A stretch of 64,000 nt of DNA. It comes from Candidatus Thiodiazotropha sp. (ex Myrtea sp. 'scaly one' KF741663). Its GTDB lineage: Bacteria > Pseudomonadota > Gammaproteobacteria > Chromatiales > Chromatiaceae. How positions within the stretch are numbered: position 1 is the stretch's first letter; every line of letters begins with the position of its first letter. This document shows, in pieces, positions 1-64,000 of the stretch. The position numbers were made by a program, and so were the translations under genes. A model generated the notes under the pieces. That model saw only the letters and a list, made by a program, of their open reading frames with translations, made no database searches and was not told where the DNA came from. Location: contig JAHXIQ010000004.1 in the NCBI GenBank assembly GCA_025655555.1, positions 310,001 to 374,000 on the forward strand, read 5' to 3'.

Positions 1-3000
1 TCATGTGATAGTAGTGGAGATGTCAATAATGACAATGGCGTTACCTGTGATCTCATCAATGGTTTTGGTGGCAATGGCGCATTTTATTATAATTGGAATG
101 ATGCTGATGCTGATGGCCTCTATGATACTGGGGAGTGCCCGACTGATAATGCCAGCCGGGTTTTTGTTAGTACACTATCTGCACAACAACAAACTAACTT
201 CGCAAACTGGTTCAGCTACTTTCGCAAACGTGAGTATGTGATGAAACGTGCTGTGAGTCAGGTGATTGAGCAGTCAAGGCAACGTATTGGTATCGGAACT
301 ATCAATCGTAATAACCATATTACGAAAGGAACTGAGGTAGGAACACAAGTCAAAGATATCGATGATATTTCATTACCGATTGATGCAACTGCTGCTACGA
401 ATAAAGATACCCTGCTCGATAATCTTTTAGGTGTTAACTCATCTAGTGGGACACCACTTCGGTTAGGTTTGCAGAACACTGGCCGATATTTCATGAACCA
501 GATGAGTAATAGTGCTCTCTTTGGATATACGCCATCCGCACAAGCGGATAGTGCTGCTGGGCATTCTCCAATACTGAATGAGACCCTTGGTGGAACATGC
601 CAGCAAAATTTTGCAATTGTCATGTCCGATGGTTTTTGGAACGGGGGCGATCCCTCAGTAGGAAATACAGATATTGATGGAGCGGGTAGCGATTTTGACG
701 GGCAATCATATTCAGATACGGTTCCGAATACTTTAGCTGATGTTGCGATGCATTATTATGAGACAGACCTTGTGGCTCTTGCTGATGAAGTTCCTACTGT
801 CAGAATACCAGTCGCACTAAATGATCAAACAGAATGTAATAATGTTATTTCAGGTGAAGAAAACCTACATCCGAATTGTTACGATACAAATACTGAACAA
901 CATCTTGTGACATTTACAGTCGCATTTGGTGTCAGGGGCTCAATACCTGAAACAGATGGCCTGGGCAACCCATGCTTACCGCCATCTCGATCTACAGGGG
1001 TGGTTGCAGATAATTGGCCGGCATTATGCAATGCGGCACTGGGCGCTGGTTGGCCAACTCCTGCTGCTAATACGAATAGAACCGTGGACGATATGATGCA
1101 TGCAGCATGGAACGGGCGCGGTTTATTTCTTAGCGCTAAAGATCCCGAGCAGTTGATACTCCGTCTTCAGCAAGCTATAGACGACATTTCATCAAGAAAT
1201 CCAGTGGCTGCCACCGCTGTAGCGGTTGACACATTCAACATACTCAGTGGCGGTAATGTGGTTCAGGGTAAATTCGATTCAAGCTACTGGAGCGGTGAGC
1301 TATACAGTTATGGCATTACTGGTGGGGTGGTCGACACCGTGCCAACGTGGAAAGCGCATGACTTACTGGATTCTCGGGCGTATAACACGAGATTTGCAGT
1401 GACTTATAGCGGCTCTCAGGGAATCCCATTTGAATTTCCTGCAGATTACACAGATTCAAGTGACTTTGGTTCTACTGAGGTAAGCATTGAACAAGTCAGA
1501 GATCTGTTACATGATGCCCCCTTCCCCATTACAACAACAGATGCTACGGAAATAATCGCCAATCAGGCTTATGGAGTAAGCTTAGTTAATTATTTGTTGG
1601 GTGATCACTCAAGCGAAGGAAAGAATGTTGGCGATTTTCGATATCGTGGAACCCATAGATTAGGTGATATTTCACATTCATCACCAGTATATGTTGGTGA
1701 CCCTGATCCCAGTTTGTTTCTAAGTACCTCGTATCAGAGTTGGGCAAATAATTTGACCCCGACGGGTGCCAAAGGCAGAAGAAAAATGATCTATGTCGGC
1801 GCCAATGATGGAGGACTCCATGCATTTGATGCAATAACAGGCGAAGAAGTATTTGTCTACTTTCCCAGAGCTGTATTCAGTGACGACAGCCGAAACGGTC
1901 TTCATTGGTTAGCAGATCAGGCTTATGAGCATCGTTATTACGTAGATGGTGAGTCGGTCGTAGCCGAGGTATATATTGATACTGGTGATGGAGGTGGTCT
2001 TCGTTGGCGTACGATTCTTGTTGGTACTTTACGTGGAGGCGGACGGTCAATCTTTGCAATTGATATCAGTGATCCATCTGAGTTCAATACTGAAGCTGGT
2101 GTGGCCAGCAATATCTTATGGGAATTCACGCATGACGACCTAGGTTACACTTACGGTAAGCCAACAATAGCTCAGTTAAACAATGGGCGTTGGGCTGTGA
2201 TATTAGGCAACGGCTACAACCCCGGTCCTAGTTCCGATGGGAAGGCAAAGTTATTCATAAAGTACTTGGATAATGCTACAGACGTTGAGATTTTACCTGA
2301 TCCAGCTGCCACAAGTCCTATACCCGGTACAATTGTGGGAGGTGATTGCCTCGCGATCAGTAGTGATTGTAACGGATTGTCTTCTCCTGCCGTTGTAGAT
2401 CTTGGTGCTGATAGTGTCGCTGACAGAATTTATGCTGGTGATGTAATGGGAAATCTGTGGGTGTTTGATATTTCTAGTACGCTACCCGCATCGTGGGGGT
2501 TGGCATATGGGTCGAATCCCTTATTTCAAGCAAGGTCAGCTTTAAACGTAGCGCAACCTATTACGAGCCAGCCCATGGTTGTTCTTCACCCGACTGAGAG
2601 ACATAGCAAGACCAGCCCGAACACCATGGTCTTTATTGGTACTGGCCAATACATTGCAGAAAATGACCCGGTTAATACTGGTGATAACACTTTTTACGGT
2701 ATTTGGGATAGTGGGTCTGCAATTACAGTTGGTAGAGGGTCGGCACTAATCGAGCAGACGGTTAATGCTGATACGCTTAGTGGGTTTGATGTGAGATTGC
2801 TGACAAACAATCCTGTTGATTATACAACGAACCGGGGCTGGTATTTTGATCTTCCAGATAGCGGTGAACGCGTGATAGTAAATCCAATTGTATTTGGTGA
2901 TCTCGTTGTCTACACGACCATGGCTCCAGAGTCGAATTTATGTAGTTCATCGGCGGGTTACAGCTGGCTTATGGTGCATAATTTGATTGACGGCACTGAA

Positions 3001-3243
3001 CCTGATTTCGTTTCAATTGATGTGAATAACGATGGAGATTTTGACTCTGATGATCAAGTTGGTGACGAAAATGTTGCTGGTATAAGATCGGGCTCACTAT
3101 ATTGGCAGCCGACCTTGGTTAAGTCAGGTGTTGGTGCTATTGGTACTTTGCTTGTTCCTGCAGAGGACCTAGATACTTATACCTTACAAGGAAATCGGGG
3201 TGTGGGTACACGTTCATCCTGGGGACGTTTTTGGTCGGATTAA
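1..3243 (+). CDS. pilY1: Type IV pilus tip/assembly protein PilY1, 5' end outside the window
   Basis: The frame is open from base 1, so the gene starts upstream of the window; the ATG at 241 is internal. About 1080 residues are visible. PilY1 is the large pilus-tip adhesin and assembly factor. Visible marks are the N-terminal PilY1 segment ending NWFSYFRKREYVMKRAV, a von Willebrand-like stretch (FAIVMSDGFWNGG), a C-terminal beta-propeller with GANDGGLHAFDA and YAGDVMGNLWVFD, and an acidic EF-hand-like loop DVNNDGDFDSDD (bases 3019-3054) that could bind calcium. The propeller loop at about residue 800 (DLGADSVADRIYAGD) lacks the Asn/Gly-rich calcium loop usual there. A pilY2-like gene and a pilin follow, as in classical minor-pilin clusters. 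Confidence 0.93.
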   Translation, partial: SCDSSGDVNNDNGVTCDLINGFGGNGAFYYNWNDADADGLYDTGECPTDNASRVFVSTLSAQQQTNFANWFSYFRKREYVMKRAVSQVIEQSRQRIGIGTINRNNHITKGTEVGTQVKDIDDISLPIDATAATNKDTLLDNLLGVNSSSGTPLRLGLQNTGRYFMNQMSNSALFGYTPSAQADSAAGHSPILNETLGGTCQQNFAIVMSDGFWNGGDPSVGNTDIDGAGSDFDGQSYSDTVPNTLADVAMHYYETDLVALADEVPTVRIPVALNDQTECNNVISGEENLHPNCYDTNTEQHLVTFTVAFGVRGSIPETDGLGNPCLPPSRSTGVVADNWPALCNAALGAGWPTPAANTNRTVDDMMHAAWNGRGLFLSAKDPEQLILRLQQAIDDISSRNPVAATAVAVDTFNILSGGNVVQGKFDSSYWSGELYSYGITGGVVDTVPTWKAHDLLDSRAYNTRFAVTYSGSQGIPFEFPADYTDSSDFGSTEVSIEQVRDLLHDAPFPITTTDATEIIANQAYGVSLVNYLLGDHSSEGKNVGDFRYRGTHRLGDISHSSPVYVGDPDPSLFLSTSYQSWANNLTPTGAKGRRKMIYVGANDGGLHAFDAITGEEVFVYFPRAVFSDDSRNGLHWLADQAYEHRYYVDGESVVAEVYIDTGDGGGLRWRTILVGTLRGGGRSIFAIDISDPSEFNTEAGVASNILWEFTHDDLGYTYGKPTIAQLNNGRWAVILGNGYNPGPSSDGKAKLFIKYLDNATDVEILPDPAATSPIPGTIVGGDCLAISSDCNGLSSPAVVDLGADSVADRIYAGDVMGNLWVFDISSTLPASWGLAYGSNPLFQARSALNVAQPITSQPMVVLHPTERHSKTSPNTMVFIGTGQYIAENDPVNTGDNTFYGIWDSGSAITVGRGSALIEQTVNADTLSGFDVRLLTNNPVDYTTNRGWYFDLPDSGERVIVNPIVFGDLVVYTTMAPESNLCSSSAGYSWLMVHNLIDGTEPDFVSIDVNNDGDFDSDDQVGDENVAGIRSGSLYWQPTLVKSGVGAIGTLLVPAEDLDTYTLQGNRGVGTRSSWGRFWSD

Positions 3244-3274
3244 AAATATTGAGCAAGGTTCTCGAGGTGTTGAT

Positions 3275-3643
3275 ATGAAAACAGAGAGTCATAAACAAAA
3301 ATATTACATGAATACTGTTCTATATAGAGTACTCATGGTAGGAGTTTTATTGATCTCATTTCAGGTGTCTTCAGAAGAGTTTGACTCTCTGGGTGATGGG
3401 GTTTTGTTAAACGTAGAGTCGGAGTCGGTTACAGGGCAGTTCGATGGCATGAATATGAAAACCAATCAGATCTGGGTTGATGATATGGTTTATCTACTAA
3501 GTCGGCCTGTAAATGTTGTAGGTACCCCGACAAAACTTGGACTATTATCTGATATCAAACAAGGTGAAGCTGTAACATTGAAATTGAAATATAACAACAA
3601 AACGCCTTCACAGCCCTATGTTATTAAAATTGAGCGTCATTAA
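3275..3643 (+). CDS. PilY2-like small exported protein of the pilus locus
   Basis: A 122-residue protein follows pilY1 and precedes the pilin gene. I chose ATG 3275 because GAGGTG lies seven bases upstream; a second ATG at 3310 is possible. Residues about 12-33 form a hydrophobic signal or anchor (MNTVLYRVLMVGVLLISF) followed by a small soluble domain. Position, size and export signal match PilY2, a small accessory pilus protein encoded between pilY1 and pilE in Pseudomonas. Identification rests mostly on position; the sequence itself has no motif I can name. Confidence 0.6.
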   Translation: MKTESHKQKYYMNTVLYRVLMVGVLLISFQVSSEEFDSLGDGVLLNVESESVTGQFDGMNMKTNQIWVDDMVYLLSRPVNVVGTPTKLGLLSDIKQGEAVTLKLKYNNKTPSQPYVIKIERH

Positions 3644-3662
3644 GTTAAGATGAGGTGATGCA

Positions 3663-4133
3663 GTGAGAAAAAGTGATTCTGGCGTAACGCTGATTGAGCT
3701 GATGGTCACTCTTGCAATACTGGCTATTTTGGTAACTATCGGATATCCGCTATATACGGATATGCTAGAAAAGTCAAGGCGTTCAGATGCAAGAGCTGGT
3801 TTGTCAAAGCTTGCAATGGCACAAGAAAAATATGCTGCGCTGTTTGGTACATATGCAGACACCATTGTGCAGTTAAATTTTGGCCCAGATGGACTAAACG
3901 ATGACAGCAACGATGTGTTCTTTCATCGCGAGGCTGTGGCAGGGATTAGTGCAGACAATTATACCTTCGCACTAGTTACAGATGGTGTAGCTACAACAAT
4001 GGATTTTACATTTTCTGCTACGGAAGGGGTGGCACAAGCAAGTGATGACTGTAGTGGGTACTCAATAGATCAAACAGGTCTGAAATCTGCAAATTATGAA
4101 GGTGCTGCTGATGTGGATGGAAAGTGTTGGTAA
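3663..4133 (+). CDS. pilE: Type IVa pilin, PilE-type
   Basis: The start is GTG 3663, with GAGGTG just upstream. The N-terminus MRKSDSG/VTLIELMV is a class III prepilin signal: cleavage after Gly7, with Glu5 of the mature protein present. The hydrophobic helix (LMVTLAILAILVTIGYPLY) continues into the amphipathic alpha-1 helix. Two cysteines near the C-terminus (DDCSGY and GKCW) can form the disulfide-bonded D-region loop. At 156 residues it is of normal pilin length. It ends the pilY1-pilY2-pilE run; the 330 bases downstream are AT-rich and gene-free. It is probably a minor or major pilin assembled with PilY1. Confidence 0.9.
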   Translation: MRKSDSGVTLIELMVTLAILAILVTIGYPLYTDMLEKSRRSDARAGLSKLAMAQEKYAALFGTYADTIVQLNFGPDGLNDDSNDVFFHREAVAGISADNYTFALVTDGVATTMDFTFSATEGVAQASDDCSGYSIDQTGLKSANYEGAADVDGKCW

Positions 4134-4462
4134 TTGATGTTATTTATCTACAGTTTATGATTTATTGATCCCGTTCTGTTATTTCACAAATAACAAAAAT
4201 ATCAATAGATATGTATTCTTTAACTATAATAGTCTAATTCAAATTATAAGCAGTGTGTGCTTGGTTTTATTAAGACAATTCAGCTTGTTTCCTATGTCAG
4301 TTTTTCTTAGATACATAGCAAAGAACTATCCTTCTTAATGAATGCCTGTTTATGCAAAATATTTTTCATATTCATGCTGTGAAATAGGCAAGGCTATAAG
4401 TTACTCTTTGTGATTGTTCTTTTTTACTGAACTACTACAGGTAATTAAGCTTAGGGTAATAT
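4134..4462. other. Gene-free AT-rich spacer between convergent pilE and ispH
   Basis: No credible ORF. A 7-bp inverted repeat GTTATTT-N3-AAATAAC lies at 4178-4194 but has no T-tract in either orientation, so it is only a weak candidate terminator. Confidence 0.4.
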
Positions 4463-5422
4463 TTAACCGATTTGCTTCGTAGCAGTTGATAATTCCTTTG
4501 GTAGCGAAAAAACGACTTCCTCACGTTTGCCTCTGCTTTCTATTGCTTCCTTAGCTCCCTTTGACTTGAGATGGTCAATCACGTTTTCTACCAGTATTTC
4601 TGGTGCTGAGGCACCAGCAGTCACCCCTACTGTCTTAGTACCAAATAACCACTGTTCTTTTATGTCCTCCGCACCATCAATAAGGTAAGCGGTTGTGCCG
4701 TGTTTTATAGCAATTTCTTTCAGTCGATTTGAGTTGGAACTGTTGGGCGAGCCAACGACTAAAACTAAATCACATTGTCGAGCCAGGTCTTTCACGGCAT
4801 CCTGTCTATTCTGTGTCGCATAACATATATCTTTTTTCTTAGGCCCTGTGATATTCGGAAATCGAGTGCGTAATGCTTCGATGACCTCTTCCGTATCATC
4901 GATTGATAATGTGGTTTGAGTAACATATGCAATATTTTGGGGTGAGTCGATTTCGAGTTTTTCTACATCTTCTTTGGTAACTACAAGGTGGATATGAGAG
5001 GTGTCTTGATTCCTTGTGCACTGCCCCATAGTCCCTTCAACTTCAGGATGTCCGCGGTGGCCGATGAGTATCACTTCATAACCATCTCGACAGCGACGGG
5101 CTACTTCAAGGTGGACTTTGGTGACTAGTGGGCAGGTTGCATCGAATACCCTCAGTTCCCGTTTTGCAGCTTCTTGTCTTACCGATTGGGAAACGCCGTG
5201 GGCGCTGAATATGACGGTGTTTCCATCAGGTACGTCGTCGAGTTCATCGACAAAAATGGCACCTCTTTGACGTAGACTCTCGACCACAAATCGATTGTGT
5301 ACCACTTCATGCCGAACATAGATCGGCGCACCCAGTTGCTCCAGTGCACGCTCGACAATTTCTATAGCCCGGTCGACACCGGCGCAAAAACCTCGTGGAT
5401 TGGCAAGCAGGATCTGTTTCAT
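4463..5422 (-). CDS. ispH: 4-hydroxy-3-methylbut-2-enyl diphosphate reductase (IspH/LytB)
   Basis: Last enzyme of the non-mevalonate isoprenoid pathway. It converts HMBPP to isopentenyl and dimethylallyl diphosphate in the cytosol using a [4Fe-4S] cluster. The three cluster cysteines are present at about residues 13 (RGFCAGV), 97 (DATCPLV) and 200 (DICYATQ), as is the catalytic Glu in HPEVEGT (about 127) and the substrate-binding GASAPEILV near the C-terminus. Length 319 matches the family. It lies four bases downstream of fkpB, the same pairing seen in E. coli, so the two are almost certainly co-transcribed. Confidence 0.97.
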
Positions 5423-5426
5423 GAAT

Positions 5427-5876
5427 TTACTCGGGTGGATCTACATCCAGTATTGTGGTTTTGAAGAAAAAAGTCTTGCCACTCAGAGGGTGATTGAAAT
5501 CAAGTTGAATCTGTGTGGGTTCTATCTCTACGATGCGGCCTGCTATCTCCTCGCCATTTGATGTGGTAAATCCGATTATCTGATCAACACGTAATTTCAT
5601 TTGATCTGAAAACGTCTCACGATCCATCCATTGCAGATTATCGTCGTCAATAGGGCCATACACCTCATTTCCAATTACCTCCCAGCTCTGTTCATCACCT
5701 GTATTCAGGCCAAGAAGTAAACTCTCCAGCGATGCTTCCATGACCCCATCTCCAAGCGTGAACGATAAAGGCTCATCTTCATAAGTTGAGATGACTTCTG
5801 TGCCGTCCTCCAGTGTCATGGATAAATGCAGCAGCACCCGGCTACCAGGATTAATCCGGTTTCGGTTATTGGGCAT
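5427..5876 (-). CDS. fkpB: FKBP-type peptidyl-prolyl isomerase, SlpA/FkpB type
   Basis: A 149-residue SlyD/SlpA-type FKBP. It has the split FKBP domain: [18 protein letters not shown] at residues 14-31, [20 protein letters not shown] around 43-62, and [13 protein letters not shown] near 130 closing the domain after the insert-in-flap segment. It would act as a cytosolic prolyl isomerase or chaperone. It lacks the His-rich tail of SlyD, which favours FkpB. It lies between a PanE-like dehydrogenase (5 bases upstream) and ispH (4 bases downstream). Confidence 0.92.
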
Positions 5877-5881
5877 GGCTG

Positions 5882-6649
5882 TTATACATGGGTTTCAGAT
5901 TCTACTTGTAGCAATAAAGGCAACTCAAGACTGTGTGACTGGGCGTGTTCAAGTGCCCTGGCAAGGCGAGCAGGAGCGCTGCGGCCCATGCATTTGTGGT
6001 CAGGATCTCCATCAAAGGCCTTGGTCATACTCTGGATCAGAACGGACGGGTCGAGAGAGATACCTGTGAGCATCTCCTGAAGGCGAACGACTTCCTCTGC
6101 CACCTCAGTGGCAAACGTGCGGTGGTCTCGCCATAGTTCACCGACTGTCCCCCCGGTACGCAGGCCTGCAATGTTGGTGGTAAGTATATAGAGATTCTTG
6201 ACTACCAGTTCATTGAGTAACTCACTTTTAGAAGTCAGTACTCTGCTGGATATAGACACGGCATCTAACGCCTGAGCGACCAGATGAGCCTGTGGTCCAT
6301 GGACGGGTGAAGGAATTATCACTTTCGCATCCATGCCGGGTTTCTTTTCGAACCAGATGGAGATGACCGTGGGATCCGGCACACCTCGCCAGTCATTGGG
6401 TAGCAGCTCATTCTGTAGTAGACAGAGCTTTGATTTCCATGTCTCCGGGATGCCGTTCAATACCGCCTGCAGGTCATTCTCTCCAACTGCAACCACCACC
6501 AGCTGAGGGTGCTTAATCCTTGCAGTAATCTCGTTCATGTCCGTTTTTCGTGTAATCGGATGCACGCTGTAACCCAGGCGTAGAAAGCCACGGGCAAAGA
6601 CACCACCGATTTCACCAACGCCAATCAGTACAATCTCTTTTTCTGCCAT
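5882..6649 (-). CDS. NAD(P)-binding dehydrogenase, ketopantoate reductase-like
   Basis: A 255-residue protein with an N-terminal Rossmann fold (IVLIGVGEIGGVFARGF, residues about 6-22) and a helical C-terminal domain similar in plan to ApbA/PanE proteins (KNLYILTTNIAGLRTGGTVGELW and DHKCMGRSAPARLARALEHA). It is shorter than PanE (about 300 residues), and the first glycine-rich loop is GVGEIGG rather than GxGxxG with a basic follow-up, so the cofactor is unclear. It heads the three-gene run with fkpB and ispH. Substrate unknown; a true PanE role is possible but not shown. Confidence 0.7.
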   Translation of the reverse strand: MAEKEIVLIGVGEIGGVFARGFLRLGYSVHPITRKTDMNEITARIKHPQLVVVAVGENDLQAVLNGIPETWKSKLCLLQNELLPNDWRGVPDPTVISIWFEKKPGMDAKVIIPSPVHGPQAHLVAQALDAVSISSRVLTSKSELLNELVVKNLYILTTNIAGLRTGGTVGELWRDHRTFATEVAEEVVRLQEMLTGISLDPSVLIQSMTKAFDGDPDHKCMGRSAPARLARALEHAQSHSLELPLLLQVESETHV

Positions 6650-6892
6650 ATTTCATAAAATCGTTTGAGGAATGATGAGTGCATCATAGCGGATCTGCTG
6701 CAAAATCCTAAGCATGTGGATGCGTGGAAAAGACCCGCTGGAAAGTATGAGAAATTCTAAGATAGACAAGGCCACAAGCATGCTTGCGTGGAAGCAACGA
6801 GTATCATCCGCGCAAGAAGCGATGGTATTCGGTTGTTGATTGTTAGGACAGACCCGACTTCTTACTCTGGACAGCAACCATGCGAGTAGTAA

Positions 6893-7033
6893 TCAGTTAA
6901 AAACTTCCTGGGAGAAAAAGAGAAACCCCAGGGAGACAACCAACACAGCGACGGCTGCATACTGGACCAGAATACAGATGCCCGGCAAGTCATTACACAC
7001 CTTGCTGAAGCGGCAGAGTTTACAGTTCTTCAT
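6893..7033 (-). CDS. Small four-cysteine single-pass membrane protein (46 aa)
   Basis: Found by reading the minus strand of a large gap. ATG 7033 is preceded by GAGAGGTAAAGGT, a good ribosome site; an in-frame ATG at 7066 would add 11 residues (MDDLRSLRGKG). The protein starts MKNCKLCRFSKVCNDLPGIC, giving C-x2-C-x5-C-x6-C, then a single hydrophobic helix (about residues 21-40, ILVQYAAVAVLVVSLGFLFF) and a short polar tail. The cysteine cluster next to a membrane anchor suggests metal or redox binding, which is an inference. I do not recognise a named family. The strong RBS, coherent composition and isolated position support a real gene. Confidence 0.62.
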   Translation of the reverse strand: MKNCKLCRFSKVCNDLPGICILVQYAAVAVLVVSLGFLFFSQEVFN

Positions 7034-7333
7034 ACCTTTACCTCTCAAACTGCGGAGGTCGTCCATACATACCTAACGGGTAGATGCGACCTGAACTGTG
7101 ATAGATACCGTCCATGGGTCATAAAGAGTGAGCGCACCTTAAACAGTAAGTCGTAGTGACTTGATGACGCCAGTGTTCCAGCCATTATCCTCGCATAGAA
7201 TAGGGAAGGGAGACAGAAGTTTTCTGTAAAATACGTCCTGTATATTTCTAAGTCTATGGTTTAGAAAGACTTTTATGTCATGGCGGATCGTTATACCATG
7301 ACGCTTTTCCAGCCTGTCTAATGGAGACGAAAG
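7034..7333. promoter_or_regulatory. Divergent intergenic region, no recognised motif
   Basis: About 300 bases between the small Cys protein (minus) and the 110-residue hypothetical gene (plus). It must hold both promoters, but I see no convincing -35/-10 pair or operator. The ORF-like stretches here have no protein character. Confidence 0.3.
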
Positions 7334-7666
7334 ATGTTGATTGAAGGCCCACTCAAGATCGGTGTATTGGATGATCCTGAGCAGCCCGGACGTGAGCTGC
7401 ATATCGATTTTACGACCGAGTTTCAGATGCTGGGACAGCAGGATCAATCAGAGACCTTCACCCGTTATCTCGGTGATCTCCAACAAGGTATTGTCTCGCT
7501 GCCTGAAGATGATCCCAACCGAGCTGGGATGCTGGTCGTCCAGCAGATTACCGAACAGCTTCTACCCCATGTGGCAAATGGGGATTTGGAATTGAGTGAT
7601 ACCATCATCGTGGAGATGGGCCGGGACCATTCCAGTGATTCCCTGATGAGTCTGCTGAATTCATGA
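7334..7666 (+). CDS. Hypothetical 110-residue protein, first gene of the cnoX-rimO run
   Basis: ATG 7334 follows GGAGACGAAAG, a strong ribosome site. The product is acidic and soluble with no signal peptide or membrane segment: MLIEGPLKIGVLDDPEQPG at the start, then a predicted mostly helical body (FQMLGQQDQSETFTRYLGD, then QQITEQLLPHV). Its stop overlaps the next start as ATGA, so translation is probably coupled to the thioredoxin-TPR protein. I do not recognise a family. Linkage to cnoX and rimO suggests a proteostasis or translation role, but this is only context. Confidence 0.75.
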   Translation: MLIEGPLKIGVLDDPEQPGRELHIDFTTEFQMLGQQDQSETFTRYLGDLQQGIVSLPEDDPNRAGMLVVQQITEQLLPHVANGDLELSDTIIVEMGRDHSSDSLMSLLNS

Positions 7667-8526
7667 CAAATCCTGCCTATATCGTTGAAGGTACTGTCGA
7701 TAATTTTGACCACCTGGTACTGGAAAATTCCAAACGCGGATTGGTGCTGGTGGATTTCTGGGCGCCATGGGTGGGTCCGTCTCTCAAGCAACGTGAGATT
7801 CTGATAGATCTCGCAGAAAGTTATCAGGGCAGGTTTCTGTTGGTTTCCGTCAATACCGACGACCAGAAGCCTTTGGCGGAACGATTCGGTGTCCGCAGCC
7901 TGCCATCATTCAAGCTTTTCCGTCATGGAGAGCTGGTGGCTGAGTATCACGGTGTACAACCGGAGGCGGACTATCCCCGTATCGTCGAGTCGTATGTGGA
8001 GAAGCCATTGGACGAGACCAGCCGGCAGGCCATCGCGACCTGGCAGGCAGGGGATCCCAACGCGGCATTGCAGTTGCTGGCTGAGGCGGCTGTGAGTGAG
8101 CCGACGCAGTTGGCGTATCCTGCCCTGATGACGAAAATTCTTATGCGACAGGAGCGTTTCCCTGAAGCTCACACTCTACTCAGTGCGTTACCTCTAGAGG
8201 CACAGGATTCGGTTGAGATACGTAACCTGCTGGCACACCTTGATTTTATTGTGACTGCAAAGGCTGTCGGCGAACGGGAACTACTGCAACAGCAACTCGA
8301 TTCGACACCAGAGGATCCCGAACTGCAGTACGCACTGGCAGCCCTCTCACTCATGAGCGATGATATCCAGACCGCTCTCGATCTGTTGCTTAAGCTGGCC
8401 AGGAGTCAACCGGGTTACCGCAACGGCATCGCTCGCAAGGGTATGCAAGCCGTACTGGATCAGCTGGATGCACAGGATGAACAGGTGGCGCACTATCGGC
8501 GAGAGCTCTATCGCCTGAATTATTGA
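7663..8526 (+). CDS. CnoX/YbbN-like thioredoxin-TPR chaperone lacking both active-site cysteines
   Basis: A 287-residue protein with an N-terminal thioredoxin fold (residues about 10-110: [16 protein letters not shown] then [16 protein letters not shown] with the cis-Pro loop) and a C-terminal TPR-like helical region (about 125-285), the architecture of CnoX (YbbN). CnoX proteins act as holdases that pass unfolded clients to GroEL/DnaK. The catalytic CGPC motif is VGPS here (Val37, Ser40), so classical disulfide exchange is impossible; E. coli CnoX is also redox-degenerate (SQHC). The start overlaps the upstream gene as ATGA, and rimO follows within bases. Confidence 0.85.
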
Positions 8527-8531
8527 ATACG

Positions 8532-9863
8532 ATGTCAGATACCCCTCCACATATTGGTTTTGTCAGTCTGGGTTGCCCGAAAAACCTGGTCGATTCCGAA
8601 CGTATTCTCAGTCGCTTAAGGGCTGAGGGATATGAGCTTTCCGCTACCTATGAGGGTGCAGACCTGGTGGTGGTCAACACTTGTGGTTTTATCGATGCCG
8701 CAGTCGAAGAATCCTTGGACGCCATTGGTGAGGCGCTGCAGGAGAATGGCCGGGTCATCGTGACCGGCTGCCTTGGCGTGGATGAGGTGCGTATTCGTGA
8801 GGCGCATCCCCAAGTGCTGTCGGTCACCGGTCCCCACGCCTACGAGGCGGTGATGGAGGCGGTACATGCCCAGCTGCCGGCGCCACACGATCCCTTTACC
8901 AGCCTGCTGCCACCGGAAGGTATCAAACTGACCCCGAGACACTTTGCCTATCTGAAAATCTCCGAGGGCTGCAATCACAGTTGCAGCTTCTGCATCATCC
9001 CGGACCTGCGCGGACCACTGGTCAGTCGTCCCATTGGTGAAGTCATGCAGGAGGCAGGGCGTCTGGTGGAATCCGGCGTCAGAGAGTTGCTGGTGGTCTC
9101 GCAGGATACCAGCGCCTATGGTGTCGACCTTAAGTACCGCCCTGATTTCTGGCAGGGACGGCCGCTACAAACCCGTATCCGTGAGCTGGCTGCGGCCTTG
9201 GGTGAGTTACCCGCCTGGATACGTCTGCACTACGTCTATCCCTATCCCCATGTGGATGATCTGATCCCGCTGATGGCCGAAGGCTTGATTCTGCCCTATC
9301 TCGACATGCCCCTGCAGCACGGCAATCAGCGCGTACTGCAATCGATGAAACGTCCTGCCGCAACTGAAAAGGTGCTTTCACGTATTGCCCACTGGCGCAT
9401 TCAATGTCCTGAGCTGACGCTGCGCAGTACCTTCATTGTGGGTTTTCCGGGAGAGACGGAAGCGGAGTTCGAAGAGTTGCTCAATTTTCTGCGTGAGGCG
9501 CAACTCGACCGGGTCGGCTGCTTTGCCTACTCACCCGTAGAGGGCGCCCAGGCCAATGCACTACCCGATGCGGTGCCGGATGAGGTCAAAGAGGAGCGGC
9601 GCGCCCGCTTCATGCAGGTGCAGACCGAGATCAGTCGTCAGCGGCTACAGGCGAAGATCGGCAGTGAAGCCATCGTTCTGGTGGATGAGGTCAAGGAGAA
9701 ACAGGTGGTGGCGCGCAGTTCGGCGGATGCCCCGGAGATCGATGGCCGGGTCTTCATACCAGGCGCCTGGGAGTTGGAACCGGGAGACTTTGTCCGTGTG
9801 CGGATAACCGGTGCCACAGCCCACGATCTGCAAGCCGAGCCGCTGGAAACGGATGAGGAGTAG
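8532..9863 (+). CDS. rimO: Ribosomal protein S12 methylthiotransferase RimO
   Basis: Radical-SAM methylthiotransferase that modifies the conserved Asp of ribosomal protein S12. The N-terminal UPF0004 domain carries cluster cysteines at about 15 (SLGCPKN), 51 (NTCGF) and 80 (VTGC). The radical-SAM triad is CNHSCSFC at about 147-154, and a C-terminal TRAM domain (VLVDEV and [17 protein letters not shown]) binds substrate. I prefer ATG 8532 ([18 protein letters not shown]), which matches the RimO N-terminus, over the in-frame TTG 8523 that overlaps the upstream stop. At 443 residues it is of family length. It is the last gene of the three-gene run. Confidence 0.96.
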
Positions 9864-9922
9864 TTTGGTGATTTCGGCGCATCCCTGCGCCGGCCAACCC
9901 GTTGCGTGAACGCAGGACAGCC

Positions 9923-10126
9923 TTAGGAAAAGGCGGTACCGCTGCTTTTACCAAGCTTTTTCAGAATCATTGCCAGTGGGCAGAAGCCGGTAAAGGCGGA
10001 CTGCAGCAGGTTGATTCCCACAAAAGCCGTGAAATAGAGCCAATAGGGATGATGGAACTGGGAGAGCACCACACTCAAAAGAATGGCGAAACCGGCGAAG
10101 GCCAGGACAATACGGTCGATATTCAT
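9923..10126 (-). CDS. DUF2892 inner-membrane protein
   Basis: A 67-residue protein beginning [21 protein letters not shown] with two membrane helices (about 5-22 and 29-45) and the conserved family tail [26 protein letters not shown]2892 proteins resemble the membrane domain of the rhodanese YgaP and are common in sulfur-metabolism operons. The single conserved Cys lies in TGFCPL. It is transcribed divergently from the gene at 10269, and a palindrome in the shared upstream region is a candidate operator for a sulfur-sensing ArsR-type repressor. No neighbour here encodes such a regulator. Confidence 0.88.
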
Positions 10127-10226
10127 GGATTTGCCTCTAAGCTAGTAGTTGTAGATCCTTAGAAAAAACACCCCGAGAGGTGTGAGGGATCGCCTGAAAA
10201 CTACCCACGATCACTAAGTGGCCGAC

Positions 10227-10246
10227 ATATTAGCACTATCTAATAT
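10227..10246. promoter_or_regulatory. Palindrome ATATTAG-N6-CTAATAT, candidate repressor operator
   Basis: A perfect 7-bp inverted repeat with a 6-bp spacer lies in the divergent region between the DUF2892 gene and the kinase/ATPase gene. The dyad size and AT-rich character suit a winged-helix dimer such as an ArsR-family repressor. A link to BigR/SqrR/YgaV-type sulfide or persulfide sensors is inference from the DUF2892 neighbour. Confidence 0.5.
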
Positions 10247-10268
10247 ATAGTCAAGGATAGCCCCACCC

Positions 10269-11843
10269 ATGACAATGACGCCAGAAGCCCCGACATCCCA
10301 GCTCAGCTGGCTACGTCGACTGATGGCGTCACCTGTCGGTTTTCCCCATGGCGTTGATCGGATCAAACATATCGAGACCCATATCTCGCATCTGCTGTTG
10401 GTCGGAGATTTCGCCTATAAGATCAAGAAGCCCATCGATCTGGGATTTCTCGATTTTTCGTCATTGGAGAAGCGCCGCATCTGCTGTGAAGAGGAGTTGC
10501 GGCTCAACAGCCGTTTGGCGCCGGATCTCTATTTGGCGGTGATCGCTATTCATGGAACACCCGAGGAGCCGACGTTAAAACAAGAGGGGAAGGTGCTGGA
10601 GTATGCCGTCAAGATGCGACGCTTCCGTCAGCAGGATCTGTTAAACGTAAACTTGCCGGTCAGGGATGAAATACTGAGCCTGGCAAAACAGATCGCCACA
10701 TTTCATCTAGAGGCTCTTCCGGCACCCAAGGGATCCGATTTTGGAACACCCGAGTCGGTCCTGCTGCCGATGGAGGAAAACTTTCAGCTGATTCGCAGTC
10801 AGCGACATCCATTGCTGGAGATCGAGCGACTGGACGCACTGCAGGTCTGGACCGAAGAGTTCGTGGCGGTCTCGACCGATCAGTTATGGGAGCGAAGGGA
10901 TGGTGGGAATATCAGGGAGTGCCATGGCGATCTGCATCTTGGCAACATCACCCGGTTTGAAAACAGGCTGACGCCTTTCGATGGTATTGAATTCAATCCG
11001 GGCCTGCGCTGGATCGACACCCTGAGTGATCTCGCTTTTCTATTGATGGATCTGCAGCACCAAGGAATGAGTGATCTGTCCGACCTGTTACTCAATACCT
11101 ATCTGGAACTGACGGGAGATTACCCCGCACTTCCCCTGCTACGCTTCTATCTACTTTATCGAGCCATGGTAAGGGCCAAGGTTTGCGCCATAAGATTTCG
11201 TCAGCCCGACCTGAACCGAGAAGAGGCGGCTGAAGTGCTGGAAACCTACCGACGCTACCTCACGCTGGCAGAGTCGGTGATTCGCCATCCGTCCGCTGTG
11301 CTATTGATCACCCATGGTGTTTCCGGTTCCGGCAAGAGTCATATCAGCGGTTGGTTTGCAGAACAACTGATGGCGATTCGCATACGGTCGGATGTGGAGC
11401 GAAAACGTCTGTTTCCTGAGGATATGCTCATGCAGGGTCATGGGAACTCGCAACGCTATAGCGAGAAGGCGACTGAGATCACCTATGTACACCTCGAAGG
11501 TATGGCAAGGTCAATGTTGCAGGCTAATTTCTCCGTGATCGTAGATGCTACATTTCTCAAGCAGCAGCAGCGTCAGGCCTTTTTCGATCTGGCGGCAGAG
11601 CTGCAGACGCCTTTTCTCATCCTCGACTGCCAGGCATCTGAATCGGTTCTACAATCCCGGGTGAATCAGAGGGCTGAATCGGGAAGTGATGCCTCAGAGG
11701 CAGATATTGAGATATTGGTTCAACAACAGCGACAGCAGGAAACCTTGTCCGAGAGAGAGCGGCAACAACGTCTCTGTATCGATAGCGAAGATTTTCCCCA
11801 TCCTGGATTGATCGCCACGGCGTTACAACGTCTACTGAGATAG
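10269..11843 (+). CDS. Two-domain protein: aminoglycoside-phosphotransferase-like plus AAA/P-loop kinase
   Basis: A 524-residue protein. Residues 1 to about 330 resemble APH/choline-kinase-fold proteins: the phosphate-binding region LVGDFAYKIKKPIDLGFLDFS and the catalytic loop CHGDLHLGN followed by FDGIEFN (metal-binding Asp). Residues about 340-524 form a P-loop nucleotide kinase with Walker A GVSGSGKS and a DATFLKQQQRQ segment. This combination (COG2187 plus COG0645) is widespread in proteobacteria, usually annotated bifunctional aminoglycoside phosphotransferase/ATP-binding protein. True substrate unknown; resistance should not be assumed. It is divergent from the DUF2892 gene and followed by a small hypothetical gene. 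Confidence 0.85.
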   Translation: MTMTPEAPTSQLSWLRRLMASPVGFPHGVDRIKHIETHISHLLLVGDFAYKIKKPIDLGFLDFSSLEKRRICCEEELRLNSRLAPDLYLAVIAIHGTPEEPTLKQEGKVLEYAVKMRRFRQQDLLNVNLPVRDEILSLAKQIATFHLEALPAPKGSDFGTPESVLLPMEENFQLIRSQRHPLLEIERLDALQVWTEEFVAVSTDQLWERRDGGNIRECHGDLHLGNITRFENRLTPFDGIEFNPGLRWIDTLSDLAFLLMDLQHQGMSDLSDLLLNTYLELTGDYPALPLLRFYLLYRAMVRAKVCAIRFRQPDLNREEAAEVLETYRRYLTLAESVIRHPSAVLLITHGVSGSGKSHISGWFAEQLMAIRIRSDVERKRLFPEDMLMQGHGNSQRYSEKATEITYVHLEGMARSMLQANFSVIVDATFLKQQQRQAFFDLAAELQTPFLILDCQASESVLQSRVNQRAESGSDASEADIEILVQQQRQQETLSERERQQRLCIDSEDFPHPGLIATALQRLLR

Positions 11844-11885
11844 TATGTACTTAGTTTTTTGTTATCGATTCGGAGTCCTAACCCC

Positions 11886-12209
11886 ATGCGTTTTCCACAG
11901 GTAAAGACCGGCCAGCGGTTCACCTATCAAGGTATGCAATACACCAAGACCGGCCCATTGACCGCCAGTGAAGAGGGCTCGGGTGAACAGCGAATGATCA
12001 TGCGCTCCGCCGAAGTCGCACTGCTTGATGTTACAGGTAAACCGGAGAAATCAACCAGGCAGCAATACACCCGGTCTGAGCTGGAGGCTGAGATTCAACG
12101 TTTTAAGACAAGTCTCGCCAGTGGTGTCAAGGCAGCGGCAGAGGATGATGGAACGCTGCAACTCGAACAAGTATTGGCATTGATCGAATGTACAGAGGTT
12201 AACGATTAG
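11886..12209 (+). CDS. Hypothetical 107-residue protein
   Basis: ATG 11886 has GGAGT eight bases upstream and gives MRFPQVKTGQRFTYQGMQYTK; an in-frame TTG at 11859 is less likely. The N-terminal half is beta-rich (RFTYQGMQYTKTGPLTA), like a small barrel, with a helical C-terminal half (RSELEAEIQRFKTSL). It has no cysteines other than one near the end and no membrane segment. It lies 42 bases after the kinase/ATPase gene and may share its transcript. I do not recognise the family. Confidence 0.65.
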   Translation: MRFPQVKTGQRFTYQGMQYTKTGPLTASEEGSGEQRMIMRSAEVALLDVTGKPEKSTRQQYTRSELEAEIQRFKTSLASGVKAAAEDDGTLQLEQVLALIECTEVND

Positions 12210-12329
12210 AACGACGAGGCTTTTATACAGAATGAGGGAGTGACAGCGAGTAGAGAGATTAATCTGTCATCTTTGTGCCTTGCATGCATGTCATATCAAT
12301 TTATATGACAAGATAGATAATAATAATTA

Positions 12330-14384
12330 TCAGTTGCTTGTTTTGAGTAACCTAACTAACTGTTTGAGGCTCGATAGATTGTCTCTTCCACAACCATCAT
12401 CTCCATCTGTTTCCCTTAGGTAGTCGTTGATTCGTGTTTGTGCGGTGTTCGAGAGAAACCATCCCAGGGGTGGGTCTTGTTCTTTCCCGTTGCTATGGCA
12501 CATACGCAGATGGAAAAAGCGCTGATCCTTGTTGTCTGTCTGTCGTCTTTTTACCCACTCCCGAAGTCTAGCTGCAGCCTCAATGCCACGGCCGTTGCGG
12601 GTGGTGGCGTAGGTATGCAGGGTGCTGAGGGTTTCGTAAGCGAAACCGAGGGGCTTATTGCCGGGAAACGCGGCAAATGATTTTGGCAGGGTGGGATCGC
12701 TGCTGATAAGGATGACATAAGGTCTCAGCGGCATGCCCCATTTCTCCTGCCAGAGTTTCTCGGCAAACACTGCCAGTTCCAATGCCGTCTCCGCACCAAA
12801 GTTTTCAAACAGGCCGCCATCCTGCAATCGTTGCCATGAAAGTTGCTTGTTATCGACAGGGTTCCACCCGCCGGGCGGGCTGATCATGGGGAAGCGTGCA
12901 CTGTTGTGTGCAGCTGTCGAGAGTCTCATATCTGCGCCGAGTGTTGTGAGCAGGTCTTTATAGAGGATCTGGTTTCCCCGCGGTGGTGCGAGCGCCTCTG
13001 TGCTTAGTGAGGCGGCGACAATGCGACGGCCGTTTTCTGACCAGGTGGCGTTGAGGAATAATGCAGGCCAGGGTTGACCGTCGAGCGCTACGGTGTCGAT
13101 GAAAGAACTCTCCAGAGTGATCCGGCTTTCGCTCATGAAGTCATTGAATCCGTACTCAAGTCCCTTTTCAAAAATCTCAGCCCGATCCCCGAACAACGGT
13201 AGCGGCATCAATCGCTGCAGGGCATCTTTGTAGAGCAGACCGGCGGCGACGGGACCCAGATAGTCTTTGCCAAGGATCTGTTGTATGAGACTGGTGATCT
13301 CCTGCTGACGATTGGCGGCGACGGCGTGGTAGACGGTGGCGCCGACCGAACCGCCGGAGACGCCACTGATAGCGAACAGGTGGTCTTTGAGCCTGCCTTC
13401 AGAGTCATCGTGCAGTCGACCGAGAAGGGTGCCGGTCCAATAGGCTGCACGGATGCCACCACCCGCAGTCGCTACCAGAATAAAGGGCTCACATTGGGTC
13501 GTATCGCAGTGCGCATCATGCCAGTCAATTAGCGCCTTCTCCAAAGAGGGGCGCTGGTCAGGCTTGTGACCATCCAGGACTCGGATCTCGTGATTGTCGT
13601 TCCAGAAGCTGAAGCCGATGATGAGAATGGCCGAGAAGATGACAATAGGAAAGCCTTTACGACTGGCGAGGTAAGTGACATAACTGGTGAGGGGCAGAAC
13701 GGTGGCACCCCACAACATCAAGAGCAGCAGGGTATCGAGGTGTCTCCCCATGCTGAGGGGGCCGAGCATACCCCAAGCAAAAAGTGCAAGACCCAGGACA
13801 AACGTGGCGGCAGCAATCTTACCTCTTATCTCGCCAAGGGCCTGGTAGATGTTCTCCCTTGGCGGCCGCTCGTCTTTTTCACCGATCTTATCGGCCCAGG
13901 CCCAGTGGGTTTTTGCTGCCTGCGGCCGTACCTTGCGGGCGATCCAACGGCCCAGGTCACGCCTGTAGGTAACGGCAAGATAGAACAGGATCCCTTCTAT
14001 CCCCATGAGATAGCTGACTGGGTGCCAATCGGTAGCGATGCCCATATTGAGGGTCACGACAGCGAAGGCCAGCACGCCGAACAGTCGTGGGAGTTGCTTT
14101 CGATAAGGTGTGAGTTGTTTCCAGCTCGCTAACGCATAGGGGAATTTAATGTCGAGCAGAACGCGGGCCCAGAGCCAGAGACTGGTGGCCCAGAGCAGCG
14201 TGCTGCCGAACAGGCTGAGGTATTTGAGGCCGCCATCCTCCACCATGCCTCGTAGCAAATCGTGTCCCTGTGCAACGCTGAGCAGTATGGTTGTCGCCAG
14301 CAGCAGAATGACATTCATGCGGGTGAGGTTGAGTGCCCAGCCGAGGGTTCGGAGGTGAAGGATCAGAGGCGTTCCGTTATCCAT
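12330..14384 (-). CDS. Membrane-bound patatin-like hydrolase/phospholipase
   Basis: I place the start at ATG 14384 (MDNGTPLILHLRTLGW), preceded by AAGGAGACAAGAAG, giving 684 residues. The N-terminal third has about six hydrophobic helices (for example MNVILLLATTILLSVAQG, LPRLFGVLAFAVVTLNMG and IVIFSAILIIGFSFW). The rest is a patatin domain: oxyanion loop GGGIRAAYWTGTLLGRL, nucleophile elbow GVSGGSVG (Ser) and the catalytic Asp in QDGGLFENFGA. Together these predict a membrane-anchored lipid acyl hydrolase with a Ser-Asp dyad. It stands alone, convergent with the hypothetical gene at 11886. Physiological lipid substrate unknown. Confidence 0.85.
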   Translation of the reverse strand: MDNGTPLILHLRTLGWALNLTRMNVILLLATTILLSVAQGHDLLRGMVEDGGLKYLSLFGSTLLWATSLWLWARVLLDIKFPYALASWKQLTPYRKQLPRLFGVLAFAVVTLNMGIATDWHPVSYLMGIEGILFYLAVTYRRDLGRWIARKVRPQAAKTHWAWADKIGEKDERPPRENIYQALGEIRGKIAAATFVLGLALFAWGMLGPLSMGRHLDTLLLLMLWGATVLPLTSYVTYLASRKGFPIVIFSAILIIGFSFWNDNHEIRVLDGHKPDQRPSLEKALIDWHDAHCDTTQCEPFILVATAGGGIRAAYWTGTLLGRLHDDSEGRLKDHLFAISGVSGGSVGATVYHAVAANRQQEITSLIQQILGKDYLGPVAAGLLYKDALQRLMPLPLFGDRAEIFEKGLEYGFNDFMSESRITLESSFIDTVALDGQPWPALFLNATWSENGRRIVAASLSTEALAPPRGNQILYKDLLTTLGADMRLSTAAHNSARFPMISPPGGWNPVDNKQLSWQRLQDGGLFENFGAETALELAVFAEKLWQEKWGMPLRPYVILISSDPTLPKSFAAFPGNKPLGFAYETLSTLHTYATTRNGRGIEAAARLREWVKRRQTDNKDQRFFHLRMCHSNGKEQDPPLGWFLSNTAQTRINDYLRETDGDDGCGRDNLSSLKQLVRLLKTSN

Positions 14385-14550
14385 TCTTCTTGTCTCCTTG
14401 TCGGCAAGAATCTGCTGCTGTTTGTAAAAAAGTAAACCGCAATGGGGGGGCAATCAATAGAAGTGTGAATATGTCACAAGTAATCTGGCTTGAAAGGCAG
14501 TTGTCTGGGACTGCACGGCTCGGCTGTGCCATTCACTGACTCCGTTCTAT

Positions 14551-15483
14551 TTAACTTCCCCCTGTCGATGACAGGAGACCCTCATCCCAATAAGGCCGGT
14601 CGCCGAACTGCTGTTTGAGAAACTCAACCAGTGCACGTACACGGGTCGGCACGAAACGGCGGGAGGGATAGACTGCATAGGCGGTAGCACCGGGTATTTG
14701 ATAGTCGGTCAATATCGGCTTCAGATGACCTTCCCTGATGGCCCGATAGGCAATAAAGGTCGGGGAGAGACAGATCCCCAGTCCGGCCGTCGCCGCCTCC
14801 AATATCAAGTCCCCATTGTTCACCACCAGGCGAGGCTTCATGTTGACCGTATGGACCTTGCCGGTGCTGTCGGTCATGCGCCACTTCTGCGGCTCCGGCA
14901 GGTTGCTGTAGCAGAGTCCCTGGTGTTGGCTCAAATCCTCCGGCGTCTCCGGGGTGCCGTGGGTCGCGAGGTAGTCGGGACTGGCGACGACGGTCGACCG
15001 GATCGGCGCCAGGGGCAGGGCGATCATGCTGGAGCTCTCCAGGCGGCCGATACGCAGGGCCAGGTCGACCCCCTCCTGAATCAGGTCGACCTGTCCGTCG
15101 TTCATATCCATATCGAGGATGACGCCGGGGTGGGTCTGCATGAAGTCGTTGAGCAGGGGTTTCAGATGGAGCAGGCCGAAGGTGAGGGGGGTGGCAATGC
15201 GGATGCGGCCGCTCAGAGCCCGCTGACCGCTGGAGACCGACTGCTCCGCCTCTGCCAGATCCTCCAGCAGCTGCAGGGCGCGGGGATAGAACTCCCGACC
15301 GGCGTCGGTGAGGGAGAGCTTGCGGGTAGTCCGCTGCAGCAGCCGGGCCCCCAGGTACTCCTCCAGCTCTGAGACCCGGCGGCTGACTACCGATTTTCCG
15401 ACCCCCAGGCGCTCTGCCCCTGCGCTGAACTGGCCCGCTTCCACCACGGCGACAAAGCTTTCGAGGCTGTCGAGTCGATCCAT
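14551..15483 (-). CDS. LysR-family regulator, divergent from the pirin operon
   Basis: A 310-residue regulator starting MDRLDSLESFVAVVEAGQFSAGAERLGVGKSVVSRRVSELEEYLG, a complete winged helix-turn-helix, followed by an effector-binding domain (IRIATPLTFGLLHL through LKQQFG). I chose ATG 15483 over the upstream in-frame start at 15513 because LysR proteins begin just before the HTH. It is divergent from the pirin-cytochrome b561-flavodoxin-YceI genes with 114 bases between starts, the standard arrangement for a LysR regulator acting on its neighbours. Effector unknown; the pirin and redox genes suggest a quinone, flavonoid or oxidative signal. Confidence 0.93.
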   Translation of the reverse strand: MDRLDSLESFVAVVEAGQFSAGAERLGVGKSVVSRRVSELEEYLGARLLQRTTRKLSLTDAGREFYPRALQLLEDLAEAEQSVSSGQRALSGRIRIATPLTFGLLHLKPLLNDFMQTHPGVILDMDMNDGQVDLIQEGVDLALRIGRLESSSMIALPLAPIRSTVVASPDYLATHGTPETPEDLSQHQGLCYSNLPEPQKWRMTDSTGKVHTVNMKPRLVVNNGDLILEAATAGLGICLSPTFIAYRAIREGHLKPILTDYQIPGATAYAVYPSRRFVPTRVRALVEFLKQQFGDRPYWDEGLLSSTGGS

Positions 15484-15597
15484 TGTTCTATTTTCCGCAA
15501 CAGTATTTCTCAAATAGTGGTCTTTATCTTCTAAATCTGCAACCTAAACTAGTCAGTAATTGACAAAAACAGTGCGTTATTGAACGCGGAGGCTGTG

Positions 15598-16443
15598 ATG
15601 AATAGCGAAGTCAAAACTTTGAGAACTGTGAAACGGCTGGTGCGAGGACAGGAGACTGCCGACGGCGATGGCGTGCGCCTGACCCGGGTGATCGGCACCC
15701 ACCAGCTGCTGCAGCTCGACCCCTTTCTGTTGCTGGACGATTTCCGCTCAGACAATCCTGATGATTACATCGGTGGCTTTCCGCCCCATCCCCACCGTGG
15801 CTTCGAGACGGTCACCTATCTGCTGGCCGGACAGGTGGAGCACCGGGACAACGCCGGCCATGCCGGTGTACTGAAGGCGGGTGGTGTGCAGTGGATGACC
15901 GCCGGGCGCGGGGTGGTCCACTCTGAGATGCCGATGCAGGAGAACGGCCTGCTGGCCGGGTTTCAGCTCTGGGTCAATCTGCCCGCAGCGCAAAAGATGA
16001 TAAAGCCCCACTACCAGGAGTTTGACCAAGCCTCGATTCCCCAAGAAGTGCGGGATGACGACGTAGTGGTACGAGTGATCGCGGGAGAGACCTCCCTCGG
16101 CACCCGGGGACCGGTGGTCGATCTGGCGACCCCGGTGACCTACCTGGACATTACGCTCCCAGCCGGGCGCAGTTTCAGCGAATCCCTGCCTGACGGTTAC
16201 AACACCTTTGTCTATCTTATTGAAGGTGAGGTCACTATCGATGATGGCACCCTGACGGCACAGTCGCTGGCGGAGCTGGGCGAAGGGGAGGCAGTGGAAA
16301 TCACTGCAGCTTCGTCGAGCCGTCTGCTGCTGGTGGCGGGTGAGCCCCTCAACGAACCCATCGCCCGCCGCGGTCCCTTCGTGATGAACAACGAGGCGGA
16401 GCTGACGCAGGCCTTTGAGGACTATCAAGCAGGACGCTTCTGA
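15598..16443 (+). CDS. Pirin-family bicupin
   Basis: Start ATG 15598 follows GCGGAGGCTGTG; an in-frame TTG at 15580 is rejected. The 281-residue protein is a bicupin with the N-terminal metal site FPPHPHRGFETVTYLLAGQVEHRD ... GRGVVHSEMP (two His, a further His and Glu), as in iron-binding pirins with quercetinase-like activity. The C-terminal cupin (YNTFVYLIEGEVTID) lacks metal ligands, as usual. First gene of a LysR-controlled run; the next start overlaps its stop (TGATG). Function is probably redox sensing or quinone/flavonoid dioxygenation. Confidence 0.93.
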   Translation: MNSEVKTLRTVKRLVRGQETADGDGVRLTRVIGTHQLLQLDPFLLLDDFRSDNPDDYIGGFPPHPHRGFETVTYLLAGQVEHRDNAGHAGVLKAGGVQWMTAGRGVVHSEMPMQENGLLAGFQLWVNLPAAQKMIKPHYQEFDQASIPQEVRDDDVVVRVIAGETSLGTRGPVVDLATPVTYLDITLPAGRSFSESLPDGYNTFVYLIEGEVTIDDGTLTAQSLAELGEGEAVEITAASSSRLLLVAGEPLNEPIARRGPFVMNNEAELTQAFEDYQAGRF

Positions 16444-16991
16444 TGCGCATAAGGAATGACGGGGAACACTACGGCGCCATCGCCATCGGCCTCCATTGGC
16501 TGGTGGCGCTGACCGTCTTCAGCCAGTTTGGCCTGGGCCTCTGGATGCGTAGCCTTGGTTACTACGACGCCTGGTACCAGTTGGGTCCCTGGTGGCACAA
16601 AGGGATCGGTGTGATGCTCCTACTGGCGATGCTGCTAAGGCTGGTCTGGCGGCTGACCAACCCGAGACCGGCCCACCTCGAGACCCATAAACCCTATGAA
16701 CGACTGGCTGCGAGCCTCACTCACAGCACGCTCTACCTGCTGCTTTTTCTCATCACCCTGAGCGGCTATCTGATCTCCACAGCGGACGGTCGCGCACTGG
16801 AGGTGTTCGACTGGTTCTCTATTCCGGCGACCATCAGCGGTATCGACAAGCAGGAGGACATTGCCGGTGAGGTCCATTTCTACCTGGCCTGGAGCGTGAT
16901 CGTCCTCGCCGGTGTTCATGCCCTGGCAGCTATCAAACACCACTTTATCGACCATGACCGGACCCTGAAGCGCATGCTGGGGCGGTCGTGA
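16443..16991 (+). CDS. Cytochrome b561
   Basis: A 182-residue four-helix membrane cytochrome. Candidate haem ligands are His in IGLHWLVAL, in PWWHKGIGVML, in EVHFYLAWS and in GVHALAAIKHH. Membrane helices lie at about 12-32, 50-68, 90-110 and 142-165. It belongs to the CybB-type diheme b561 family that oxidises quinol or superoxide at the inner membrane. The start overlaps the pirin stop. The exported YceI protein two genes downstream is a frequent partner of b561 proteins. Confidence 0.9.
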   Translation: MRIRNDGEHYGAIAIGLHWLVALTVFSQFGLGLWMRSLGYYDAWYQLGPWWHKGIGVMLLLAMLLRLVWRLTNPRPAHLETHKPYERLAASLTHSTLYLLLFLITLSGYLISTADGRALEVFDWFSIPATISGIDKQEDIAGEVHFYLAWSVIVLAGVHALAAIKHHFIDHDRTLKRMLGRS

Positions 16992-17045
16992 TCAGAGACA
17001 AGCAACTTTTGAACAGAGAGACACGACAATGAGGAGATCCAACCC

Positions 17046-17645
17046 ATGACCACAGTAGCGATTGTTTATCACAGCGGTTTCGGCCACACCAAACTGCAGG
17101 CGGAAGCAGTGAGAGATGGTGCGGCAAAGGTGGAGGGTGTCGAAGCCATGCTGCTCACCGCCGAAGAGGCGGGAGTCCAGCTCGACCGCCTCGACAGCGC
17201 CGACGCCATCATCTTCGGCAGCCCAACCTATATGGGCAGCATGTCGGCGGAGATGAAGAAGTTCCTCGAGACCGCCGCCGCCAAGTGGTTCACCCAGTCC
17301 TGGAAAGACAAGGTGGCCGGCGCCTTCACCAACTCCAGCTCCTACTCCGGGGACAAGCTCAACACCCTGATGGGGTTGGTGATCAATGCCATGCAGCAGG
17401 GGATGATCTATGTGGGGCTGGGGATGATGCCCGCTGCCAGCGACCCCGATGCCATGAATCACATCCAGGGCCCGGGGCCGGAGGTACTGAACCGGATCGG
17501 CTCCTATACAGGACCCATGGCAGCCAGCTTCCAGGTCGATCCGGGGGATGCCCCCTCCAGCGGTGACATCGCCACTGCCGAGGCCTATGGCACCCGTGTC
17601 GCCACCATTACCCAACAGCTTGTGCGGGGACGCACGAGCGATTAA
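17046..17645 (+). CDS. Flavodoxin/WrbA-like NAD(P)H:quinone oxidoreductase
   Basis: A 199-residue flavodoxin-fold protein: FMN phosphate loop VYHSGFGHTKLQAEAV (residues 6-21), the FGSPTYMGSMSAEMKKFLE loop around 58-76 and a C-terminal helix. The pattern resembles WrbA/flavodoxin-like FMN reductases that reduce quinones by two electrons. It lies 54 bases after cytochrome b561, with an AGGAG site before ATG 17046. Together with pirin, b561 and YceI it suggests a quinone or oxidative-stress operon. Exact substrate unknown. Confidence 0.85.
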   Translation: MTTVAIVYHSGFGHTKLQAEAVRDGAAKVEGVEAMLLTAEEAGVQLDRLDSADAIIFGSPTYMGSMSAEMKKFLETAAAKWFTQSWKDKVAGAFTNSSSYSGDKLNTLMGLVINAMQQGMIYVGLGMMPAASDPDAMNHIQGPGPEVLNRIGSYTGPMAASFQVDPGDAPSSGDIATAEAYGTRVATITQQLVRGRTSD

Positions 17646-17674
17646 TTCAACAATGATAATCAGGAGAGAGGATC

Positions 17675-18247
17675 ATGAAACGCTATTTTATACCCATGCT
17701 TATGGCCGGAATCTTCACCGTGACCGGTGTACAGGCCGAGCAGTATGCTATCGATACCAAAGGGGCCCACGCCTTTATCCAGTTCCGCATCAAGCACCTG
17801 GGCTACAGTTGGCTCTTCGGCCGCTTCAATCAGTTCGGCGGCCAATTCACCTATGACGAAAAGAACCCTTCAGCGGCAAAGATCAAAGTCGATATCGATC
17901 CTGCCAGCGTCGATAGCAACCATGCTGAGCGGGACAAGCACCTGCGCAGCGATGAGTTCCTGCATGTGTCGAAATTCCCCAAGGCGGGTTTTGTCTCTAC
18001 CTCCTATGAAGAGTCGGCGGACGGCAAAGGCGTACTGAAAGGCAACCTGACCCTGCGTGGTGTCACCAAGCCGGTGGTGATTCAGACCGAGAAGATCGGC
18101 CACGGCAAGGATCCCTGGGGCGGCTACCGCCGCGGCTTCTTCGGCACCACGGAGATCGCCCTCGCCGACTACGACATCCCCTTCGATCTGGGACCGGCGG
18201 CCCGCAAGGTACAGCTGGAACTCTCTGTGGAGGGGATACGCCAATAA
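17675..18247 (+). CDS. YceI-family periplasmic lipid-binding protein
   Basis: A 190-residue protein with a signal peptide (MKRYFIPMLMAGIFTVTGVQA, cleavage before EQYAID) and a YceI lipocalin-like barrel: DTKGAHAFIQFRIKHLGYSWLFGRF, DEFLHVSKFPKAGFVS, LTLRGVTKPV and AADYDIPFDLG-type ends. YceI proteins bind polyisoprenoid or quinone-like lipids in the periplasm. Preceded by AGGAGAGAGGATC. Last gene of the LysR/pirin run; a strong terminator follows. Confidence 0.94.
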   Translation: MKRYFIPMLMAGIFTVTGVQAEQYAIDTKGAHAFIQFRIKHLGYSWLFGRFNQFGGQFTYDEKNPSAAKIKVDIDPASVDSNHAERDKHLRSDEFLHVSKFPKAGFVSTSYEESADGKGVLKGNLTLRGVTKPVVIQTEKIGHGKDPWGGYRRGFFGTTEIALADYDIPFDLGPAARKVQLELSVEGIRQ

Positions 18248-18279
18248 GCAACATCTTTCATCAAAGTCTTCCCCCTTTT

Positions 18280-18308
18280 ACGGCGTCTTCCAGGCGCCGT
18301 TTTTTTTG
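18280..18308 (+). terminator. Rho-independent terminator of the pirin-yceI run
   Basis: Stem ACGGCG/CGCCGT with a 9-base loop, followed by eight or more T residues, 33 bases after the yceI stop. Confidence 0.93.
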
Positions 18309-18683
18309 GGGTAATCAAGGTTCCCACAGCCAGACGACTAAGTGAACGAATCTTACTTCTTATGGACTTATATCAATTCGCAGTTTTAAATAATAACCGC
18401 AATTTAATTACGCAGCGAGGTAAGTCCACTCGCTGCCCCATAAATAATTCATTCGGTGATCAATTGTCTCTTGTGGCTTTCGGTCTGTTGTTGAGACGGC
18501 TCATAACATACTCAATCTGTGTATCAGTCAACTCATTGAAATCAGCACCTTATTGGAAAATACTGCCTGATGTATTGTAAGCGTTTCTGCATTTTTTTTA
18601 ATAAGTTTGGTGGGGTGTCGTAAAGCTACGAGAGGCATGCAGGCAGTACACGCCAGATGGTGTGTACAGAAGATATTTGTAAT
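18309..18683. other. Gene-free stretch with an 8-bp hairpin
   Basis: No credible gene. An inverted repeat GCAGCGAG/CTCGCTGC lies at 18412-18437 without a T-tract. A 72-codon reading frame covering it has no coherent protein character. Confidence 0.4.
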
Positions 18684-19688
18684 CTATACTGGCTCTCTAA
18701 TCACCTGAACGGCAGCCTGAATTATCAGTTGGCAATCAGTGCCCGCCTTGTGTGATTCCTCACTAATCATTCTGCGCCATTGTTTTGCGCCAGGACGCCC
18801 ATGAAACAGCCCCAGAATGTGGCGAGTGATCCGGTTAAGGGGTGTTCCCTGTGCCAGTTCCTTTTCCACATAGGGAATGAGTGCTTCGACGATCTGATGC
18901 CGATCCATTACTGGTTGTGTCACACCGAAGATCAATTGATCAGCATCTGCCAGTATCCAAGGGTTATGGTAAGCCTCACGACCGATCATGACGCCATCCA
19001 CCCATTGAAGTTGCTGTTGCGCTTGTTCAAGGCTGGTGATGCCGCCGTTGATAATGAATTCGAGTTGTGGGAAGTCCTGCTTGAGCCGGTGGACCGTTTC
19101 GTAGGAGAGTGGTGGGATCTCCCGGTTCTCCTTGGGGCTGAGTCCCTGTAGCCAGGCCTTGCGTGCGTGGACGATGAAGGTGTTGCAACCCGCTTGGGAG
19201 ATAGTGCCGATAAAATCACACAGTTCGGCATAGCTGTCTCGATCATCTACACCAATGCGGTGTTTGACAGTGATGTCGATGTCGACACGCTCTTTCATTG
19301 CTTTGACGCAGTCGGCGACCAGTTGTGGTGTCATCATCAGGCAGGCTCCGAAGCGGCCTGACTGGACTTTGTCAGAGGGACAGCCTACGTTGAGGTTGAT
19401 CTCGTCGTAGCCCCATGCCTCACCAAGTTTCCCACACTCGGCCAACTCCTTGGGGTCACTGCCTCCCAACTGCAGTGCAACGGGATGTTCACTGGGATCG
19501 AAATCGAGAAACCTTTCGCGGTTGCCATGTAATATGGCGCCAGTGGTCACCATCTCTGTATAGAGTACGGCATGCTTGGAAATCAGGCGCAAAAAGTAGC
19601 GACAATAGCGGTCTGTCCAATCCAGCATTGGCGCTACTGAGAGGCGGCGATCAATGATATTTGATTGGGATTCTTTCGAATGTTGCAT
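18684..19688 (-). CDS. dusA: tRNA-dihydrouridine(20/20a) synthase DusA
   Basis: A 334-residue flavoenzyme that reduces uridine 20/20a in tRNA. Visible family marks are RRLSVAPMLDWTDRYCRYF near the N-terminus, LQLGGSDP, NLNVGCPSDKVQSGRFGACLM with the catalytic Cys around residue 103, VKHRIGVDD, FIVHARKAWLQGLSPKENREIPP and the FMN-phosphate region INGGITSLEQ ... DGVMIGREAYHNPW. The LSPKENREIPPL signature and length place it in the DusA subfamily rather than DusB or DusC. It stands alone on the minus strand. Confidence 0.96.
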   Translation of the reverse strand: MQHSKESQSNIIDRRLSVAPMLDWTDRYCRYFLRLISKHAVLYTEMVTTGAILHGNRERFLDFDPSEHPVALQLGGSDPKELAECGKLGEAWGYDEINLNVGCPSDKVQSGRFGACLMMTPQLVADCVKAMKERVDIDITVKHRIGVDDRDSYAELCDFIGTISQAGCNTFIVHARKAWLQGLSPKENREIPPLSYETVHRLKQDFPQLEFIINGGITSLEQAQQQLQWVDGVMIGREAYHNPWILADADQLIFGVTQPVMDRHQIVEALIPYVEKELAQGTPLNRITRHILGLFHGRPGAKQWRRMISEESHKAGTDCQLIIQAAVQVIREPV

Positions 19689-19951
19689 GCAATTTCACGG
19701 GGCAACCTGTTCACTGGACTGGGATTATAGGTGGTAGTCCTCAATTCCGATATAGATTTTCTAAACAGATCTTCAAGTGAGTGAAAATACTTTATTTGCT
19801 TGCCTAGATGCTACAAGGGTTTGTGTTACGACTTCTTCATTGATGTAGGTTCTATCAGAAGTGGCAGGCAAGGTGATGAAGGTTGTGACTAGGTGTTAAA
19901 GGCTGTTTTCGGTCACTTCAGTGAGTGTTTTTTACTACTGACATTCATTGG

Positions 19952-21817
19952 TCAATGATTATCAGTATCTGACAGCCACTGGGACAGTTTCTCCTCCAAC
20001 TCATTCTTTGCATAGGGTTTACTCAGGTAGTCATCCATACCGGCGGTGAGACAAAGTTCTTTGTCACCTTCCAGAGCGTTCGCAGTCAAGGCAATGATCG
20101 GTAATCGATGTCGACCCTCTGATTTCTCTTTTTCCCGCCACAAACGGGTTGCCTCATAACCATCAAGTTCAGGCATCTGGCAATCCATCAGCACCAGGTC
20201 ATACTCGTTCTCAGAAAGGAGTTGCAAGGCGATTTTTCCATCCTGCGCCAGAGCGGTATCCATGCCTAACTCCTCAAGCATCGTTTGACAAACCTCCTGG
20301 TTAATCGGGTTGTCTTCCACCAATAGGACATTTCCTTCCAGCCTTCTTGATAGTGTTTGCCTCTCAGTCGGGTTGGTATCATGATTGATCAAATCAATCA
20401 GTTGTTTTCTGTCCTCGGTTAACCACTGCTCGGTTTGAGAGATAGCATGCGCTAGAGGCATGCTGAAGCTGACAGTGGTACCGATGCCCTGTTCACTCCT
20501 CATCTCCATATTAGAGCCCATTAGTTCAATAATGCGTTGGGAGATGATTAATCCAAGTCCCGTGCCACCATATTTCTTGGTTGTCGAGCTGTCAGCTTGT
20601 GAGAAGGGGTGAAACAGTCGGTTCATCGCATCGGACTCGATACCGATACCGGTGTCTTTTATGATAAACCTAATATGATCAGCTGACCGGCTCAGGCAAA
20701 TTTCCACTTCGCCCTGGTGGGTGAATTTAACTGCATTCCCAACCAGGTTTACCAAAACCTGTCGCACCCTGACTGGATCACCTTTGATGATTCTGGGGAT
20801 GTCGCCAATGGTGGAAAAGTACAGTTGCAGAGATTTTTTCTCTATCTGTGAGGAGAAGAGTGTAGCGACCTCTTCGATCAGCAGGGGTAGATCCAACGCC
20901 TCGGACTCGAGAACAAACTGACCGGCCTCGATCTTTGAGAAATCGAGGATGTTATTGATTAACATCAGCAGTGACTTGGCAGAACCTCTGGCAGCTTTCA
21001 GGTAACGACGCCGTTGCTGATCCAGGCCACTATCGGAGACAAGCTCCAGCATCCCCATCACGCCATTCATGGGGGTGCGGATTTCATGGCTCATATTGGC
21101 AAGAAACGCTGATTTTTCCCTGGCAGCCGATTCTGCCTGATCCCTTGCCTGTTCCAGCTCCTGGGCTCGGATTTCAGCAAGTTGAGTATGTGCCATGGCA
21201 TCCCAAAATTCCCGATGCCAATACCTTACCTGAGCCAGCATGTATGCCAGAAAAGCCAGTGAGGCAAACAGCATGGCATAGCCTTGTATGGTCATTATGG
21301 CTGCACAAGCAAGTGAAATAGGGACCAGCATGGCAATCAGGGTGGCTTGACCTATTCCTCTGCGCACGCAAAAACTGGCCATGATGCCGGTTGTGATGCC
21401 GGCACTAAAAAAGAGTGTCTCCACTGCCGGCCAGCCTACTTTATAGAATATGACCAACCCAGCAACGAAGATGCCCCAAATACCCGCATTAACGATGACG
21501 CTGGATGCTAGAACCCGGAAGCCTACTGATGCGGAATCGGGCGCAATCCGCTCAACCCGATAACTTGAAATGACTCGGATGAGTCCGGATAGGAAAATCA
21601 GGCATGTGAAGATGATGAGGTAACGGGGATGATCTGTGAATACATCGGTTGTCAGTCCGACCACCAGTATGGCAATAAAATAGATATAGGCGCCAGGTTT
21701 GGAACGCCGCGCCATTTCCCTGTTGGCATGATGTTCCATTTGTAACAACCTATCCGTACCCAGCTCTGCAATACGATCACTGGTAAAGTGGGAAGGACTT
21801 TTTTGAATCTTTGACAT
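19952..21817 (-). CDS. Membrane hybrid histidine kinase with receiver domain
   Basis: A 621-residue sensor kinase. Residues about 43-195 hold six or seven hydrophobic helices with no large periplasmic loop, suggesting sensing at or within the membrane. A coiled linker leads to HisKA with phospho-acceptor His244 ([15 protein letters not shown]), then HATPase_c with N box [15 protein letters not shown] and GGTGLGL. The C-terminal receiver domain (residues about 496-615) has [10 protein letters not shown] and phospho-acceptor Asp545 ([11 protein letters not shown]). No HPt domain or partner regulator is encoded nearby, so the output is unknown. Confidence 0.94.
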
Positions 21818-22383
21818 GTTGAATCGCCTACATTAACTACATAGGTCAGTCAGGCTTGTATTCACTGAATTACGCATAATTTTTTACAGCTATCACGCTA
21901 GCAGTGTCTCATTAAGGGATAAGGATGTTCTACAAATGAACAAATAATATTACTTAGTATCAATTGGTTATGACGATTCTCAATAGAATTGACGGGATAG
22001 AAATAATTCAAACCAATAGCTTGTCACTGTACAGATGAGTCACTACCCATCTCCTTGTTAGCGGCAGTAGGTTGTAGATCATTTAGTGGTATTTTCAATT
22101 TACACCTACTGTCCGCTGTGATTTCTGTGGAACTCGCAGGATAGTGAGGTGTAGGAGAACCAACGCTAACGTGGTAACGCTTGAGTGAGTGATGACATGG
22201 GGAGGGGGATTGTTGGGCCTCCTTCGTCGACCCAACCTACAGGCTTGAGAATGAACATTAACGTGGCAGCAACGAAAATATCCTGATCTATCAGCGTATG
22301 AAACACTGAGTCTGGTGGTGAACACAATTGAGATGGGGGCCGGTTAATACGGGATTAACCGGCACTGTTTCATTTACAGGCAG
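21818..22383. other. 566-bp gene-free region with a dispersed palindromic repeat
   Basis: No credible gene. It holds one copy of a REP-like palindrome (22210-22240) and a partial match (AATGAACATT at 22250) to the TetR operator core described near mtoX, not in a recognisable promoter. The hybrid kinase promoter must lie just above 21817, but no clear motif is seen. Confidence 0.4.
22210..22240. repeat. REP-like palindrome, imperfect copy
   Basis: TTGTTGGGCC ... GACCCAACCTAC shares its arms with the perfect palindrome at 49547-49581 (GGTTGGGCC / GGCCCAACC). Two copies in 64 kb in gene-free DNA suggest a dispersed palindromic repeat family. Confidence 0.65.
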
Positions 22384-22863
22384 TTATTCTCTCCATTGGC
22401 TGAAGACATAGCCGCTGCTCTTCTGTTGCTGGTGACAGCCGTGACAGGAGAGTCCGTTATCGTTGACTAAGCGCTTTACTCGACTGTTGCCAGACCAACC
22501 CTCGTAGCCCCAACCATCGGTCTTGGGAAAACGGGTGCTGTCTTTCACCATCACACCAACCAATACACGCTCACCTTCTACAGAAGCACCACCGGAGTCT
22601 TTGCTTTGTAGTTGATCGAAGACAAAAATTGAACCATCTCGATATTGACGGCTATTTAATCCCTCTAAGGCCAATCGGTTTGCGTAGACATGGTGTGTAC
22701 CAAGAAATGGATTTTCGAGAGGGTGGCCTTTATGGATCGTCATGGATTTTACATGCGCCCAGAGCCTGTACCCATCCGGGTAGTCGATAAGATCCCCGGC
22801 CAACAATGTGGCGGTGGGCGAAAATAAAAGGAAAAATAGAGTCAGTACGGTGGAATATTTCAT
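22384..22863 (-). CDS. Exported cytochrome P460-family protein
   Basis: A 159-residue protein with a signal peptide (MKYSTVLTLFFLLFSPTATLLA/GDLIDYPDGY) and a single haem motif SCHGCH near residue 141. The body WAHVKSMTIHKGHP ... HHVYANRLALEGL ... YRDGSIFVFDQLQSK matches the cytochrome P460/c'-beta fold, whose members bind NO or oxidise hydroxylamine. The Lys that crosslinks haem in true P460 cannot be assigned by eye. It is divergent from the Cys-tailed MarR regulator, and the 250 bases between them carry two near-identical operator-like repeats, so MarR probably controls it. Confidence 0.85.
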   Translation of the reverse strand: MKYSTVLTLFFLLFSPTATLLAGDLIDYPDGYRLWAHVKSMTIHKGHPLENPFLGTHHVYANRLALEGLNSRQYRDGSIFVFDQLQSKDSGGASVEGERVLVGVMVKDSTRFPKTDGWGYEGWSGNSRVKRLVNDNGLSCHGCHQQQKSSGYVFSQWRE

Positions 22864-23000
22864 GATGTTGCCTCCGGATATGCTTGACTATGACTGATAG
22901 AGGTTTCCATCTCTTCAGTCTGCTGCTGTATCGACTTTTTACTGAGAGGATCTGTCATTCGTGATCCATATATATCTATGTGATGACAAAAGATATAAAA

Positions 23001-23015
23001 GTATCGAGTCGAAAC
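23001..23015. promoter_or_regulatory. Operator-like repeat, copy 1 (GTATCGANNCGAAAC)
   Basis: GTATCGAGTCGAAAC, flanked on both sides by A-rich bases shared with copy 2 at 23057. It lies between the divergent P460 and MarR genes; the inner TCGA-CGA is dyad-like. Probable MarR binding site (inference). Confidence 0.6.
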
Positions 23016-23056
23016 ATAAAGAGAGTTAAGCACCTGTGATCAGTGCTGTCAAGAAA

Positions 23057-23071
23057 GTATCGACACGAAAC
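23057..23071. promoter_or_regulatory. Operator-like repeat, copy 2 (GTATCGANNCGAAAC)
   Basis: GTATCGACACGAAAC, identical to copy 1 outside the two central bases and spaced 56 bp from it. A degenerate third half (GTATCAC, then TTTTCGAGG) begins at 23101 next to the MarR start. Confidence 0.6.
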
Positions 23072-23121
23072 AAAAGTACTGCTATATTTGATGGAGACAG
23101 GTATCACTTTTCGAGGTGCGC

Positions 23122-23691
23122 GTGAGTCTCAAACAGGTACACAACACACTGGAAAGGCTCTGCAATCTGCTACGTGTAGAGGCGCGTGAACAAGGCGCTG
23201 GAGGTGGACTGCTACCGGTCCAGCTTGAGGCGTTGCACTATCTGTTTCAGTGCAACCGATATTCTGACACTGTGCAAGGTGTCACCGAGTATCTCGGTCA
23301 GACCAAAGGTACTGTATCTCAAACGTTGAAAGTGCTTGAAAATCGAGGACTTATTACAAGGCACCCGGATTCAAGCGATCGCCGACTCGTACATTTTAGA
23401 CCCTCACGGAGTGGCCGAAGGCAGTTGGCGCATGCGGTCCCTGCACGCTTTCTTTCTGCGGCATTGGAAACAAAATCTGCAACGGAGACACAGCAGCTGG
23501 CGGATGATCTAATAGAACTGCTTCGAACCGCGCAAGAAACGAGGGCGATGAAAACCTTTGGCGCCTGTAAGACTTGCCGTTTCAATGAGCGGGTAGCGTC
23601 AAGATTCCGATGTGGCCTGACCGGAGAGTCACTGTCAAAGCCGGATACAGAGAAGATCTGCAGGGAACACCAGTATCCTGAAGCCTGTTAA
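23122..23691 (+). CDS. MarR-family regulator with a C-terminal cysteine cluster
   Basis: GTG 23122 follows GAGGTGCGC and gives MSLKQVHNTLERL (189 residues); an in-frame GTG lies two codons earlier. Residues about 30-100 form the MarR winged helix (VQGVTEYLGQTKGTVSQTLKVLENRGLI, DSSDRRLVHF wing). Residues 149-189 form an unusual extension with Cys149, 152, 164, 180 and 189 plus His183 (ACKTCRFN ... FRCGLTG ... KICREHQ), which could hold a metal, an Fe-S cluster or a redox switch. The stop codon lies inside a repeat shared with 57808, so the last residues may be repeat-derived. Likely controls itself and the P460 gene. Confidence 0.85.
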   Translation: MSLKQVHNTLERLCNLLRVEAREQGAGGGLLPVQLEALHYLFQCNRYSDTVQGVTEYLGQTKGTVSQTLKVLENRGLITRHPDSSDRRLVHFRPSRSGRRQLAHAVPARFLSAALETKSATETQQLADDLIELLRTAQETRAMKTFGACKTCRFNERVASRFRCGLTGESLSKPDTEKICREHQYPEAC

Positions 23692-23711
23692 CACGAATTT
23701 AATCGTCACTG
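23683..23711 (+). repeat. Solo end of the 57808 MITE-like element
   Basis: Matches 28 of 29 bases of the left end of the element at 57808-57985 (GCCTGTTAACAC, then AATTTAATCGTCACTG). The rest of the element is absent. It contains the stop codon of the MarR gene. Confidence 0.75.
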
Positions 23712-23750
23712 TTGTGCCTGAAAAAATATACTAGTAGGCCTCGTAAGCCC

Positions 23751-24383
23751 CTAAACTACAGATCGCTGGGTGGAATACTCAGGCAGGGTTTCAGGATTCA
23801 TCCCACTCCAAATGCAATCAATCAGTTCATCGTAGTAATTTGTCAGCGGTTCCTTGATGACACCGTCGAGGCGTAGATGGATCATGCGGATAGCCCCACC
23901 AAACACAGTGGCAGCCGCTATCCAGGGTTCTCCCTGGCGAATTTCGCCGGCCTGTATTCCTTGTTGCACGATATTTCGCATGGCCTTAAAGGGGCTTGAA
24001 CTGCAGATCGGCGGTTCGTCAGGCAGGAACTCCCGATGTTTCGCATGCAGCATGTAGGAGATGATATTTCGCCTTGTCTCCGTGTATTCGAACAGCAGTG
24101 CGATGATTTTATTGCAGCGTTCCCGGCTGGTCAGATCTTCAGAAATGACCTCATCGATCATCTCCTCAAACTCTTTCATCAGATGGTAATAGAGCGCCTT
24201 TGCGATGCCCTCCTTGCCGCCGAAGTGGTTGTAAATAGAGCCAATGCTCACATTGGCGGATTTTTGTACGTCATGTACCGACACATTGTGAAACCCCCTC
24301 TCCACGAATAGGTCGAGGGCCGCAGTCAGGATGCGGCAATCGACGGGTTCCTTTTCCGGCGTGCTCTTCTTCAGATACGGCAT
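23751..24383 (-). CDS. TetR-family repressor of the methanethiol/C1 region
   Basis: A 210-residue TetR regulator. The N-terminal HTH reads ILTAALDLFVERGFHNVSVHDVQKSANVSIGSIYNHFGGKEGIAKALY, with a helical ligand domain behind it. It is divergent from mtoX. A dyad (24448-24465) lies about 65 bases upstream of its start and in the -35/-10 spacer of the mtoX promoter; closely related dyads occupy the same place in promoters at 29262 and 34913. This makes it the probable repressor of the mtoX, tlpA-like and formate dehydrogenase transcripts and of itself. The ligand is unknown; methanethiol, formaldehyde or a glutathione adduct are guesses. Confidence 0.9.
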   Translation of the reverse strand: MPYLKKSTPEKEPVDCRILTAALDLFVERGFHNVSVHDVQKSANVSIGSIYNHFGGKEGIAKALYYHLMKEFEEMIDEVISEDLTSRERCNKIIALLFEYTETRRNIISYMLHAKHREFLPDEPPICSSSPFKAMRNIVQQGIQAGEIRQGEPWIAAATVFGGAIRMIHLRLDGVIKEPLTNYYDELIDCIWSGMNPETLPEYSTQRSVV

Positions 24384-24441
24384 GGGGGCTCCTAAAGCGG
24401 GTGATCAATGGCTTGAGATTATACATAGCATAGTAAAAAAT

Positions 24442-24470
24442 TTGACAAGAATGAACATTCGTTCTACTTT
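24442..24470 (+). promoter_or_regulatory. mtoX promoter with embedded TetR-type operator
   Basis: TTGACA (24442-24447), a 17-base spacer and TACTTT (24465-24470). The spacer is almost filled by the dyad AGAATGAACATTCGTTCT (24448-24465), so repressor and polymerase would compete directly. The start codon is about 43 bases further down. Confidence 0.8.
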
Positions 24471-24512
24471 TTTTCTACCAGTGAGCAAAAATCACCTTTG
24501 GAGGAGATAACG

Positions 24513-25901
24513 ATGAGGCTATTCAAATACAAGCCCGCAAAACCCGCTGTTATGGCATCTGCCATCGCATTCACCATGACCCTGTTTGGTGCGGTACTAC
24601 CCGCTCAGGCCGATGAGACATGCCAGTCGCCGTATATGGCGAAAATCACCGGACAGGAGGATTTTGTCTATGTCTGGACCCTCGGTGTCGAGGGGCTGGG
24701 TGACGGACAAGATAAATTGGTGACCGTCGACGTCAACCCGAAATCGAGCCACTACGGCAAAGTCGTAGATTCTCTGTCGGTCGGGGGGCGTAATGAGGCA
24801 CACCACTCAGGATTTACCGATGACAGGAAGTATCTGTGGGCAGGTGGACTCGATACCAACAAGCTCTTCATCTTTGATGTCGCGACAAATCCGGCAAAGC
24901 CGACGCTGCATAAAGTCGTCACAGACTTCGTCGAGAAGAGCGGTGGCGTGGTGGGGCCTCACACTACCTATGCACTGCCGGGAAGAATCATGATTACCGG
25001 TCTTTCCAACAATAAAGACCATGGGGGACGCACAGCGTTGGTGGAGTACACCAACGAGGGTGAATATGTGGCAACTCACTGGATGCCGACCGACCAGAAT
25101 CTGCAGGGCGCCGAAAAAGCGGGTAAGTATGCGGATGGTTACAACTATGACGTGCGCGTGTTGCCACGCAGAAATGTGATGCTGACATCATCGTTCACCG
25201 GCTGGTCCAACTACATGATGGACTTCGGCAAGATGTTGCAGGACAAGGAGGCGATGAAGCGCTTCGGTAATACGGTGGTGTTGTGGGATCTGCACAGCAA
25301 GAAACCGAAAAAGGTCTTCGATGTCCCCGGTGCGCCTTTGGAGATACGTTGCGCCTGGCAGCCCAATAACAACTGGTGTATTACCTCCACTGCGCTGACA
25401 TCCAAACTGCATCTGATCTACGAAGATGATAATGGCGTGTGGCAGGCCAAGGCAGTGGCGGATATCGGTGATCCCTCCAAGGTGCCGCTGCCCGTGGATA
25501 TCTCCATCAGCTCTGATGATAGCCGCCTCTGGGTCAATACCTTCATGGACGGTAAGACCCGTCTGTTCGACATGACCGATCCTCACAACCCCAAGCAGGT
25601 TTATGAAAAGGTCATCGGACGCCAAGTCAATATGGCCTCTTCAAGTTGGGATAGCACGCGTATCTACTATACTTCCTCGTTGCTGGCCAACTGGGACAAG
25701 AAGGGTGAAGACAACGAGCAGTACCTAAAGAGCTTTGTCTGGGATGGAGAGAAGCTGGTTGAGCAGTTCGCGATCGACTTCAATAAGGAGAAACTCGGTC
25801 GGGCTCACCAGATGCGCTTTGGCGCCTACTCACTCTATGGTGCGGTCAGGCCCGAGAACAGTGCAGTCTCAGTGGCTAATCTGGAACCTATCAACAAGTA
25901 A
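24513..25901 (+). CDS. mtoX: Secreted SBP56-family methanethiol oxidase
   Basis: ATG 24513 follows GGAGGAGATAACG; the product has 462 residues with a signal peptide (cleavage after PAQA, residue 33), so it acts in the periplasm. It is a full-length selenium-binding-protein-56 beta-propeller: GGRNEAHHSGF, HTTYALPGRIMITGLSN, DGYNYDVRVLPRRNVMLTSSFTGWSNY, PLEIRCAWQPN, PVDISISSDDSRLWVNTF and GRAHQMRFG. Bacterial SBP56 enzymes oxidise methanethiol to formaldehyde, H2S and H2O2 and need copper. Neighbouring SCO and MauG genes, as seen around known mtoX genes, and the formaldehyde/formate genes downstream make this function very likely. Confidence 0.92.
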   Translation: MRLFKYKPAKPAVMASAIAFTMTLFGAVLPAQADETCQSPYMAKITGQEDFVYVWTLGVEGLGDGQDKLVTVDVNPKSSHYGKVVDSLSVGGRNEAHHSGFTDDRKYLWAGGLDTNKLFIFDVATNPAKPTLHKVVTDFVEKSGGVVGPHTTYALPGRIMITGLSNNKDHGGRTALVEYTNEGEYVATHWMPTDQNLQGAEKAGKYADGYNYDVRVLPRRNVMLTSSFTGWSNYMMDFGKMLQDKEAMKRFGNTVVLWDLHSKKPKKVFDVPGAPLEIRCAWQPNNNWCITSTALTSKLHLIYEDDNGVWQAKAVADIGDPSKVPLPVDISISSDDSRLWVNTFMDGKTRLFDMTDPHNPKQVYEKVIGRQVNMASSSWDSTRIYYTSSLLANWDKKGEDNEQYLKSFVWDGEKLVEQFAIDFNKEKLGRAHQMRFGAYSLYGAVRPENSAVSVANLEPINK

Positions 25902-25906
25902 CAAAC

Positions 25907-25969
25907 TGCAACTCCGGATATCGAATCGACATCCGGAGTTGCAACCCCGGTATAGCCTTAGACCGGGGT
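25907..25969 (+). other. Two tandem hairpins between mtoX and the SCO-MauG gene
   Basis: Hairpin 1: 13-bp perfect stem TGCAACTCCGGAT/ATCCGGAGTTGCA (25907-25943). Hairpin 2: 8-bp stem ACCCCGGT/ACCGGGGT (25944-25969), directly abutting. No T-tract follows either, so they are more likely an mRNA-stabilising or processing element that sets mtoX output above its downstream genes than a full terminator. Confidence 0.75.
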
Positions 25970-25988
25970 CGATGGATCCGGAGTGCTT

Positions 25989-27947
25989 ATGCGTGACTTG
26001 CTGGTTCGGTGCCTTTTTCTTTTAACTGTGCTGGTCCCGGTCGTATCAGCCGATACGCCCAGCCTAATCGTTGACTCGGCTCCGGGATATGGTGAGCTGG
26101 GCTATGAGTTACCCGACATCGGTAGCTACAACCTGCCATCACTGGGGCAGGCGACAGACGGTATGGTGCTGGATACACAGGGAAGAAAGCAGCATCTCTT
26201 TAATCTCTTTGGCAGTGACTATGTACTGCTGGCATTTATCTACAGTACCTGTAGCGATGTGAACGGCTGTCCGTTGACATCTCATGTGTTTTATAAAATC
26301 AAATCTGCGATGAAGCAGGATCAGGCACTGGCGGGTAACTTAAAGCTGATCAGTTTGAGCTTCGATCCTGAGATCGATACGCCTGAGGTGATGACGCTGT
26401 ATAGCAATAATTTTCGCTACGCAGGCAATGCGGGTGATTGGCGATTTATCACAACGGCATCACAAACAGACTTAAATCCGATTCTCGCAGCCTACAACCA
26501 GGATATTCAGCGTGAGGTGGATAGCGAAGGTAACCCGCTGGTTGGCTATAGCCATGTATTGAGAGTTTTTCTCATTGATCCTGAAAAGCAGATACGCAAT
26601 ATTTACAGTGTCGATTTTCTTCATCACGATCTCATTATCAACGATGTAAAGACATTGCTGAAACAGAGTGAAGATCAAGTAACGAATATCAAAACCGTAG
26701 CGAATACCCCCCAGGCATCGAAACTATCTGTGCCTGGTGACGATAAGCGGGGCTATGAGCAGTCGACATATAAAACAAACTCGCTGGCACTGGAGTTAAG
26801 GCAGGGAAAAGCTGCAGATCTGATTTCTAATGCAATGAATCCGCCATTGGGATTACCTTCGGTACCTGTACCGGAAAATAATCCGTTGAGCAGGGAGAAA
26901 ATCGAGCTTGGCAGAAAACTGTTTTTCGATCGCAGGCTTTCCCTTAACGATACCTTTTCATGTGCCATGTGCCATGTGCCGGAACAGGGATTTACCAGTA
27001 ATGAACTCGCCATGGCAGTCGGTATCGAGGGGCGCAGTGTGAGACGTAACTCGCCGACTATCTACAACACAGCCTATGCACAGTTGCTGTTTCATGATGG
27101 GCGTGAGGAGAATCTCGAGCAGCAAGTTTGGGGACCGCTCCTGGCAAGAAATGAGATGGCCAACCCGTCTGTTGGATATGTCTTGAGCAAGATTCGCCAG
27201 ATCGACGATTATCAAGGGATGTTCGAGGCTGCCTTCGACGGTAGAAGTGTCAGTATGGAAACACTGGGAATGGCCCTCGCCAGCTATCAACGGACATTGG
27301 TTTCCGCAGATTCGGCTTTCGATCGATGGTATTTCAGTGGCAAAACCGATTCAATTTCCGAAGCCGCTCATCGGGGGTTTAAACTTTTTACCGGTAAAGC
27401 CGGATGCTCCTCATGCCATACCCTGGGGGAGAAGTCGGCACTGTTTACCGATAATCAGTTACACAATACCGGTGTCGGTTATCTCGAATCGATGGGTATT
27501 TTTCCTGAGAAGCAAACGGTTCAGATTGCACCAGGTATTACTATCGATGTGGATCGCTCTGTTATTGAACGTGTGGGTGAGAAGCCGCCGAACGACGTGG
27601 GACGGTACGAAGTCACGCAAAACCCCTATGACCGCTGGAAATATAAGACACCAAGTCTGCGTAATGTGGCATTAACTGCACCCTATATGCACAACGGTTC
27701 GCTGAGCACGCTCAGTGATGTGGTTGATTTTTACGATGCTGGCGGTGTGCCCAATGAGTTACAGGATCCGCTTGTAAGGCCTCTGAATCTCAGCAAAATA
27801 GAGAAAGAGGATCTGGTGAGTTTCCTGATATCGCTAACAGGTAGTAATGTCGATGCCTTAGTCGCGGATGCTTTTGACGCTCCAATTGGTGATATCGGCA
27901 AGGGTGACCCGAGCTGGGTACATGGTACTGAGGTAGAGGTCCGCTGA
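25989..27947 (+). CDS. Fusion of SCO/SenC copper-chaperone domain with di-haem MauG/cytochrome c peroxidase domain
   Basis: I place the start at ATG 25989 with GGAG upstream (GTG 25983 also possible): 652 residues with a signal peptide (about 1-21). Residues about 45-225 are a SCO/thioredoxin-like domain, but the copper motif is STC-SDVNG-C (Cys88 and Cys94, five residues apart instead of three) with His189 in GYSHVL. Residues about 285-620 are a MauG/CCP domain with haem motifs CAMCH (325-329) and CSSCH (473-477), ELGRKLFFDRRLS and APYMHNGSL. It may mature MtoX or consume its H2O2. Its stop directly abuts the next gene. Confidence 0.9.
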   Translation: MRDLLVRCLFLLTVLVPVVSADTPSLIVDSAPGYGELGYELPDIGSYNLPSLGQATDGMVLDTQGRKQHLFNLFGSDYVLLAFIYSTCSDVNGCPLTSHVFYKIKSAMKQDQALAGNLKLISLSFDPEIDTPEVMTLYSNNFRYAGNAGDWRFITTASQTDLNPILAAYNQDIQREVDSEGNPLVGYSHVLRVFLIDPEKQIRNIYSVDFLHHDLIINDVKTLLKQSEDQVTNIKTVANTPQASKLSVPGDDKRGYEQSTYKTNSLALELRQGKAADLISNAMNPPLGLPSVPVPENNPLSREKIELGRKLFFDRRLSLNDTFSCAMCHVPEQGFTSNELAMAVGIEGRSVRRNSPTIYNTAYAQLLFHDGREENLEQQVWGPLLARNEMANPSVGYVLSKIRQIDDYQGMFEAAFDGRSVSMETLGMALASYQRTLVSADSAFDRWYFSGKTDSISEAAHRGFKLFTGKAGCSSCHTLGEKSALFTDNQLHNTGVGYLESMGIFPEKQTVQIAPGITIDVDRSVIERVGEKPPNDVGRYEVTQNPYDRWKYKTPSLRNVALTAPYMHNGSLSTLSDVVDFYDAGGVPNELQDPLVRPLNLSKIEKEDLVSFLISLTGSNVDALVADAFDAPIGDIGKGDPSWVHGTEVEVR

Positions 27948-28514
27948 ATGGAGAGATGGCAAACTAAAACGTTAGCTTCCCTGTTGCTCTTCTCGATTTG
28001 GATAGGTGCCTGCTATGCACGGGCAGCAGATCTGGGCGGCGATTTCATGTTAACCGATCAGCGTGGGGATGACTTCAAACTGGAGCAGCTACGGGGCAAG
28101 GTGGTGTTGCTCTTTTTCGGCTATACCTACTGTCCCGATATCTGTCCCACTGAGCTGTCGAATCTGGCGTCTGTCCTGAATGCACTGGATGAGCGGGAAG
28201 AGGAAGTTCGCGGTGTGTTTATTTCATTGGATCCTGAACGGGATACGCCAGAAGTGTTGTTGAACTACACACGCTATTTCAATGAAAATCTACTGGGCCT
28301 GACAGGCTCTCAATCTGAGATTGCCAGGGTGGCACAACAGTATCAGGTTAAGTTCAAACGTCATGAGTTAGCGGATAGTCGCTACACACTGGATCATTCC
28401 GCCAATCTTTATGTCATAGACCGGACTGGACAACTCACGACGGTAGTCCCTTATGGTTTCCCACCTGAGCATGTTTTGAACGTGGTTAAAGATCTGCTCG
28501 ATAACGGGGGCTGA
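27948..28514 (+). CDS. SCO1/SenC-type copper chaperone
   Basis: A 188-residue exported protein: hydrophobic signal or anchor (LASLLLFSIWIGACYARA), then a thioredoxin-like fold with the classical copper site GYTYCPDICP (Cys62, Cys66) and His150 (LDHSANLY). SCO proteins deliver copper or reduce target thiols in the periplasm. The start abuts the stop of the SCO-MauG fusion (TGAATG), so the two are translated together. With MtoX being a copper protein in this family, delivery of copper to MtoX is more likely than to a terminal oxidase, none of which is encoded here. Confidence 0.92.
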   Translation: MERWQTKTLASLLLFSIWIGACYARAADLGGDFMLTDQRGDDFKLEQLRGKVVLLFFGYTYCPDICPTELSNLASVLNALDEREEEVRGVFISLDPERDTPEVLLNYTRYFNENLLGLTGSQSEIARVAQQYQVKFKRHELADSRYTLDHSANLYVIDRTGQLTTVVPYGFPPEHVLNVVKDLLDNGG

Positions 28515-28523
28515 GTACTGTTC

Positions 28524-29252
28524 ATGAAAGGTGTCAATCCAGAGAACGGTCCTGCGTATCAAGATGATGACAGAGAAGTGGATCTCCATGCCGATATGAC
28601 AATGGTGGTGCATGTCGATACAACAAGCATGGAGTGGGCGGCTTCTCCTGCTCAGGGTGTTGCACGTAAGCGGTTGGAATTAATCGGTGATGCTGAACCT
28701 CAATTGACGACGCTGGTACGCTTCCAACCTGGCAGTTGCTTTTCTGAGCATACCCATGATGGGGGTGAAGAGTTCCTTGTACTTGAAGGCGTCTTTTCTG
28801 ACGAGACCGGGGACTATGGTCCGGGGAGTTATATCCGCAATCCACCCGGTACAAGGCATGCGCCTTTCACCGACAAAGGCTGCACTATTCTGGTTAAGCT
28901 GAGACAGTTTCAATCTGGTGATCAGCGACAGTGTGTTACAGACAGCCAGGGCTATGAGACAAACGCATGGTCAACACTAACCCAAGGTATTGCATCCCTC
29001 CTGTTGCATGAGTACGGGGATGAGAAGATATCCCTATTGCGAATGGAGACTGATACCTCTCTACCCAAAGCACTCTATCCTCACGGATTGGAGTTTTATG
29101 TCATTGAGGGGGAGTTGTTGGTCGGTGAAGTCATCGCTGTTCAGGGTTATTGGTTGAGGCTACCGCCTGACGTTGGACTGGAGGTAAAAAGCCGGAAGAA
29201 ATGCCTCTGTTACCTCAAACAGGGTCCCATTGGGCGTTACCGGGATAAATAA
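28524..29252 (+). CDS. ChrR-like cupin protein
   Basis: A 242-residue cytosolic protein with two cupin-like halves. The first matches the ChrR cupin domain: TLVRFQPGSCFSEHTHDGGEEFLVLEGVFSDETGDYGPGSYIRNPPGTRH, with metal ligands His76, His78, Glu82 or 83 and His112. The second half (LLHEYGDEKISLLRMETD ... LEFYVIEGELLVGE) lacks these ligands. ChrR cupins act as anti-sigma sensors, but no ZAS domain or sigma factor is present here, so an enzyme or binding role is possible. It lies 9 bases after the SCO gene and is the last gene before the second operator-bearing promoter. Confidence 0.85.
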   Translation: MKGVNPENGPAYQDDDREVDLHADMTMVVHVDTTSMEWAASPAQGVARKRLELIGDAEPQLTTLVRFQPGSCFSEHTHDGGEEFLVLEGVFSDETGDYGPGSYIRNPPGTRHAPFTDKGCTILVKLRQFQSGDQRQCVTDSQGYETNAWSTLTQGIASLLLHEYGDEKISLLRMETDTSLPKALYPHGLEFYVIEGELLVGEVIAVQGYWLRLPPDVGLEVKSRKKCLCYLKQGPIGRYRDK

Positions 29253-29261
29253 CGCCGGCAA

Positions 29262-29290
29262 TTGACAAAAATGAACATTCATTCTATTGT
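29262..29290 (+). promoter_or_regulatory. Promoter of the TlpA-like gene with embedded TetR-type operator
   Basis: TTGACA (29262-29267), 17 bases, TATTGT (29285-29290). The dyad core AATGAACATTCATT (29270-29283) sits at the same offset from -35 as in the mtoX promoter. Confidence 0.8.
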
Positions 29291-29374
29291 TTGTTGCATA
29301 TATTGTTTTGCCATGAGGGACGTTTAATCAATGGGGTGAGGCGTGGTGACTACGGTGAGAGCGCTGTTCTTTTT

Positions 29375-29923
29375 ATGTTGATGCAGAAAAAAATCCCATA
29401 CCCGGTCATCGTCGGGCTGTTGCTCCTCATGTTGATAGTCTCGTGGCAGGTCTGCGCCAGAGACAGGATGACCCCCATCCCAAGGCCGGCACCAGTACCG
29501 CCGTTTCATCTGCGGGATCTGAATGAGACTTTTCACCATCTTTCCGATTACAGAGGCAGGGTGGTTATCGTCAATTTCTGGGCGAGCTGGTGTGGACCCT
29601 GTCGTGAAGAGTTGCCGTCATTGAATCGTGCCTGGGCAGCTCTGAAAGAGGAGGGCATTGCCATGCTGGCTATCAACGTGGGTGAGGACAAAGAGGCGGT
29701 TGAAGCATTCATCGAGGATTATCCTATCGACTTTCCTGTACTTCAGGACAGTCATGGAAATATCAGTCAACGCTGGCGAGTGAGGGGATTGCCTGCCACT
29801 TTTGTGATTAATCAGAGAGGTGAGGCAGTTTACCAGGTCATTGGTGATCGCGAATGGGATGACAGTGCACTGTTACAACAGGTGAGAGAACTACAGAAAG
29901 TAGTAGTAAGACATGGACCCTAA
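29375..29923 (+). CDS. Membrane-anchored TlpA/ResA-type thioredoxin
   Basis: The open frame reaches back to 29291, but the promoter's -10 ends at 29290, so I choose ATG 29375 (or 29381). The 182-residue product has an N-terminal anchor (PYPVIVGLLLLMLIVSW) and a periplasmic thioredoxin domain with redox site WASWCGPC (Cys73, Cys76), EELPSLNRAW and the cis-Pro GLPATFV. TlpA-type proteins keep copper chaperones or apocytochromes reduced. Here it could reduce the SCO proteins or cytochrome cysteines upstream. It is under the same operator as mtoX. Confidence 0.88.
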   Translation: MLMQKKIPYPVIVGLLLLMLIVSWQVCARDRMTPIPRPAPVPPFHLRDLNETFHHLSDYRGRVVIVNFWASWCGPCREELPSLNRAWAALKEEGIAMLAINVGEDKEAVEAFIEDYPIDFPVLQDSHGNISQRWRVRGLPATFVINQRGEAVYQVIGDREWDDSALLQQVRELQKVVVRHGP

Positions 29924-29946
29924 AACAACATGGGTGATTGGTATAT

Positions 29947-30372
29947 ATGCTAATGATCGAATATAGAGACCTGGGTTGGTGGTATTGGTTGGTGACTGCT
30001 GTATTGCTAACGCTGGGGGTGTTTGGAGTCGGTGAGGCGTTTTTGTGGGCCATCGCTCTGACGCTGGTACAGCTTATTCATTTTGCTTTGCGGGAAGGGA
30101 GTGTGAAAGCCTTTCCGGTACAAGTACGGTTCTGGTATTTGATGTTGCTTCTACTGGCACTGCCACAGCCGCTGCAACTGATTTTCTGGATCCCGACTAT
30201 CGGTACTTGGGCGCAGTTGATCTTTGGTTACTGCACCATGGCCAGACTGGTCTCACTCTTTCCCTGGAACAGAGAAGAAATAATGAGCTGGCAACTGATA
30301 CAACGAACTTTTTTCTCTCCACCTGTGCGGGGGAATATCTTGCAGGGATTACCACCTGTTACGAGGGTGTGA
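29947..30372 (+). CDS. Unknown four-helix membrane protein of the methanethiol region
   Basis: ATG 29947 (or 29953) gives about 141 residues; an in-frame TTG at 29938 is possible. The N-terminus reads MLMIEYRDLGWWYWLVTAVLLTLGVFGVGEAF, then three more hydrophobic segments (FLWAIALTLVQLIHFAL, FWYLMLLLLALPQPLQLIFW and GTWAQLIFGYCTMARLVSLF) and a polar tail with FPWNR and SPPVRGNIL. No cofactor motif is evident. It follows the TlpA-like gene by 23 bases and is probably in the same transcript. I do not recognise a family; membrane position among SCO, MauG and TlpA suggests a role in maturation or electron transfer for MtoX (inference). Confidence 0.75.
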   Translation: MLMIEYRDLGWWYWLVTAVLLTLGVFGVGEAFLWAIALTLVQLIHFALREGSVKAFPVQVRFWYLMLLLLALPQPLQLIFWIPTIGTWAQLIFGYCTMARLVSLFPWNREEIMSWQLIQRTFFSPPVRGNILQGLPPVTRV

Positions 30373-30514
30373 GGCTGTTCCGGCAAAGCATTAGATATAC
30401 ATTCTGAGTAAAAAATGTAGTACCGATAATCATTGGTCTGGGTGTGATGGCGCACGTCTCATGCTGGACTGTTAATCAAAAAATAATCGACAGAAACTGA
30501 TTGGAGAAAACGAC

Positions 30515-31624
30515 ATGAAGGCAAAAGCCGCAGTAGCCTGGGAGCCAAAGAAACCCCTTTCCATAGAGACTATTGACGTGGAAGGACCCAAGGAGGGCGA
30601 AGTCCTTCTGAAGGTGATCGCGTCCGGTGTCTGCCACACTGATGCTTTTACTCTTTCCGGCGATGATCCGGAGGGTGCATTCCCCTGTGTACTGGGGCAT
30701 GAAGGGGGGTGTGAGGTCGTTGAATGCGGTCCCGGTGTGAAAGATCTGAAGCCGGGCGACCATGTCATACCACTCTATATCCCTGAATGTGGCGAGTGTG
30801 AGTATTGCCAATCGACCAAGACCAATCTTTGCCAATCTATTGCAGGCACCGTGTGGACCGGCTACATGCCGGATAGCACCCGTCGTTTCTCAATGAATGG
30901 CAAACCGATTTATCACTACATGGGTTGCTCAACTTTCTCTGAATATACCGTTGTGCCGGAGATTGCATTGGCCAAAGTGAACAAGGCGGCGCCGCTGGAT
31001 AAGGTCTGTCTGCTGGGCTGTGGTGTGACCACCGGCATCGGTGCAGTACTCAATACGGCTAAAGTGGAACCTGGCGCCACTGTCGCGGTCTTTGGTTTGG
31101 GCGGTATCGGTTTGTCATGCATTCAGGGTGCGGTGATGGCCAAGGCCTCCCGCATCATTGCTGTGGATATCAATCCCGACAAATGGGAGATCGCCAAGGC
31201 GTTAGGCGCCACAGATTTTGTTAACCCCAAGGCTCTCCCCGGCAGTGTCACTGAGGCGATTACCGAGATGACCAACGGCGGTGTCGACTACTCCTTCGAG
31301 TGTATCGGCAACATTCACGTCATGCGTGAGGCGCTCGAATGCTGCCACATGGGCTGGGGCGTCTCCACCATCATCGGTGTTGCCGGTGCGGGACAGGAGA
31401 TCAGTACCCGCCCATTCCAGCTGGTGACCGGCCGCACCTGGAAAGGTACTGCCTTTGGTGGTGTCAAAGGGCGTAGCGAGTTGCCGGGTTATGTGGACCG
31501 TTATCTGAACGGTGAAATCGAACTCGACTCCATGGTTACCCACACCATGCCGCTGGAGGATATTAACCGGGCCTTCGACCTGATGCATAGCGGTGAGAGC
31601 ATTCGCTCAGTAATCATTTTCTGA
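30515..31624 (+). CDS. adhC: S-(hydroxymethyl)glutathione dehydrogenase (class III ADH)
   Basis: A 369-residue zinc enzyme that oxidises the spontaneous formaldehyde-glutathione adduct to S-formylglutathione with NAD. Catalytic zinc ligands are Cys40 (SGVCHTD), His62 (GHEGG) and the Cys in LLGCGVTTG. Structural zinc ligands are Cys92, 95, 98 and 106. The NAD loop is [20 protein letters not shown] and the C-terminal SIRSVIIF are class III marks. RBS GGAG before ATG 30515. It directly precedes fghA. An inverted repeat TACATT-N10-AATGTA at 30398-30419 upstream differs from the TetR operator. Confidence 0.97.
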
Positions 31625-31633
31625 GTGAGACCT

Positions 31634-32470
31634 ATGAAACAGATAGAAAGCATCAAAGAGTTCGGCGGCTTGCTCAACCGCTATGAGCACAGTTCAGCGG
31701 TCTGCCATTGCACCATGACATTTTCTGTCTATCTGCCGCCCAAGGCAGAGACGGAAAAGGTCCCGGCGGTTTACTGGCTCTCCGGGTTGACCTGTACCGA
31801 TGACAATGTACGCACCAAGGCTGGTGCGCAGCGTTATGCTGCAGAACTGGGTATCGCCCTGATCATGCCGGACACCAGTCCCCGTGGTGACGAGGTGGCG
31901 GACGAATCCGAGCGTTATGACTTGGGCAAGGGTGCCGGATTCTATGTCAATGCCACCCAGGCACCTTGGGCTGCACACTACCAGATGTATGATTACGTAA
32001 CCCGGGAACTACCCGCGTTGGTTGAGGCGGTGTTGCCGTTGGTTCCCGGACTGAAATCTATTACGGGCCACTCTATGGGTGGACATGGTGCATTGGTTTG
32101 TGCACTCAAAGAGACAGGTGCCTATCGATCCGTATCCGCTTTTTCACCTATCTGCCATCCCTCGGTCTGTGGTTGGGGTGAGGGCTGCTTCAGTACCTAT
32201 CTCGGTAGCGACCGGGAAACCTGGAAGGCTTATGACGCCACTGAATTGGTCAAGGCAGGCGCTGCTGAGATTCCACTGCTGATCGATCAGGGCACAAACG
32301 ACGAGTTTCTGGCCGAACAACTCTATCCGCAGGACCTGCAAACGGCCTGTGAAGCGCGGGGATTTCCGCTCACGCTGCGTCGGCAGGAAGGATACGACCA
32401 CAGTTATCACTTCATTGCCACGTTTATTGGTGAGCATCTGGCTTATCACGCGAAAGCACTGTCGGATTGA
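31634..32470 (+). CDS. fghA: S-formylglutathione hydrolase
   Basis: A 278-residue serine esterase that releases formate and glutathione from S-formylglutathione. The catalytic triad is Ser147 (GHSMGGHG), Asp223 (DQGTNDEF) and His256 (GYDHSYHF). The esterase D N-terminus (VYWLSGLTCTDDN) and DTSPRGDEV loop are intact. I prefer ATG 31634 with GAGTGAG upstream over in-frame GTG 31625, which directly follows the adhC stop. Adjacent to adhC, it is the second step of GSH-dependent formaldehyde oxidation and feeds formate to the dehydrogenase at 35162. Confidence 0.97.
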   Translation: MKQIESIKEFGGLLNRYEHSSAVCHCTMTFSVYLPPKAETEKVPAVYWLSGLTCTDDNVRTKAGAQRYAAELGIALIMPDTSPRGDEVADESERYDLGKGAGFYVNATQAPWAAHYQMYDYVTRELPALVEAVLPLVPGLKSITGHSMGGHGALVCALKETGAYRSVSAFSPICHPSVCGWGEGCFSTYLGSDRETWKAYDATELVKAGAAEIPLLIDQGTNDEFLAEQLYPQDLQTACEARGFPLTLRRQEGYDHSYHFIATFIGEHLAYHAKALSD

Positions 32471-32631
32471 TCCTCATATACCGCAAGCTCCCTTCAGGTC
32501 CTCATGATGGCTGTCCTCCATAGCCATAGAGGGCCATTTTTTTGAGGCGAGTGGCACATGATCCTGTTGCCGGTGATTTGTATGGGTCCATGTGAAGACG
32601 ATAATTATTTTGAAAGAAAAGAGGTATTGAA

Positions 32632-33138
32632 ATGAAATTCACCTATAGGGTTTTCTGGTTTGTATTGGTGATAATGGGCGCAATGACGTTTCTGCCTGCG
32701 TCGGCAGATGAGGCGATTAATGACGCTGCTGCACTAAATGGTGTCAAAGCCACAAAAAGTGTTTTTCTGATCGATTTTACCAACCCGAGAAAAACAGCCT
32801 TTTACATGGATATCATCCGTGGGACTCATGATGGTTTGGTTAATCAGGGCGTATCGCCAAATATGGTATTGGTGTTTATCGGCCAAACAGTTAAATATCT
32901 CTCCACTGAACCCGATGAACTTTTAGCCATGGAGTATGAGCAGGAGTTGAAGTCGATTGCCGAATCGGCAAAGGCACTCAAACAGCGTGGGGTTCGAATG
33001 GAGGTTTGTGCCGTCGCAACGAAGGTGTTTGAGGTGGAGAATGCCAAGGTATTACCCGAAATGGATGTGGTTGGCGACGGTTTTATCTCTCTTATCGGTT
33101 GGCAGACACAAGGTCATAAGCTGGTGCCGATTTTTTAG
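32632..33138 (+). CDS. Exported DsrE/DsrF-like protein
   Basis: A 168-residue protein with a signal peptide (YRVFWFVLVIMGAMTFLPASA/DEA) and a DsrE-like alpha/beta domain: SVFLIDFTNPRKTAFYMDIIRGTHDGLVNQG and VRMEVCAVATKVF, where the Cys lies at the position of the persulfide-carrying Cys in DsrE-type proteins. Periplasmic DsrE homologues are common in sulfur oxidisers. Close to mtoX, it may bind or relay sulfide-derived sulfur from methanethiol oxidation (inference). RBS AAGAGGTATTG. It ends convergent with gshA. Confidence 0.82.
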   Translation: MKFTYRVFWFVLVIMGAMTFLPASADEAINDAAALNGVKATKSVFLIDFTNPRKTAFYMDIIRGTHDGLVNQGVSPNMVLVFIGQTVKYLSTEPDELLAMEYEQELKSIAESAKALKQRGVRMEVCAVATKVFEVENAKVLPEMDVVGDGFISLIGWQTQGHKLVPIF

Positions 33139-33170
33139 TGTAATGGGTTCCGGTCGATAAAAGTGCCGGG

Positions 33171-34775
33171 TTAAAAACACTGACTTGAAGCGCAGACACA
33201 GGGTTCACAACCAAAGTAGGGCCGGTCGTTCGTTATCTTTGTTTCATGATCACCATATAGTCCCTCACTTTGACATTCTAAATGTCGTTGCTGACGGAAC
33301 GACTGCCTTGTGAGCGCTTTGTAGTATTCAAAACGGGCCTGGCTCAGACTGCGTGACAGGTAGTGGTCATGATGTGATGCTGAGCGCAGCTGGATAAATC
33401 CGCTGAAACTCTCTCTCTGCTCACGCATGCCGCTGAGAAGTCTAGCGGATGGTGTCAGTTCGGGCTCGCTTAAATATCGTTGGTAGTGCTTTAGTGCGTT
33501 GAGATATTGGTTTGTATTGTGTGCCTTATCCAGGAGTTCTGCTACCGGCTGCATCTGATCGAAAATCTGATTGCCCCATTCGCGAAGGCTGACCTCAATC
33601 CCATTATTATTCAGCTTTAATCCGGATGATCTACCGAAATAGGCTGTCTGGTTCAGGTTATGTCGATTGATATCAGCACTTGAAGGATCGCTGTACGGGC
33701 TTTCGCTAATCAGACAGAAATGAGTGAAGACTTCGAGAAAATGTAATTGAGCAATTTCCACCCCGGTGGGTGTGAATGGATTGACATCAATTGAGCGGAG
33801 TTCAAGATAACGTATGCCTCTTTGTTGCAGCGCCTCAAGTGGAGACTCACCGGAGAGCGGGATCTGCTTGGGACGAACGCTGGTATAGAACTCATTTTCG
33901 ATCTGCAGCAGATGGGTATTGAGTTGCTGGTGAATGCCGTCGATGACAACCCCGATCTCTTCATAAGCCGGATGGGACTTTTTAAGAATACCCTGCATGG
34001 TCGAGAGGTAACCATCGAGCGAGTTGCAGTCGATGTTCATCTGACGACCGGTCTGCAATCGGTTGGTATATCCCATATCACCCATACGCAGCGATGTAGC
34101 ATAGGGCGCGTAGTAGGTCTCTTCGTCGAATCGCTCGAGTCTTTCGCCGGCGCCGGTAAAACTGCGGTCGGTGGTAGGTGAGGCGCCAAAAAGATAGAGC
34201 AGCAGCCAGTCATAACGTTGGACATTTCGTAGTGTGTGCATATAGCCGTCGGCAATGAACAACTGAATCTCTCTGTTATCACCTGAAAGCTTTTGCAGTA
34301 CAGGCCACAGGTCATCGGAGAAGGAGTGGTTGAAGTGAATGCCTGCGATGACCTGCATCATCTTGCCGTAGCGATGCGCAAGACCCCGGCGATAGACCTG
34401 TTTTGACATGCCTGAATCTGAGTGCCCGTAGTTTGCAATTGGGATCTGGTCAGCATTCTCGACGATACAGGGCATACTGGCGGACCAGACCATCTCGTCA
34501 GCCAGGTTCTGATGGACGAAGGTTTCGGTCTCGGTCAGAGAGTGGAGGGCATCCTCTGCGCAGAGAACGGGCGGGGTAATCAGTTCAAGCAGGGCTTCGG
34601 AAAAGTCAGTGGTAATACTCGGGTGTGTCAGGGCAGACCCCAGGGCATAGGGATGCGATGCACCGGAGAGCACGCCATTACGACTGACACGCAGGCCCTC
34701 TTTTTCCAGGCCGATCTTTGAACCGGTGAAGCAATCTACCGGAATCTGGTGGGTGATCGAGGCCATAGTGGTCAT
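33171..34775 (-). CDS. gshA: Glutamate-cysteine ligase (proteobacterial type)
   Basis: A 534-residue enzyme making gamma-glutamylcysteine, the first step of glutathione synthesis. Marks: KIGLEKEGLRVSRNG near the N-terminus, TTDFSEALLELITPP, GIHFNHSF, RNVQRYDWLLLYLFGASP, RMGDMGYTN and GIRYLELRSIDVNPF. The RBS is GGAGCAACATA before ATG 34775. The C-terminus is unusual: Cys523, 526, 528 and 533 within the last 12 residues (GCEPCVCASSQCF). It is convergent with the DsrE gene and divergent from the formate dehydrogenase promoter, so the operator there may also affect it. It supplies the GSH used by AdhC and FghA. Confidence 0.95.
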   Translation of the reverse strand: MTTMASITHQIPVDCFTGSKIGLEKEGLRVSRNGVLSGASHPYALGSALTHPSITTDFSEALLELITPPVLCAEDALHSLTETETFVHQNLADEMVWSASMPCIVENADQIPIANYGHSDSGMSKQVYRRGLAHRYGKMMQVIAGIHFNHSFSDDLWPVLQKLSGDNREIQLFIADGYMHTLRNVQRYDWLLLYLFGASPTTDRSFTGAGERLERFDEETYYAPYATSLRMGDMGYTNRLQTGRQMNIDCNSLDGYLSTMQGILKKSHPAYEEIGVVIDGIHQQLNTHLLQIENEFYTSVRPKQIPLSGESPLEALQQRGIRYLELRSIDVNPFTPTGVEIAQLHFLEVFTHFCLISESPYSDPSSADINRHNLNQTAYFGRSSGLKLNNNGIEVSLREWGNQIFDQMQPVAELLDKAHNTNQYLNALKHYQRYLSEPELTPSARLLSGMREQRESFSGFIQLRSASHHDHYLSRSLSQARFEYYKALTRQSFRQQRHLECQSEGLYGDHETKITNDRPYFGCEPCVCASSQCF

Positions 34776-34912
34776 TATGTTGCTCCGGTCAGCGGTTACT
34801 CGGCGGTCTGTTGATGTCCCAAAATGACAGAGTAATTACTTATTAATCAATTCATTAGATGTTTTTTTCTTGTATTGAACAGGGGCGATGAAAATCCTCA
34901 TTCAGTGTGTAG

Positions 34913-34941
34913 TTGATAATAGAATGAATGTTCATTATATT
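34913..34941 (+). promoter_or_regulatory. Formate dehydrogenase promoter with embedded TetR-type operator
   Basis: TTGATA (34913-34918), 17 bases, TATATT (34936-34941). The dyad core AATGAATGTTCATT (34923-34936) is the exact reverse complement of the core at 29270. It is shifted by two bases relative to -35 compared with the other two promoters. Confidence 0.78.
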
Positions 34942-35123
34942 CAAGTCCATGCTGGGAGAACATTGCCATGCACTCAACCTGCAACAGCCTTACGCGTAAG
35001 AAAACCGGCGAAATGCAGACAATAAGAACAGACAAAGTGCTCGGGTTTTGATTCCATGACTCAGATTATTCTCTGGGTTGTACGCACGGATAGCTGAAAC
35101 GGATCCAGAAAGAACCGAGACCT

Positions 35124-35138
35124 AGGGCCTGTTAACAC
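35124..35138 (+). repeat. Short remnant of the MITE-like terminal repeat
   Basis: AGGGCCTGTTAACAC matches the outermost 15 bases of the element at 57808. Flanking bases do not match. Confidence 0.5.
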
Positions 35139-35161
35139 ACCAAACGCAGTGGGAAGAGGGT

Positions 35162-36763
35162 ATGTCTAAGAATATTCGTATCTTGAGTCGACATCTGGGA
35201 TTGCAGGACAATCTTTTTCATGCGGTTGGCCAGGCCGTATCCAAGGATCGTGCTGAAACTGAGAGGGCCATGGGGAATCTGGCACACAAGGCCAAGCTCT
35301 CGGCCTCGGTGGTAACAGGTACGGCAAGTTTTTATGACTTTCTCAATGAAGAGACGAAACAGAGTGAACTGCTTGTCTGTCAGGGCACTGCCTGCCTGGT
35401 AAACGGTTCAGCCGCGGCGACTGCTGCGCGTCATTCGGGCGCGGGCAAGGCGATGTGCTGTGGACTCTGTTATCAGGGATCGGCCCTGATGAAGCATGAC
35501 ACCGATGGGAACCTGCAGGGTTATCATCAGAGTGAGTCCGTATTGAGTCAGCCGGAGATGCCGGTTTATACCCTCTCTCCTTCGGCGATACTGACGGGGC
35601 CTGTTACCTCCGTAGAGAGGTTGTATGACTTGGCGCTTGAGGGGCAGGAGCGGATTCACCATGAGTTGGCACAATCCAATCTGCGTGGGCGCGGCGGCGC
35701 CGGTTTCGGTTTTGCCTTCAAGTGCAAGACGACTGCAGAGGCTGATGGTGCAGAGAAATATATTGTCTGCAATGGAGACGAGGGAGATCCGGGCGCCTTC
35801 TCAGATCGCTATCTGTTGGAACAGCAACCGCATAAAGTGATGGCGGGGATGTATGCGGCGGGTTTGGCTACCGGTGCCAGGATCGGGGTGCTCTATGTCC
35901 GTTATGAATATCCTGAAGCAATCCGCAGGATCAAGCGTGCCATCGCTGAGTTTGAATCGTTGCCGACTGATATCAGCGGCAAGTTCTCATTTCATGTGAT
36001 CGAGGGTGCCGGGTCTTATGTCTGCGGAGAGGAGACAGCGCTCCTCAGCTCCATCGAGGGTCAGCGGCCGGAGGTGCGCGTGCGGCCGCCCTATCCGGCA
36101 GTAGAGGGTCTTTGGGGCAAGCCGACCCTGCTGTCCAACGTAGAGACCTTTGCCAACATTCCCTGGATACTCGAGCATGGCGGAGAAGCCTTTGCCGCCA
36201 TCGGCACTGGAGAGAGCAAGGGGACCAAACTGATCTCACTGGATAGTCAATTTCATCATCCCGGACTCTATGAAGTTGATTTTGGCTACGCCTTTGAGGA
36301 GTTGATCTACAAGGATGCCGGGGGATTTAACCGTGATGTCAAAGCCCTGCAGGTTGGGGGACCGCTCGGTTCCATCCTGCCGGTTGATGCGATCTCAGGT
36401 CTTAGCATTGACTTCGAATCTTTTCAGCAAGCCGGTTTCGCATTGGGACATGCGGGAATGATTGCCATACCGGCGCCGTTTCCCATGATCGACTTCATGC
36501 GCCATATCTTCGAATACATGGCGGACGAATCCTGCGGTAAGTGCACCCCCTGCCGGCTGGGCACTGCCAAAGGCAGCCGTATGCTGCATCAGGCAACAAA
36601 GGATCATCCCGTGGACAGGCGTCTATTCGACGAGCTGCTCGAACTGTTGGAAGTGGGCTCACTATGCGCATTGGGCGGCGGTGTACCTTTGCCGATGCGC
36701 AATGCATTGACCCATTTTCAGCAAGAGCTTGCGGCTTACTTCAGTCTGGAGGGAGCGGAGTAA
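35162..36763 (+). CDS. fdsB: NAD-linked formate dehydrogenase, fused NuoE-like/NuoF-like subunit
   Basis: A 533-residue diaphorase subunit. Residues 1 to about 125 are NuoE/FdsG-like with a [2Fe-2S] pattern C73-x4-C78 and C99-x3-C103. The rest is NuoF/FdsB-like with FMN/NADH loops RGRGGAGF and CNGDEGDPGAFSDR, GAGSYVCGEETALLSSIEG, and a [4Fe-4S] motif SCGKCTPCRLG plus SLCALG. It passes electrons from the molybdenum subunit to NAD. In Cupriavidus-type enzymes FdsG and FdsB are separate; here they are one chain. The next gene overlaps as TAATG. Transcribed from the operator-bearing promoter at 34913. Confidence 0.93.
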   Translation: MSKNIRILSRHLGLQDNLFHAVGQAVSKDRAETERAMGNLAHKAKLSASVVTGTASFYDFLNEETKQSELLVCQGTACLVNGSAAATAARHSGAGKAMCCGLCYQGSALMKHDTDGNLQGYHQSESVLSQPEMPVYTLSPSAILTGPVTSVERLYDLALEGQERIHHELAQSNLRGRGGAGFGFAFKCKTTAEADGAEKYIVCNGDEGDPGAFSDRYLLEQQPHKVMAGMYAAGLATGARIGVLYVRYEYPEAIRRIKRAIAEFESLPTDISGKFSFHVIEGAGSYVCGEETALLSSIEGQRPEVRVRPPYPAVEGLWGKPTLLSNVETFANIPWILEHGGEAFAAIGTGESKGTKLISLDSQFHHPGLYEVDFGYAFEELIYKDAGGFNRDVKALQVGGPLGSILPVDAISGLSIDFESFQQAGFALGHAGMIAIPAPFPMIDFMRHIFEYMADESCGKCTPCRLGTAKGSRMLHQATKDHPVDRRLFDELLELLEVGSLCALGGGVPLPMRNALTHFQQELAAYFSLEGAE

Positions 36764-39456
36764 TGAGTCAGATAACGATCAATGGGACCACCTATCCGAC
36801 TATAGAGGGTGAGACCCTTTACGAATCTGTCAGCCGTCACCTTGGGCCGGATGAGATTCCCGTACTCTGTCATGATCCAGCACTAGAACCTTTTGGCGCA
36901 TGCCGGATCTGCCTCGTCGAGGTGTCACGAAAAGCGGGAGAAAAGGGGCGTCTGATGGCGTCCTGCCATACGCCGGCCTCTGGTGATCTGCATGTAACCA
37001 CGCGAAGCGATCGCCTGATGCGTGCACGCAAAGGTATTCTCGAGTTGCTGGTGAGTAATTATCCTGCCGATAAAATGAAACCGGCGGCAGGTGAAAACCC
37101 CACGCCCTTTCAGAAACTGCTGCATGAGTACGGGATTGAGCACAGTCGATATCCGCAGATAGAAGAACCGGGAGAAGCTGCCAAGCCCCACCCCTATCTG
37201 CGCTTCGATCCCGCTGAATGTATCCACTGCTATCGTTGCATTCGCGCTTGCGATGAAATACAGGGGCAGTTTGTGCTGTCGATGGCGAATCGCGGTATGA
37301 AAAGCCACATTATCCAGGGACAGGCGGGGGACTTCGGTGAAGCGGGATGTGTCTCCTGCGGACGTTGTGTTCAGACCTGTCCCACCAATGCCCTCAGCGA
37401 TCGCTACCGGGCCAAGACATTGCAGGCTGACAAGACGGTACCCACTGTCTGCACCTACTGTGGTGTGGGTTGCAACCTGGAGGTGAAGGTTAAGGCTGGT
37501 AGCGTGGCGGCTATCAGCGCCGTGGAGGGAGCTGAAGTCAACCAAGGGCATACCTGTCTCAAAGGACGCTACGCTTTTGAGTATGTCCACCACCCCGATC
37601 GGCTCACCAGCCCCATGATCCGCCGTGACGGAGAACTGGTAGAGGTCGGCTGGGATGAGGCGCTCGACTTCATCGCCGAACGTCTCGAGCGCATCAAACA
37701 GGAACATGGCGCCGATGCCATTGCCGGCATCTCTTCGGCACGCTGCACCAATGAAGAGAATTACTTGATGCAGAAGTTCATGCGGAGCGTGATCGGCAAC
37801 AACAATATCGACGGCTGTGCACGGGTCTGCCACTCACCCACTGCCTACGGCATGCGGCAGGTCTATGGAACCGGTGCGGCGACCAACTCCATCGATGAAA
37901 TTCCGCTGGCCGACTGCCTGCTGGTGTTTGGGGCCAATCCCACTGAGGCTCACCCGGTTACCGGGGCCAGGCTGAAACAGGCGGCTATTAAGGGTGCGAA
38001 GCTGATCATCGTTGACCCGCGCCGTTCTGAATTATCGAAATACGCCGCCTGTCATCTGCAGCCAAGACCCGGTAGCAATGTGGCCCTGCTCAACATGCTA
38101 TGCCGTTATCTGATTGCGCTGGATTACGTGGACCAGGCGTTTGTCGACAGCCGGACCGAGGGCTTTGATGCGTTCAAGGTGCAGGTGATGGCACAGGATC
38201 TCGATCGCCTGGAGCAGATAACGGGTGTTGCCCGTACCGATGTGGAACAGGCAGCACATATTTATGGCCGTGCCCAGCGTGCGATGGCCTTTCATGGTTT
38301 GGGTATCACAGAACACTATCAGGGCAGCCGGGCAATCATGATGCTTGCCGATCTGATTATGATGACCGGTAATATCGGTCGCCCCGGTACTGGTATGAAC
38401 CCTCTGCGTGGGCAGAACAACGTACAGGGAGCGGTGGACATGGGTGTTCAACCCGACCTGGGTGCCGGCTACCTCGACTACAAACAACCGGAGATTAAGG
38501 CGCACTTTGAACAAATCTACGGTACAGAGATACCGACACAGCCAGGATTAAAGATACCGCAGATGTTTGGCGCAGCCCGGGAAGGAAAGCTCAAGGCCCT
38601 GTGGATCATGGGCGAGGATATCCTGCAGACCGATCCCAACTCCTGCGAGGTTAAATATTCCCTCAGTCTGCTCGATCTGCTGATCGTGCAGGAGCTCTTC
38701 ATGACAGAGACCTGCAGCATGGCCGATGTCATCCTGCCGGCTGCCTCATTCCTGGAGAAGAGTGGTACCTTCACCAATGGGGAGCGGCGTATCCAGCGAG
38801 TCAATGCAGCCATTGACCCATTGCCAGGTACTCGTCCGGACGGAGAGATTGTCAGTAACATCATGCAGCGTATGGGTTATCCGCAGGGTTCTTATGATCC
38901 GCCGAAGTTGCTTCAGGAGATTGCGCAGGTGGTGCCTTTCTTTGCCGGTGTGACTTGGGAGAATCTTGAAGGGGATGGCAAGCAGTGGCCCGTGGCGCCA
39001 GATGGTACCGACACGCAAATCCTACATCAGGAGGGTTTCAAGCTGCGCAAAGGCCAGTTCCGGTTTTTCGAATTTCAAGAGACCCCCGAAATTGAAGAAA
39101 ATGCCGCATCCTATCCCTACATTCTCACCACCAGTCGCTGCCTGGAACACTATAATTGCGGCAGTATGACCCGCCGCACACCCAATGTGGAACTGGTTGA
39201 TCACGATGTGTTACTGATTAATCCTCAGGATGCCGAACGGGAAGGTATCGATGAGGGGGGGCGTGTAGAGATCTCCTCATCCAACGGGACCACCCATCTA
39301 CAGGTGAGGATCAGTGATGAGGTGAAACCGGGAATACTCTTTACCACCTTCCACTTTCCAGAAATCGCTATCAACCACCTTACCAGCGGTATCTTCGATC
39401 AGGAGAGCATGACGCCGGAGTATAAGGTTGTAGCGGTGCGTTTGGCGCCAGCTTGA
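36763..39456 (+). CDS. fdsA: NAD-linked formate dehydrogenase, molybdenum catalytic subunit
   Basis: A frame open further upstream overlaps the previous gene; the true start is ATG 36763 (MSQITINGTTYPTIEG), giving 897 residues. The N-terminal [2Fe-2S] domain has Cys36, 47, 50 and 68. Two [4Fe-4S] clusters follow (C153-C163 region and CVSCGRCVQTC at 196-206). The MopB domain has its proximal cluster at Cys230, 233, 237 and 265. The molybdenum ligand is Cys356 (ARVCHSPT), so no selenocysteine is used. It oxidises formate to CO2. FdsC/FdsD-like maturation genes are not next to it; modABC lies about 7 kb downstream. Confidence 0.95.
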   Translation: MSQITINGTTYPTIEGETLYESVSRHLGPDEIPVLCHDPALEPFGACRICLVEVSRKAGEKGRLMASCHTPASGDLHVTTRSDRLMRARKGILELLVSNYPADKMKPAAGENPTPFQKLLHEYGIEHSRYPQIEEPGEAAKPHPYLRFDPAECIHCYRCIRACDEIQGQFVLSMANRGMKSHIIQGQAGDFGEAGCVSCGRCVQTCPTNALSDRYRAKTLQADKTVPTVCTYCGVGCNLEVKVKAGSVAAISAVEGAEVNQGHTCLKGRYAFEYVHHPDRLTSPMIRRDGELVEVGWDEALDFIAERLERIKQEHGADAIAGISSARCTNEENYLMQKFMRSVIGNNNIDGCARVCHSPTAYGMRQVYGTGAATNSIDEIPLADCLLVFGANPTEAHPVTGARLKQAAIKGAKLIIVDPRRSELSKYAACHLQPRPGSNVALLNMLCRYLIALDYVDQAFVDSRTEGFDAFKVQVMAQDLDRLEQITGVARTDVEQAAHIYGRAQRAMAFHGLGITEHYQGSRAIMMLADLIMMTGNIGRPGTGMNPLRGQNNVQGAVDMGVQPDLGAGYLDYKQPEIKAHFEQIYGTEIPTQPGLKIPQMFGAAREGKLKALWIMGEDILQTDPNSCEVKYSLSLLDLLIVQELFMTETCSMADVILPAASFLEKSGTFTNGERRIQRVNAAIDPLPGTRPDGEIVSNIMQRMGYPQGSYDPPKLLQEIAQVVPFFAGVTWENLEGDGKQWPVAPDGTDTQILHQEGFKLRKGQFRFFEFQETPEIEENAASYPYILTTSRCLEHYNCGSMTRRTPNVELVDHDVLLINPQDAEREGIDEGGRVEISSSNGTTHLQVRISDEVKPGILFTTFHFPEIAINHLTSGIFDQESMTPEYKVVAVRLAPA

Positions 39457-39583
39457 TTGTATTTCATATTTTTGCATGCAAATTTGCGAGACTTCGTAGG
39501 GTTGAATCTCGCGCGCCGATTACTAACGTATAAAGTAAGAGGAGAACCGAAACAGGACCTGTGAAAAATGCTTGGAGGGGATC

Positions 39584-40759
39584 ATGCCCACTGTAAGCAG
39601 CAGAGAACTGCAACCTGAACGACGACGAGAGTCCAGCCCGCCAAAGGCTTTGGTGGAATTGATGGCGCCAGCTGATGTTCGCTTCGATGGTGACCGCCCC
39701 TGGGACATACAAGTGCACGATGACGAACTCTATCAGCGGGTTTTTACCTCAGGTTCACTCGGCCTTGGTGAGGCCTATATGGATGGACTCTGGGACACTG
39801 CGCAGATGGATGTGCTTTTCTACCGGTTTATGCGAGCGGGTACGGATGAAAGACTGGCCGGGTGGTTCAAGCTGAGACTGCTGGGTGAGATGTTGCGCCG
39901 TTATCTGTTCAATCAGCAATCGGTCAGTCGGGCATTCCAGGTTGGTAAGCAACACTACGATATCGGCAACGATATCTTTGAGGCCATGCTCGATAGCAGT
40001 ATGAGTTACTCCTGTGGTTATTGGGAACACGCCGAGAATCTGGAACAGGCGCAGCAGCACAAACTCGATCTGATCTGCCGCAAACTGCAATTGAAATCCG
40101 GTGAAAAGTTATTGGAAATCGGTTGCGGCTGGGGTGGACTGATGCAGCATGCCGCTGAAAACTATGGGGTTGAAGTGGTTGGTCTGACAGTTTCCAAAGA
40201 GCAACAGAAACTGGCTCAGGCACGTTGTGAGGGACTGCCGGTGAAGGTTGATCTCATGGACTATCGTGAGGCTACCGGTCATTACGACAAGGCGGTCTCA
40301 GTGGGCATGTTTGAACATGTGGGCGAAAAAAACTATCGCACCTACTTCGAAACCGTCAACCGGTTGTTATCGGATGATGGCCTTTTTCTGCTACATACGA
40401 TCGGTAGCCGCAGGACAACCAAAGCACTGGACCCATGGATTGAAAAATATATCTTTCCCAACGGAAAACTGCCCTCTGCCAGAGAGATCACCCAGGCACT
40501 GGAAGGCTGTTTTCTGATTGAGGACTGGCATAATTTTGGACAGGATTATGACCGTACGCTGATGGCCTGGTGGCAGAATTTCGATCGGGCCTGGCCCAAG
40601 CTGGAAAGCCGCTACGGCAGGCGTTTTTATCGTATGTGGAAATACTATCTGCACACTTGTGCAGGCTTCTTTCGCAGTCGCCAGGGTCATCTATGGCAGT
40701 TGGTACTCACCAAGCGAAGTTACCCCAATACTTATCGCTCGATTAGAACAGTGATATGA
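39584..40759 (+). CDS. cfa: Cyclopropane-fatty-acyl-phospholipid synthase
   Basis: A 391-residue SAM-dependent methyltransferase that adds a methylene bridge to unsaturated acyl chains of membrane phospholipids. ATG 39584 follows TTGGAGGGGATC. Marks: VFTSGSLGLGEAYMDGLWD, HYDIGNDIFEAMLDSSMSYSCGYW, SAM loop EIGCGWGGLMQHAAE, GMFEHVGEKNYRTYFE, HTIGSRRTTKALDPWIEKYIFPNGKLPS and the C-terminal helical segment with FFRSRQGHLWQLV. It is 128 bases after the formate dehydrogenase. Its use of SAM and membrane remodelling has no clear link to the C1 genes. Confidence 0.95.
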   Translation: MPTVSSRELQPERRRESSPPKALVELMAPADVRFDGDRPWDIQVHDDELYQRVFTSGSLGLGEAYMDGLWDTAQMDVLFYRFMRAGTDERLAGWFKLRLLGEMLRRYLFNQQSVSRAFQVGKQHYDIGNDIFEAMLDSSMSYSCGYWEHAENLEQAQQHKLDLICRKLQLKSGEKLLEIGCGWGGLMQHAAENYGVEVVGLTVSKEQQKLAQARCEGLPVKVDLMDYREATGHYDKAVSVGMFEHVGEKNYRTYFETVNRLLSDDGLFLLHTIGSRRTTKALDPWIEKYIFPNGKLPSAREITQALEGCFLIEDWHNFGQDYDRTLMAWWQNFDRAWPKLESRYGRRFYRMWKYYLHTCAGFFRSRQGHLWQLVLTKRSYPNTYRSIRTVI

Positions 40760-40867
40760 GAAAGTGTCCATCAACATCCGGTGGGTAGAGCCCCACACTA
40801 CGATATCCTTCTTGTAGGTTACAGCCTTGCCACACCATCAGCATTCCGACAGGCACCCCATAATCTC

Positions 40868-43099
40868 TCACTGCACTACACCAGTGGTGGTGATAGAGAA
40901 TGGTCTGCTTCCTCCCGCAGTAAAGGGTTGTCCGGTGATTGTTGAAAGTACACCCGTAGACTCGTCGATGGTGTAGGCGGAGATGTCGTTTGACGACCAG
41001 TTGGCCACATAGACGAATTGGCCAGTGGGATCGATGGTAATGGATTGAGGATCGACGCCTGTCGAAAAAGTCGAACCAGGGGTGAGCTCACCCGTACTTA
41101 CATCGATAGAGTAAACTCGGACATTGTTTGAAGTCAGGTTTGCTACGTAAACAAACTGACCCAGAGGATCGACAGCAACGGAAATGGGTCCGCTTCCAGC
41201 CGGGTAGGGTGAACCGGTAAGTTCCGTGAGTGCCCCCGTGCTTGCATTGATTTCAAAAGCCGAGACAAAAAATCCACCATTAATAAAGGAAGTATTCGCG
41301 ACATACGCGAAGCGGCCTGTAGGATCAATATCGATAGAAACGGGTCCATTACCGGCAGGGACTGTTAAACCGATCGCAGAGAGAGCTCCTGTACTGGGAT
41401 CGATAGAGTAGGCGGAAACATCATCCGAGATAAGATTGGTTGCGTAAGCGAAACGACCGGTGGGATCGACTGTGATACTGCCCGGATTATCTCCTGCAAC
41501 AAAGGGTGAGCCCGTAAGTAGAGTCAGTGCTCCTGAACTTGAGTCGATGCTGAATGCCGAGATGACATCGGTTGAGATTGCAACATAGGCGAAACGTCCG
41601 GATGGGTCGATAGTGATTGATTGAGGGCCGGTTTGGTTAGTCTCTATATCAAAAGGTGATCCACTGAATTCAGTCAGTGCTCCGGTGCCTGAATTGATGC
41701 GATAGGCCGAGATGTTATCAGTGCTCCGGTTGGCCACGTAGGCGAATCGTCCGGTGGGGTCCACGACTACTGAACTAGGTGTGCCTGCTGTAGCCGTTGG
41801 AGTGCCGATGGGACTGAGCGCACCATTGCTCGCGTCGATGAGATAGGCCGAAACATCAATGGATGCTTCGTTTGCCACGTAGGCAAACCTGGGTGTAACG
41901 GTAGCCTCCACAAGGTCAGAGAGATAGGCAACAGCGCTCGGGGCGCTTCGGGCAGAGAGGGTGCGTGTATCTGTCAGTTCACCGCTGGTCTGATCGATGG
42001 TGAAGACATTGACACTGTTGTCACCACTGTTGGTGATACTGATGAACTGGCCGGTGATATCGATGGCGACCGATTCCGGCAGGTTCCCGAGCGGACAGTT
42101 CTGTGTGGCGCCGCTGCAGTTGATCTGGAGCAGCGTACCATCGGTCTGAATCTCAAATACCGATACGGTACCTGATGCCTCCCGGCTGATCATGTAGAGC
42201 CACTGCCCGCTGGCATCCATTGCCAGTGCGTGTGGCGTCCCGCCAGTGGGGAGTACACTACCGTTTGCCACCAACAGTCCCGCCGCATCGATACTGAACA
42301 CGCCTAGGTTGCCCGAAGTTTGATTGGCGACGTAGGCGTATTGGCCATCCGGGGTGATGGCCATATCCATGGCACCGGTGCCGCCGGATACAATGGGTGA
42401 ACCGGCTGCTTCCAGCAGGGTACCATCTGACGTGTTGATATCGTAAACACCCACGTCACTACTGCCATCATGTACCACATAAAGTACATCTTTATCGGGA
42501 TGGACACGAATCTGGGTAGGCCCGCTACTGCCGCTCAAGGTCACATCGATGGGGGCTTGGACGATTCCTAATGCACTCAGCGCACCGGATGGGTCCTTGG
42601 CGTGTACGCTGATGGTATCAATGTTGTGATTGGCCACGTAGGCGTAGCGCCCGGTTGATTCAAAGGCAAGGGAGACAGGTGTACCGTTGGTAAAACAGTT
42701 ATCAGTAGCGCCAGTATCGAGATTGCAGTCAGCCAGGTTGAGTTCGCCGCTCAAACTGTCGATGGTAAGGAGCGAGATGTCGGTTGAGTTGGCATTGGTG
42801 GTGTAGGCAAACAGTCCGCTGGGGTCGATGGTTAAAGATGTCGGGCCGTCGCCTGTCAGGGTGTAGCCGTGATGGATCAGTTGACCGGTTGTGTTATTGG
42901 CAATAAACACGGAGATGGTATCGTCACCGGTATTCGCCACGTAGGCAAACCGGGCCACCGGAACCGGTGCCGGACCTGGTGGTGGGGTTACGCCACCACT
43001 ACCTCCGCCACCGCATCCGGTGAGTGAGAGCAAAAAGAGCGATAACAGAGTCAATATTGGGGTGTTTAGCGGTCCGGTCAATCTGATAGGGTTCAGCAT
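40868..43099 (-). CDS. Outer-membrane or periplasmic lipoprotein with lactonase-like beta-propeller repeats
   Basis: Start ATG 43099 (MLNPIRLTGPLNTPILTLLSLFLLSLTGCGGG) gives 743 residues with a lipobox LTGC near residue 28 and a Gly/Pro linker. The rest is about fifteen repeats of roughly 45 residues, each close to DPTGRFAYVANxxxDxISAYSID plus xSTGALTxxxGSPF, split into two propeller blocks by a linker near SARSAPSAVAYLSDLVEATVTPRFAY. The repeats resemble YncE/6-phosphogluconolactonase (Lactonase_7) blades. No catalytic motif is visible, so a binding or surface role is more likely than lactonase activity. Confidence 0.85.
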   Translation of the reverse strand: MLNPIRLTGPLNTPILTLLSLFLLSLTGCGGGGSGGVTPPPGPAPVPVARFAYVANTGDDTISVFIANNTTGQLIHHGYTLTGDGPTSLTIDPSGLFAYTTNANSTDISLLTIDSLSGELNLADCNLDTGATDNCFTNGTPVSLAFESTGRYAYVANHNIDTISVHAKDPSGALSALGIVQAPIDVTLSGSSGPTQIRVHPDKDVLYVVHDGSSDVGVYDINTSDGTLLEAAGSPIVSGGTGAMDMAITPDGQYAYVANQTSGNLGVFSIDAAGLLVANGSVLPTGGTPHALAMDASGQWLYMISREASGTVSVFEIQTDGTLLQINCSGATQNCPLGNLPESVAIDITGQFISITNSGDNSVNVFTIDQTSGELTDTRTLSARSAPSAVAYLSDLVEATVTPRFAYVANEASIDVSAYLIDASNGALSPIGTPTATAGTPSSVVVDPTGRFAYVANRSTDNISAYRINSGTGALTEFSGSPFDIETNQTGPQSITIDPSGRFAYVAISTDVISAFSIDSSSGALTLLTGSPFVAGDNPGSITVDPTGRFAYATNLISDDVSAYSIDPSTGALSAIGLTVPAGNGPVSIDIDPTGRFAYVANTSFINGGFFVSAFEINASTGALTELTGSPYPAGSGPISVAVDPLGQFVYVANLTSNNVRVYSIDVSTGELTPGSTFSTGVDPQSITIDPTGQFVYVANWSSNDISAYTIDESTGVLSTITGQPFTAGGSRPFSITTTGVVQ

Positions 43100-43446
43100 C
43101 TTGTCATCCGAAAGAGTCGCAGTATAAAAAAAGGGCTGGGAAGGGTTTGAGTCGAGCAGCATGATAAGCTGCACATGTTTTATTTTTTACGCCATCCTAG
43201 CCAGACAGGCATTGTACCATTTTGCTGTACGCCGCTAAGGTCAAGTATCCTGTCTGTGATTGTGCTGCGAATTATAGACCAAGCTGCCGCTGGAATCAGA
43301 CGGTATTTCCGCTAAATGGGGATTCGAATCACACACTTAAGGAATTCTTAAGAAAGTGCTTTGAGTCCTGCAGGTGGTTGATTCATATGTGATGTGTCAG
43401 TGATATCCGGTTTACGCTAACTGTCTTAGCCGGCGGTCGGACTGAA
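43100..43446. promoter_or_regulatory. Spacer upstream of the lipoprotein gene
   Basis: No gene seen. It contains the near-palindrome CTTAAG-GAATT-CTTAAG at 43336-43352 but no defined promoter motif. Confidence 0.35.
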
Positions 43447-46356
43447 TTATTGAGGTGAGGTGTATTTCATTAAGAACTGAACCGCTGGTATCGGTTTACA
43501 GAAAAGATAACCCTGTGCTTCCTGACATCCTTTTTCTCTGAGGAAGTCTACTTGTAAATCGGTCTCGACACCTTCAGCAATCACTGACAGCTCAAGTGCC
43601 TTGCTCAATGCAATGACCGCTTCACAAATAGCCATGTCATTACTGTCGGTGGGAATGTCACGCACAAATGACTGATCAATCTTTAACTTGTGAATCGGTA
43701 ATAATTTAAGATAACTCATCGAAGAGTATCCGGTGCCGAAATCATCGATGGAAAGGCTTAGACCCAGCCCTCGTAATGCCTCAAGTTGCGCAATGGCGTT
43801 AGCCGTATTCTGCATAATGAAACTCTCGGTGAGTTCCAGTTCCAGCTTGTCCGCAGGGAGTCCCGTACGTTCAAGAATTTGTTCGACCTTTTCAACGAAG
43901 TTGCTGTGCTGGAGCTGTGGTCGAGCAACATTCACAGCGATCCTTCCAAAGTCGAAACCTTTCTCCAGCCATGCTTTACCTTGCCAGCAGGCACGTTCCA
44001 GCACCCAGGCGCCGATATCGTGTATCAGACCATTCTCTTCCGCCAGTGGAATAAATTTCACAGGGGATATTTCGCCTAGCTCCGGATGATGCCAACGGAT
44101 CAGTGATTCGACGCCGATAAGTTTGTAGCTATCGAGTTGAAACTGTGGCTGATAGACGAGATGAAATTCATTGCGCGCCAATGCCATTCTCAGGGCATTT
44201 TCTATGACAACCCGTTCGAAGGCGCTACTGGTCATCTCCTGGGTGTAGAATTGGTAGGTGTTTCGACCTTCATTTTTTGCGCGATACATGGCGGTATCAG
44301 CGTTACGCAATAGTGAAGTGACACTTTCACCATTGGCTGGGTAGAGGCTGATGCCGATACTGGCTGTGATGTGGATTTCGTGTCCATCAAGCCGGAAGGG
44401 ATCAGTGAATACTGCCATAATCTTTTCTACGGCGACCGCAGTGTTATCTGCACTGCTTATATCTTCCAGCAGTACGACAAATTCATCACCGCTGATTCTC
44501 GCAACCGTATCATCGAGCCGCATGCACTCTTGGATTCTGTTGGCTAACTGTTGCAATAACTCATCACCGGCTTTGTGTCCCAGGCTATCGTTGATGCTCT
44601 TGAACCGGTCAAGATCGATAAAAAGAATCGCAAAGACGGACTGATTTCTCCGGGCGTGTTTGATAGCTTGCTCCAATCGGGAATTAAAGAGCAGCCGATT
44701 GGGAAGATCTGTGAGCGGGTCGTGGTGAGCCAGATGATCGAGCTCTTGTTCGGAGCGTTTAATAGATGTGATATCAGAAAAAACCGCCACGTAATTAGCG
44801 ATACTTCCATGCTTATCGTAGATGGTGCTGATGTTGAGCCATTCAGGATAAACAACACCGTTTTTTCGACGATTCCAGATCTCTCCACGCCAGTGTCCGT
44901 GGCTAATCAACGCCTGCCACATCTCCTGATAAAAGCTGTCATCATGTTTGCCGGAATTGAGCATTTTTGGTGTGTGACCGATAACTTCTTCTCGGCTATA
45001 ACCGGTAATCTCTACAAAGGCGTTGTTCACATCCAGGATGATATTCTTGGCATCTGTGATCATGACGCCTTCCAGCGTGCTCTCGAATACCGTAGCGGAT
45101 TGTTGCAGTCTTTTCTCCGTAATACGCCGTTCTATGGCGATACTGGCAATCTGGGCCATGCTTTCAATGAGACGAATCTCATCCAGGTTGGGAGTGGTTG
45201 TTTCGTCGTGATAGAGCGTAAAGGTACCCAATACCTCTCCGCTTGAGTCAAAAATCGGCTCTGCCCAACAGGCGGCAAAATCGTACTTTCTTCCCAGGTG
45301 ACGATAATCTTTCCAAAGGGAATCAGACTGCACATCTGAAACGATCACCCTTTGTCCTTTATAAGCAGCCGTACCACAGGAACCCACCGCCGGACCAATT
45401 TCCAGTCCATCAATCAGCGTGTTGTAGTCCTCCGGCAGGCTCGGTGCTGCCCCCAGTCGAAGCTTATTCCCGTCCAATAGCAGGATCGAGCCTTTTGAAT
45501 CACTGGCCTGGTGTTCAGCAAGGTGAATGATTTTTAACAGAATCTGATCCAAGGGCGCTGTACCCAGCGATATCAGTTCCAGAATGCCTTTCTGCTCAGT
45601 TTGCAGCCATTCAGCCTCCTTTCTGACATGCACCTCATCACTTAAAGCAGTATTTTTTTTCTGTAGCGCTATGGTGCTTTGTTTGATGAGATCTTCCCGC
45701 TGGTCGATCTCCTGGCTGAGTTCATCGATGAGTGACTGATTCTGCTTCTGTAGCCTGATGGCGTTGAGGATATGACGATTCGAATTACGTGTAAAAAGCG
45801 TAATCATTAAAAGATAAATGACAAGAGCAATGGTGAGCCAGTTATAGGTACTGTTTTGGTGTAAGACAAAGGTGATTCCGAGCATGAAAGCCTGGGGATA
45901 GGTATAGACATAAAAGGCCGGCATAGAGACTGAGAGAATGGCAACGGCCGCACCGATAATGCCGAAGGCCAGCATGGAGAGTGCGACTGAGACGATCTGG
46001 TCGTCTGCGAAATAGATGAGCGGGTAGATCATGCTCCAGGAGATACCCACCAATGCCGAGCCGAAGATGTAGTGATTCATCCATTGGGAAGGCGACATTC
46101 TCAAAGGTTCTTTTTTTCTTCGGTACCAAAGCGTCAATCGATATAGCGCAGTGATGTAGAGTGATGCAACCCAGTAGACCGCCAGGTTGGAATCCGTTTT
46201 TTCATAGAGGATCAGGTAGAAGATAGCTGCGATGACAAAGACTGTCGTGTTCGAGATTGGCGCCTGCATATACAGGATGCGGGCCTGTTCGTCGGTGGTG
46301 TCGGACTGGTCTGTTATCTGACTGGATTGCACTGACGAACTTCTATTCTTGGTCAT
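43447..46356 (-). CDS. Membrane GAF-PAS-GGDEF-EAL cyclic-di-GMP protein
   Basis: Start ATG 46356 (MTKNRSSSVQ); an in-frame TTG at 46371 is rejected. The 969-residue product has about six N-terminal membrane helices (residues 35-195), a coiled linker, a GAF domain (about 255-410), a PAS domain (about 420-540, NAFVEITGYSREEVIG), a GGDEF domain (about 550-710) with active loop SGDEF instead of GGDEF, and an EAL domain (about 720-965) with ESLIRW in place of EALIRW but intact DDFGTGYSS and QGYLFCKP. SGDEF is a known active variant; the EAL domain may still hydrolyse c-di-GMP. It is monocistronic. Confidence 0.95.
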   Translation of the reverse strand: MTKNRSSSVQSSQITDQSDTTDEQARILYMQAPISNTTVFVIAAIFYLILYEKTDSNLAVYWVASLYITALYRLTLWYRRKKEPLRMSPSQWMNHYIFGSALVGISWSMIYPLIYFADDQIVSVALSMLAFGIIGAAVAILSVSMPAFYVYTYPQAFMLGITFVLHQNSTYNWLTIALVIYLLMITLFTRNSNRHILNAIRLQKQNQSLIDELSQEIDQREDLIKQSTIALQKKNTALSDEVHVRKEAEWLQTEQKGILELISLGTAPLDQILLKIIHLAEHQASDSKGSILLLDGNKLRLGAAPSLPEDYNTLIDGLEIGPAVGSCGTAAYKGQRVIVSDVQSDSLWKDYRHLGRKYDFAACWAEPIFDSSGEVLGTFTLYHDETTTPNLDEIRLIESMAQIASIAIERRITEKRLQQSATVFESTLEGVMITDAKNIILDVNNAFVEITGYSREEVIGHTPKMLNSGKHDDSFYQEMWQALISHGHWRGEIWNRRKNGVVYPEWLNISTIYDKHGSIANYVAVFSDITSIKRSEQELDHLAHHDPLTDLPNRLLFNSRLEQAIKHARRNQSVFAILFIDLDRFKSINDSLGHKAGDELLQQLANRIQECMRLDDTVARISGDEFVVLLEDISSADNTAVAVEKIMAVFTDPFRLDGHEIHITASIGISLYPANGESVTSLLRNADTAMYRAKNEGRNTYQFYTQEMTSSAFERVVIENALRMALARNEFHLVYQPQFQLDSYKLIGVESLIRWHHPELGEISPVKFIPLAEENGLIHDIGAWVLERACWQGKAWLEKGFDFGRIAVNVARPQLQHSNFVEKVEQILERTGLPADKLELELTESFIMQNTANAIAQLEALRGLGLSLSIDDFGTGYSSMSYLKLLPIHKLKIDQSFVRDIPTDSNDMAICEAVIALSKALELSVIAEGVETDLQVDFLREKGCQEAQGYLFCKPIPAVQFLMKYTSPQ

Positions 46357-46657
46357 ACAATTAATCGCCAATACAATCGCTGGGATGAACCGGTGACATG
46401 ATTTCTAAAGCTAATGAATAGCCAGGATCACTCTATAGTTAAAGATAGAAGAGTATAGTGCTTTACACTAATAGATATACGCCTATTTTCGTGAGATTAA
46501 TCAATTTCGGCATGTGTAATTTTCTATTTCATGCTTTTTATTCAGAAAGAACAAACAGTATCAAGTGAGAACCGGTTTTTATTACAAATGCATGTTTCTT
46601 CTATGTGAATAGGTGATATCTGGCCGTGCTGGTTACCTGATGGGGGATCCCGAAATA

Positions 46658-47731
46658 CTACGACAGTAGCGCAACGCTCTTCACTTGTGCATAGAGATGC
46701 ATTCCCTCTCGAATCCCCATGCCAAGGGCCGATCGGCGTGTAATACGTGAAAGCAGTGTTTGACCATCATCCATTTCAAGTCGCACCAACATTTGGGTTT
46801 GGCTGATGTCATGAGTATCGATCACTTTTGCAGGCAGAATATTAATGATGCTGGTATCCGAATGGGCCCTGAGGGACAAACTGACATCGCGCGCCTGAAT
46901 CTGTACCCTGGCTCGCCTGCCGACGGGCAAGTCTTCGCGGGCAACCGCAATACGTCCCCCATGGGTGGAGATCCAGGTCAGATGATAAGTGTGATCGTGG
47001 GAAGAGACCGTGCCCTCCAGTAAGGAGGCAGCATCGTCATAGCCGGCCAGTGGGAGATCGAGGCGGGTGAGTATGGTGGCGGCGTCTCCCTTGGCGATGA
47101 CCTTGCCTTGCTCTAACACAACCATCCGGTCGGCGAGCCGCGCCACCTCGTTGGGATCGTGGGAGACATAGAGCGAGGGGATGGTGAACTCATCGTGCAG
47201 GCTCTCCAGATAGGGCAGGATGGTTTGCTTGGCACCGTGATCCAGTGCAGACAGCGGTTCATCCATCAGCAGGAGCCGGGGGCTGGTGAGCAGGGCGCGT
47301 GCAATGGCGATACGCTGACGTTCGCCGCCTGAGAGGCTCTGTGTGGTTCTCTGCAGGAGTGTGCCGATACCCAGCAGTTCGACCACATCATGGAAGGGTA
47401 TTTGACGTTCCTGCTCAGGCACGCGCCGCCAGCCATATTCCAGATTACGGCGTACTGAGAGATGGGGGAATAGACTGGCTTCCTGGAAAACATAACCCAG
47501 GGGACGCCGGTGAGCGGGTCGGAATCGATTCTCATCCTGCCAGACCTCATCATTCACACGCACAAGACCCTGTGGGGTTTTTACCAAACCTGCCACAGCC
47601 CGCAATACACTGGTTTTTCCCGATCCTGAACGACCAAAGAGTGCCGTAACCCCCCGTGCCGGTGTCTCGAAAGAGACGTCCAGATTGAAATCACCCAGTT
47701 GGCTTTGCAGACTGATTTCGATACTGCTCAT
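46658..47731 (-). CDS. modC: Molybdate ABC transporter ATP-binding protein
   Basis: A 357-residue ABC ATPase with Walker A GRSGSGKT (33-40), signature [16 protein letters not shown], Walker [13 protein letters not shown] and a C-terminal TOBE/Mop domain ([28 protein letters not shown]) typical of ModC. It energises molybdate import. The start overlaps the modB stop by four bases. Molybdate is needed by the formate dehydrogenase at 35162-39456. No ModE-type regulator or operator is visible. Confidence 0.96.
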
Positions 47732-48417
47732 GGTTGATGATTCCGGTTGAGCCGGCCGTTCAGCAGATAGAGGGCCAGCAACACAACGAAGGAAAAGGCC
47801 AGCAGACCGGCAGCGAGGAGATGCGCCTGACCGTATTCCAGTGTCTCTACATGATCGTAAATCGCCACCGAAAGCACTTTGGTGACACCGGGAATATTGC
47901 CGCCGATCATCAGCACCACACCGAACTCACCGATGGTATGTGCGAATGAGAGCACGGCTGCCGTGAGGAAACCCGGGCGGGCCAGGGGAATGACCACCGT
48001 CATGAAACGATCCCAGGGCGAGGCACGTAGCGTGGCTGCGACCTCCACGGGACGTTGGCCGAGGGACTGGAAGGCATTATGCAAGGGTTGCACCACAAAG
48101 GGCATGGAGTAGATGACTGATGCCACCACCAGACCCCCGAAAGTGAAAGGCAGAGTGCCAAGTCCAAGGGATTGGGTCAGGCGACCGACGGGCCCCTCCG
48201 GACCAAGCATGATCAATAAATAGAAACCCAGCACCGTGGGCGGCAGAACCAGGGGCAGTGCTACGACTGCCGAGATGATCTGCTTGTACCAGTTAGTCGA
48301 GCGCGCCAGCCACCAGGCGATAGGCGTGCCGATTACCAGCAGTATGAGTGTGGAGACCCCGGCCAGTTTGAGCGTCAGCCAAACGGGTTGCCAGTCGAAA
48401 ATCATGCTGTGTTCCAT
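47728..48417 (-). CDS. modB: Molybdate ABC transporter permease
   Basis: A 229-residue membrane permease with about five helices and the inner-membrane EAA-type loop [25 protein letters not shown], plus [30 protein letters not shown]. Start ATG 48417 (or 48405). It sits between modA and modC in one transcript with a 4-base overlap into modC and is separated from modA by about 90 bases. Confidence 0.95.
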
Positions 48418-48508
48418 AAATTAAGGTGTTGCCTGCTTATCCGGGGGGTGGTTCGTTCTGAATTCAACAATAATAAGTCAGGCCTTAACTCTATGCGGTT
48501 CGTCAGCG

Positions 48509-49318
48509 TTATTCCACGCCATAGCCTAATTCCCTGATCTTTTTCCGGGCGGCTTCGCTCTTGAGGAAGGCAAGAAAGGCATGGGCTGCCGGATTGGATT
48601 CACCCTTTTTCAGTAACACGGCTGCCTGGTCAATCGGGGTGTAGTAGTGCAGGGGTATCTCCCAGATTGAACCACTTTTACCCCGCCATGACTTGATCTG
48701 TGAATAGGCAACGAATCCGGCCTTGGCATTACCGGTAGCGACAAACTGAAAAGTCTGTGCGATGGATTCGCCACGTACCAGCTTTGGTTCGAGTCTGGAA
48801 AACAGACCCAAATGTGTCATCACCTGACGGGCCGCCAAGCCATAGGGGGCGGTTTTGGCGTTACCCGCGGCGAGGTGTTTGAACTTGCCGCTTTTCAGAT
48901 AGTCCTCACCTGAATCGAACAGCCCGGTTGTCTTGCTCCAGAGCGCCAGTTTCCCCCTGGCATAGATGAAGCGGCTGCCTGGCACGGCCAGACCTTCCGC
49001 TTCGGCCTTGATGGGGCGCTGGGTGTCAGCCGCCAGAAAGACCTCGAAGGGAGCGCCATGCTCGATCTGTGAATAGAGTTTGCCGGTGGAGCCATAGCTG
49101 ATGCGAGTGGTGTGTCCGGTGGCTTTTTCGAAAAGGGGAGCGATCTGGCGAGTGGCATCGGTGAAGTTGGCTGCCACGGCAATCACGACCTCAGCAGCCG
49201 TTACCTGACTGCTGAGTAACATGAGGCACAGCAGGGTAATGCCATCAATAAGCCTGGCAGGCTTCCTTACAATCTGTCGGCAGCGAGTGCTATATCGCAT
49301 TCTGCTCATTCGTTTCAT
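48509..49318 (-). CDS. modA: Molybdate-binding periplasmic protein
   Basis: I place the start at ATG 49318 (MKRMSRMRYSTRC), giving 269 residues; 49309 or 49300 are also possible and the upstream frame is discarded. A late hydrophobic signal (GITLLCLMLLSSQVTA/AEV) is followed by a ModA fold: VVIAVAANFTDATRQIAPLFEKATGH, SYGSTGKLYSQIEHGAPFEVFLAADTQRP, GNAKTAPYGLAARQVM and VATGNAKAGFVAYSQI. It captures molybdate for ModBC. The N-terminal region before the signal is long and basic, so the true start may be further downstream. Confidence 0.93.
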   Translation of the reverse strand: MKRMSRMRYSTRCRQIVRKPARLIDGITLLCLMLLSSQVTAAEVVIAVAANFTDATRQIAPLFEKATGHTTRISYGSTGKLYSQIEHGAPFEVFLAADTQRPIKAEAEGLAVPGSRFIYARGKLALWSKTTGLFDSGEDYLKSGKFKHLAAGNAKTAPYGLAARQVMTHLGLFSRLEPKLVRGESIAQTFQFVATGNAKAGFVAYSQIKSWRGKSGSIWEIPLHYYTPIDQAAVLLKKGESNPAAHAFLAFLKSEAARKKIRELGYGVE

Positions 49319-49662
49319 AAACCGTATTGTCACATACTTTGTATTTTGATCGTTTTCTGTTCGCAAGACTTGCTCATCGAGAGAGAAAACATAGGCACAT
49401 TCTCCTGACAGCAATTACGTTGCCAAGTGCCCTTGCGAGCTGGAGCATCTATATTGTGATCATAAGCACCGGATGGAATTGTTTTGTATCAAACAGTTGT
49501 TGGTTTTCCTGCATAGATCGTAAGCAGCTTGAGGAGGTATTGAGTTCGTAGGTTGGGCCTCCTGCATCGGCCCAACCTACGAGATCACCCAGAGTGTATT
49601 AGTGCTTCCCTAAGATATGGCCCACCAGTGGCCGGTCTTACCCGCCAGCCACTGTATTCATA
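49319..49662. promoter_or_regulatory. Spacer upstream of modA with REP-like palindrome
   Basis: Contains the perfect palindrome at 49547-49581. No ModE-type binding site is evident; a 74-codon frame across it looks non-coding. Confidence 0.4.
49547..49581. repeat. REP-like perfect palindrome
   Basis: Arms CGTAGGTTGGGCC and GGCCCAACCTACG (13 bp, perfect) around a 9-base loop. Related to the imperfect copy at 22210-22240. Lacks a T-tract. Confidence 0.75.
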
Positions 49663-49803
49663 TCAGTAGAGCCTTAAAAAACCAGGAATCAGCCAGGGGT
49701 CACCCAGGGTGACGGTAATGTGGTTGATCAGCAATAGCAGAAAGCCTACGACGATCATGGCATAGCCGTAGAGCCTGAAAACATCCGGGGAGATGTTCAT
49801 CAT
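49663..49803 (-). CDS. Small single-pass membrane protein (46 aa)
   Basis: Read by eye on the minus strand between modA and argA. ATG 49803 (a second ATG follows immediately) has GAGG about nine bases upstream. The peptide runs MMNISPDVFRLYGYAMIVVG, then FLLLLINHITVTLGDPWLIPGFLRLY. One hydrophobic helix (about residues 14-28) is followed by a Pro- and aromatic-rich tail. I do not recognise a family. Good ribosome site and coherent membrane profile support it; it has no obvious link to its neighbours. Confidence 0.55.
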   Translation of the reverse strand: MMNISPDVFRLYGYAMIVVGFLLLLINHITVTLGDPWLIPGFLRLY

Positions 49804-49970
49804 GTGCAGATCCTCTTGCGCGTAACAGTACGATTTAAAGTACTAGCATCCTAAGCGGAGTATATACAGAGGATATGTGTGGGGTAATTGGTACTACCCC
49901 GCCCGGGCAGAAGGGATTATTCCTCTGCCATGCCCGGATAGGTGGGCGGATACAGTCATGGCCAGATGCT

Positions 49971-51299
49971 TCAGAGCGGCTTGATAAAAACCTTTGAGTT
50001 TCGCCGGTAGTTGTAGAGCTCGCGTTTACGCATCGGCAGATCCTTCAGGTCTCCCTGTACAAATCCATGCTCTCGAAACCAGTGTGCTGTCTGTGTGGTG
50101 AGAATGAAGAGCTTTTCAATACCTTGGGCCTTGGCAGACTTCTCCATGTGATCGAGCAGCCGTTCACCCCGGTCTCCCCCCCGGTAATCAGGATGCACCA
50201 CAACACAGGCCAGTTCAGCCATAGACTCCTGGGAATAGGGGTAGAGCGCCGCGCAGGCGATGACCATGCCATCCCGCTCCATCAGGGTGAAGCAGTTGAT
50301 CTCCGTCTCCAATAGCTCCCGTGAGCGACGCACCAGCATGCCTTCCTCTTCAAGCGGTTCGATCAACTCCAGCAGACCACCCACGTCATCGATTTGTGCG
50401 ATGCGGGTCTCCTCATAAGGTTCGGCGGTGATCAGGGTGCCGATACCGTCCCGGGTGAAGAGTTCTTTCAGCAGGGCGCCGTCCAGTTTGCGGTCGATCA
50501 GGTGGACACGCTTGACGCCACTGCGACAGGCGGTGAGTGCGGCGTTAAGATTTTGTACCAGATCCTCCGGTAGCTGTTTGCGCCGTGCCAGCAGCGTATC
50601 AACCGCCTTTGGCACCATGTTGGGGATGAGCCGGTTACGGGAATCTGTTACCCCCTTCGCCTCTACCAGGTTGATCAGTTTGTCGGCACCCAGAGCAATG
50701 GCCACTGAAGCAGCTACATCGGCGGCACTCAGATTGAACACCTCACCGGTGGGGGAGTAACCCAGGGGTGGCACCAGCGCAATGGCGCCGCTCGCCAGTC
50801 GTTGTTCAATGCCCGCGGCATCGACACGGCGTACCTCACCGGTATGGCAGTAGTCGATGCCGTCCCTGACGCCAATGGGACGAGCGGTGACGAAATTACC
50901 CGAAGCAACACGGATGCGCGCTCCCGCCATGGGAGAGTTGGCCAGCCCCATGGAGAGCAGGGCCTCAACCTCTACACGTACGGTACCGGCCGCCTCCTTG
51001 ACACAGGTGAGGGCAGTGTCATCGGTAACTCGTAGACCATTGATATATTGCATCTCCACACCACGGGTATTGAGTTTCTCCTCAATCTGCGGGCGTGCAC
51101 CATGCACCAGTACCAGCCGGATGCCGATGCCGTGCAGCAGGGCGATGTCGTGGACCAGGTTGGCGAACTGCTCGTCTGCAACAGCTTCACCACCGAAAGC
51201 GATGACAAAGGTGCGATTCCTATGTGCATGGATATAGGGTGACGAGCCGCGAAACCAGTCGACAAAGTTATCCGGGATTCTGTTTGTGCGCTTGCTCAT
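49971..51299 (-). CDS. argA: N-acetylglutamate synthase (amino-acid acetyltransferase)
   Basis: A 442-residue bifunctional-fold enzyme starting arginine biosynthesis by acetylating glutamate with acetyl-CoA. Residues about 25-280 form an amino-acid-kinase domain (FVIAFGGEAVADEQF, LVLVHGARPQIEEKL, GEVFNLSAADVAASVAIALGADKLI) used for arginine feedback. Residues about 300-440 form a GNAT domain (MAELACVVVHPDYRGGDRGERLL and FILTTQTAHWFREHGF). Length matches ArgA. It follows argE by 10 bases, so the two form an arginine operon. Confidence 0.96.
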   Translation of the reverse strand: MSKRTNRIPDNFVDWFRGSSPYIHAHRNRTFVIAFGGEAVADEQFANLVHDIALLHGIGIRLVLVHGARPQIEEKLNTRGVEMQYINGLRVTDDTALTCVKEAAGTVRVEVEALLSMGLANSPMAGARIRVASGNFVTARPIGVRDGIDYCHTGEVRRVDAAGIEQRLASGAIALVPPLGYSPTGEVFNLSAADVAASVAIALGADKLINLVEAKGVTDSRNRLIPNMVPKAVDTLLARRKQLPEDLVQNLNAALTACRSGVKRVHLIDRKLDGALLKELFTRDGIGTLITAEPYEETRIAQIDDVGGLLELIEPLEEEGMLVRRSRELLETEINCFTLMERDGMVIACAALYPYSQESMAELACVVVHPDYRGGDRGERLLDHMEKSAKAQGIEKLFILTTQTAHWFREHGFVQGDLKDLPMRKRELYNYRRNSKVFIKPL

Positions 51300-51309
51300 G
51301 TAAATATAC

Positions 51310-52467
51310 TTAACTGTTTGGTTCTAAACAGAATTGCTTGACCAGAGACTGTATCAGGTTGATCGCCGGTTGGATATGTTCCAAGGGTAGATACTCATCG
51401 GGTTGGTGGGCCTGATCGATATTGCCTGGACCACAGATCACCGTCTGCATGCCGAGATCGTTGAGATAGGGACCTTCGGTACCGAAGGCAACTGTCCCCG
51501 CCGGTGAGCCGGTGAGTTGCTCCATGGTCTGGATGATGGCGGCATCACGTGGGGTTTCCATCGCGGGAATACCATCGAAAACCGGCACCAGTTCCCACTG
51601 TAGACCGCTGGAAGCTAACAGCACGCCGAGCCGCTCACCCAGTTCGTTGCGTAGATCATTAATGCGCATACCGGGCAGTGGACGTAGATCGAACTGCAGT
51701 TCGCACTGGCCGCAAATACGGTTGGGATTGTCGCCGCCGTGGATATGGCCCAGATTGAGTGTCGGTACCGCAATCTCGAAAGCGGGGTTTTGATAACGCT
51801 TTTGTAGATCTTGACGCCAGCGTATGACCTCGCCGAGTACCAGGTGCATGCCGTCCAGGGCGTTGATGCCCAGATCGGGGTTGCTGGAGTGACCCGCCTT
51901 GCCGGTAAGGCGAATCGACTCCATGGAGATACCCTTGTGCATGTGGATAGGTTTGAGGCTGGTAGGCTCGCCGATCACCGCATGCCGTCCCAGCTGGCGA
52001 TGCAGATCGCTCAGTGACTTGGCACCGCACATACTGCTCTCCTCGTCTGCGGTAGCGAGAATCACCAGTGGCTGTTTCAGCTGATCCAAAGGGAGTTCGC
52101 GTATCGCTTCGATGACCACAGCGAAGAAGCCTTTCATGTCAGCCGTACCCATACCATGGAGACGACCGTCCCTTTCGGTGACTTGGAGCGGATCGCTGGC
52201 CCATTTTTCGGCATCGAAGGGGACCGTATCGGTATGGCCGGAGAGCACCAGACCCTGATCCCCGCTACCTGCTGTGGCGATGAGATTAGACTTGCCGGGG
52301 TGGCCGGGGATATCGAGAGTTTCGGTACTAAAGCCCAAAGAGGAGAACCAGCCGTCGAGCAGTTCGATGACATTGGCATTGCCCATATCCCAAGCGGGAT
52401 TGACGCTGCTGACAGAGGGAGCGGCAATGAGTGCGTGTAGCATGTCGCGGAAAGCGGGTGTTTTCAT
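51310..52467 (-). CDS. argE: N-acetylornithine deacetylase
   Basis: A 385-residue M20 zinc hydrolase releasing ornithine from N-acetylornithine. Metal-site motifs: LVLSGHTDTVPFD (His, with Asp), GMGTADMKGFFAV (bridging Asp), ATADEESSMCGAKSL (Glu base) and VIGEPTSL. A dimerisation domain with GKAGHSSNPDLGINA follows, and GTEGPYLNDLGMQTVICGPGNIDQAHQPDEY carries the last ligand. First gene of the argE-argA transcript and divergent from the PilZ gene. Confidence 0.95.
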   Translation of the reverse strand: MKTPAFRDMLHALIAAPSVSSVNPAWDMGNANVIELLDGWFSSLGFSTETLDIPGHPGKSNLIATAGSGDQGLVLSGHTDTVPFDAEKWASDPLQVTERDGRLHGMGTADMKGFFAVVIEAIRELPLDQLKQPLVILATADEESSMCGAKSLSDLHRQLGRHAVIGEPTSLKPIHMHKGISMESIRLTGKAGHSSNPDLGINALDGMHLVLGEVIRWRQDLQKRYQNPAFEIAVPTLNLGHIHGGDNPNRICGQCELQFDLRPLPGMRINDLRNELGERLGVLLASSGLQWELVPVFDGIPAMETPRDAAIIQTMEQLTGSPAGTVAFGTEGPYLNDLGMQTVICGPGNIDQAHQPDEYLPLEHIQPAINLIQSLVKQFCLEPNS

Positions 52468-52632
52468 GGGATGATTCTGTGATGATGTGGCTTCATTCGC
52501 AATAAGTATTTTTCAGAGCAAAGACAAGGGTTATGTAACTGGCTCAATTCTGTCGATGCTTGAAAAAAGCCCAGGTCTTTGCTTTGTTTAAGACACCCAA
52601 GGGGCTTTTCCCAATACTATGGACCAGACTGT

Positions 52633-53040
52633 ATGCGTCTCTACATCAGGCACCCGTCGGATGTGCCTATCGACTTCCAATTGGGTGGTCGGGCCGACAC
52701 AAGGCGGGAACATCTGAGCAACTACAGTGATGGTGGGCTTTGCTTCGTGGCCAGCCAATGGGTTGAACCTGGCCTGGAGATTCATTTCGCCATACCCATC
52801 ACGCCGCCCCAGTTCCACGCCACCGGTGTGGTGGTCTGGTGCAGGCGGGAAGGTGAGGAGTATCAGGTAGGTGTCAAATTCACTGAGGAAGAGACCGCTT
52901 ATGCAGTACGCATGGTGGAGCAACTTTGCTATATCGAGCACTATCGGCAGAGTGTCAGAGAGACCGAGGGTCGTCAGTTGAGTGGTGAAGAGGCCGCACT
53001 CGAATGGATCGATAAATACGCCGATCACTTCCCGAATTGA
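52633..53040 (+). CDS. PilZ-domain protein
   Basis: ATG 52633 gives 135 residues: MRLYIRHPSDVPIDF, then LSNYSDGGLCFVASQWVEPGLEIHFAIPI, GVVVWCRREGEEYQVGVKF, and a C-terminal helix. This is a PilZ domain with the (D/N)xSxxG motif NYSDGG. The upstream RxxxR c-di-GMP motif is only partly recognisable (GRADTRREH), so c-di-GMP binding is likely but not certain. It stands alone between the arginine operon and the GlcG-like gene; the window also encodes a GGDEF-EAL protein and pilus genes. Confidence 0.85.
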   Translation: MRLYIRHPSDVPIDFQLGGRADTRREHLSNYSDGGLCFVASQWVEPGLEIHFAIPITPPQFHATGVVVWCRREGEEYQVGVKFTEEETAYAVRMVEQLCYIEHYRQSVRETEGRQLSGEEAALEWIDKYADHFPN

Positions 53041-53196
53041 GATGAACGATTCTCCTCTGCATGTTTCTAATGATGAAGCTTTTTGCTCTCAAGACTCAGT
53101 AAAGATGTGAACAATGATGATAGATTGTCTGGGAATCAATGATGAGAAGGGTTTCAGTCTATTTTCTATGTATGCTGCACGAAATGGGGAAGGCGG

Positions 53197-53694
53197 ATGG
53201 TTAGTGCTGGGATAGTGCCGCTTTTATGTGGTTTGCTGATTGCCTCCTCAACGGCGCTGGCGGCGGATATTATCTCAGCTAAACGCCTGAGTCCTGATCT
53301 TGCGCTGGAAATGGTTAAAGCTTCTGTTGAGTCCTGCCGGGCTGATGGCTATCAGGTAACAGCCGTGGTAGTGGCAAGCGATGGTGCGGAGGTTGCCCTG
53401 ATGCGTGATGTGCACGCCAGTCGTTTTACTATCCAGATTGCCCGTGAGAAGGCCAATGCGGTGATTCTCTCCGGGATAGCGTCAGGTGCATTTCGAGATA
53501 ATCGGCGCGATATCCAACAGGAGATGAATCATGTGGATGGCGTACTGGTATTGCAGGGAGGTCTGCCGATAGAGGCTGGGGGCTATCAGTTAGGCGCAAT
53601 CGGTGTCAGTGGTGCGCCGGGTGGCGACCGGGATGAGGCCTGTGCCCGTAAAGCACTCAATAAATATCAAGAGCGTCTGGAATTTGCTGAGTAG
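53197..53694 (+). CDS. Exported haem-binding protein, GlcG/HbpS type (DUF336)
   Basis: A 165-residue protein with a signal peptide (MVSAGIVPLLCGLLIASSTALA/ADI) and a DUF336 domain: ISAKRLSPDLALEMVKASVESCRADGYQVTAVVVASDGAEVALMRDVHAS, FTIQIAREKANAVILSG, QGGLPIEAGGYQLGAIGVSGAPGGDRDEACARKAL. Family members bind haem or act in oxidative sensing. RBS GGGGAAGGCGG precedes ATG 53197. It is 20 bases upstream of the hemolysin III gene. Partner unknown. Confidence 0.9.
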   Translation: MVSAGIVPLLCGLLIASSTALAADIISAKRLSPDLALEMVKASVESCRADGYQVTAVVVASDGAEVALMRDVHASRFTIQIAREKANAVILSGIASGAFRDNRRDIQQEMNHVDGVLVLQGGLPIEAGGYQLGAIGVSGAPGGDRDEACARKALNKYQERLEFAE

Positions 53695-53714
53695 CCTGTA
53701 CTATAGAGATACCT

Positions 53715-54377
53715 ATGCGCGCTGATCTGATGAAAAGACACTACACACTGGGAGAGGAGATCGCTCATGCCGTTTCCCACGGGATCGGTATCCTGCTCAG
53801 TATTGCCGGTCTCACGGTCCTGGTGGCGTTCTCTTCTCTCTATGGTGATGCTTGGCACATTACCAGTAGTAGCATCTACGGTGCTACGCTGGTCCTGCTC
53901 TACACCGCCTCGACGCTCTATCACGGTATTCCACAGTCCAAGGGGAAGCAGGTGCTTCAGCGGCTCGATCACGCCGCTATCTTTCTATTGATTGCGGGTA
54001 CCTACACACCGTTTACGCTGGTCAACTTGAGAGGTGGCTGGGGCTGGACACTATTCGGGTTGGTGTGGGGTGTGGCGATCGTCGGCATCGTGCTGGAAGT
54101 GGCGATCAAAAAGCGTATCAAATGGCTTTCGATCTCTCTCTATCTGGGTTTGGGCTGGCTGGTGTTGATTGCTATCGAACCCTTACTCGACTCAGTGGCA
54201 ACCGGTGGGCTGATATTGTTGCTGGCCGGCGGGCTATTCTATTCTTTGGGCGTGATCTTCTATGTGTGGAAGCGGCTTGCCTATCACCACGCGGTATGGC
54301 ATCTATTTGTTCTGGCAGGCAGTGTGCTCCACTTCTTTGCGGTTTTCTTTTATGTCTTGCCTCCTGCCACAGGTTGA
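53715..54377 (+). CDS. Hemolysin III family (TrhA/YqfA) membrane protein
   Basis: A 220-residue seven-helix protein of the hemolysin III/TrhA family: GEEIAHAVSHGIGILLSIAGL, TASTLYHGIP, LDHAAIFLLIAGTYTPFTL, LGLGWLVLIA and the C-terminal YHHAVWHLFVLAGSVLHFFAVF. The conserved Ser, Asp and His residues of the PAQR/CREST superfamily (SHGIG, LDH, HAVWH) are present, consistent with a metal-dependent hydrolase or membrane-energetics role. Follows the GlcG-like gene closely. Confidence 0.92.
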   Translation: MRADLMKRHYTLGEEIAHAVSHGIGILLSIAGLTVLVAFSSLYGDAWHITSSSIYGATLVLLYTASTLYHGIPQSKGKQVLQRLDHAAIFLLIAGTYTPFTLVNLRGGWGWTLFGLVWGVAIVGIVLEVAIKKRIKWLSISLYLGLGWLVLIAIEPLLDSVATGGLILLLAGGLFYSLGVIFYVWKRLAYHHAVWHLFVLAGSVLHFFAVFFYVLPPATG

Positions 54378-54391
54378 AATCTGAGTTTTTC

Positions 54392-54709
54392 TTATTTCAT
54401 GAAAACTGCGGCAGCAATCGAAGCGATGCCCAGTATAAAGAAGAGTGCAGAAGAGGATTTCCACATGGTGTAGTTCAAGGTTTGCGCATTCTTATTGTGT
54501 AATAAGATGGCGAGCACCCCGGCAGTGATGAATATGCCGCCGGCCACGTAGGCAATGACCTGAAGATATTCGATTTTGACTTTGGTTGATCCCTGAACGC
54601 CACCTCCAATGGTTTCAAATTTGTTTGCCAGTGCCGGTTCACAAAAGAGAATCATCAAGAATAAAGTCCATGTGAGCAGGGTGATTGTTTGGCGAATGTT
54701 TATTTTCAT
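54392..54709 (-). CDS. Unknown three-helix membrane protein, 105 residues
   Basis: The reading frame extends to 54748, but ATG 54709 (MKINIRQTITLLTWTLFLMILFCEPALA) begins a clear signal or first helix. Two further hydrophobic stretches follow (YLQVIAYVAGGIFITAGVLAILLH and SSALFFILGIASIAAAVFM) separated by a short polar hairpin. The layout, a cleavable signal plus two helices, resembles VirB2/TrbC-like small subunits, but no conjugation genes are nearby and I would not call it so. Function unknown. Confidence 0.65.
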   Translation of the reverse strand: MKINIRQTITLLTWTLFLMILFCEPALANKFETIGGGVQGSTKVKIEYLQVIAYVAGGIFITAGVLAILLHNKNAQTLNYTMWKSSSALFFILGIASIAAAVFMK

Positions 54710-54868
54710 GACTGCACTGATATCCCTAAAAAATGAATGCGTGGGCACTCAAAAAAGATGGTAGTCTGCCATCAGAAATAAATTCTTAATCACTAAGTCT
54801 TGCAGCTACATATAGACAATATAACTTAAATATCCTTGTTTTTTAATAATTCATCGGAGGATCAGATT

Positions 54869-55258
54869 ATGTACAGTTTCTCAGTTCGTCTGGAAGGTGG
54901 TATAGGTGCTATCGAATCACGAGTGGTAGAGGCGTTGCAGGCAGAAGGTTTCGGTATCATGACCGAAATTGATGTGCAGGCGACCTTAAAGGCGAAACTG
55001 GGTGTGGAAAAGCGTCCTTACAAGATCCTTGGCGCCTGTAACCCTGCACTGGCCAATCAGGCTATCGAAGCCGAACCCGATATCGGCCTGCTGTTACCCT
55101 GTAATGTCGTGTTGCGGGAAGAGGAAGACGGCACTATCACTGTTGCCTTCATGGATCCCGTGGCAGTTTTGCAGTTGGTTGAGCAACCTGGAGTCGCGGA
55201 ATTGGCCCGGGAAGTGAGACAACGATTGGAGCGGGTGCGTCAGGCTATCGAAGCATAG
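54869..55258 (+). CDS. DUF302 family protein
   Basis: ATG 54869 follows CGGAGGATCAGATT; 129 residues. MYSFSVRLEGGIGAIESRVVEALQAEGFGIMTEIDVQATLKAKLGVEKRPYKILGACNPALANQAIEAEPDIGLLLPCNVVLREEEDG is a complete DUF302 domain, including the conserved GACNP and LLPCNV motifs with two Cys. DUF302 proteins are common near sulfur or redox genes, but the function is not known. Convergent with the AraC regulator. Confidence 0.92.
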   Translation: MYSFSVRLEGGIGAIESRVVEALQAEGFGIMTEIDVQATLKAKLGVEKRPYKILGACNPALANQAIEAEPDIGLLLPCNVVLREEEDGTITVAFMDPVAVLQLVEQPGVAELAREVRQRLERVRQAIEA

Positions 55259-55289
55259 AAAATCTTGCTGCCGTGTTGGGATAACCAGA

Positions 55290-56186
55290 TTAACGATCAG
55301 CTTTTCTTCTTCTTGCCTTGCCGGGCCCATATCCAAAATGCTTTTTGAAAGCCTTGGCGAAGGCTGCTTCTGACTCATAACCGGACAGGTTGGCAACTTG
55401 TGATACGGAGTCATTTGTCGTCATGAAACGCTCGTTCGCCAGTGTCATACGCCAGCGGGCGAGGTACTGCATCGGTGAAGTTGCTACCAGATTGCTGAAG
55501 TGGGCGGAGAAGGCGGATCGAGACATACCTGCACTCTTTGCCAGTTTGTCGACTGTCCAGTTGCCGGCGGGGTCTTCGTGTATCTTGCTCAGGGCCTTAC
55601 CGAGTTTGGCGTCTGCAAGTGCGGCAATGAAGCCTTGACCTTGATTCTTTGTCAGATGATTTCTGATGACATGAATAAAGAGAATCTCCGACAGTTTATC
55701 GATCACCAGATCGCCACCCATCTGGGCCGCTTCCACCTCATAGACCAGAAAGTGACCTAAGGTATCCGACAGGGGCACGCTGGTGCTCCCTTCTTCTCGA
55801 ACGATCATGAACTCGGGCATGGCCTCGATGAGCGGGTTCCAGCTCTGGCGTTCAAAATCGAAGTAGCCACAGATCAACGTTACGCCAGGTCCACCCTCAC
55901 TTTGGTCCGGTACCTGATTACGTGGAAAACGCGCATCAGGTGGTTGCTGATTGTTGGAAATGGTGTGTTGTGCGTCATGGGGAAAGACGATCAGGTCGCC
56001 ACCCGCCAATGCAATGGGTTCCACTTCATCCGGCATATGCAGCCAGCAACCGCCTCTGGCCACCATATGGAATGTGGCCCGTCGCTCACCGGAGGTATCC
56101 ACCGCCCAGTCCCCGCGAAAGCAAGCATGCAGGAAGACGGTTGCCCTGAGGTGCAGGGTACGGAGTATTTCACTTAAGACATCCAT
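55290..56186 (-). CDS. AraC-family regulator with N-terminal cupin
   Basis: ATG 56186 (MDVLSEILRTLHLRATVFLHACFRGDWAVD) gives 298 residues; longer in-frame starts at 56222 or 56243 lack support. Residues about 1-180 form a cupin_6 sensor domain (GERRATFHMVARGGCWLHMPDEVEPIALAGGDLIVFPHDAQHTI). Residues about 190-298 form two HTH motifs (NWTVDKLAKSAGMSRSAFSAHFSNLV and VSQVANLSGYESEAAFAKAFKKHFG). It is divergent from grxC and the exported hydrolase, which it probably regulates. Effector unknown. Confidence 0.92.
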   Translation of the reverse strand: MDVLSEILRTLHLRATVFLHACFRGDWAVDTSGERRATFHMVARGGCWLHMPDEVEPIALAGGDLIVFPHDAQHTISNNQQPPDARFPRNQVPDQSEGGPGVTLICGYFDFERQSWNPLIEAMPEFMIVREEGSTSVPLSDTLGHFLVYEVEAAQMGGDLVIDKLSEILFIHVIRNHLTKNQGQGFIAALADAKLGKALSKIHEDPAGNWTVDKLAKSAGMSRSAFSAHFSNLVATSPMQYLARWRMTLANERFMTTNDSVSQVANLSGYESEAAFAKAFKKHFGYGPGKARRRKADR

Positions 56187-56303
56187 TGTTAGAATATAGG
56201 CTATATCTGGATGAATGGACATAAAGAAAGGATAAATCATCATAGTTCATCCATGATCGGTGGGCGAAAATAACATCCGTAGCCAAACAAAACGGAGAAC
56301 GTC

Positions 56304-56573
56304 ATGCAAAAAGTTGAGATCTATACACAACCCCAATGTTCCTTCTGTAGCCATGCCAAGGCATTGCTGGATTCGAGAGAGATTGCCTACGAGGAGTACA
56401 ACGTCGCCACTGACCAAGGTGTGCTTTCTGAGATGTTGAATCGCACCGGGGGCAGGACACTCCCCCAAATTGTCATCAATAACCAGGCTATCGGTGGCTT
56501 TGATGACCTGCGTCAGTTGGATAACGAGGGACGTTTATCGCCCCTGCTCGATACCGGCTCATCGGCACAGTGA
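56304..56573 (+). CDS. grxC: Glutaredoxin 3-type
   Basis: An 89-residue glutaredoxin with dithiol site QPQCSFCSHAK (Cys12, Cys15), TLPQIVINN (cis-Pro, GSH binding) and IGGFDDL. It reduces disulfides using glutathione, whose synthesis starts with gshA in this window. RBS CGGAGAACGTC. The next gene starts 16 bases later, so both are co-transcribed, probably under the divergent AraC regulator. Confidence 0.93.
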   Translation: MQKVEIYTQPQCSFCSHAKALLDSREIAYEEYNVATDQGVLSEMLNRTGGRTLPQIVINNQAIGGFDDLRQLDNEGRLSPLLDTGSSAQ

Positions 56574-56589
56574 TCTTGAGGAGACGAAT

Positions 56590-57354
56590 ATGAAACGTAA
56601 TACACTATTTAGCCTGATAGCCGTGCTCGGCTTGAACGCAATCATTTCGACACAATCTGTGGCGGCACTTCCGGTACCCGGTTTCAAAATTGATCCGGCA
56701 CGCACGGCAGTGGTCATTACCGATCCACAAAATGACTTTCTGAGTCCAGATGGGGTGACCTGGGGTGTGGTGGGTAAGAGTGTCACCAAGAACAATACGG
56801 TGAATAATCTCGAAGCACTGATGAAGGCGGCAAAGCAGAATGACCTGCCGCTGTTTATTTCACCACACTACTATTACCCCCATGACCATGGTTGGCAGTT
56901 TGAAGGGGCACTGGAAAAATTGATGCATAAGATAGGTATGTTCGACAGGTCCCATCCACTAGAGACAAAAGGTTTTGAGGGATCGGGTGCCGACTGGCTG
57001 GCTCGCTACAAGCCTTATATCGATGATGGCGCCACTGTGGTGACATCACCGCATAAGGTGTACGGGCCGGAGAGTAATGACCTGGTGTTGCAACTGCGCA
57101 AGCGGGGTATCGATAAGGTTATTCTGGCGGGAATGTCGGCAAATCTATGCACAGAATCACATATGCGAGAACTGCTGGAACAAGGTTTTGAAGTTGCCGT
57201 TGTTTCCGATGCTACAGCCGCTGCTCAAATTGAGGAGGGTGACGGATATGAGGCCGCACTGGTCAATTTTCGCTTCATGGCCAATGCTGTGTGGGATACC
57301 CGAAAAACAGTTGAGGCCATTCAGGCATCCAATCGGCATGCAGTAAGGAACTGA
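56590..57354 (+). CDS. Exported isochorismatase-like cysteine hydrolase
   Basis: ATG 56590 follows GAGGAGACGAAT; 254 residues with a signal peptide (MKRNTLFSLIAVLGLNAIISTQSVA/ALPVPG), which is unusual for the mostly cytosolic isochorismatase superfamily. The fold and triad are intact: Asp in VVITDPQNDFL, Lys in SPHKVYGPE and Cys in GMSANLCTESHMRELL. The aromatic HYYYPHDHGW loop may bind substrate. Substrate unknown; a periplasmic amide or pterin-like compound is possible. Co-transcribed with glutaredoxin. Confidence 0.88.
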   Translation: MKRNTLFSLIAVLGLNAIISTQSVAALPVPGFKIDPARTAVVITDPQNDFLSPDGVTWGVVGKSVTKNNTVNNLEALMKAAKQNDLPLFISPHYYYPHDHGWQFEGALEKLMHKIGMFDRSHPLETKGFEGSGADWLARYKPYIDDGATVVTSPHKVYGPESNDLVLQLRKRGIDKVILAGMSANLCTESHMRELLEQGFEVAVVSDATAAAQIEEGDGYEAALVNFRFMANAVWDTRKTVEAIQASNRHAVRN

Positions 57355-57404
57355 TTGGGCCTGTTTAATCTGTAAGAAGTATTTGGTATTCAATTAGATT
57401 TGAT

Positions 57405-57429
57405 ATGGCCGGGCAGATTGCCCGGCCAT
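57405..57429. terminator. Strong hairpin between convergent genes
   Basis: ATGGCCGGGCA-GAT-TGCCCGGCCAT: 11-bp perfect GC-rich stem, 3-base loop, between the exported hydrolase and the DUF427 gene. No T-tract, so termination is only plausible; it could serve either strand. Confidence 0.5.
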
Positions 57430-57444
57430 GTTCGTTATGGTGAT

Positions 57445-57726
57445 TTAATCGGTCACCTCAACACCACGCCAAAAGGCAATATATCCTTTTATTTCTGCGG
57501 CAGCTTCCTTTGGCGAGGGGTAGTACCAGGCGGCATCACTATTCTCCTCACTGCCGACACGAACCGTGTAGTAGTTGGCGGTGCCTTTCCATGGGCAAAC
57601 AGAAGTTGTCTCACTTTCGATGAAAAAATCCCTATTGATAGAGAAAGGAGGGAAGTAGTGGTTACCTTCAATCACAATAGTCTGGTTGCTGTCAGCCAGA
57701 ACTTGACCGTGCCAGATAGCTCTCAT
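57445..57726 (-). CDS. DUF427 protein
   Basis: The open frame runs to 58005, but the upstream half lies in a MITE-like repeat; the family start is ATG 57726 (MRAIWHGQVLADSNQTIVIEG), giving 93 residues. It contains the DUF427 core: NHYFPPFSINRDFFIESE, CPWKGTANYYTVRVG and DAAWYYPSPKEAAAEIKGYIAFWRGVEV. Full-length for the family. DUF427 proteins are small beta-tent-fold proteins of unknown role. The mobile element starts 82 bases upstream of the start codon and may have altered its promoter. Confidence 0.92.
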   Translation of the reverse strand: MRAIWHGQVLADSNQTIVIEGNHYFPPFSINRDFFIESETTSVCPWKGTANYYTVRVGSEENSDAAWYYPSPKEAAAEIKGYIAFWRGVEVTD

Positions 57727-57807
57727 GAAAAGATACCTCGCTTGATGCAGAGCAAAGGGAAGCATGAAAATTATAGCTGACCATATCGAGGCTTGCTCAG
57801 GGTGCTT

Positions 57808-57985
57808 AGGGCCTGTTAACACTAATTTAATCGTCACTGCCAAGACCATTTTTTTGTCCAGCAAGGCAGAAGGAGCGCCGTGTAGCCGGCCTACATAAGT
57901 GACTGATAACGCCGCTGGGCGAAAAAACGGCCTTGGCGCTTTTTCAGGTGCAACATTGACAATCAAATTAGTGTTAACAGGCCCT
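57808..57985. mobile_element. 178-bp MITE-like element with 21-bp perfect terminal inverted repeats
   Basis: The left end at 57808-57828 and the right end at 57965-57985 are exact inverted copies beginning AGGGCCTGTTAACAC; similarity continues imperfectly a few bases inward. The interior has no transposase frame and includes several hairpins (for example around GTCCAGC and GCTGGGC). No obvious target duplication flanks it. Related ends occur at 23683-23711 and 35124-35138. Non-autonomous, presumably moved by a transposase elsewhere in the genome. Confidence 0.8.
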
Positions 57986-58169
57986 GGTGAGATGCCCAGC
58001 GTCAACAGCGATGGAGTAGAGCGTATACCTATCAGGCCAGAGGTAGCCCGTTGCTACCTCAGAAATAGACGATGGATAAGGTTTTTTATATATGACCAGC
58101 CATATGGCTGGTCAATAGATAAACCATAAGGAAATTATGCAAAGATGAGAAAGAGAAGGGCGGGTTATA

Positions 58170-58442
58170 TTACATGCCCTTTTTCATCATGCCTTCTTCC
58201 TTCTTCATCTCCATGTGATCCATCTTGTCATCCATTTTCATTTTCATATCGCCTTTCATGGATCCCATCTCACCCTCTTTCATCATGTTGTGAGATTTAT
58301 CCATCTCCATTGCCTTATCGGATTTATCCATCATTTTATCTTCACCCATCATCGAGTGACTGTCGGCACTGGCAACGCTCCACATCGCGAATAAGGCTGA
58401 AAACAGCATTCCTTTCAATAGGTTGGAAACTTGCATAGACAT
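58170..58442 (-). CDS. Exported Met/Lys/Asp-rich MXKDX-repeat protein
   Basis: A 90-residue protein: signal peptide (MSMQVSNLLKGMLFSALFAMWSVASA/DSHS) followed by a low-complexity tail made of Met, Lys, Asp, Glu and Gly (MMGEDKMMDKSDKAMEMDKS and similar to the end, finishing MMKKGM), matching pentapeptide MXKDX proteins. RBS GGGAGAATCAGAT. About 25 Met in a secreted, disordered peptide suggests binding of Cu(I) or other soft metals (inference). The Tat-exported thioredoxin follows on the same strand upstream. Confidence 0.88.
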   Translation of the reverse strand: MSMQVSNLLKGMLFSALFAMWSVASADSHSMMGEDKMMDKSDKAMEMDKSHNMMKEGEMGSMKGDMKMKMDDKMDHMEMKKEEGMMKKGM

Positions 58443-58650
58443 ATCTGATTCTCCCGAATGTAGTCTGTTTTATTCGAAGCCGCTAACGTTAGTGACTTCA
58501 TGATCAATTAAACGGGAGAAACGTCCTGTGTGAGTCACGTAATTATCACAAATTCATAACTAGGTAAGCTCCAGGCAGGTCATGGATGGGCATCAGGCGG
58601 TGAAAATTTCACTCTCAATTTGACTTGCCCAGACCTCTTCAGTGCTTCCA

Positions 58651-59253
58651 TCAACCTAAGGCCAGCTGTTTCTGTAGATATGGGATGAATTTATCAGGAT
58701 CGATATGGAAGTGATTGAAAACCACTTTGCCAGATGGGTCGATGATGATGGCCCAGGGAGTGCCTCCGGTTCGGTAGTCCCGCATGGTACGTGGATGAGG
58801 ATCAGTTTTTGGGTCCCCTGGATCATGCCCCATTATGATGGGAAGCTCATACTGCAACTGAATCTCTCGTACACTCTCTTGCGTATTCGTGGTGAATCCC
58901 TCGAACACGGTTTGAATGGCGAGTACCTCTACCCGTTCATCGGCCTGGAATGCATCTGCTACCTTCTTCAGGGCAGGAAAGCCGTGTTTATGGCAGCCGG
59001 GACACCATTTCTGAAAACATTTTATATAGACCCATTTTTCCTTCAGCTGCTGCTGGTCGAACTGGGTAGGTTGTCCATTGGCATCTATCCAATAGTCTAC
59101 TGATAGTGGTGGGGCTTGCTTTCCTTTTATCCCATACTTATCAGCAGTGCTGGCCAACAGTCCAGGAGCGACTCCGACGAGGGGAAGAAAAGACATTGTT
59201 ACCAATGAGGTTTTGCGTAAAAAACCTCTCCGAGAAAGGTTGGTGTATTTCAT
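58651..59253 (-). CDS. Tat-exported TlpA-like thioredoxin-fold protein
   Basis: Start ATG 59253 gives 200 residues with a twin-arginine signal (NLSRRGFLRKTSLVTMSFLPLVGVAPG) leading to a thioredoxin-like domain: WVYIKCFQKWCPGCHKHGFPALKKVAD (redox WCPGC), AIQTVFEGFTTNTQESV, IIMGHDPGDPKTDPHPRTMRDYRTGGTPWAIIIDPSGKVVFNHF. The cis-Pro is in GGTPWAI. Export by Tat implies folding or cofactor loading in the cytosol. Function is probably periplasmic thiol redox control; partner unknown. Confidence 0.88.
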   Translation of the reverse strand: MKYTNLSRRGFLRKTSLVTMSFLPLVGVAPGLLASTADKYGIKGKQAPPLSVDYWIDANGQPTQFDQQQLKEKWVYIKCFQKWCPGCHKHGFPALKKVADAFQADERVEVLAIQTVFEGFTTNTQESVREIQLQYELPIIMGHDPGDPKTDPHPRTMRDYRTGGTPWAIIIDPSGKVVFNHFHIDPDKFIPYLQKQLALG

Positions 59254-59533
59254 GACAATTCCCACTCAAGACTTGTTTATCAATAGATTAACGGCACAAT
59301 GACGCATGCTGTCCTGGCAACGCATAAATATAAATACTTCGCTAGATCCTATTCGGATTCAAATAGTCTTACTTCTCGAATAGATAAGGTTAGATTGTGG
59401 GAGAACGTGGAAGTGCCCTTGAGATTGACTGCCCAGCAGTCTGGCTTGATCTGATGTTGATTCTTTGCCCTCAATGCCGAGAGTCTTATAATTTGGCAAA
59501 GTCAGGCGGACGGGTATCTGGATATGAGCTCAT

Positions 59534-60721
59534 CTACTCTTGATCCAATGGGGCCTCATCCTGATCGTAGGCGGTTTGATACTCTGAGGGCAGGTTGATG
59601 GGGCGATAACCCGTGTCCTTGGCGACTCTTTCGGTGACAGAATGGTGAATGAGTGCACCATCGGGTATCAGGCGCGGTTCACATTTCGGGAGATAGAATC
59701 CCAGTAGACGCTTTCTCTCAGGCCACTCGTTATATTTTACCTGTCTGGGAAGATACTCCAGGAGTCGCCAGCCCGGGTTCATGGAATTGTTCAGGCTTGC
59801 GGTGACATCGGGTGCCGTATAGCTGCGTTTACTGCCTTTTCTCGGTTTACCCAACACGATGTGATTGAACAGTGCCTGGTTGAAATGCAGCCCATGGGGT
59901 TCTGCTTCACTCAACATCCACTTCAACGCGAATTTGGCAGGTGCGCTTTTCTCTTCCGAGTAGCCGCCGCCAATGTCAGCATGGCTGCCTGCAAACCATA
60001 CCTGTTTGATATCCTGTTGCTTATTCTCCTTCTCGTTGAAGGGGTTCGGTTTGTAATCTTGTGGTTCAGACCAGTGGTTAATGCGAAACATCCTTCTTTT
60101 TTCATCAATGGCTATTGCCTGGCGTAACACTTCGACATTGGGGTTGGTCTTTGTATAGGGAAGTGTTTGTTGGTGAATGCCAACCAGGAGGTCTGCGCGT
60201 GGCACCAGTACGGAACTGACGGTATCCCAGACCCCCAGATACTTTATCGGTGCAACTTGTGCACGGGTTACCTGGCGAAATCCCCAGGCGATCTTGAAGT
60301 CTTTGTGTCGACTCGACTGCTTATATGCCTTGTAGGCGTAGCTGCACAAATTGATCTGATGAGGCCAGAGCAGGCCCATGAGATGTATGAGACCGGCAAG
60401 TACCCTGACGGTATAGGCGCCACGACTGAATCCAAACAGGAAGATCCTATCATCCGGCCGATAGTGTTCGACAAGAAATCGATAGGTATCAAGGACATTT
60501 TTATCAAGGCCCGATCCGGTAGCGAGGCTGAAGACCTGTCTGGCTTCTTGGGTATAGTGAAACCAGGCGTTTTGAGTGCCGATGGTGCCGATGCCTGGGT
60601 CATAGAAAACAGTCTGCTTCTCGTTCTTCTCCAGCAAACGATAGAGTTTCAGTACATTGGAGGAATCGGCTTCAATCTCATTACCGGTACCATCGCAGCA
60701 GATCACTATATTTTTGGACAT
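59534..60721 (-). CDS. DUF2235 alpha/beta hydrolase
   Basis: ATG 60721 (MSKNIVICCDGTGNE) follows CGGAGGTTGCC; 395 residues. It has the DUF2235 fold: IVICCDGTGNEIEADSSNVLKLYRLL, VFYDPGIGTIG, nucleophile elbow FLFGFSRGAYTVRVLAGLIHLMGLL (GxSxG) and VWFAGSHADIGGGYSEE with the conserved Asp/His. Some DUF2235 proteins are type VI phospholipase effectors (Tle1), but no VgrG, immunity or T6SS gene is near, so it is more likely a housekeeping hydrolase. Confidence 0.92.
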   Translation of the reverse strand: MSKNIVICCDGTGNEIEADSSNVLKLYRLLEKNEKQTVFYDPGIGTIGTQNAWFHYTQEARQVFSLATGSGLDKNVLDTYRFLVEHYRPDDRIFLFGFSRGAYTVRVLAGLIHLMGLLWPHQINLCSYAYKAYKQSSRHKDFKIAWGFRQVTRAQVAPIKYLGVWDTVSSVLVPRADLLVGIHQQTLPYTKTNPNVEVLRQAIAIDEKRRMFRINHWSEPQDYKPNPFNEKENKQQDIKQVWFAGSHADIGGGYSEEKSAPAKFALKWMLSEAEPHGLHFNQALFNHIVLGKPRKGSKRSYTAPDVTASLNNSMNPGWRLLEYLPRQVKYNEWPERKRLLGFYLPKCEPRLIPDGALIHHSVTERVAKDTGYRPINLPSEYQTAYDQDEAPLDQE

Positions 60722-61131
60722 GGCAACCTCCGTGTTTTTCGCTGTGGATTGGAACAAAAAAACTGTCAACTTAGGCAAGATTACCAGAGAGCAGTCTATT
60801 CGTGTTGATATTTCGAGCAATTAAAGTCAAAAAAACGGGTTTGATTTTATTGGGTGGTTGCTTGGTTTTTCATCTGTGTGTGGGCCCTAGGCAAGGGTCA
60901 GAAAGCTCCAGTATGAAGTGGATGGTTATGACGACATGCTTGTAACTGATAGTGGGAAACCACTGCACTTGGAAGCGGGTAGGAGAGCCAGAGCCCTGCT
61001 CTATGTTAAGATATCCCATGAACGGCTGTCGAAAGAGATCTCTCCGTTAAAGTTCCGTATCGTGAATATCTCCCGAGAGTCTCCAGCTATCGAGGTTCAA
61101 AGCGCCTTTATGGCGCCTCGAACATGACACG
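60722..61131. other. Gene-free stretch with possible coding fragment at 60891-61127
   Basis: A frame from 60891 to the TGA at 61125-61127 encodes VRKLQYEVDGYDDM and a coherent polar tail with EAGRRARALLYVKIS and SKEISPLKFRIVNIS, ending SAFMAPRT. It has no clear start codon (GTG 60918 only, after a stop at 60888) or ribosome site. It looks like the C-terminal remnant of a larger protein immediately upstream of the norE-like gene. Family not recognised. Confidence 0.4.
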
Positions 61132-61767
61132 ATGAGGTCGCTTGATCCGTACCCAATGAACACATCATCCACCGAATCCCTGTCTGTAGCACTCGACACT
61201 GAAACAGCTGTTCACGGTCGAGTTCCCGGAAACAGTGGCATCTGGGTGGGCATATTCTGTGTACTGGTTGAATTTCTTCTCTTATTCATCGTCTATTTCA
61301 TCGCAAAAGCACATAATCCAGAGGCTTTTACTACCGGCCCGGACAAACTTCTCACTTTAGCCGGCACCACCATCACCATTTTATTGCTCACCAGCGGCTA
61401 CTGTATGGTGAAAGCAGTGAGCGCCATTCGCAGTGATCAGCGCAAAGCCTCACTACGCTGGATTATCATGGCAACACTCCTGGGCTTCGGCTATCCCATT
61501 GTGAAGTATTTTGAAATTCGCTGGAATGTCGCCCACGGCATTCACGGAGAGACCGGGGTTTTTTATACGGTCTACTACTATTTGACACTGACTCACCTGG
61601 TCCATGTCAGTTGGGGCCTGCTGGGATTGATCTGGATTGCTATGCGTACTGGAGTAGGCGCCTATTCATCACATAATTACAGTGGCCTGGAAGCGGCAGC
61701 ACTCTATTGGCATACCACTGATGTTATCTGGCTTGTCATTTTCTCTTTCTTCTACATTCTGAGATAA
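61132..61767 (+). CDS. norE: Haem-copper oxidase subunit III-like protein (NorE type)
   Basis: A 211-residue five-helix protein of the subunit III/NorE family: GNSGIWVGIFCVLVEFLLLFIVYF near the N-terminus, KLLTLAGTTITILLLTSG, LGFGYPIVKYFEI, GVFYTVYYYLTLTHLVHVSWGLLGLIWI and EAAALYWHTTDVIWLVIFSFFYILR. Start ATG 61132 or 61156, neither with a good ribosome site. NorE aids nitric oxide reductase or related oxidases, but norB/norC are not in this window. Followed by a NorF-like gene. Confidence 0.85.
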   Translation: MRSLDPYPMNTSSTESLSVALDTETAVHGRVPGNSGIWVGIFCVLVEFLLLFIVYFIAKAHNPEAFTTGPDKLLTLAGTTITILLLTSGYCMVKAVSAIRSDQRKASLRWIIMATLLGFGYPIVKYFEIRWNVAHGIHGETGVFYTVYYYLTLTHLVHVSWGLLGLIWIAMRTGVGAYSSHNYSGLEAAALYWHTTDVIWLVIFSFFYILR

Positions 61768-61777
61768 CTGGCCAATT

Positions 61778-62059
61778 ATGATCGGACATACTGAAAGAAT
61801 CTGGTTGCTGTTGATCGGTCTCACTTTTTTTGGGGCATTGATCGGAGAGAGTGGTCAGGCCGGTTGGCTACTCACATTGACGGTAGCCATCCTCATAGCC
61901 TTAAAAGGCAGTATTGTGATTGATCAGTATATGGAAATGCATTCAGCCAATCAGCGTATACGAGACGTTCTGCGCTCGTTCATTCTACTGATACCGGTTC
62001 TGGTGATTTTCTTCCATAGCTGGGGTGAGGACATACGACGATTGACCACCCTCGATTGA
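61778..62059 (+). CDS. norF: NorF/cytochrome c oxidase subunit IV-like protein
   Basis: A 93-residue three-helix protein: TERIWLLLIGLTFFGALIGES, WLLTLTVAILIALKGSIVIDQYMEM and the tail RDVLRSFILLIPVLVIFFHSWGED. It matches the small subunit-IV/NorF type that is encoded next to norE. It lies 10 bases after the NorE-like stop and is co-transcribed. Role in NO reductase or haem-copper oxidase stability inferred from family. Confidence 0.8.
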   Translation: MIGHTERIWLLLIGLTFFGALIGESGQAGWLLTLTVAILIALKGSIVIDQYMEMHSANQRIRDVLRSFILLIPVLVIFFHSWGEDIRRLTTLD

Positions 62060-62281
62060 ATTAAGCCAAAACGGTATCGAGAAACCACTTTTCAAGCTGG
62101 TTCAAGAAAGAACAAGTTGTTTTCTAATACTTGACGCATAGCTGCAATCAATGAGAGCGCGTCCCGCGAGTCTTGCTCCAGTTGCATGCCTCCTTCGTTC
62201 TGTTGGGTTTTCAACTCGAATCGCTCGCAGCAGTTGAAAATACCTGAACACGCCAGATTGTGTTGTCAGGTCAAAAACTGG

Positions 62282-62953
62282 TCACAATGCCATAATCTGA
62301 ATAAGCTCGCTGCTGGTGAGTACATGGCAATAGATCATGTTGATAATCTCCAGCTCGCTTCTATGCAAATCCTCCGTTCCAGCGGCGCAGCAATCCTCTA
62401 CCACAATGACATTGAAACTTTCGTCAGCAAGACTTCTGACTGTGGATGAGACACATTGATCGGTAAAGATGCCGCTCATCACGACATTCTTTACCCCCAT
62501 GTTGTTTAGTATGAGTCTGAGATTGGTACCGGTCAGGGCGCTGTCGGTGGTTTTCGTTAGCACAATTTCATCATGTTTCGGCGCCAGCTCGGGTACGATC
62601 TGAGAATCCTCCCGGTCCTTAGGTAGAAGGAGATAGTTCCACCCCGGTTTCTTCTGGCTCAGTGAGCGATCCCGACCATCCTCAAGCTGGCAGGCGATAC
62701 GTGCATGAAGGACATCCATACCATTTCGGCGGAAGCGGTCCTGTAGATCGGCAGTGGTGGGTATGACGACTTCCTGCATGCGCTCCTGAAAAGGTGCCCA
62801 GCGAGCCTGCTCAGCAGGATCGTCGGCAGGTTTCAGATAAGTATTCTGAACATCTATTGTCAACATGACAGTCTCGTCATGGTGCAATTCCAGGTCGGCA
62901 GGTTCAGGTGCGCCTTGATAATAGAAGGATCGATATGCCTGTTTCCAATTCAT
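62282..62953 (-). CDS. Isochorismatase-family cysteine hydrolase
   Basis: ATG 62953 follows ACGGAGAAGTC; the longer upstream frame overlaps the next gene and is rejected. The 223-residue protein has Asp in VMLTIDVQNTYL, Lys in VLTKTTDSALTGTNL and Cys in GIFTDQCVSSTVRSL. No signal peptide. The polar loop RIACQLEDGRDRSLSQKKPGWNYLLLP is typical of ureidoacrylate/biuret-hydrolase-like members. It lies downstream of an alpha/beta hydrolase gene, with about 68 bases between them, suggesting a small catabolic pair. Substrate unknown. Confidence 0.85.
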   Translation of the reverse strand: MNWKQAYRSFYYQGAPEPADLELHHDETVMLTIDVQNTYLKPADDPAEQARWAPFQERMQEVVIPTTADLQDRFRRNGMDVLHARIACQLEDGRDRSLSQKKPGWNYLLLPKDREDSQIVPELAPKHDEIVLTKTTDSALTGTNLRLILNNMGVKNVVMSGIFTDQCVSSTVRSLADESFNVIVVEDCCAAGTEDLHRSELEIINMIYCHVLTSSELIQIMAL

Positions 62954-63021
62954 GACTTCTCCGTCATATGAGCATGTGTGATGGTGAGCAGAAAATTTCT
63001 GCTTCTCAGGGCTGAGTCTGT

Positions 63022-63969
63022 TTAATTTTCCGTCTTGCCAAAATCGTCCGGCACCCCTTCGATGGTTAAGGATAACCAATAACGCTCAAACCGATCCCAT
63101 AAGCGCTCTTCAGGCAAATCGGTATGGCTGACGGGAAATTCCATCATTTCTCGCGGCCCGGCAAGATGATTGGCGATAGCATAGACGGTTTTGGCCGGTA
63201 CCACGTCATCCTTCAACCCGAGGCCTACCACTGTCGGACAGTGAACCTCATCAGCGAAATTTACCGGATCAAAATAGCGCATCACCAGCATGACATCATC
63301 CAGGCGGTCAGTGTGGTGTGCCAGATAGCGGTTGATCTCCGCACCGGAACCGGACTTGACGAAGATATACCGGCCCTCAGTCCAACCGAATGTGGGTACG
63401 CCGACGGCCAGCAGATCAGCAGTGCTCAGTACTGAAGCGGACTTCAGGGCCAATGCGCCGGCAAAACTGACACCCTGGAATGTACGGTGGTTAGTGCGGT
63501 GGCCCAGTAACTGCTCTGCGACGTGTGCCCCCTGAATATAGTCGCAAACAGCCGCCCGGATGACCGAACTTTCCGGTGATTGAATACCGGTCAGGACCCA
63601 GCCCCAACGGGATGGGTTTTCCAGTGCCTCTTGTGAGCGGCCAAACCCCCGGATATCCACACCCAAGCAGTTGGCACCGGCCGCCGCCCAGGCCCAGCGT
63701 GGTAGACATTGACCGCCATAGCCGTGACTGTGGACGATAAGCGGGCGCTCTTTCTCATCCTGCCATCGGGTTAAAAGGCCTGTGACGCGAACGCCCTCCC
63801 AGGAGCGAAACGAGATGACTTCAAAGAGCAGATGCGGATACTGCTCCGACTTTTCCTGTGTGATGACCTTGGGATCAGGGTCGATGGTGTCCAGTAACGC
63901 GAGGGTTTCCTGCCAAAAAGTATCGAAGTCTTTTGGTTTGGTGTGTTCCGGTTTAAACAGTCGCCGCAT
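63022..63969 (-). CDS. Acetyl-xylan-esterase/cephalosporin-deacetylase-like hydrolase
   Basis: A 315-residue alpha/beta hydrolase of the AXE1/CE7-like type. N-terminal helix region FKPEHTKPKDFDTFWQETLALLD, RPLIVHSHGYGG (oxyanion region), nucleophile elbow FQGVSFAGALALK (Ser), catalytic Asp in LGLKDDVVPAKT and His in VSHTDLP. CE7 enzymes deacetylate small esters. The gene pairs with the downstream cysteine hydrolase. Specific substrate unknown. Confidence 0.85.
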   Translation of the reverse strand: MRRLFKPEHTKPKDFDTFWQETLALLDTIDPDPKVITQEKSEQYPHLLFEVISFRSWEGVRVTGLLTRWQDEKERPLIVHSHGYGGQCLPRWAWAAAGANCLGVDIRGFGRSQEALENPSRWGWVLTGIQSPESSVIRAAVCDYIQGAHVAEQLLGHRTNHRTFQGVSFAGALALKSASVLSTADLLAVGVPTFGWTEGRYIFVKSGSGAEINRYLAHHTDRLDDVMLVMRYFDPVNFADEVHCPTVVGLGLKDDVVPAKTVYAIANHLAGPREMMEFPVSHTDLPEERLWDRFERYWLSLTIEGVPDDFGKTEN

Positions 63970-64000
63970 ATTTCTACTATAGATAATAGGGGGGAGGGTT

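Follow-up and report, generated by a model that had tools for sequence, protein, structure and literature searches.

A candidate formaldehyde-responsive TetR regulon joining methanethiol, formaldehyde and formate oxidation genes in Candidatus Thiodiazotropha

Described systems and gene content of the locus

In Hyphomicrobium and Ruegeria pomeroyi, the methanethiol oxidase gene mtoX forms a cluster with SCO1/senC and mauG. The Ruegeria mtoX is induced by methanethiol and has an IclR-type neighbour, and in the part of the description available genes related to formaldehyde, formate or glutathione go unmentioned for the cluster (PMC5739008). According to the corresponding part of PMC6548844, mto-clusters 1 and 2 of Methylophaga thiooxydans display the order mtoX, SCO1/MauG fusion and SCO/TlpA-like protein, followed by genes for persulfide dioxygenase, sulfide-quinone oxidoreductase and sulfate transport, and formaldehyde is processed by folate or methanopterin routes. 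In Escherichia coli, formaldehyde is cleared by AdhC- and FghA-type enzymes encoded by frmAB under a dedicated repressor, FrmR, of the CsoR/RcnR type (PMC4776306, PMC8879981, as far as excerpted). In the excerpted part of the review, the tabulated formaldehyde regulators include no TetR-family sensor (PMC8879981).

The locus analyzed here lies in a 64-kb window, which is the whole stretch of DNA that was examined. As in the Hyphomicrobium and Ruegeria clusters, genes for SCO and MauG functions come after mtoX, and the order mtoX, SCO1/MauG fusion, SCO/TlpA-like protein is shared with M. thiooxydans. The locus differs from the Ruegeria cluster in having a TetR gene beside mtoX, and from the M. 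thiooxydans clusters in continuing with adhC, fghA, gshA2 and formate dehydrogenase genes (Table 1). Since the regulator is a TetR protein by Pfam, the locus does not belong to the FrmR regulons with their CsoR/RcnR-type (DUF156) regulator, and it contains mtoX, gshA2 and fdh in addition to the shared formaldehyde genes.

Every gene named in the earlier note was identified by profile at its place. MtoX scored 788.8 bits against the equivalog cut-off of 650 (NCBIfam NF052453) and is encoded next to SCO and MauG genes, which places it in the MtoX family; its histidines, including a His-His pair at 97-98, were recognized by reading the sequence alone. The longest mtoX reading frame starts at 24498. 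AdhC and FghA both exceeded their equivalog cut-offs, indicating a glutathione-dependent formaldehyde oxidation pathway. For tlpA, the ATG at 29375 is probably the start, not the TTG at 29291. Pfam gave no family for the product of mem at E 0.001, and no terminators were listed on the + strand between mem and adhC. The other glutamate-cysteine ligase copy is located at G000:C7:122819.

Table 1. Genes and predicted promoter-operators of the locus (window positions)
Feature	Position	Strand	Remarks
TetR-family protein, putative repressor, 210 aa	23751..24383	-	divergent from mtoX; Pfam TetR_N 56.8 bits, TetR_C_10 29.1 bits
Promoter-operator 1 (predicted)	24442..24470	+	TTGACA - 17-bp dyad - TACTTT; towards mtoX; dyad 24448-24466
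mtoX, methanethiol oxidase (SBP56)	24513..25901	+	NF052453; signal-peptide-like start; start read from sequence
SCO1-MauG fusion	25983..27947	+	SCO domain 76-203, di-haem peroxidase domain 305-452, two CxxCH
SCO1/SenC protein	27948..28514	+	Pfam 158.8 bits
ChrR-type cupin protein	28524..29252	+	Cupin_7 134 bits
Promoter-operator 2 (predicted)	29262..29290	+	TTGACA - 17-bp dyad - TATTGT; towards tlpA-mem-adhC-fghA; dyad 29268-29286
tlpA, TlpA-type thioredoxin (WCGPC)	29375..29923	+	longest ORF starts 29291
mem, 144-aa membrane-like protein	29938..30372	+	Pfam search
adhC, glutathione-dependent formaldehyde dehydrogenase	30515..31624	+	TIGR02818 663.1 bits, cut-off 543.95
fghA, S-formylglutathione hydrolase	31625..32470	+	TIGR02821 410.2 bits, cut-off 281.7
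dsrE, DsrE-family protein	32632..33138	+	Pfam DsrE 42.1 bits; signal-peptide-like start
gshA2, second glutamate-cysteine ligase	33171..34775	-	PF04262 473.7 bits
Promoter-operator 3, two-way (predicted)	34913..34944	.	+ strand TTGATA-17-TATATT towards fdhB; - strand TTGAAT-17-TATTAT towards gshA2; dyad 34921-34939
fdhB, NuoF-like subunit of NAD-type formate dehydrogenase	35162..36763	+	profile
fdhA, molybdopterin formate dehydrogenase, NuoG-like N-terminus	36763..39456	+	longest ORF starts 36541

Operators and their conservation in the genus

The pattern AATGAACATTCRTTCT with up to 2 mismatches had three matches in the 3.98-Mb genome, all of them the dyads of Table 1, while the reversed pattern had none. 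Genome-wide searches, each compared with the reversed pattern, ruled out a chance repeat. In all three cases the 17-bp spacer of a sigma-70-like promoter is occupied by the dyad. Promoter-like matches by themselves displayed no excess (13 found versus 15.8 expected from shuffles), and the weight of the predicted promoters is in their exact overlap with the dyads and in conservation, not in the match count. The third operator carries a predicted promoter on each strand and would thus serve gshA2 as well as formate dehydrogenase. Both faces were also found in G018 and G013, and the relevant face alone was kept in G003, G001, G030 and G083. Assignment of this operator to formate dehydrogenase alone or to gshA2 alone was ruled out because both faces are promoter-like. 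The near-identical dyads proposed earlier are therefore real, but in place of the single operator that was to unite the locus there are three, with four promoters or more.

The TetR orthologue, the operator and mtoX occurred together in 19 of the 22 Thiodiazotropha genomes, and all three were absent from the others (G006, G014 and G017). All 19 genomes encoding mtoX had the operator at the mtoX locus. Across the 22 genomes the operator pattern gave 60 strand-hits versus 2 for the reversed pattern, and by our tally 44 of the 45 operator sites were located at mtoX, tlpA, dsrE or the second gshA. Conservation of the TetR gene and operator with mtoX, as the earlier note expected of relatives, thus holds across the genus. 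Among 11 mtoX loci scanned outside the genus, the operator was detected in three and not in six, and two were cut at a contig end.

Targets outside the genus and the candidate inducer

Among 36 TetR-bearing genomes outside Thiodiazotropha, mtoX was not found in 23 (genome completeness not given), and in 15 of these the operator preceded adhC or fghA at the TetR locus. Thiothrix, Granulosicoccaceae and Leucothrix arctica isolates are among the 15, and the L. arctica site has 3 mismatches. In L215 the operator was followed by adhC-fghA-fdhB-fdhA, and in L217 by a GFA-family gene, a cupin gene and formate dehydrogenase. A PQQ-dependent dehydrogenase gene of the methanol/ethanol family was located downstream of the operator in L080, and arsenite oxidase genes in two genomes (identified by profile in L064, and in L066 by their similarity to those of L064). 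When up to 1 mismatch was allowed, 93 selected loci and the window together gave 95 distinct sites: 23 at mtoX, 19 at adhC/fghA, 15 at tlpA, 7 at dsrE, 5 at gshA (3 of them shared with fdhB), a further 2 at fdhB, 4 at GFA-family genes, 2 at arsenite oxidase, 1 at a methanol-type dehydrogenase, 4 at the TetR gene alone, 4 at RND pumps and 9 others. This tally is a description and not an enrichment test, since the loci were fetched via TetR or operator hits. In the Sedimenticola loci L055, L057 and L062, a single 1-mismatch match per genome was rejected as an operator, as it was not at regulon genes.

A formaldehyde-response regulon is proposed because formaldehyde is the common theme of the targets and because TetR occurs in genomes without mtoX, with the operator before adhC or fghA. 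In our judgment TetR is probably a formaldehyde-response repressor that took mtoX into its regulon, giving one programme. Its most likely inducer would be formaldehyde or the glutathione adduct of formaldehyde, which would make the regulator at its root a formaldehyde-response repressor. By binding the 16-19-bp dyad exactly between -35 and -10, TetR would hold off four promoters (24442, 29262 and both faces of 34913-34944), and its induction would release them as one programme. Periplasmic MtoX, matured by the SCO and MauG proteins, would convert methanethiol to formaldehyde and reduced or sulfane sulfur. The earlier note had H2S and H2O2 as products beside formaldehyde, which is disputed, as the excerpted part of PMC10936201 reports sulfane sulfur and water instead. 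Periplasmic thiols and sulfur may be handled by TlpA and the putatively exported DsrE, and GshA2 would raise the glutathione level. AdhC and FghA would then oxidize formaldehyde to formate, and formate dehydrogenase would yield CO2 and NADH.

Sensing could proceed by a methylene bridge as in FrmR, between the N-terminal Pro2 and Cys16, or through Cys90; Pro2 and Cys16 occurred together in 38 of 52 TetR orthologues. Across all 52, the recognition region was near-invariant. Several observations count against the formaldehyde reading. At the TetR locus of L053, L054, L055, L057, L062 and L070, the operator was not detected even when 3 mismatches were allowed. Induction of a methanol dehydrogenase by formaldehyde would mean positive feedback, and we know of no link between arsenite oxidase and formaldehyde.

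In the literature collection consulted, searches on Thiodiazotropha with methanethiol, and on methanethiol with the TetR family and mtoX, found no reports, and one on TetR-type formaldehyde regulators found nothing relevant. Accounts of C1 metabolism in these symbionts centre on methanol and formate (PMC6712303, PMC11171427, in the parts available). Via one DNA site, the regulon would connect the degradation of a volatile sulfur compound with the removal of formaldehyde and the supply of glutathione in symbionts of lucinid clams. Tentatively, and with less assurance than for the formaldehyde response itself, the locus may represent a TetR-family formaldehyde sensor in charge of the whole route from methanethiol to CO2, with a dedicated inducible enzyme for glutathione synthesis, spacer-filling dyads and one two-way operator. 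If formaldehyde is the inducer, this would be a new regulator family for formaldehyde sensing, and the operator a marker for finding further C1 genes.

Alternatively, TetR might sense methanethiol or its sulfane-sulfur product and be a true methanethiol switch, with adhC, fghA, fdh and gshA2 merely clearing downstream products. Consistent with this are the joint occurrence of TetR, operator and mtoX in the genus (19/19), the methanethiol induction of the Ruegeria mtoX, and DsrE and TlpA as possible sulfur handlers in the regulon. The mtoX-less genomes with the operator before adhC-fghA argue against it, as do the GFA-family and methanol-dehydrogenase targets and the TetR phylogeny, in which mtoX and adhC neighbours are interleaved, forcing at least four and at least three changes. 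The specific methanethiol switch of the earlier note is thus not supported, and we regard it as unlikely. A similarly low probability is given to a broad thiol/electrophile sensor responding through its cysteines to formaldehyde, arsenite and others, which would make the regulon part of a response to stress and not a switch for a C1 pathway. The arsenite oxidase targets would fit such a sensor, as would the presence of Cys16 or Cys90 in 52 of 52 orthologues (Cys90 in 48), but neither cysteine is universal and few identified targets lie beyond C1 or methanethiol genes.

It is less likely still that TetR is FadR-like and binds acyl-CoA or an acyl-thioester, the C1 genes then following a metabolic signal such as a pathway thioester. 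TetR_N scored above the Pfam cut-off and the predicted model has a TetR fold (pLDDT 90.6). Both by structure and by sequence, TetR is best matched by Bacillus FadR proteins (TetR family; PDB 3whb, 3whc, 1vi0), one with stearoyl-CoA bound, which also counts against the formaldehyde reading. Bacillus FadR has a similar 7-4-7 operator, for which a literature search found no printed confirmation. In contrast, FadR controls a fatty-acid regulon, identity was 23-27% in the best four FadR matches, the NCBIfam FadR score of 46.2 bits fell far below its cut-off (200), and no fatty-acid gene was identified among the targets, 9 of the 95 sites being outside the identified set. Ownership of the dyads by another regulator, such as the AcrR-like TetRs (31-42% identity) that have near-identical dyads beside RND pumps in L224, L225, L226 and L231, is highly improbable, because none of these four has the spacer-in-promoter layout, the genus operator tracks the divergent TetR orthologue (19/19, and absent in 3/3 without it), and, within the family, 15 of the 16 genomes whose TetR reaches 55% identity had a match (two, G081 and G114, off regulon genes) but none of six with only a 41-49% relative.

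Formaldehyde and glutathione genes in relatives

The gshA2 gene was found in exactly those 5 of the 22 Thiodiazotropha genomes that encode adhC, each time with an upstream operator on its own strand. It was on a different contig far from mtoX in G003 and on a different, short contig in G001, and in six relatives dsrE, apart from mtoX, had an operator to itself. Formate dehydrogenase, gshA and dsrE, listed earlier as regulon members, are therefore linked to the operator in relatives as well, while the contiguous module is not general. We propose that an inducible glutathione supply is part of the regulon in some species.

Against a formaldehyde response, 14 genus members with TetR and mtoX had no adhC over the cut-off, and four of these mtoX genomes also had no Fae. 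A perfect exclusion between the glutathione and methanopterin (Fae) routes was rejected: among the five adhC genomes, three were without Fae and two had it. The 144-aa protein encoded by mem was also retained in L035, L036, L039 and L040.

Operators in the window

The 3.98 Mb genome belongs to Candidatus Thiodiazotropha. Among named records, those nearest to it come from symbionts of Monitilora ramsayi, a lucinid, and the TetR proteins of these symbionts are 95% and 91% identical. The earlier note described a methanethiol-to-CO2 module under one TetR-type operator. Profile searches identified all of its named genes except a 144-aa membrane-like protein, which had no Pfam match; MtoX, AdhC and FghA each exceeded their own equivalog cut-off. 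The three dyads proved real, being the sole matches in the whole genome at up to two mismatches (reversed control, 0).

Each of the three sites has a TTGAxx/TAxxxT promoter, with the dyad filling its 17-bp spacer. At dyad 3, TTGATA-17-TATATT on the plus strand faces fdhB and TTGAAT-17-TATTAT on the minus strand faces gshA. In a wider set, 64/105 strand-wise contexts satisfied a loose promoter rule with fixed spacing on one strand, compared with 0.7% of random places. With either strand allowed, 76 of 95 distinct sites satisfied it, compared with 12% of random places searched equally broadly; nine of the 95 fall to no assigned target. Promoter-like matches in the region were not in excess (13 vs 15.8 in shuffles), so the argument lies in their overlap with the dyad and in conservation. 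In the simplest reading, TetR would repress through a dyad spanning the promoter spacer.

The two faces of the third site were compared in seven copies, which come from few related lineages and are not independent. Both faces are retained in G000 (the window's genome), G018 and G013, where gshA2 and fdhB both adjoin the site. In locus L038 (the same stretch as in G030) and locus L230 (genome G083), only fdhB adjoins; its face is retained (TTGAAA-17-TATATT) and the opposite face is worn (ATGAAT and CCGAAT). In G003 and G001 only gshA2 adjoins, and TTGAAA-17-TATTAT is retained on the gshA2 side alone.

A strong hairpin separates mtoX from the SCO-MauG gene and might perhaps set their mRNA ratio. 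Next to the TetR gene lie genes for a cytochrome P460 and for a MarR-type regulator. G018 and G013 retain this pair as well, and it adjoins an adhC-type locus (L063) at 48-51% identity.

Features of the window and of selected loci in relatives
Feature	Position	Remark
Dyad 1	24448-24466	repeat search
Dyad 2	29268-29286	repeat search
Dyad 3	34921-34939	repeat search
Hairpin	25904-25947	20 pairs
Cytochrome P460 gene	22384-22863	
MarR-type regulator gene	23116-23691	
L064	888-6750	arsenite oxidase genes and a GFA-family gene behind two operator copies; 61% TetR relative adjoins
L066	9810-16420	as L064
L214	8282	well-formed operator-promoter, 311 bp upstream of FIST-domain gene; genome has adhC-type locus
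L215		one operator, then adhC-fghA-fdhB-fdhA
L217		operator, then GFA-family gene, cupin, formate dehydrogenase
L080		operator with PQQ methanol/ethanol-family dehydrogenase; mtoX elsewhere in genome without operator
L213		same genome as L080; second TetR with adhC-fghA
L058		TetR, operator and PQQ dehydrogenase in one neighbourhood

Distribution in the genus and the second gshA

Among the 22 genus genomes, operator matches, a TetR orthologue (in two pieces in G011) and mtoX were each found in the same 19, and all three were absent from G006, G014 and G017. The earlier note had staked its claim on conservation of the operator with mtoX in relatives. This held throughout the genus (19/19 mtoX genomes) and in part outside it: among 11 outside loci, three carried the operator at mtoX (L007, L011, L023), six did not (L005, L006, L021, L024, L025, L034) and two end before the locus is complete (L022, L033). 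The genus search gave 60 strand-hits vs 2 for the reversed pattern. A tally from operator searches and locus scans, with strands merged, assigned 45 sites to mtoX (19), tlpA (13), dsrE (7), gshA2 (5) and an unrelated place (G008:C336). The dsrE gene has its own operator in G002, G007, G008, G010, G012 and G016, where it and mtoX lie on different contigs. Second mtoX copies in G004, G015, G019 and G020 had no operator match nearby.

The gshA2 gene was confined to the five genomes with adhC over the cut-off, and the operator lay upstream, on its strand, in 5/5. These genomes form two groups of close relatives; the match is therefore strong but does not represent five independent events. gshA2 lies about 17 kb from mtoX in G013 and on a separate contig in G003 and G001; both contigs are short in G001, so linkage is possible there. 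A further gshA copy occurs in 22/22 genomes. Fae, through which formaldehyde enters the methanopterin route, was absent from G000, G018 and G013 and present in G001 and G003; it was present in 10 and absent in 4 of the 14 mtoX genomes without adhC over the cut-off. G002, G007, G008 and G016 encode mtoX and TetR without Fae and without adhC over the cut-off. The methanopterin route is described for Ctena orbiculata symbionts in an excerpt of PMC6712303. Of the two routes only the glutathione route was found in the window's organism, which fits an inducible glutathione supply.

Targets beyond the genus and operator specificity

The TetR search comprised 80 loci. Close relatives, with 47-95% identity, make up 51 of them (L035-L085); the remaining 29, short HTH matches mostly from Actinomycetes, were excluded. 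The operator occurred with up to two mismatches in 43/51 loci and with three in L078 and L083; none was found up to three mismatches in the TetR loci L053, L054, L055, L057, L062 and L070. In L055 (Sedimenticola) the TetR gene lies downstream of S-adenosylhomocysteinase and methylenetetrahydrofolate reductase genes, and L057 and L062 have the same ORF layout. In one set of loci the divergent neighbour of the TetR gene is mtoX; in a second set (Thiothrix, Leucothrix, Granulosicoccaceae and others) adhC-fghA takes that place.

Whole-genome searches of 36 TetR-bearing genomes outside the genus listed 57 operator matches vs 9 for the reversed pattern. An mtoX match was found in 13 (12 over the cut-off) and not in 23, for genomes whose completeness is not given. 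At the TetR locus of 15 of these 23, the operator precedes adhC or fghA (L051, L059, L061, L063, L065, L068, L069, L072, L074, L075, L076, L077, L079, L082 and, with three mismatches, L083); the other eight are L053, L054, L057, L058, L064, L066, L070 and L071.

Some results speak against the proposed regulon. The operator also precedes arsenite oxidase genes (L064, L066). Nearly the same dyad is found at RND efflux pumps beside diverged TetR genes (L224, L225, L226, L231); the motif is therefore not exclusive to this regulator. The operator class is common to more systems than this regulon. In a family sample of 146 genomes, a TetR relative (E up to 1e-30) occurred in 22, an operator match in 32 (reversed control, 5 hits) and both in 15. 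Matches were found in 15 of the 16 genomes with a TetR of at least 55% identity, vs 0/6 with only a 41-49% relative; in two of the 15 (G081, G114) the match was not at a regulon gene. Five of the 17 genomes with a match and no such TetR were inspected. In four of them (G053, G078, G106, G248) the match was at an RND pump; the fifth, G083, is fragmented and carries regulon genes.

The regulator, its probable inducer and known systems

A quick tree placed 52 TetR orthologues on one side and four RND-pump TetRs on the other. Labels for mtoX and adhC are intermingled on this tree, where well-supported branches force a minimum of four and three changes. The recognition region (VSIGSIYNHFGGKEG) is nearly invariant. 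Cys90 is kept in 48/52 orthologues, Cys127 in 43/52 and Cys16 in 39/52; Pro2 and Cys16 are both present in 38/52. In FrmR the trigger is a methylene bridge between Pro2 and Cys35 (PMC8879981, in excerpt); by analogy TetR could sense in a similar way, though the parallel is no proof. The AlphaFold model (pLDDT 90.6) is closest to Bacillus FadR, so a thioester ligand would also be possible. Formaldehyde is the element common to mtoX, adhC-fghA, GFA-family genes, the methanol-type dehydrogenase, fdh and gshA2, and we infer from these gene contents that formaldehyde, rather than methanethiol, is the probable inducer.

According to excerpts of the literature, the mtoX-SCO-mauG core and the SCO-MauG fusion are already known (PMC5739008, PMC6548844) and the sulfur products of MtoX are disputed (PMC10936201). 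The excerpted review table of formaldehyde-metabolism regulators gives FlhRS, HxlR, TtmR, AdhR, FrmR, RamAB and GlxR, with no TetR-named entry (PMC8879981). Within the scope of these searches, four things are new: the TetR regulon, its operator that faces both fdh and gshA2, the gshA2 copy dedicated to it, and the connection with dsrE.
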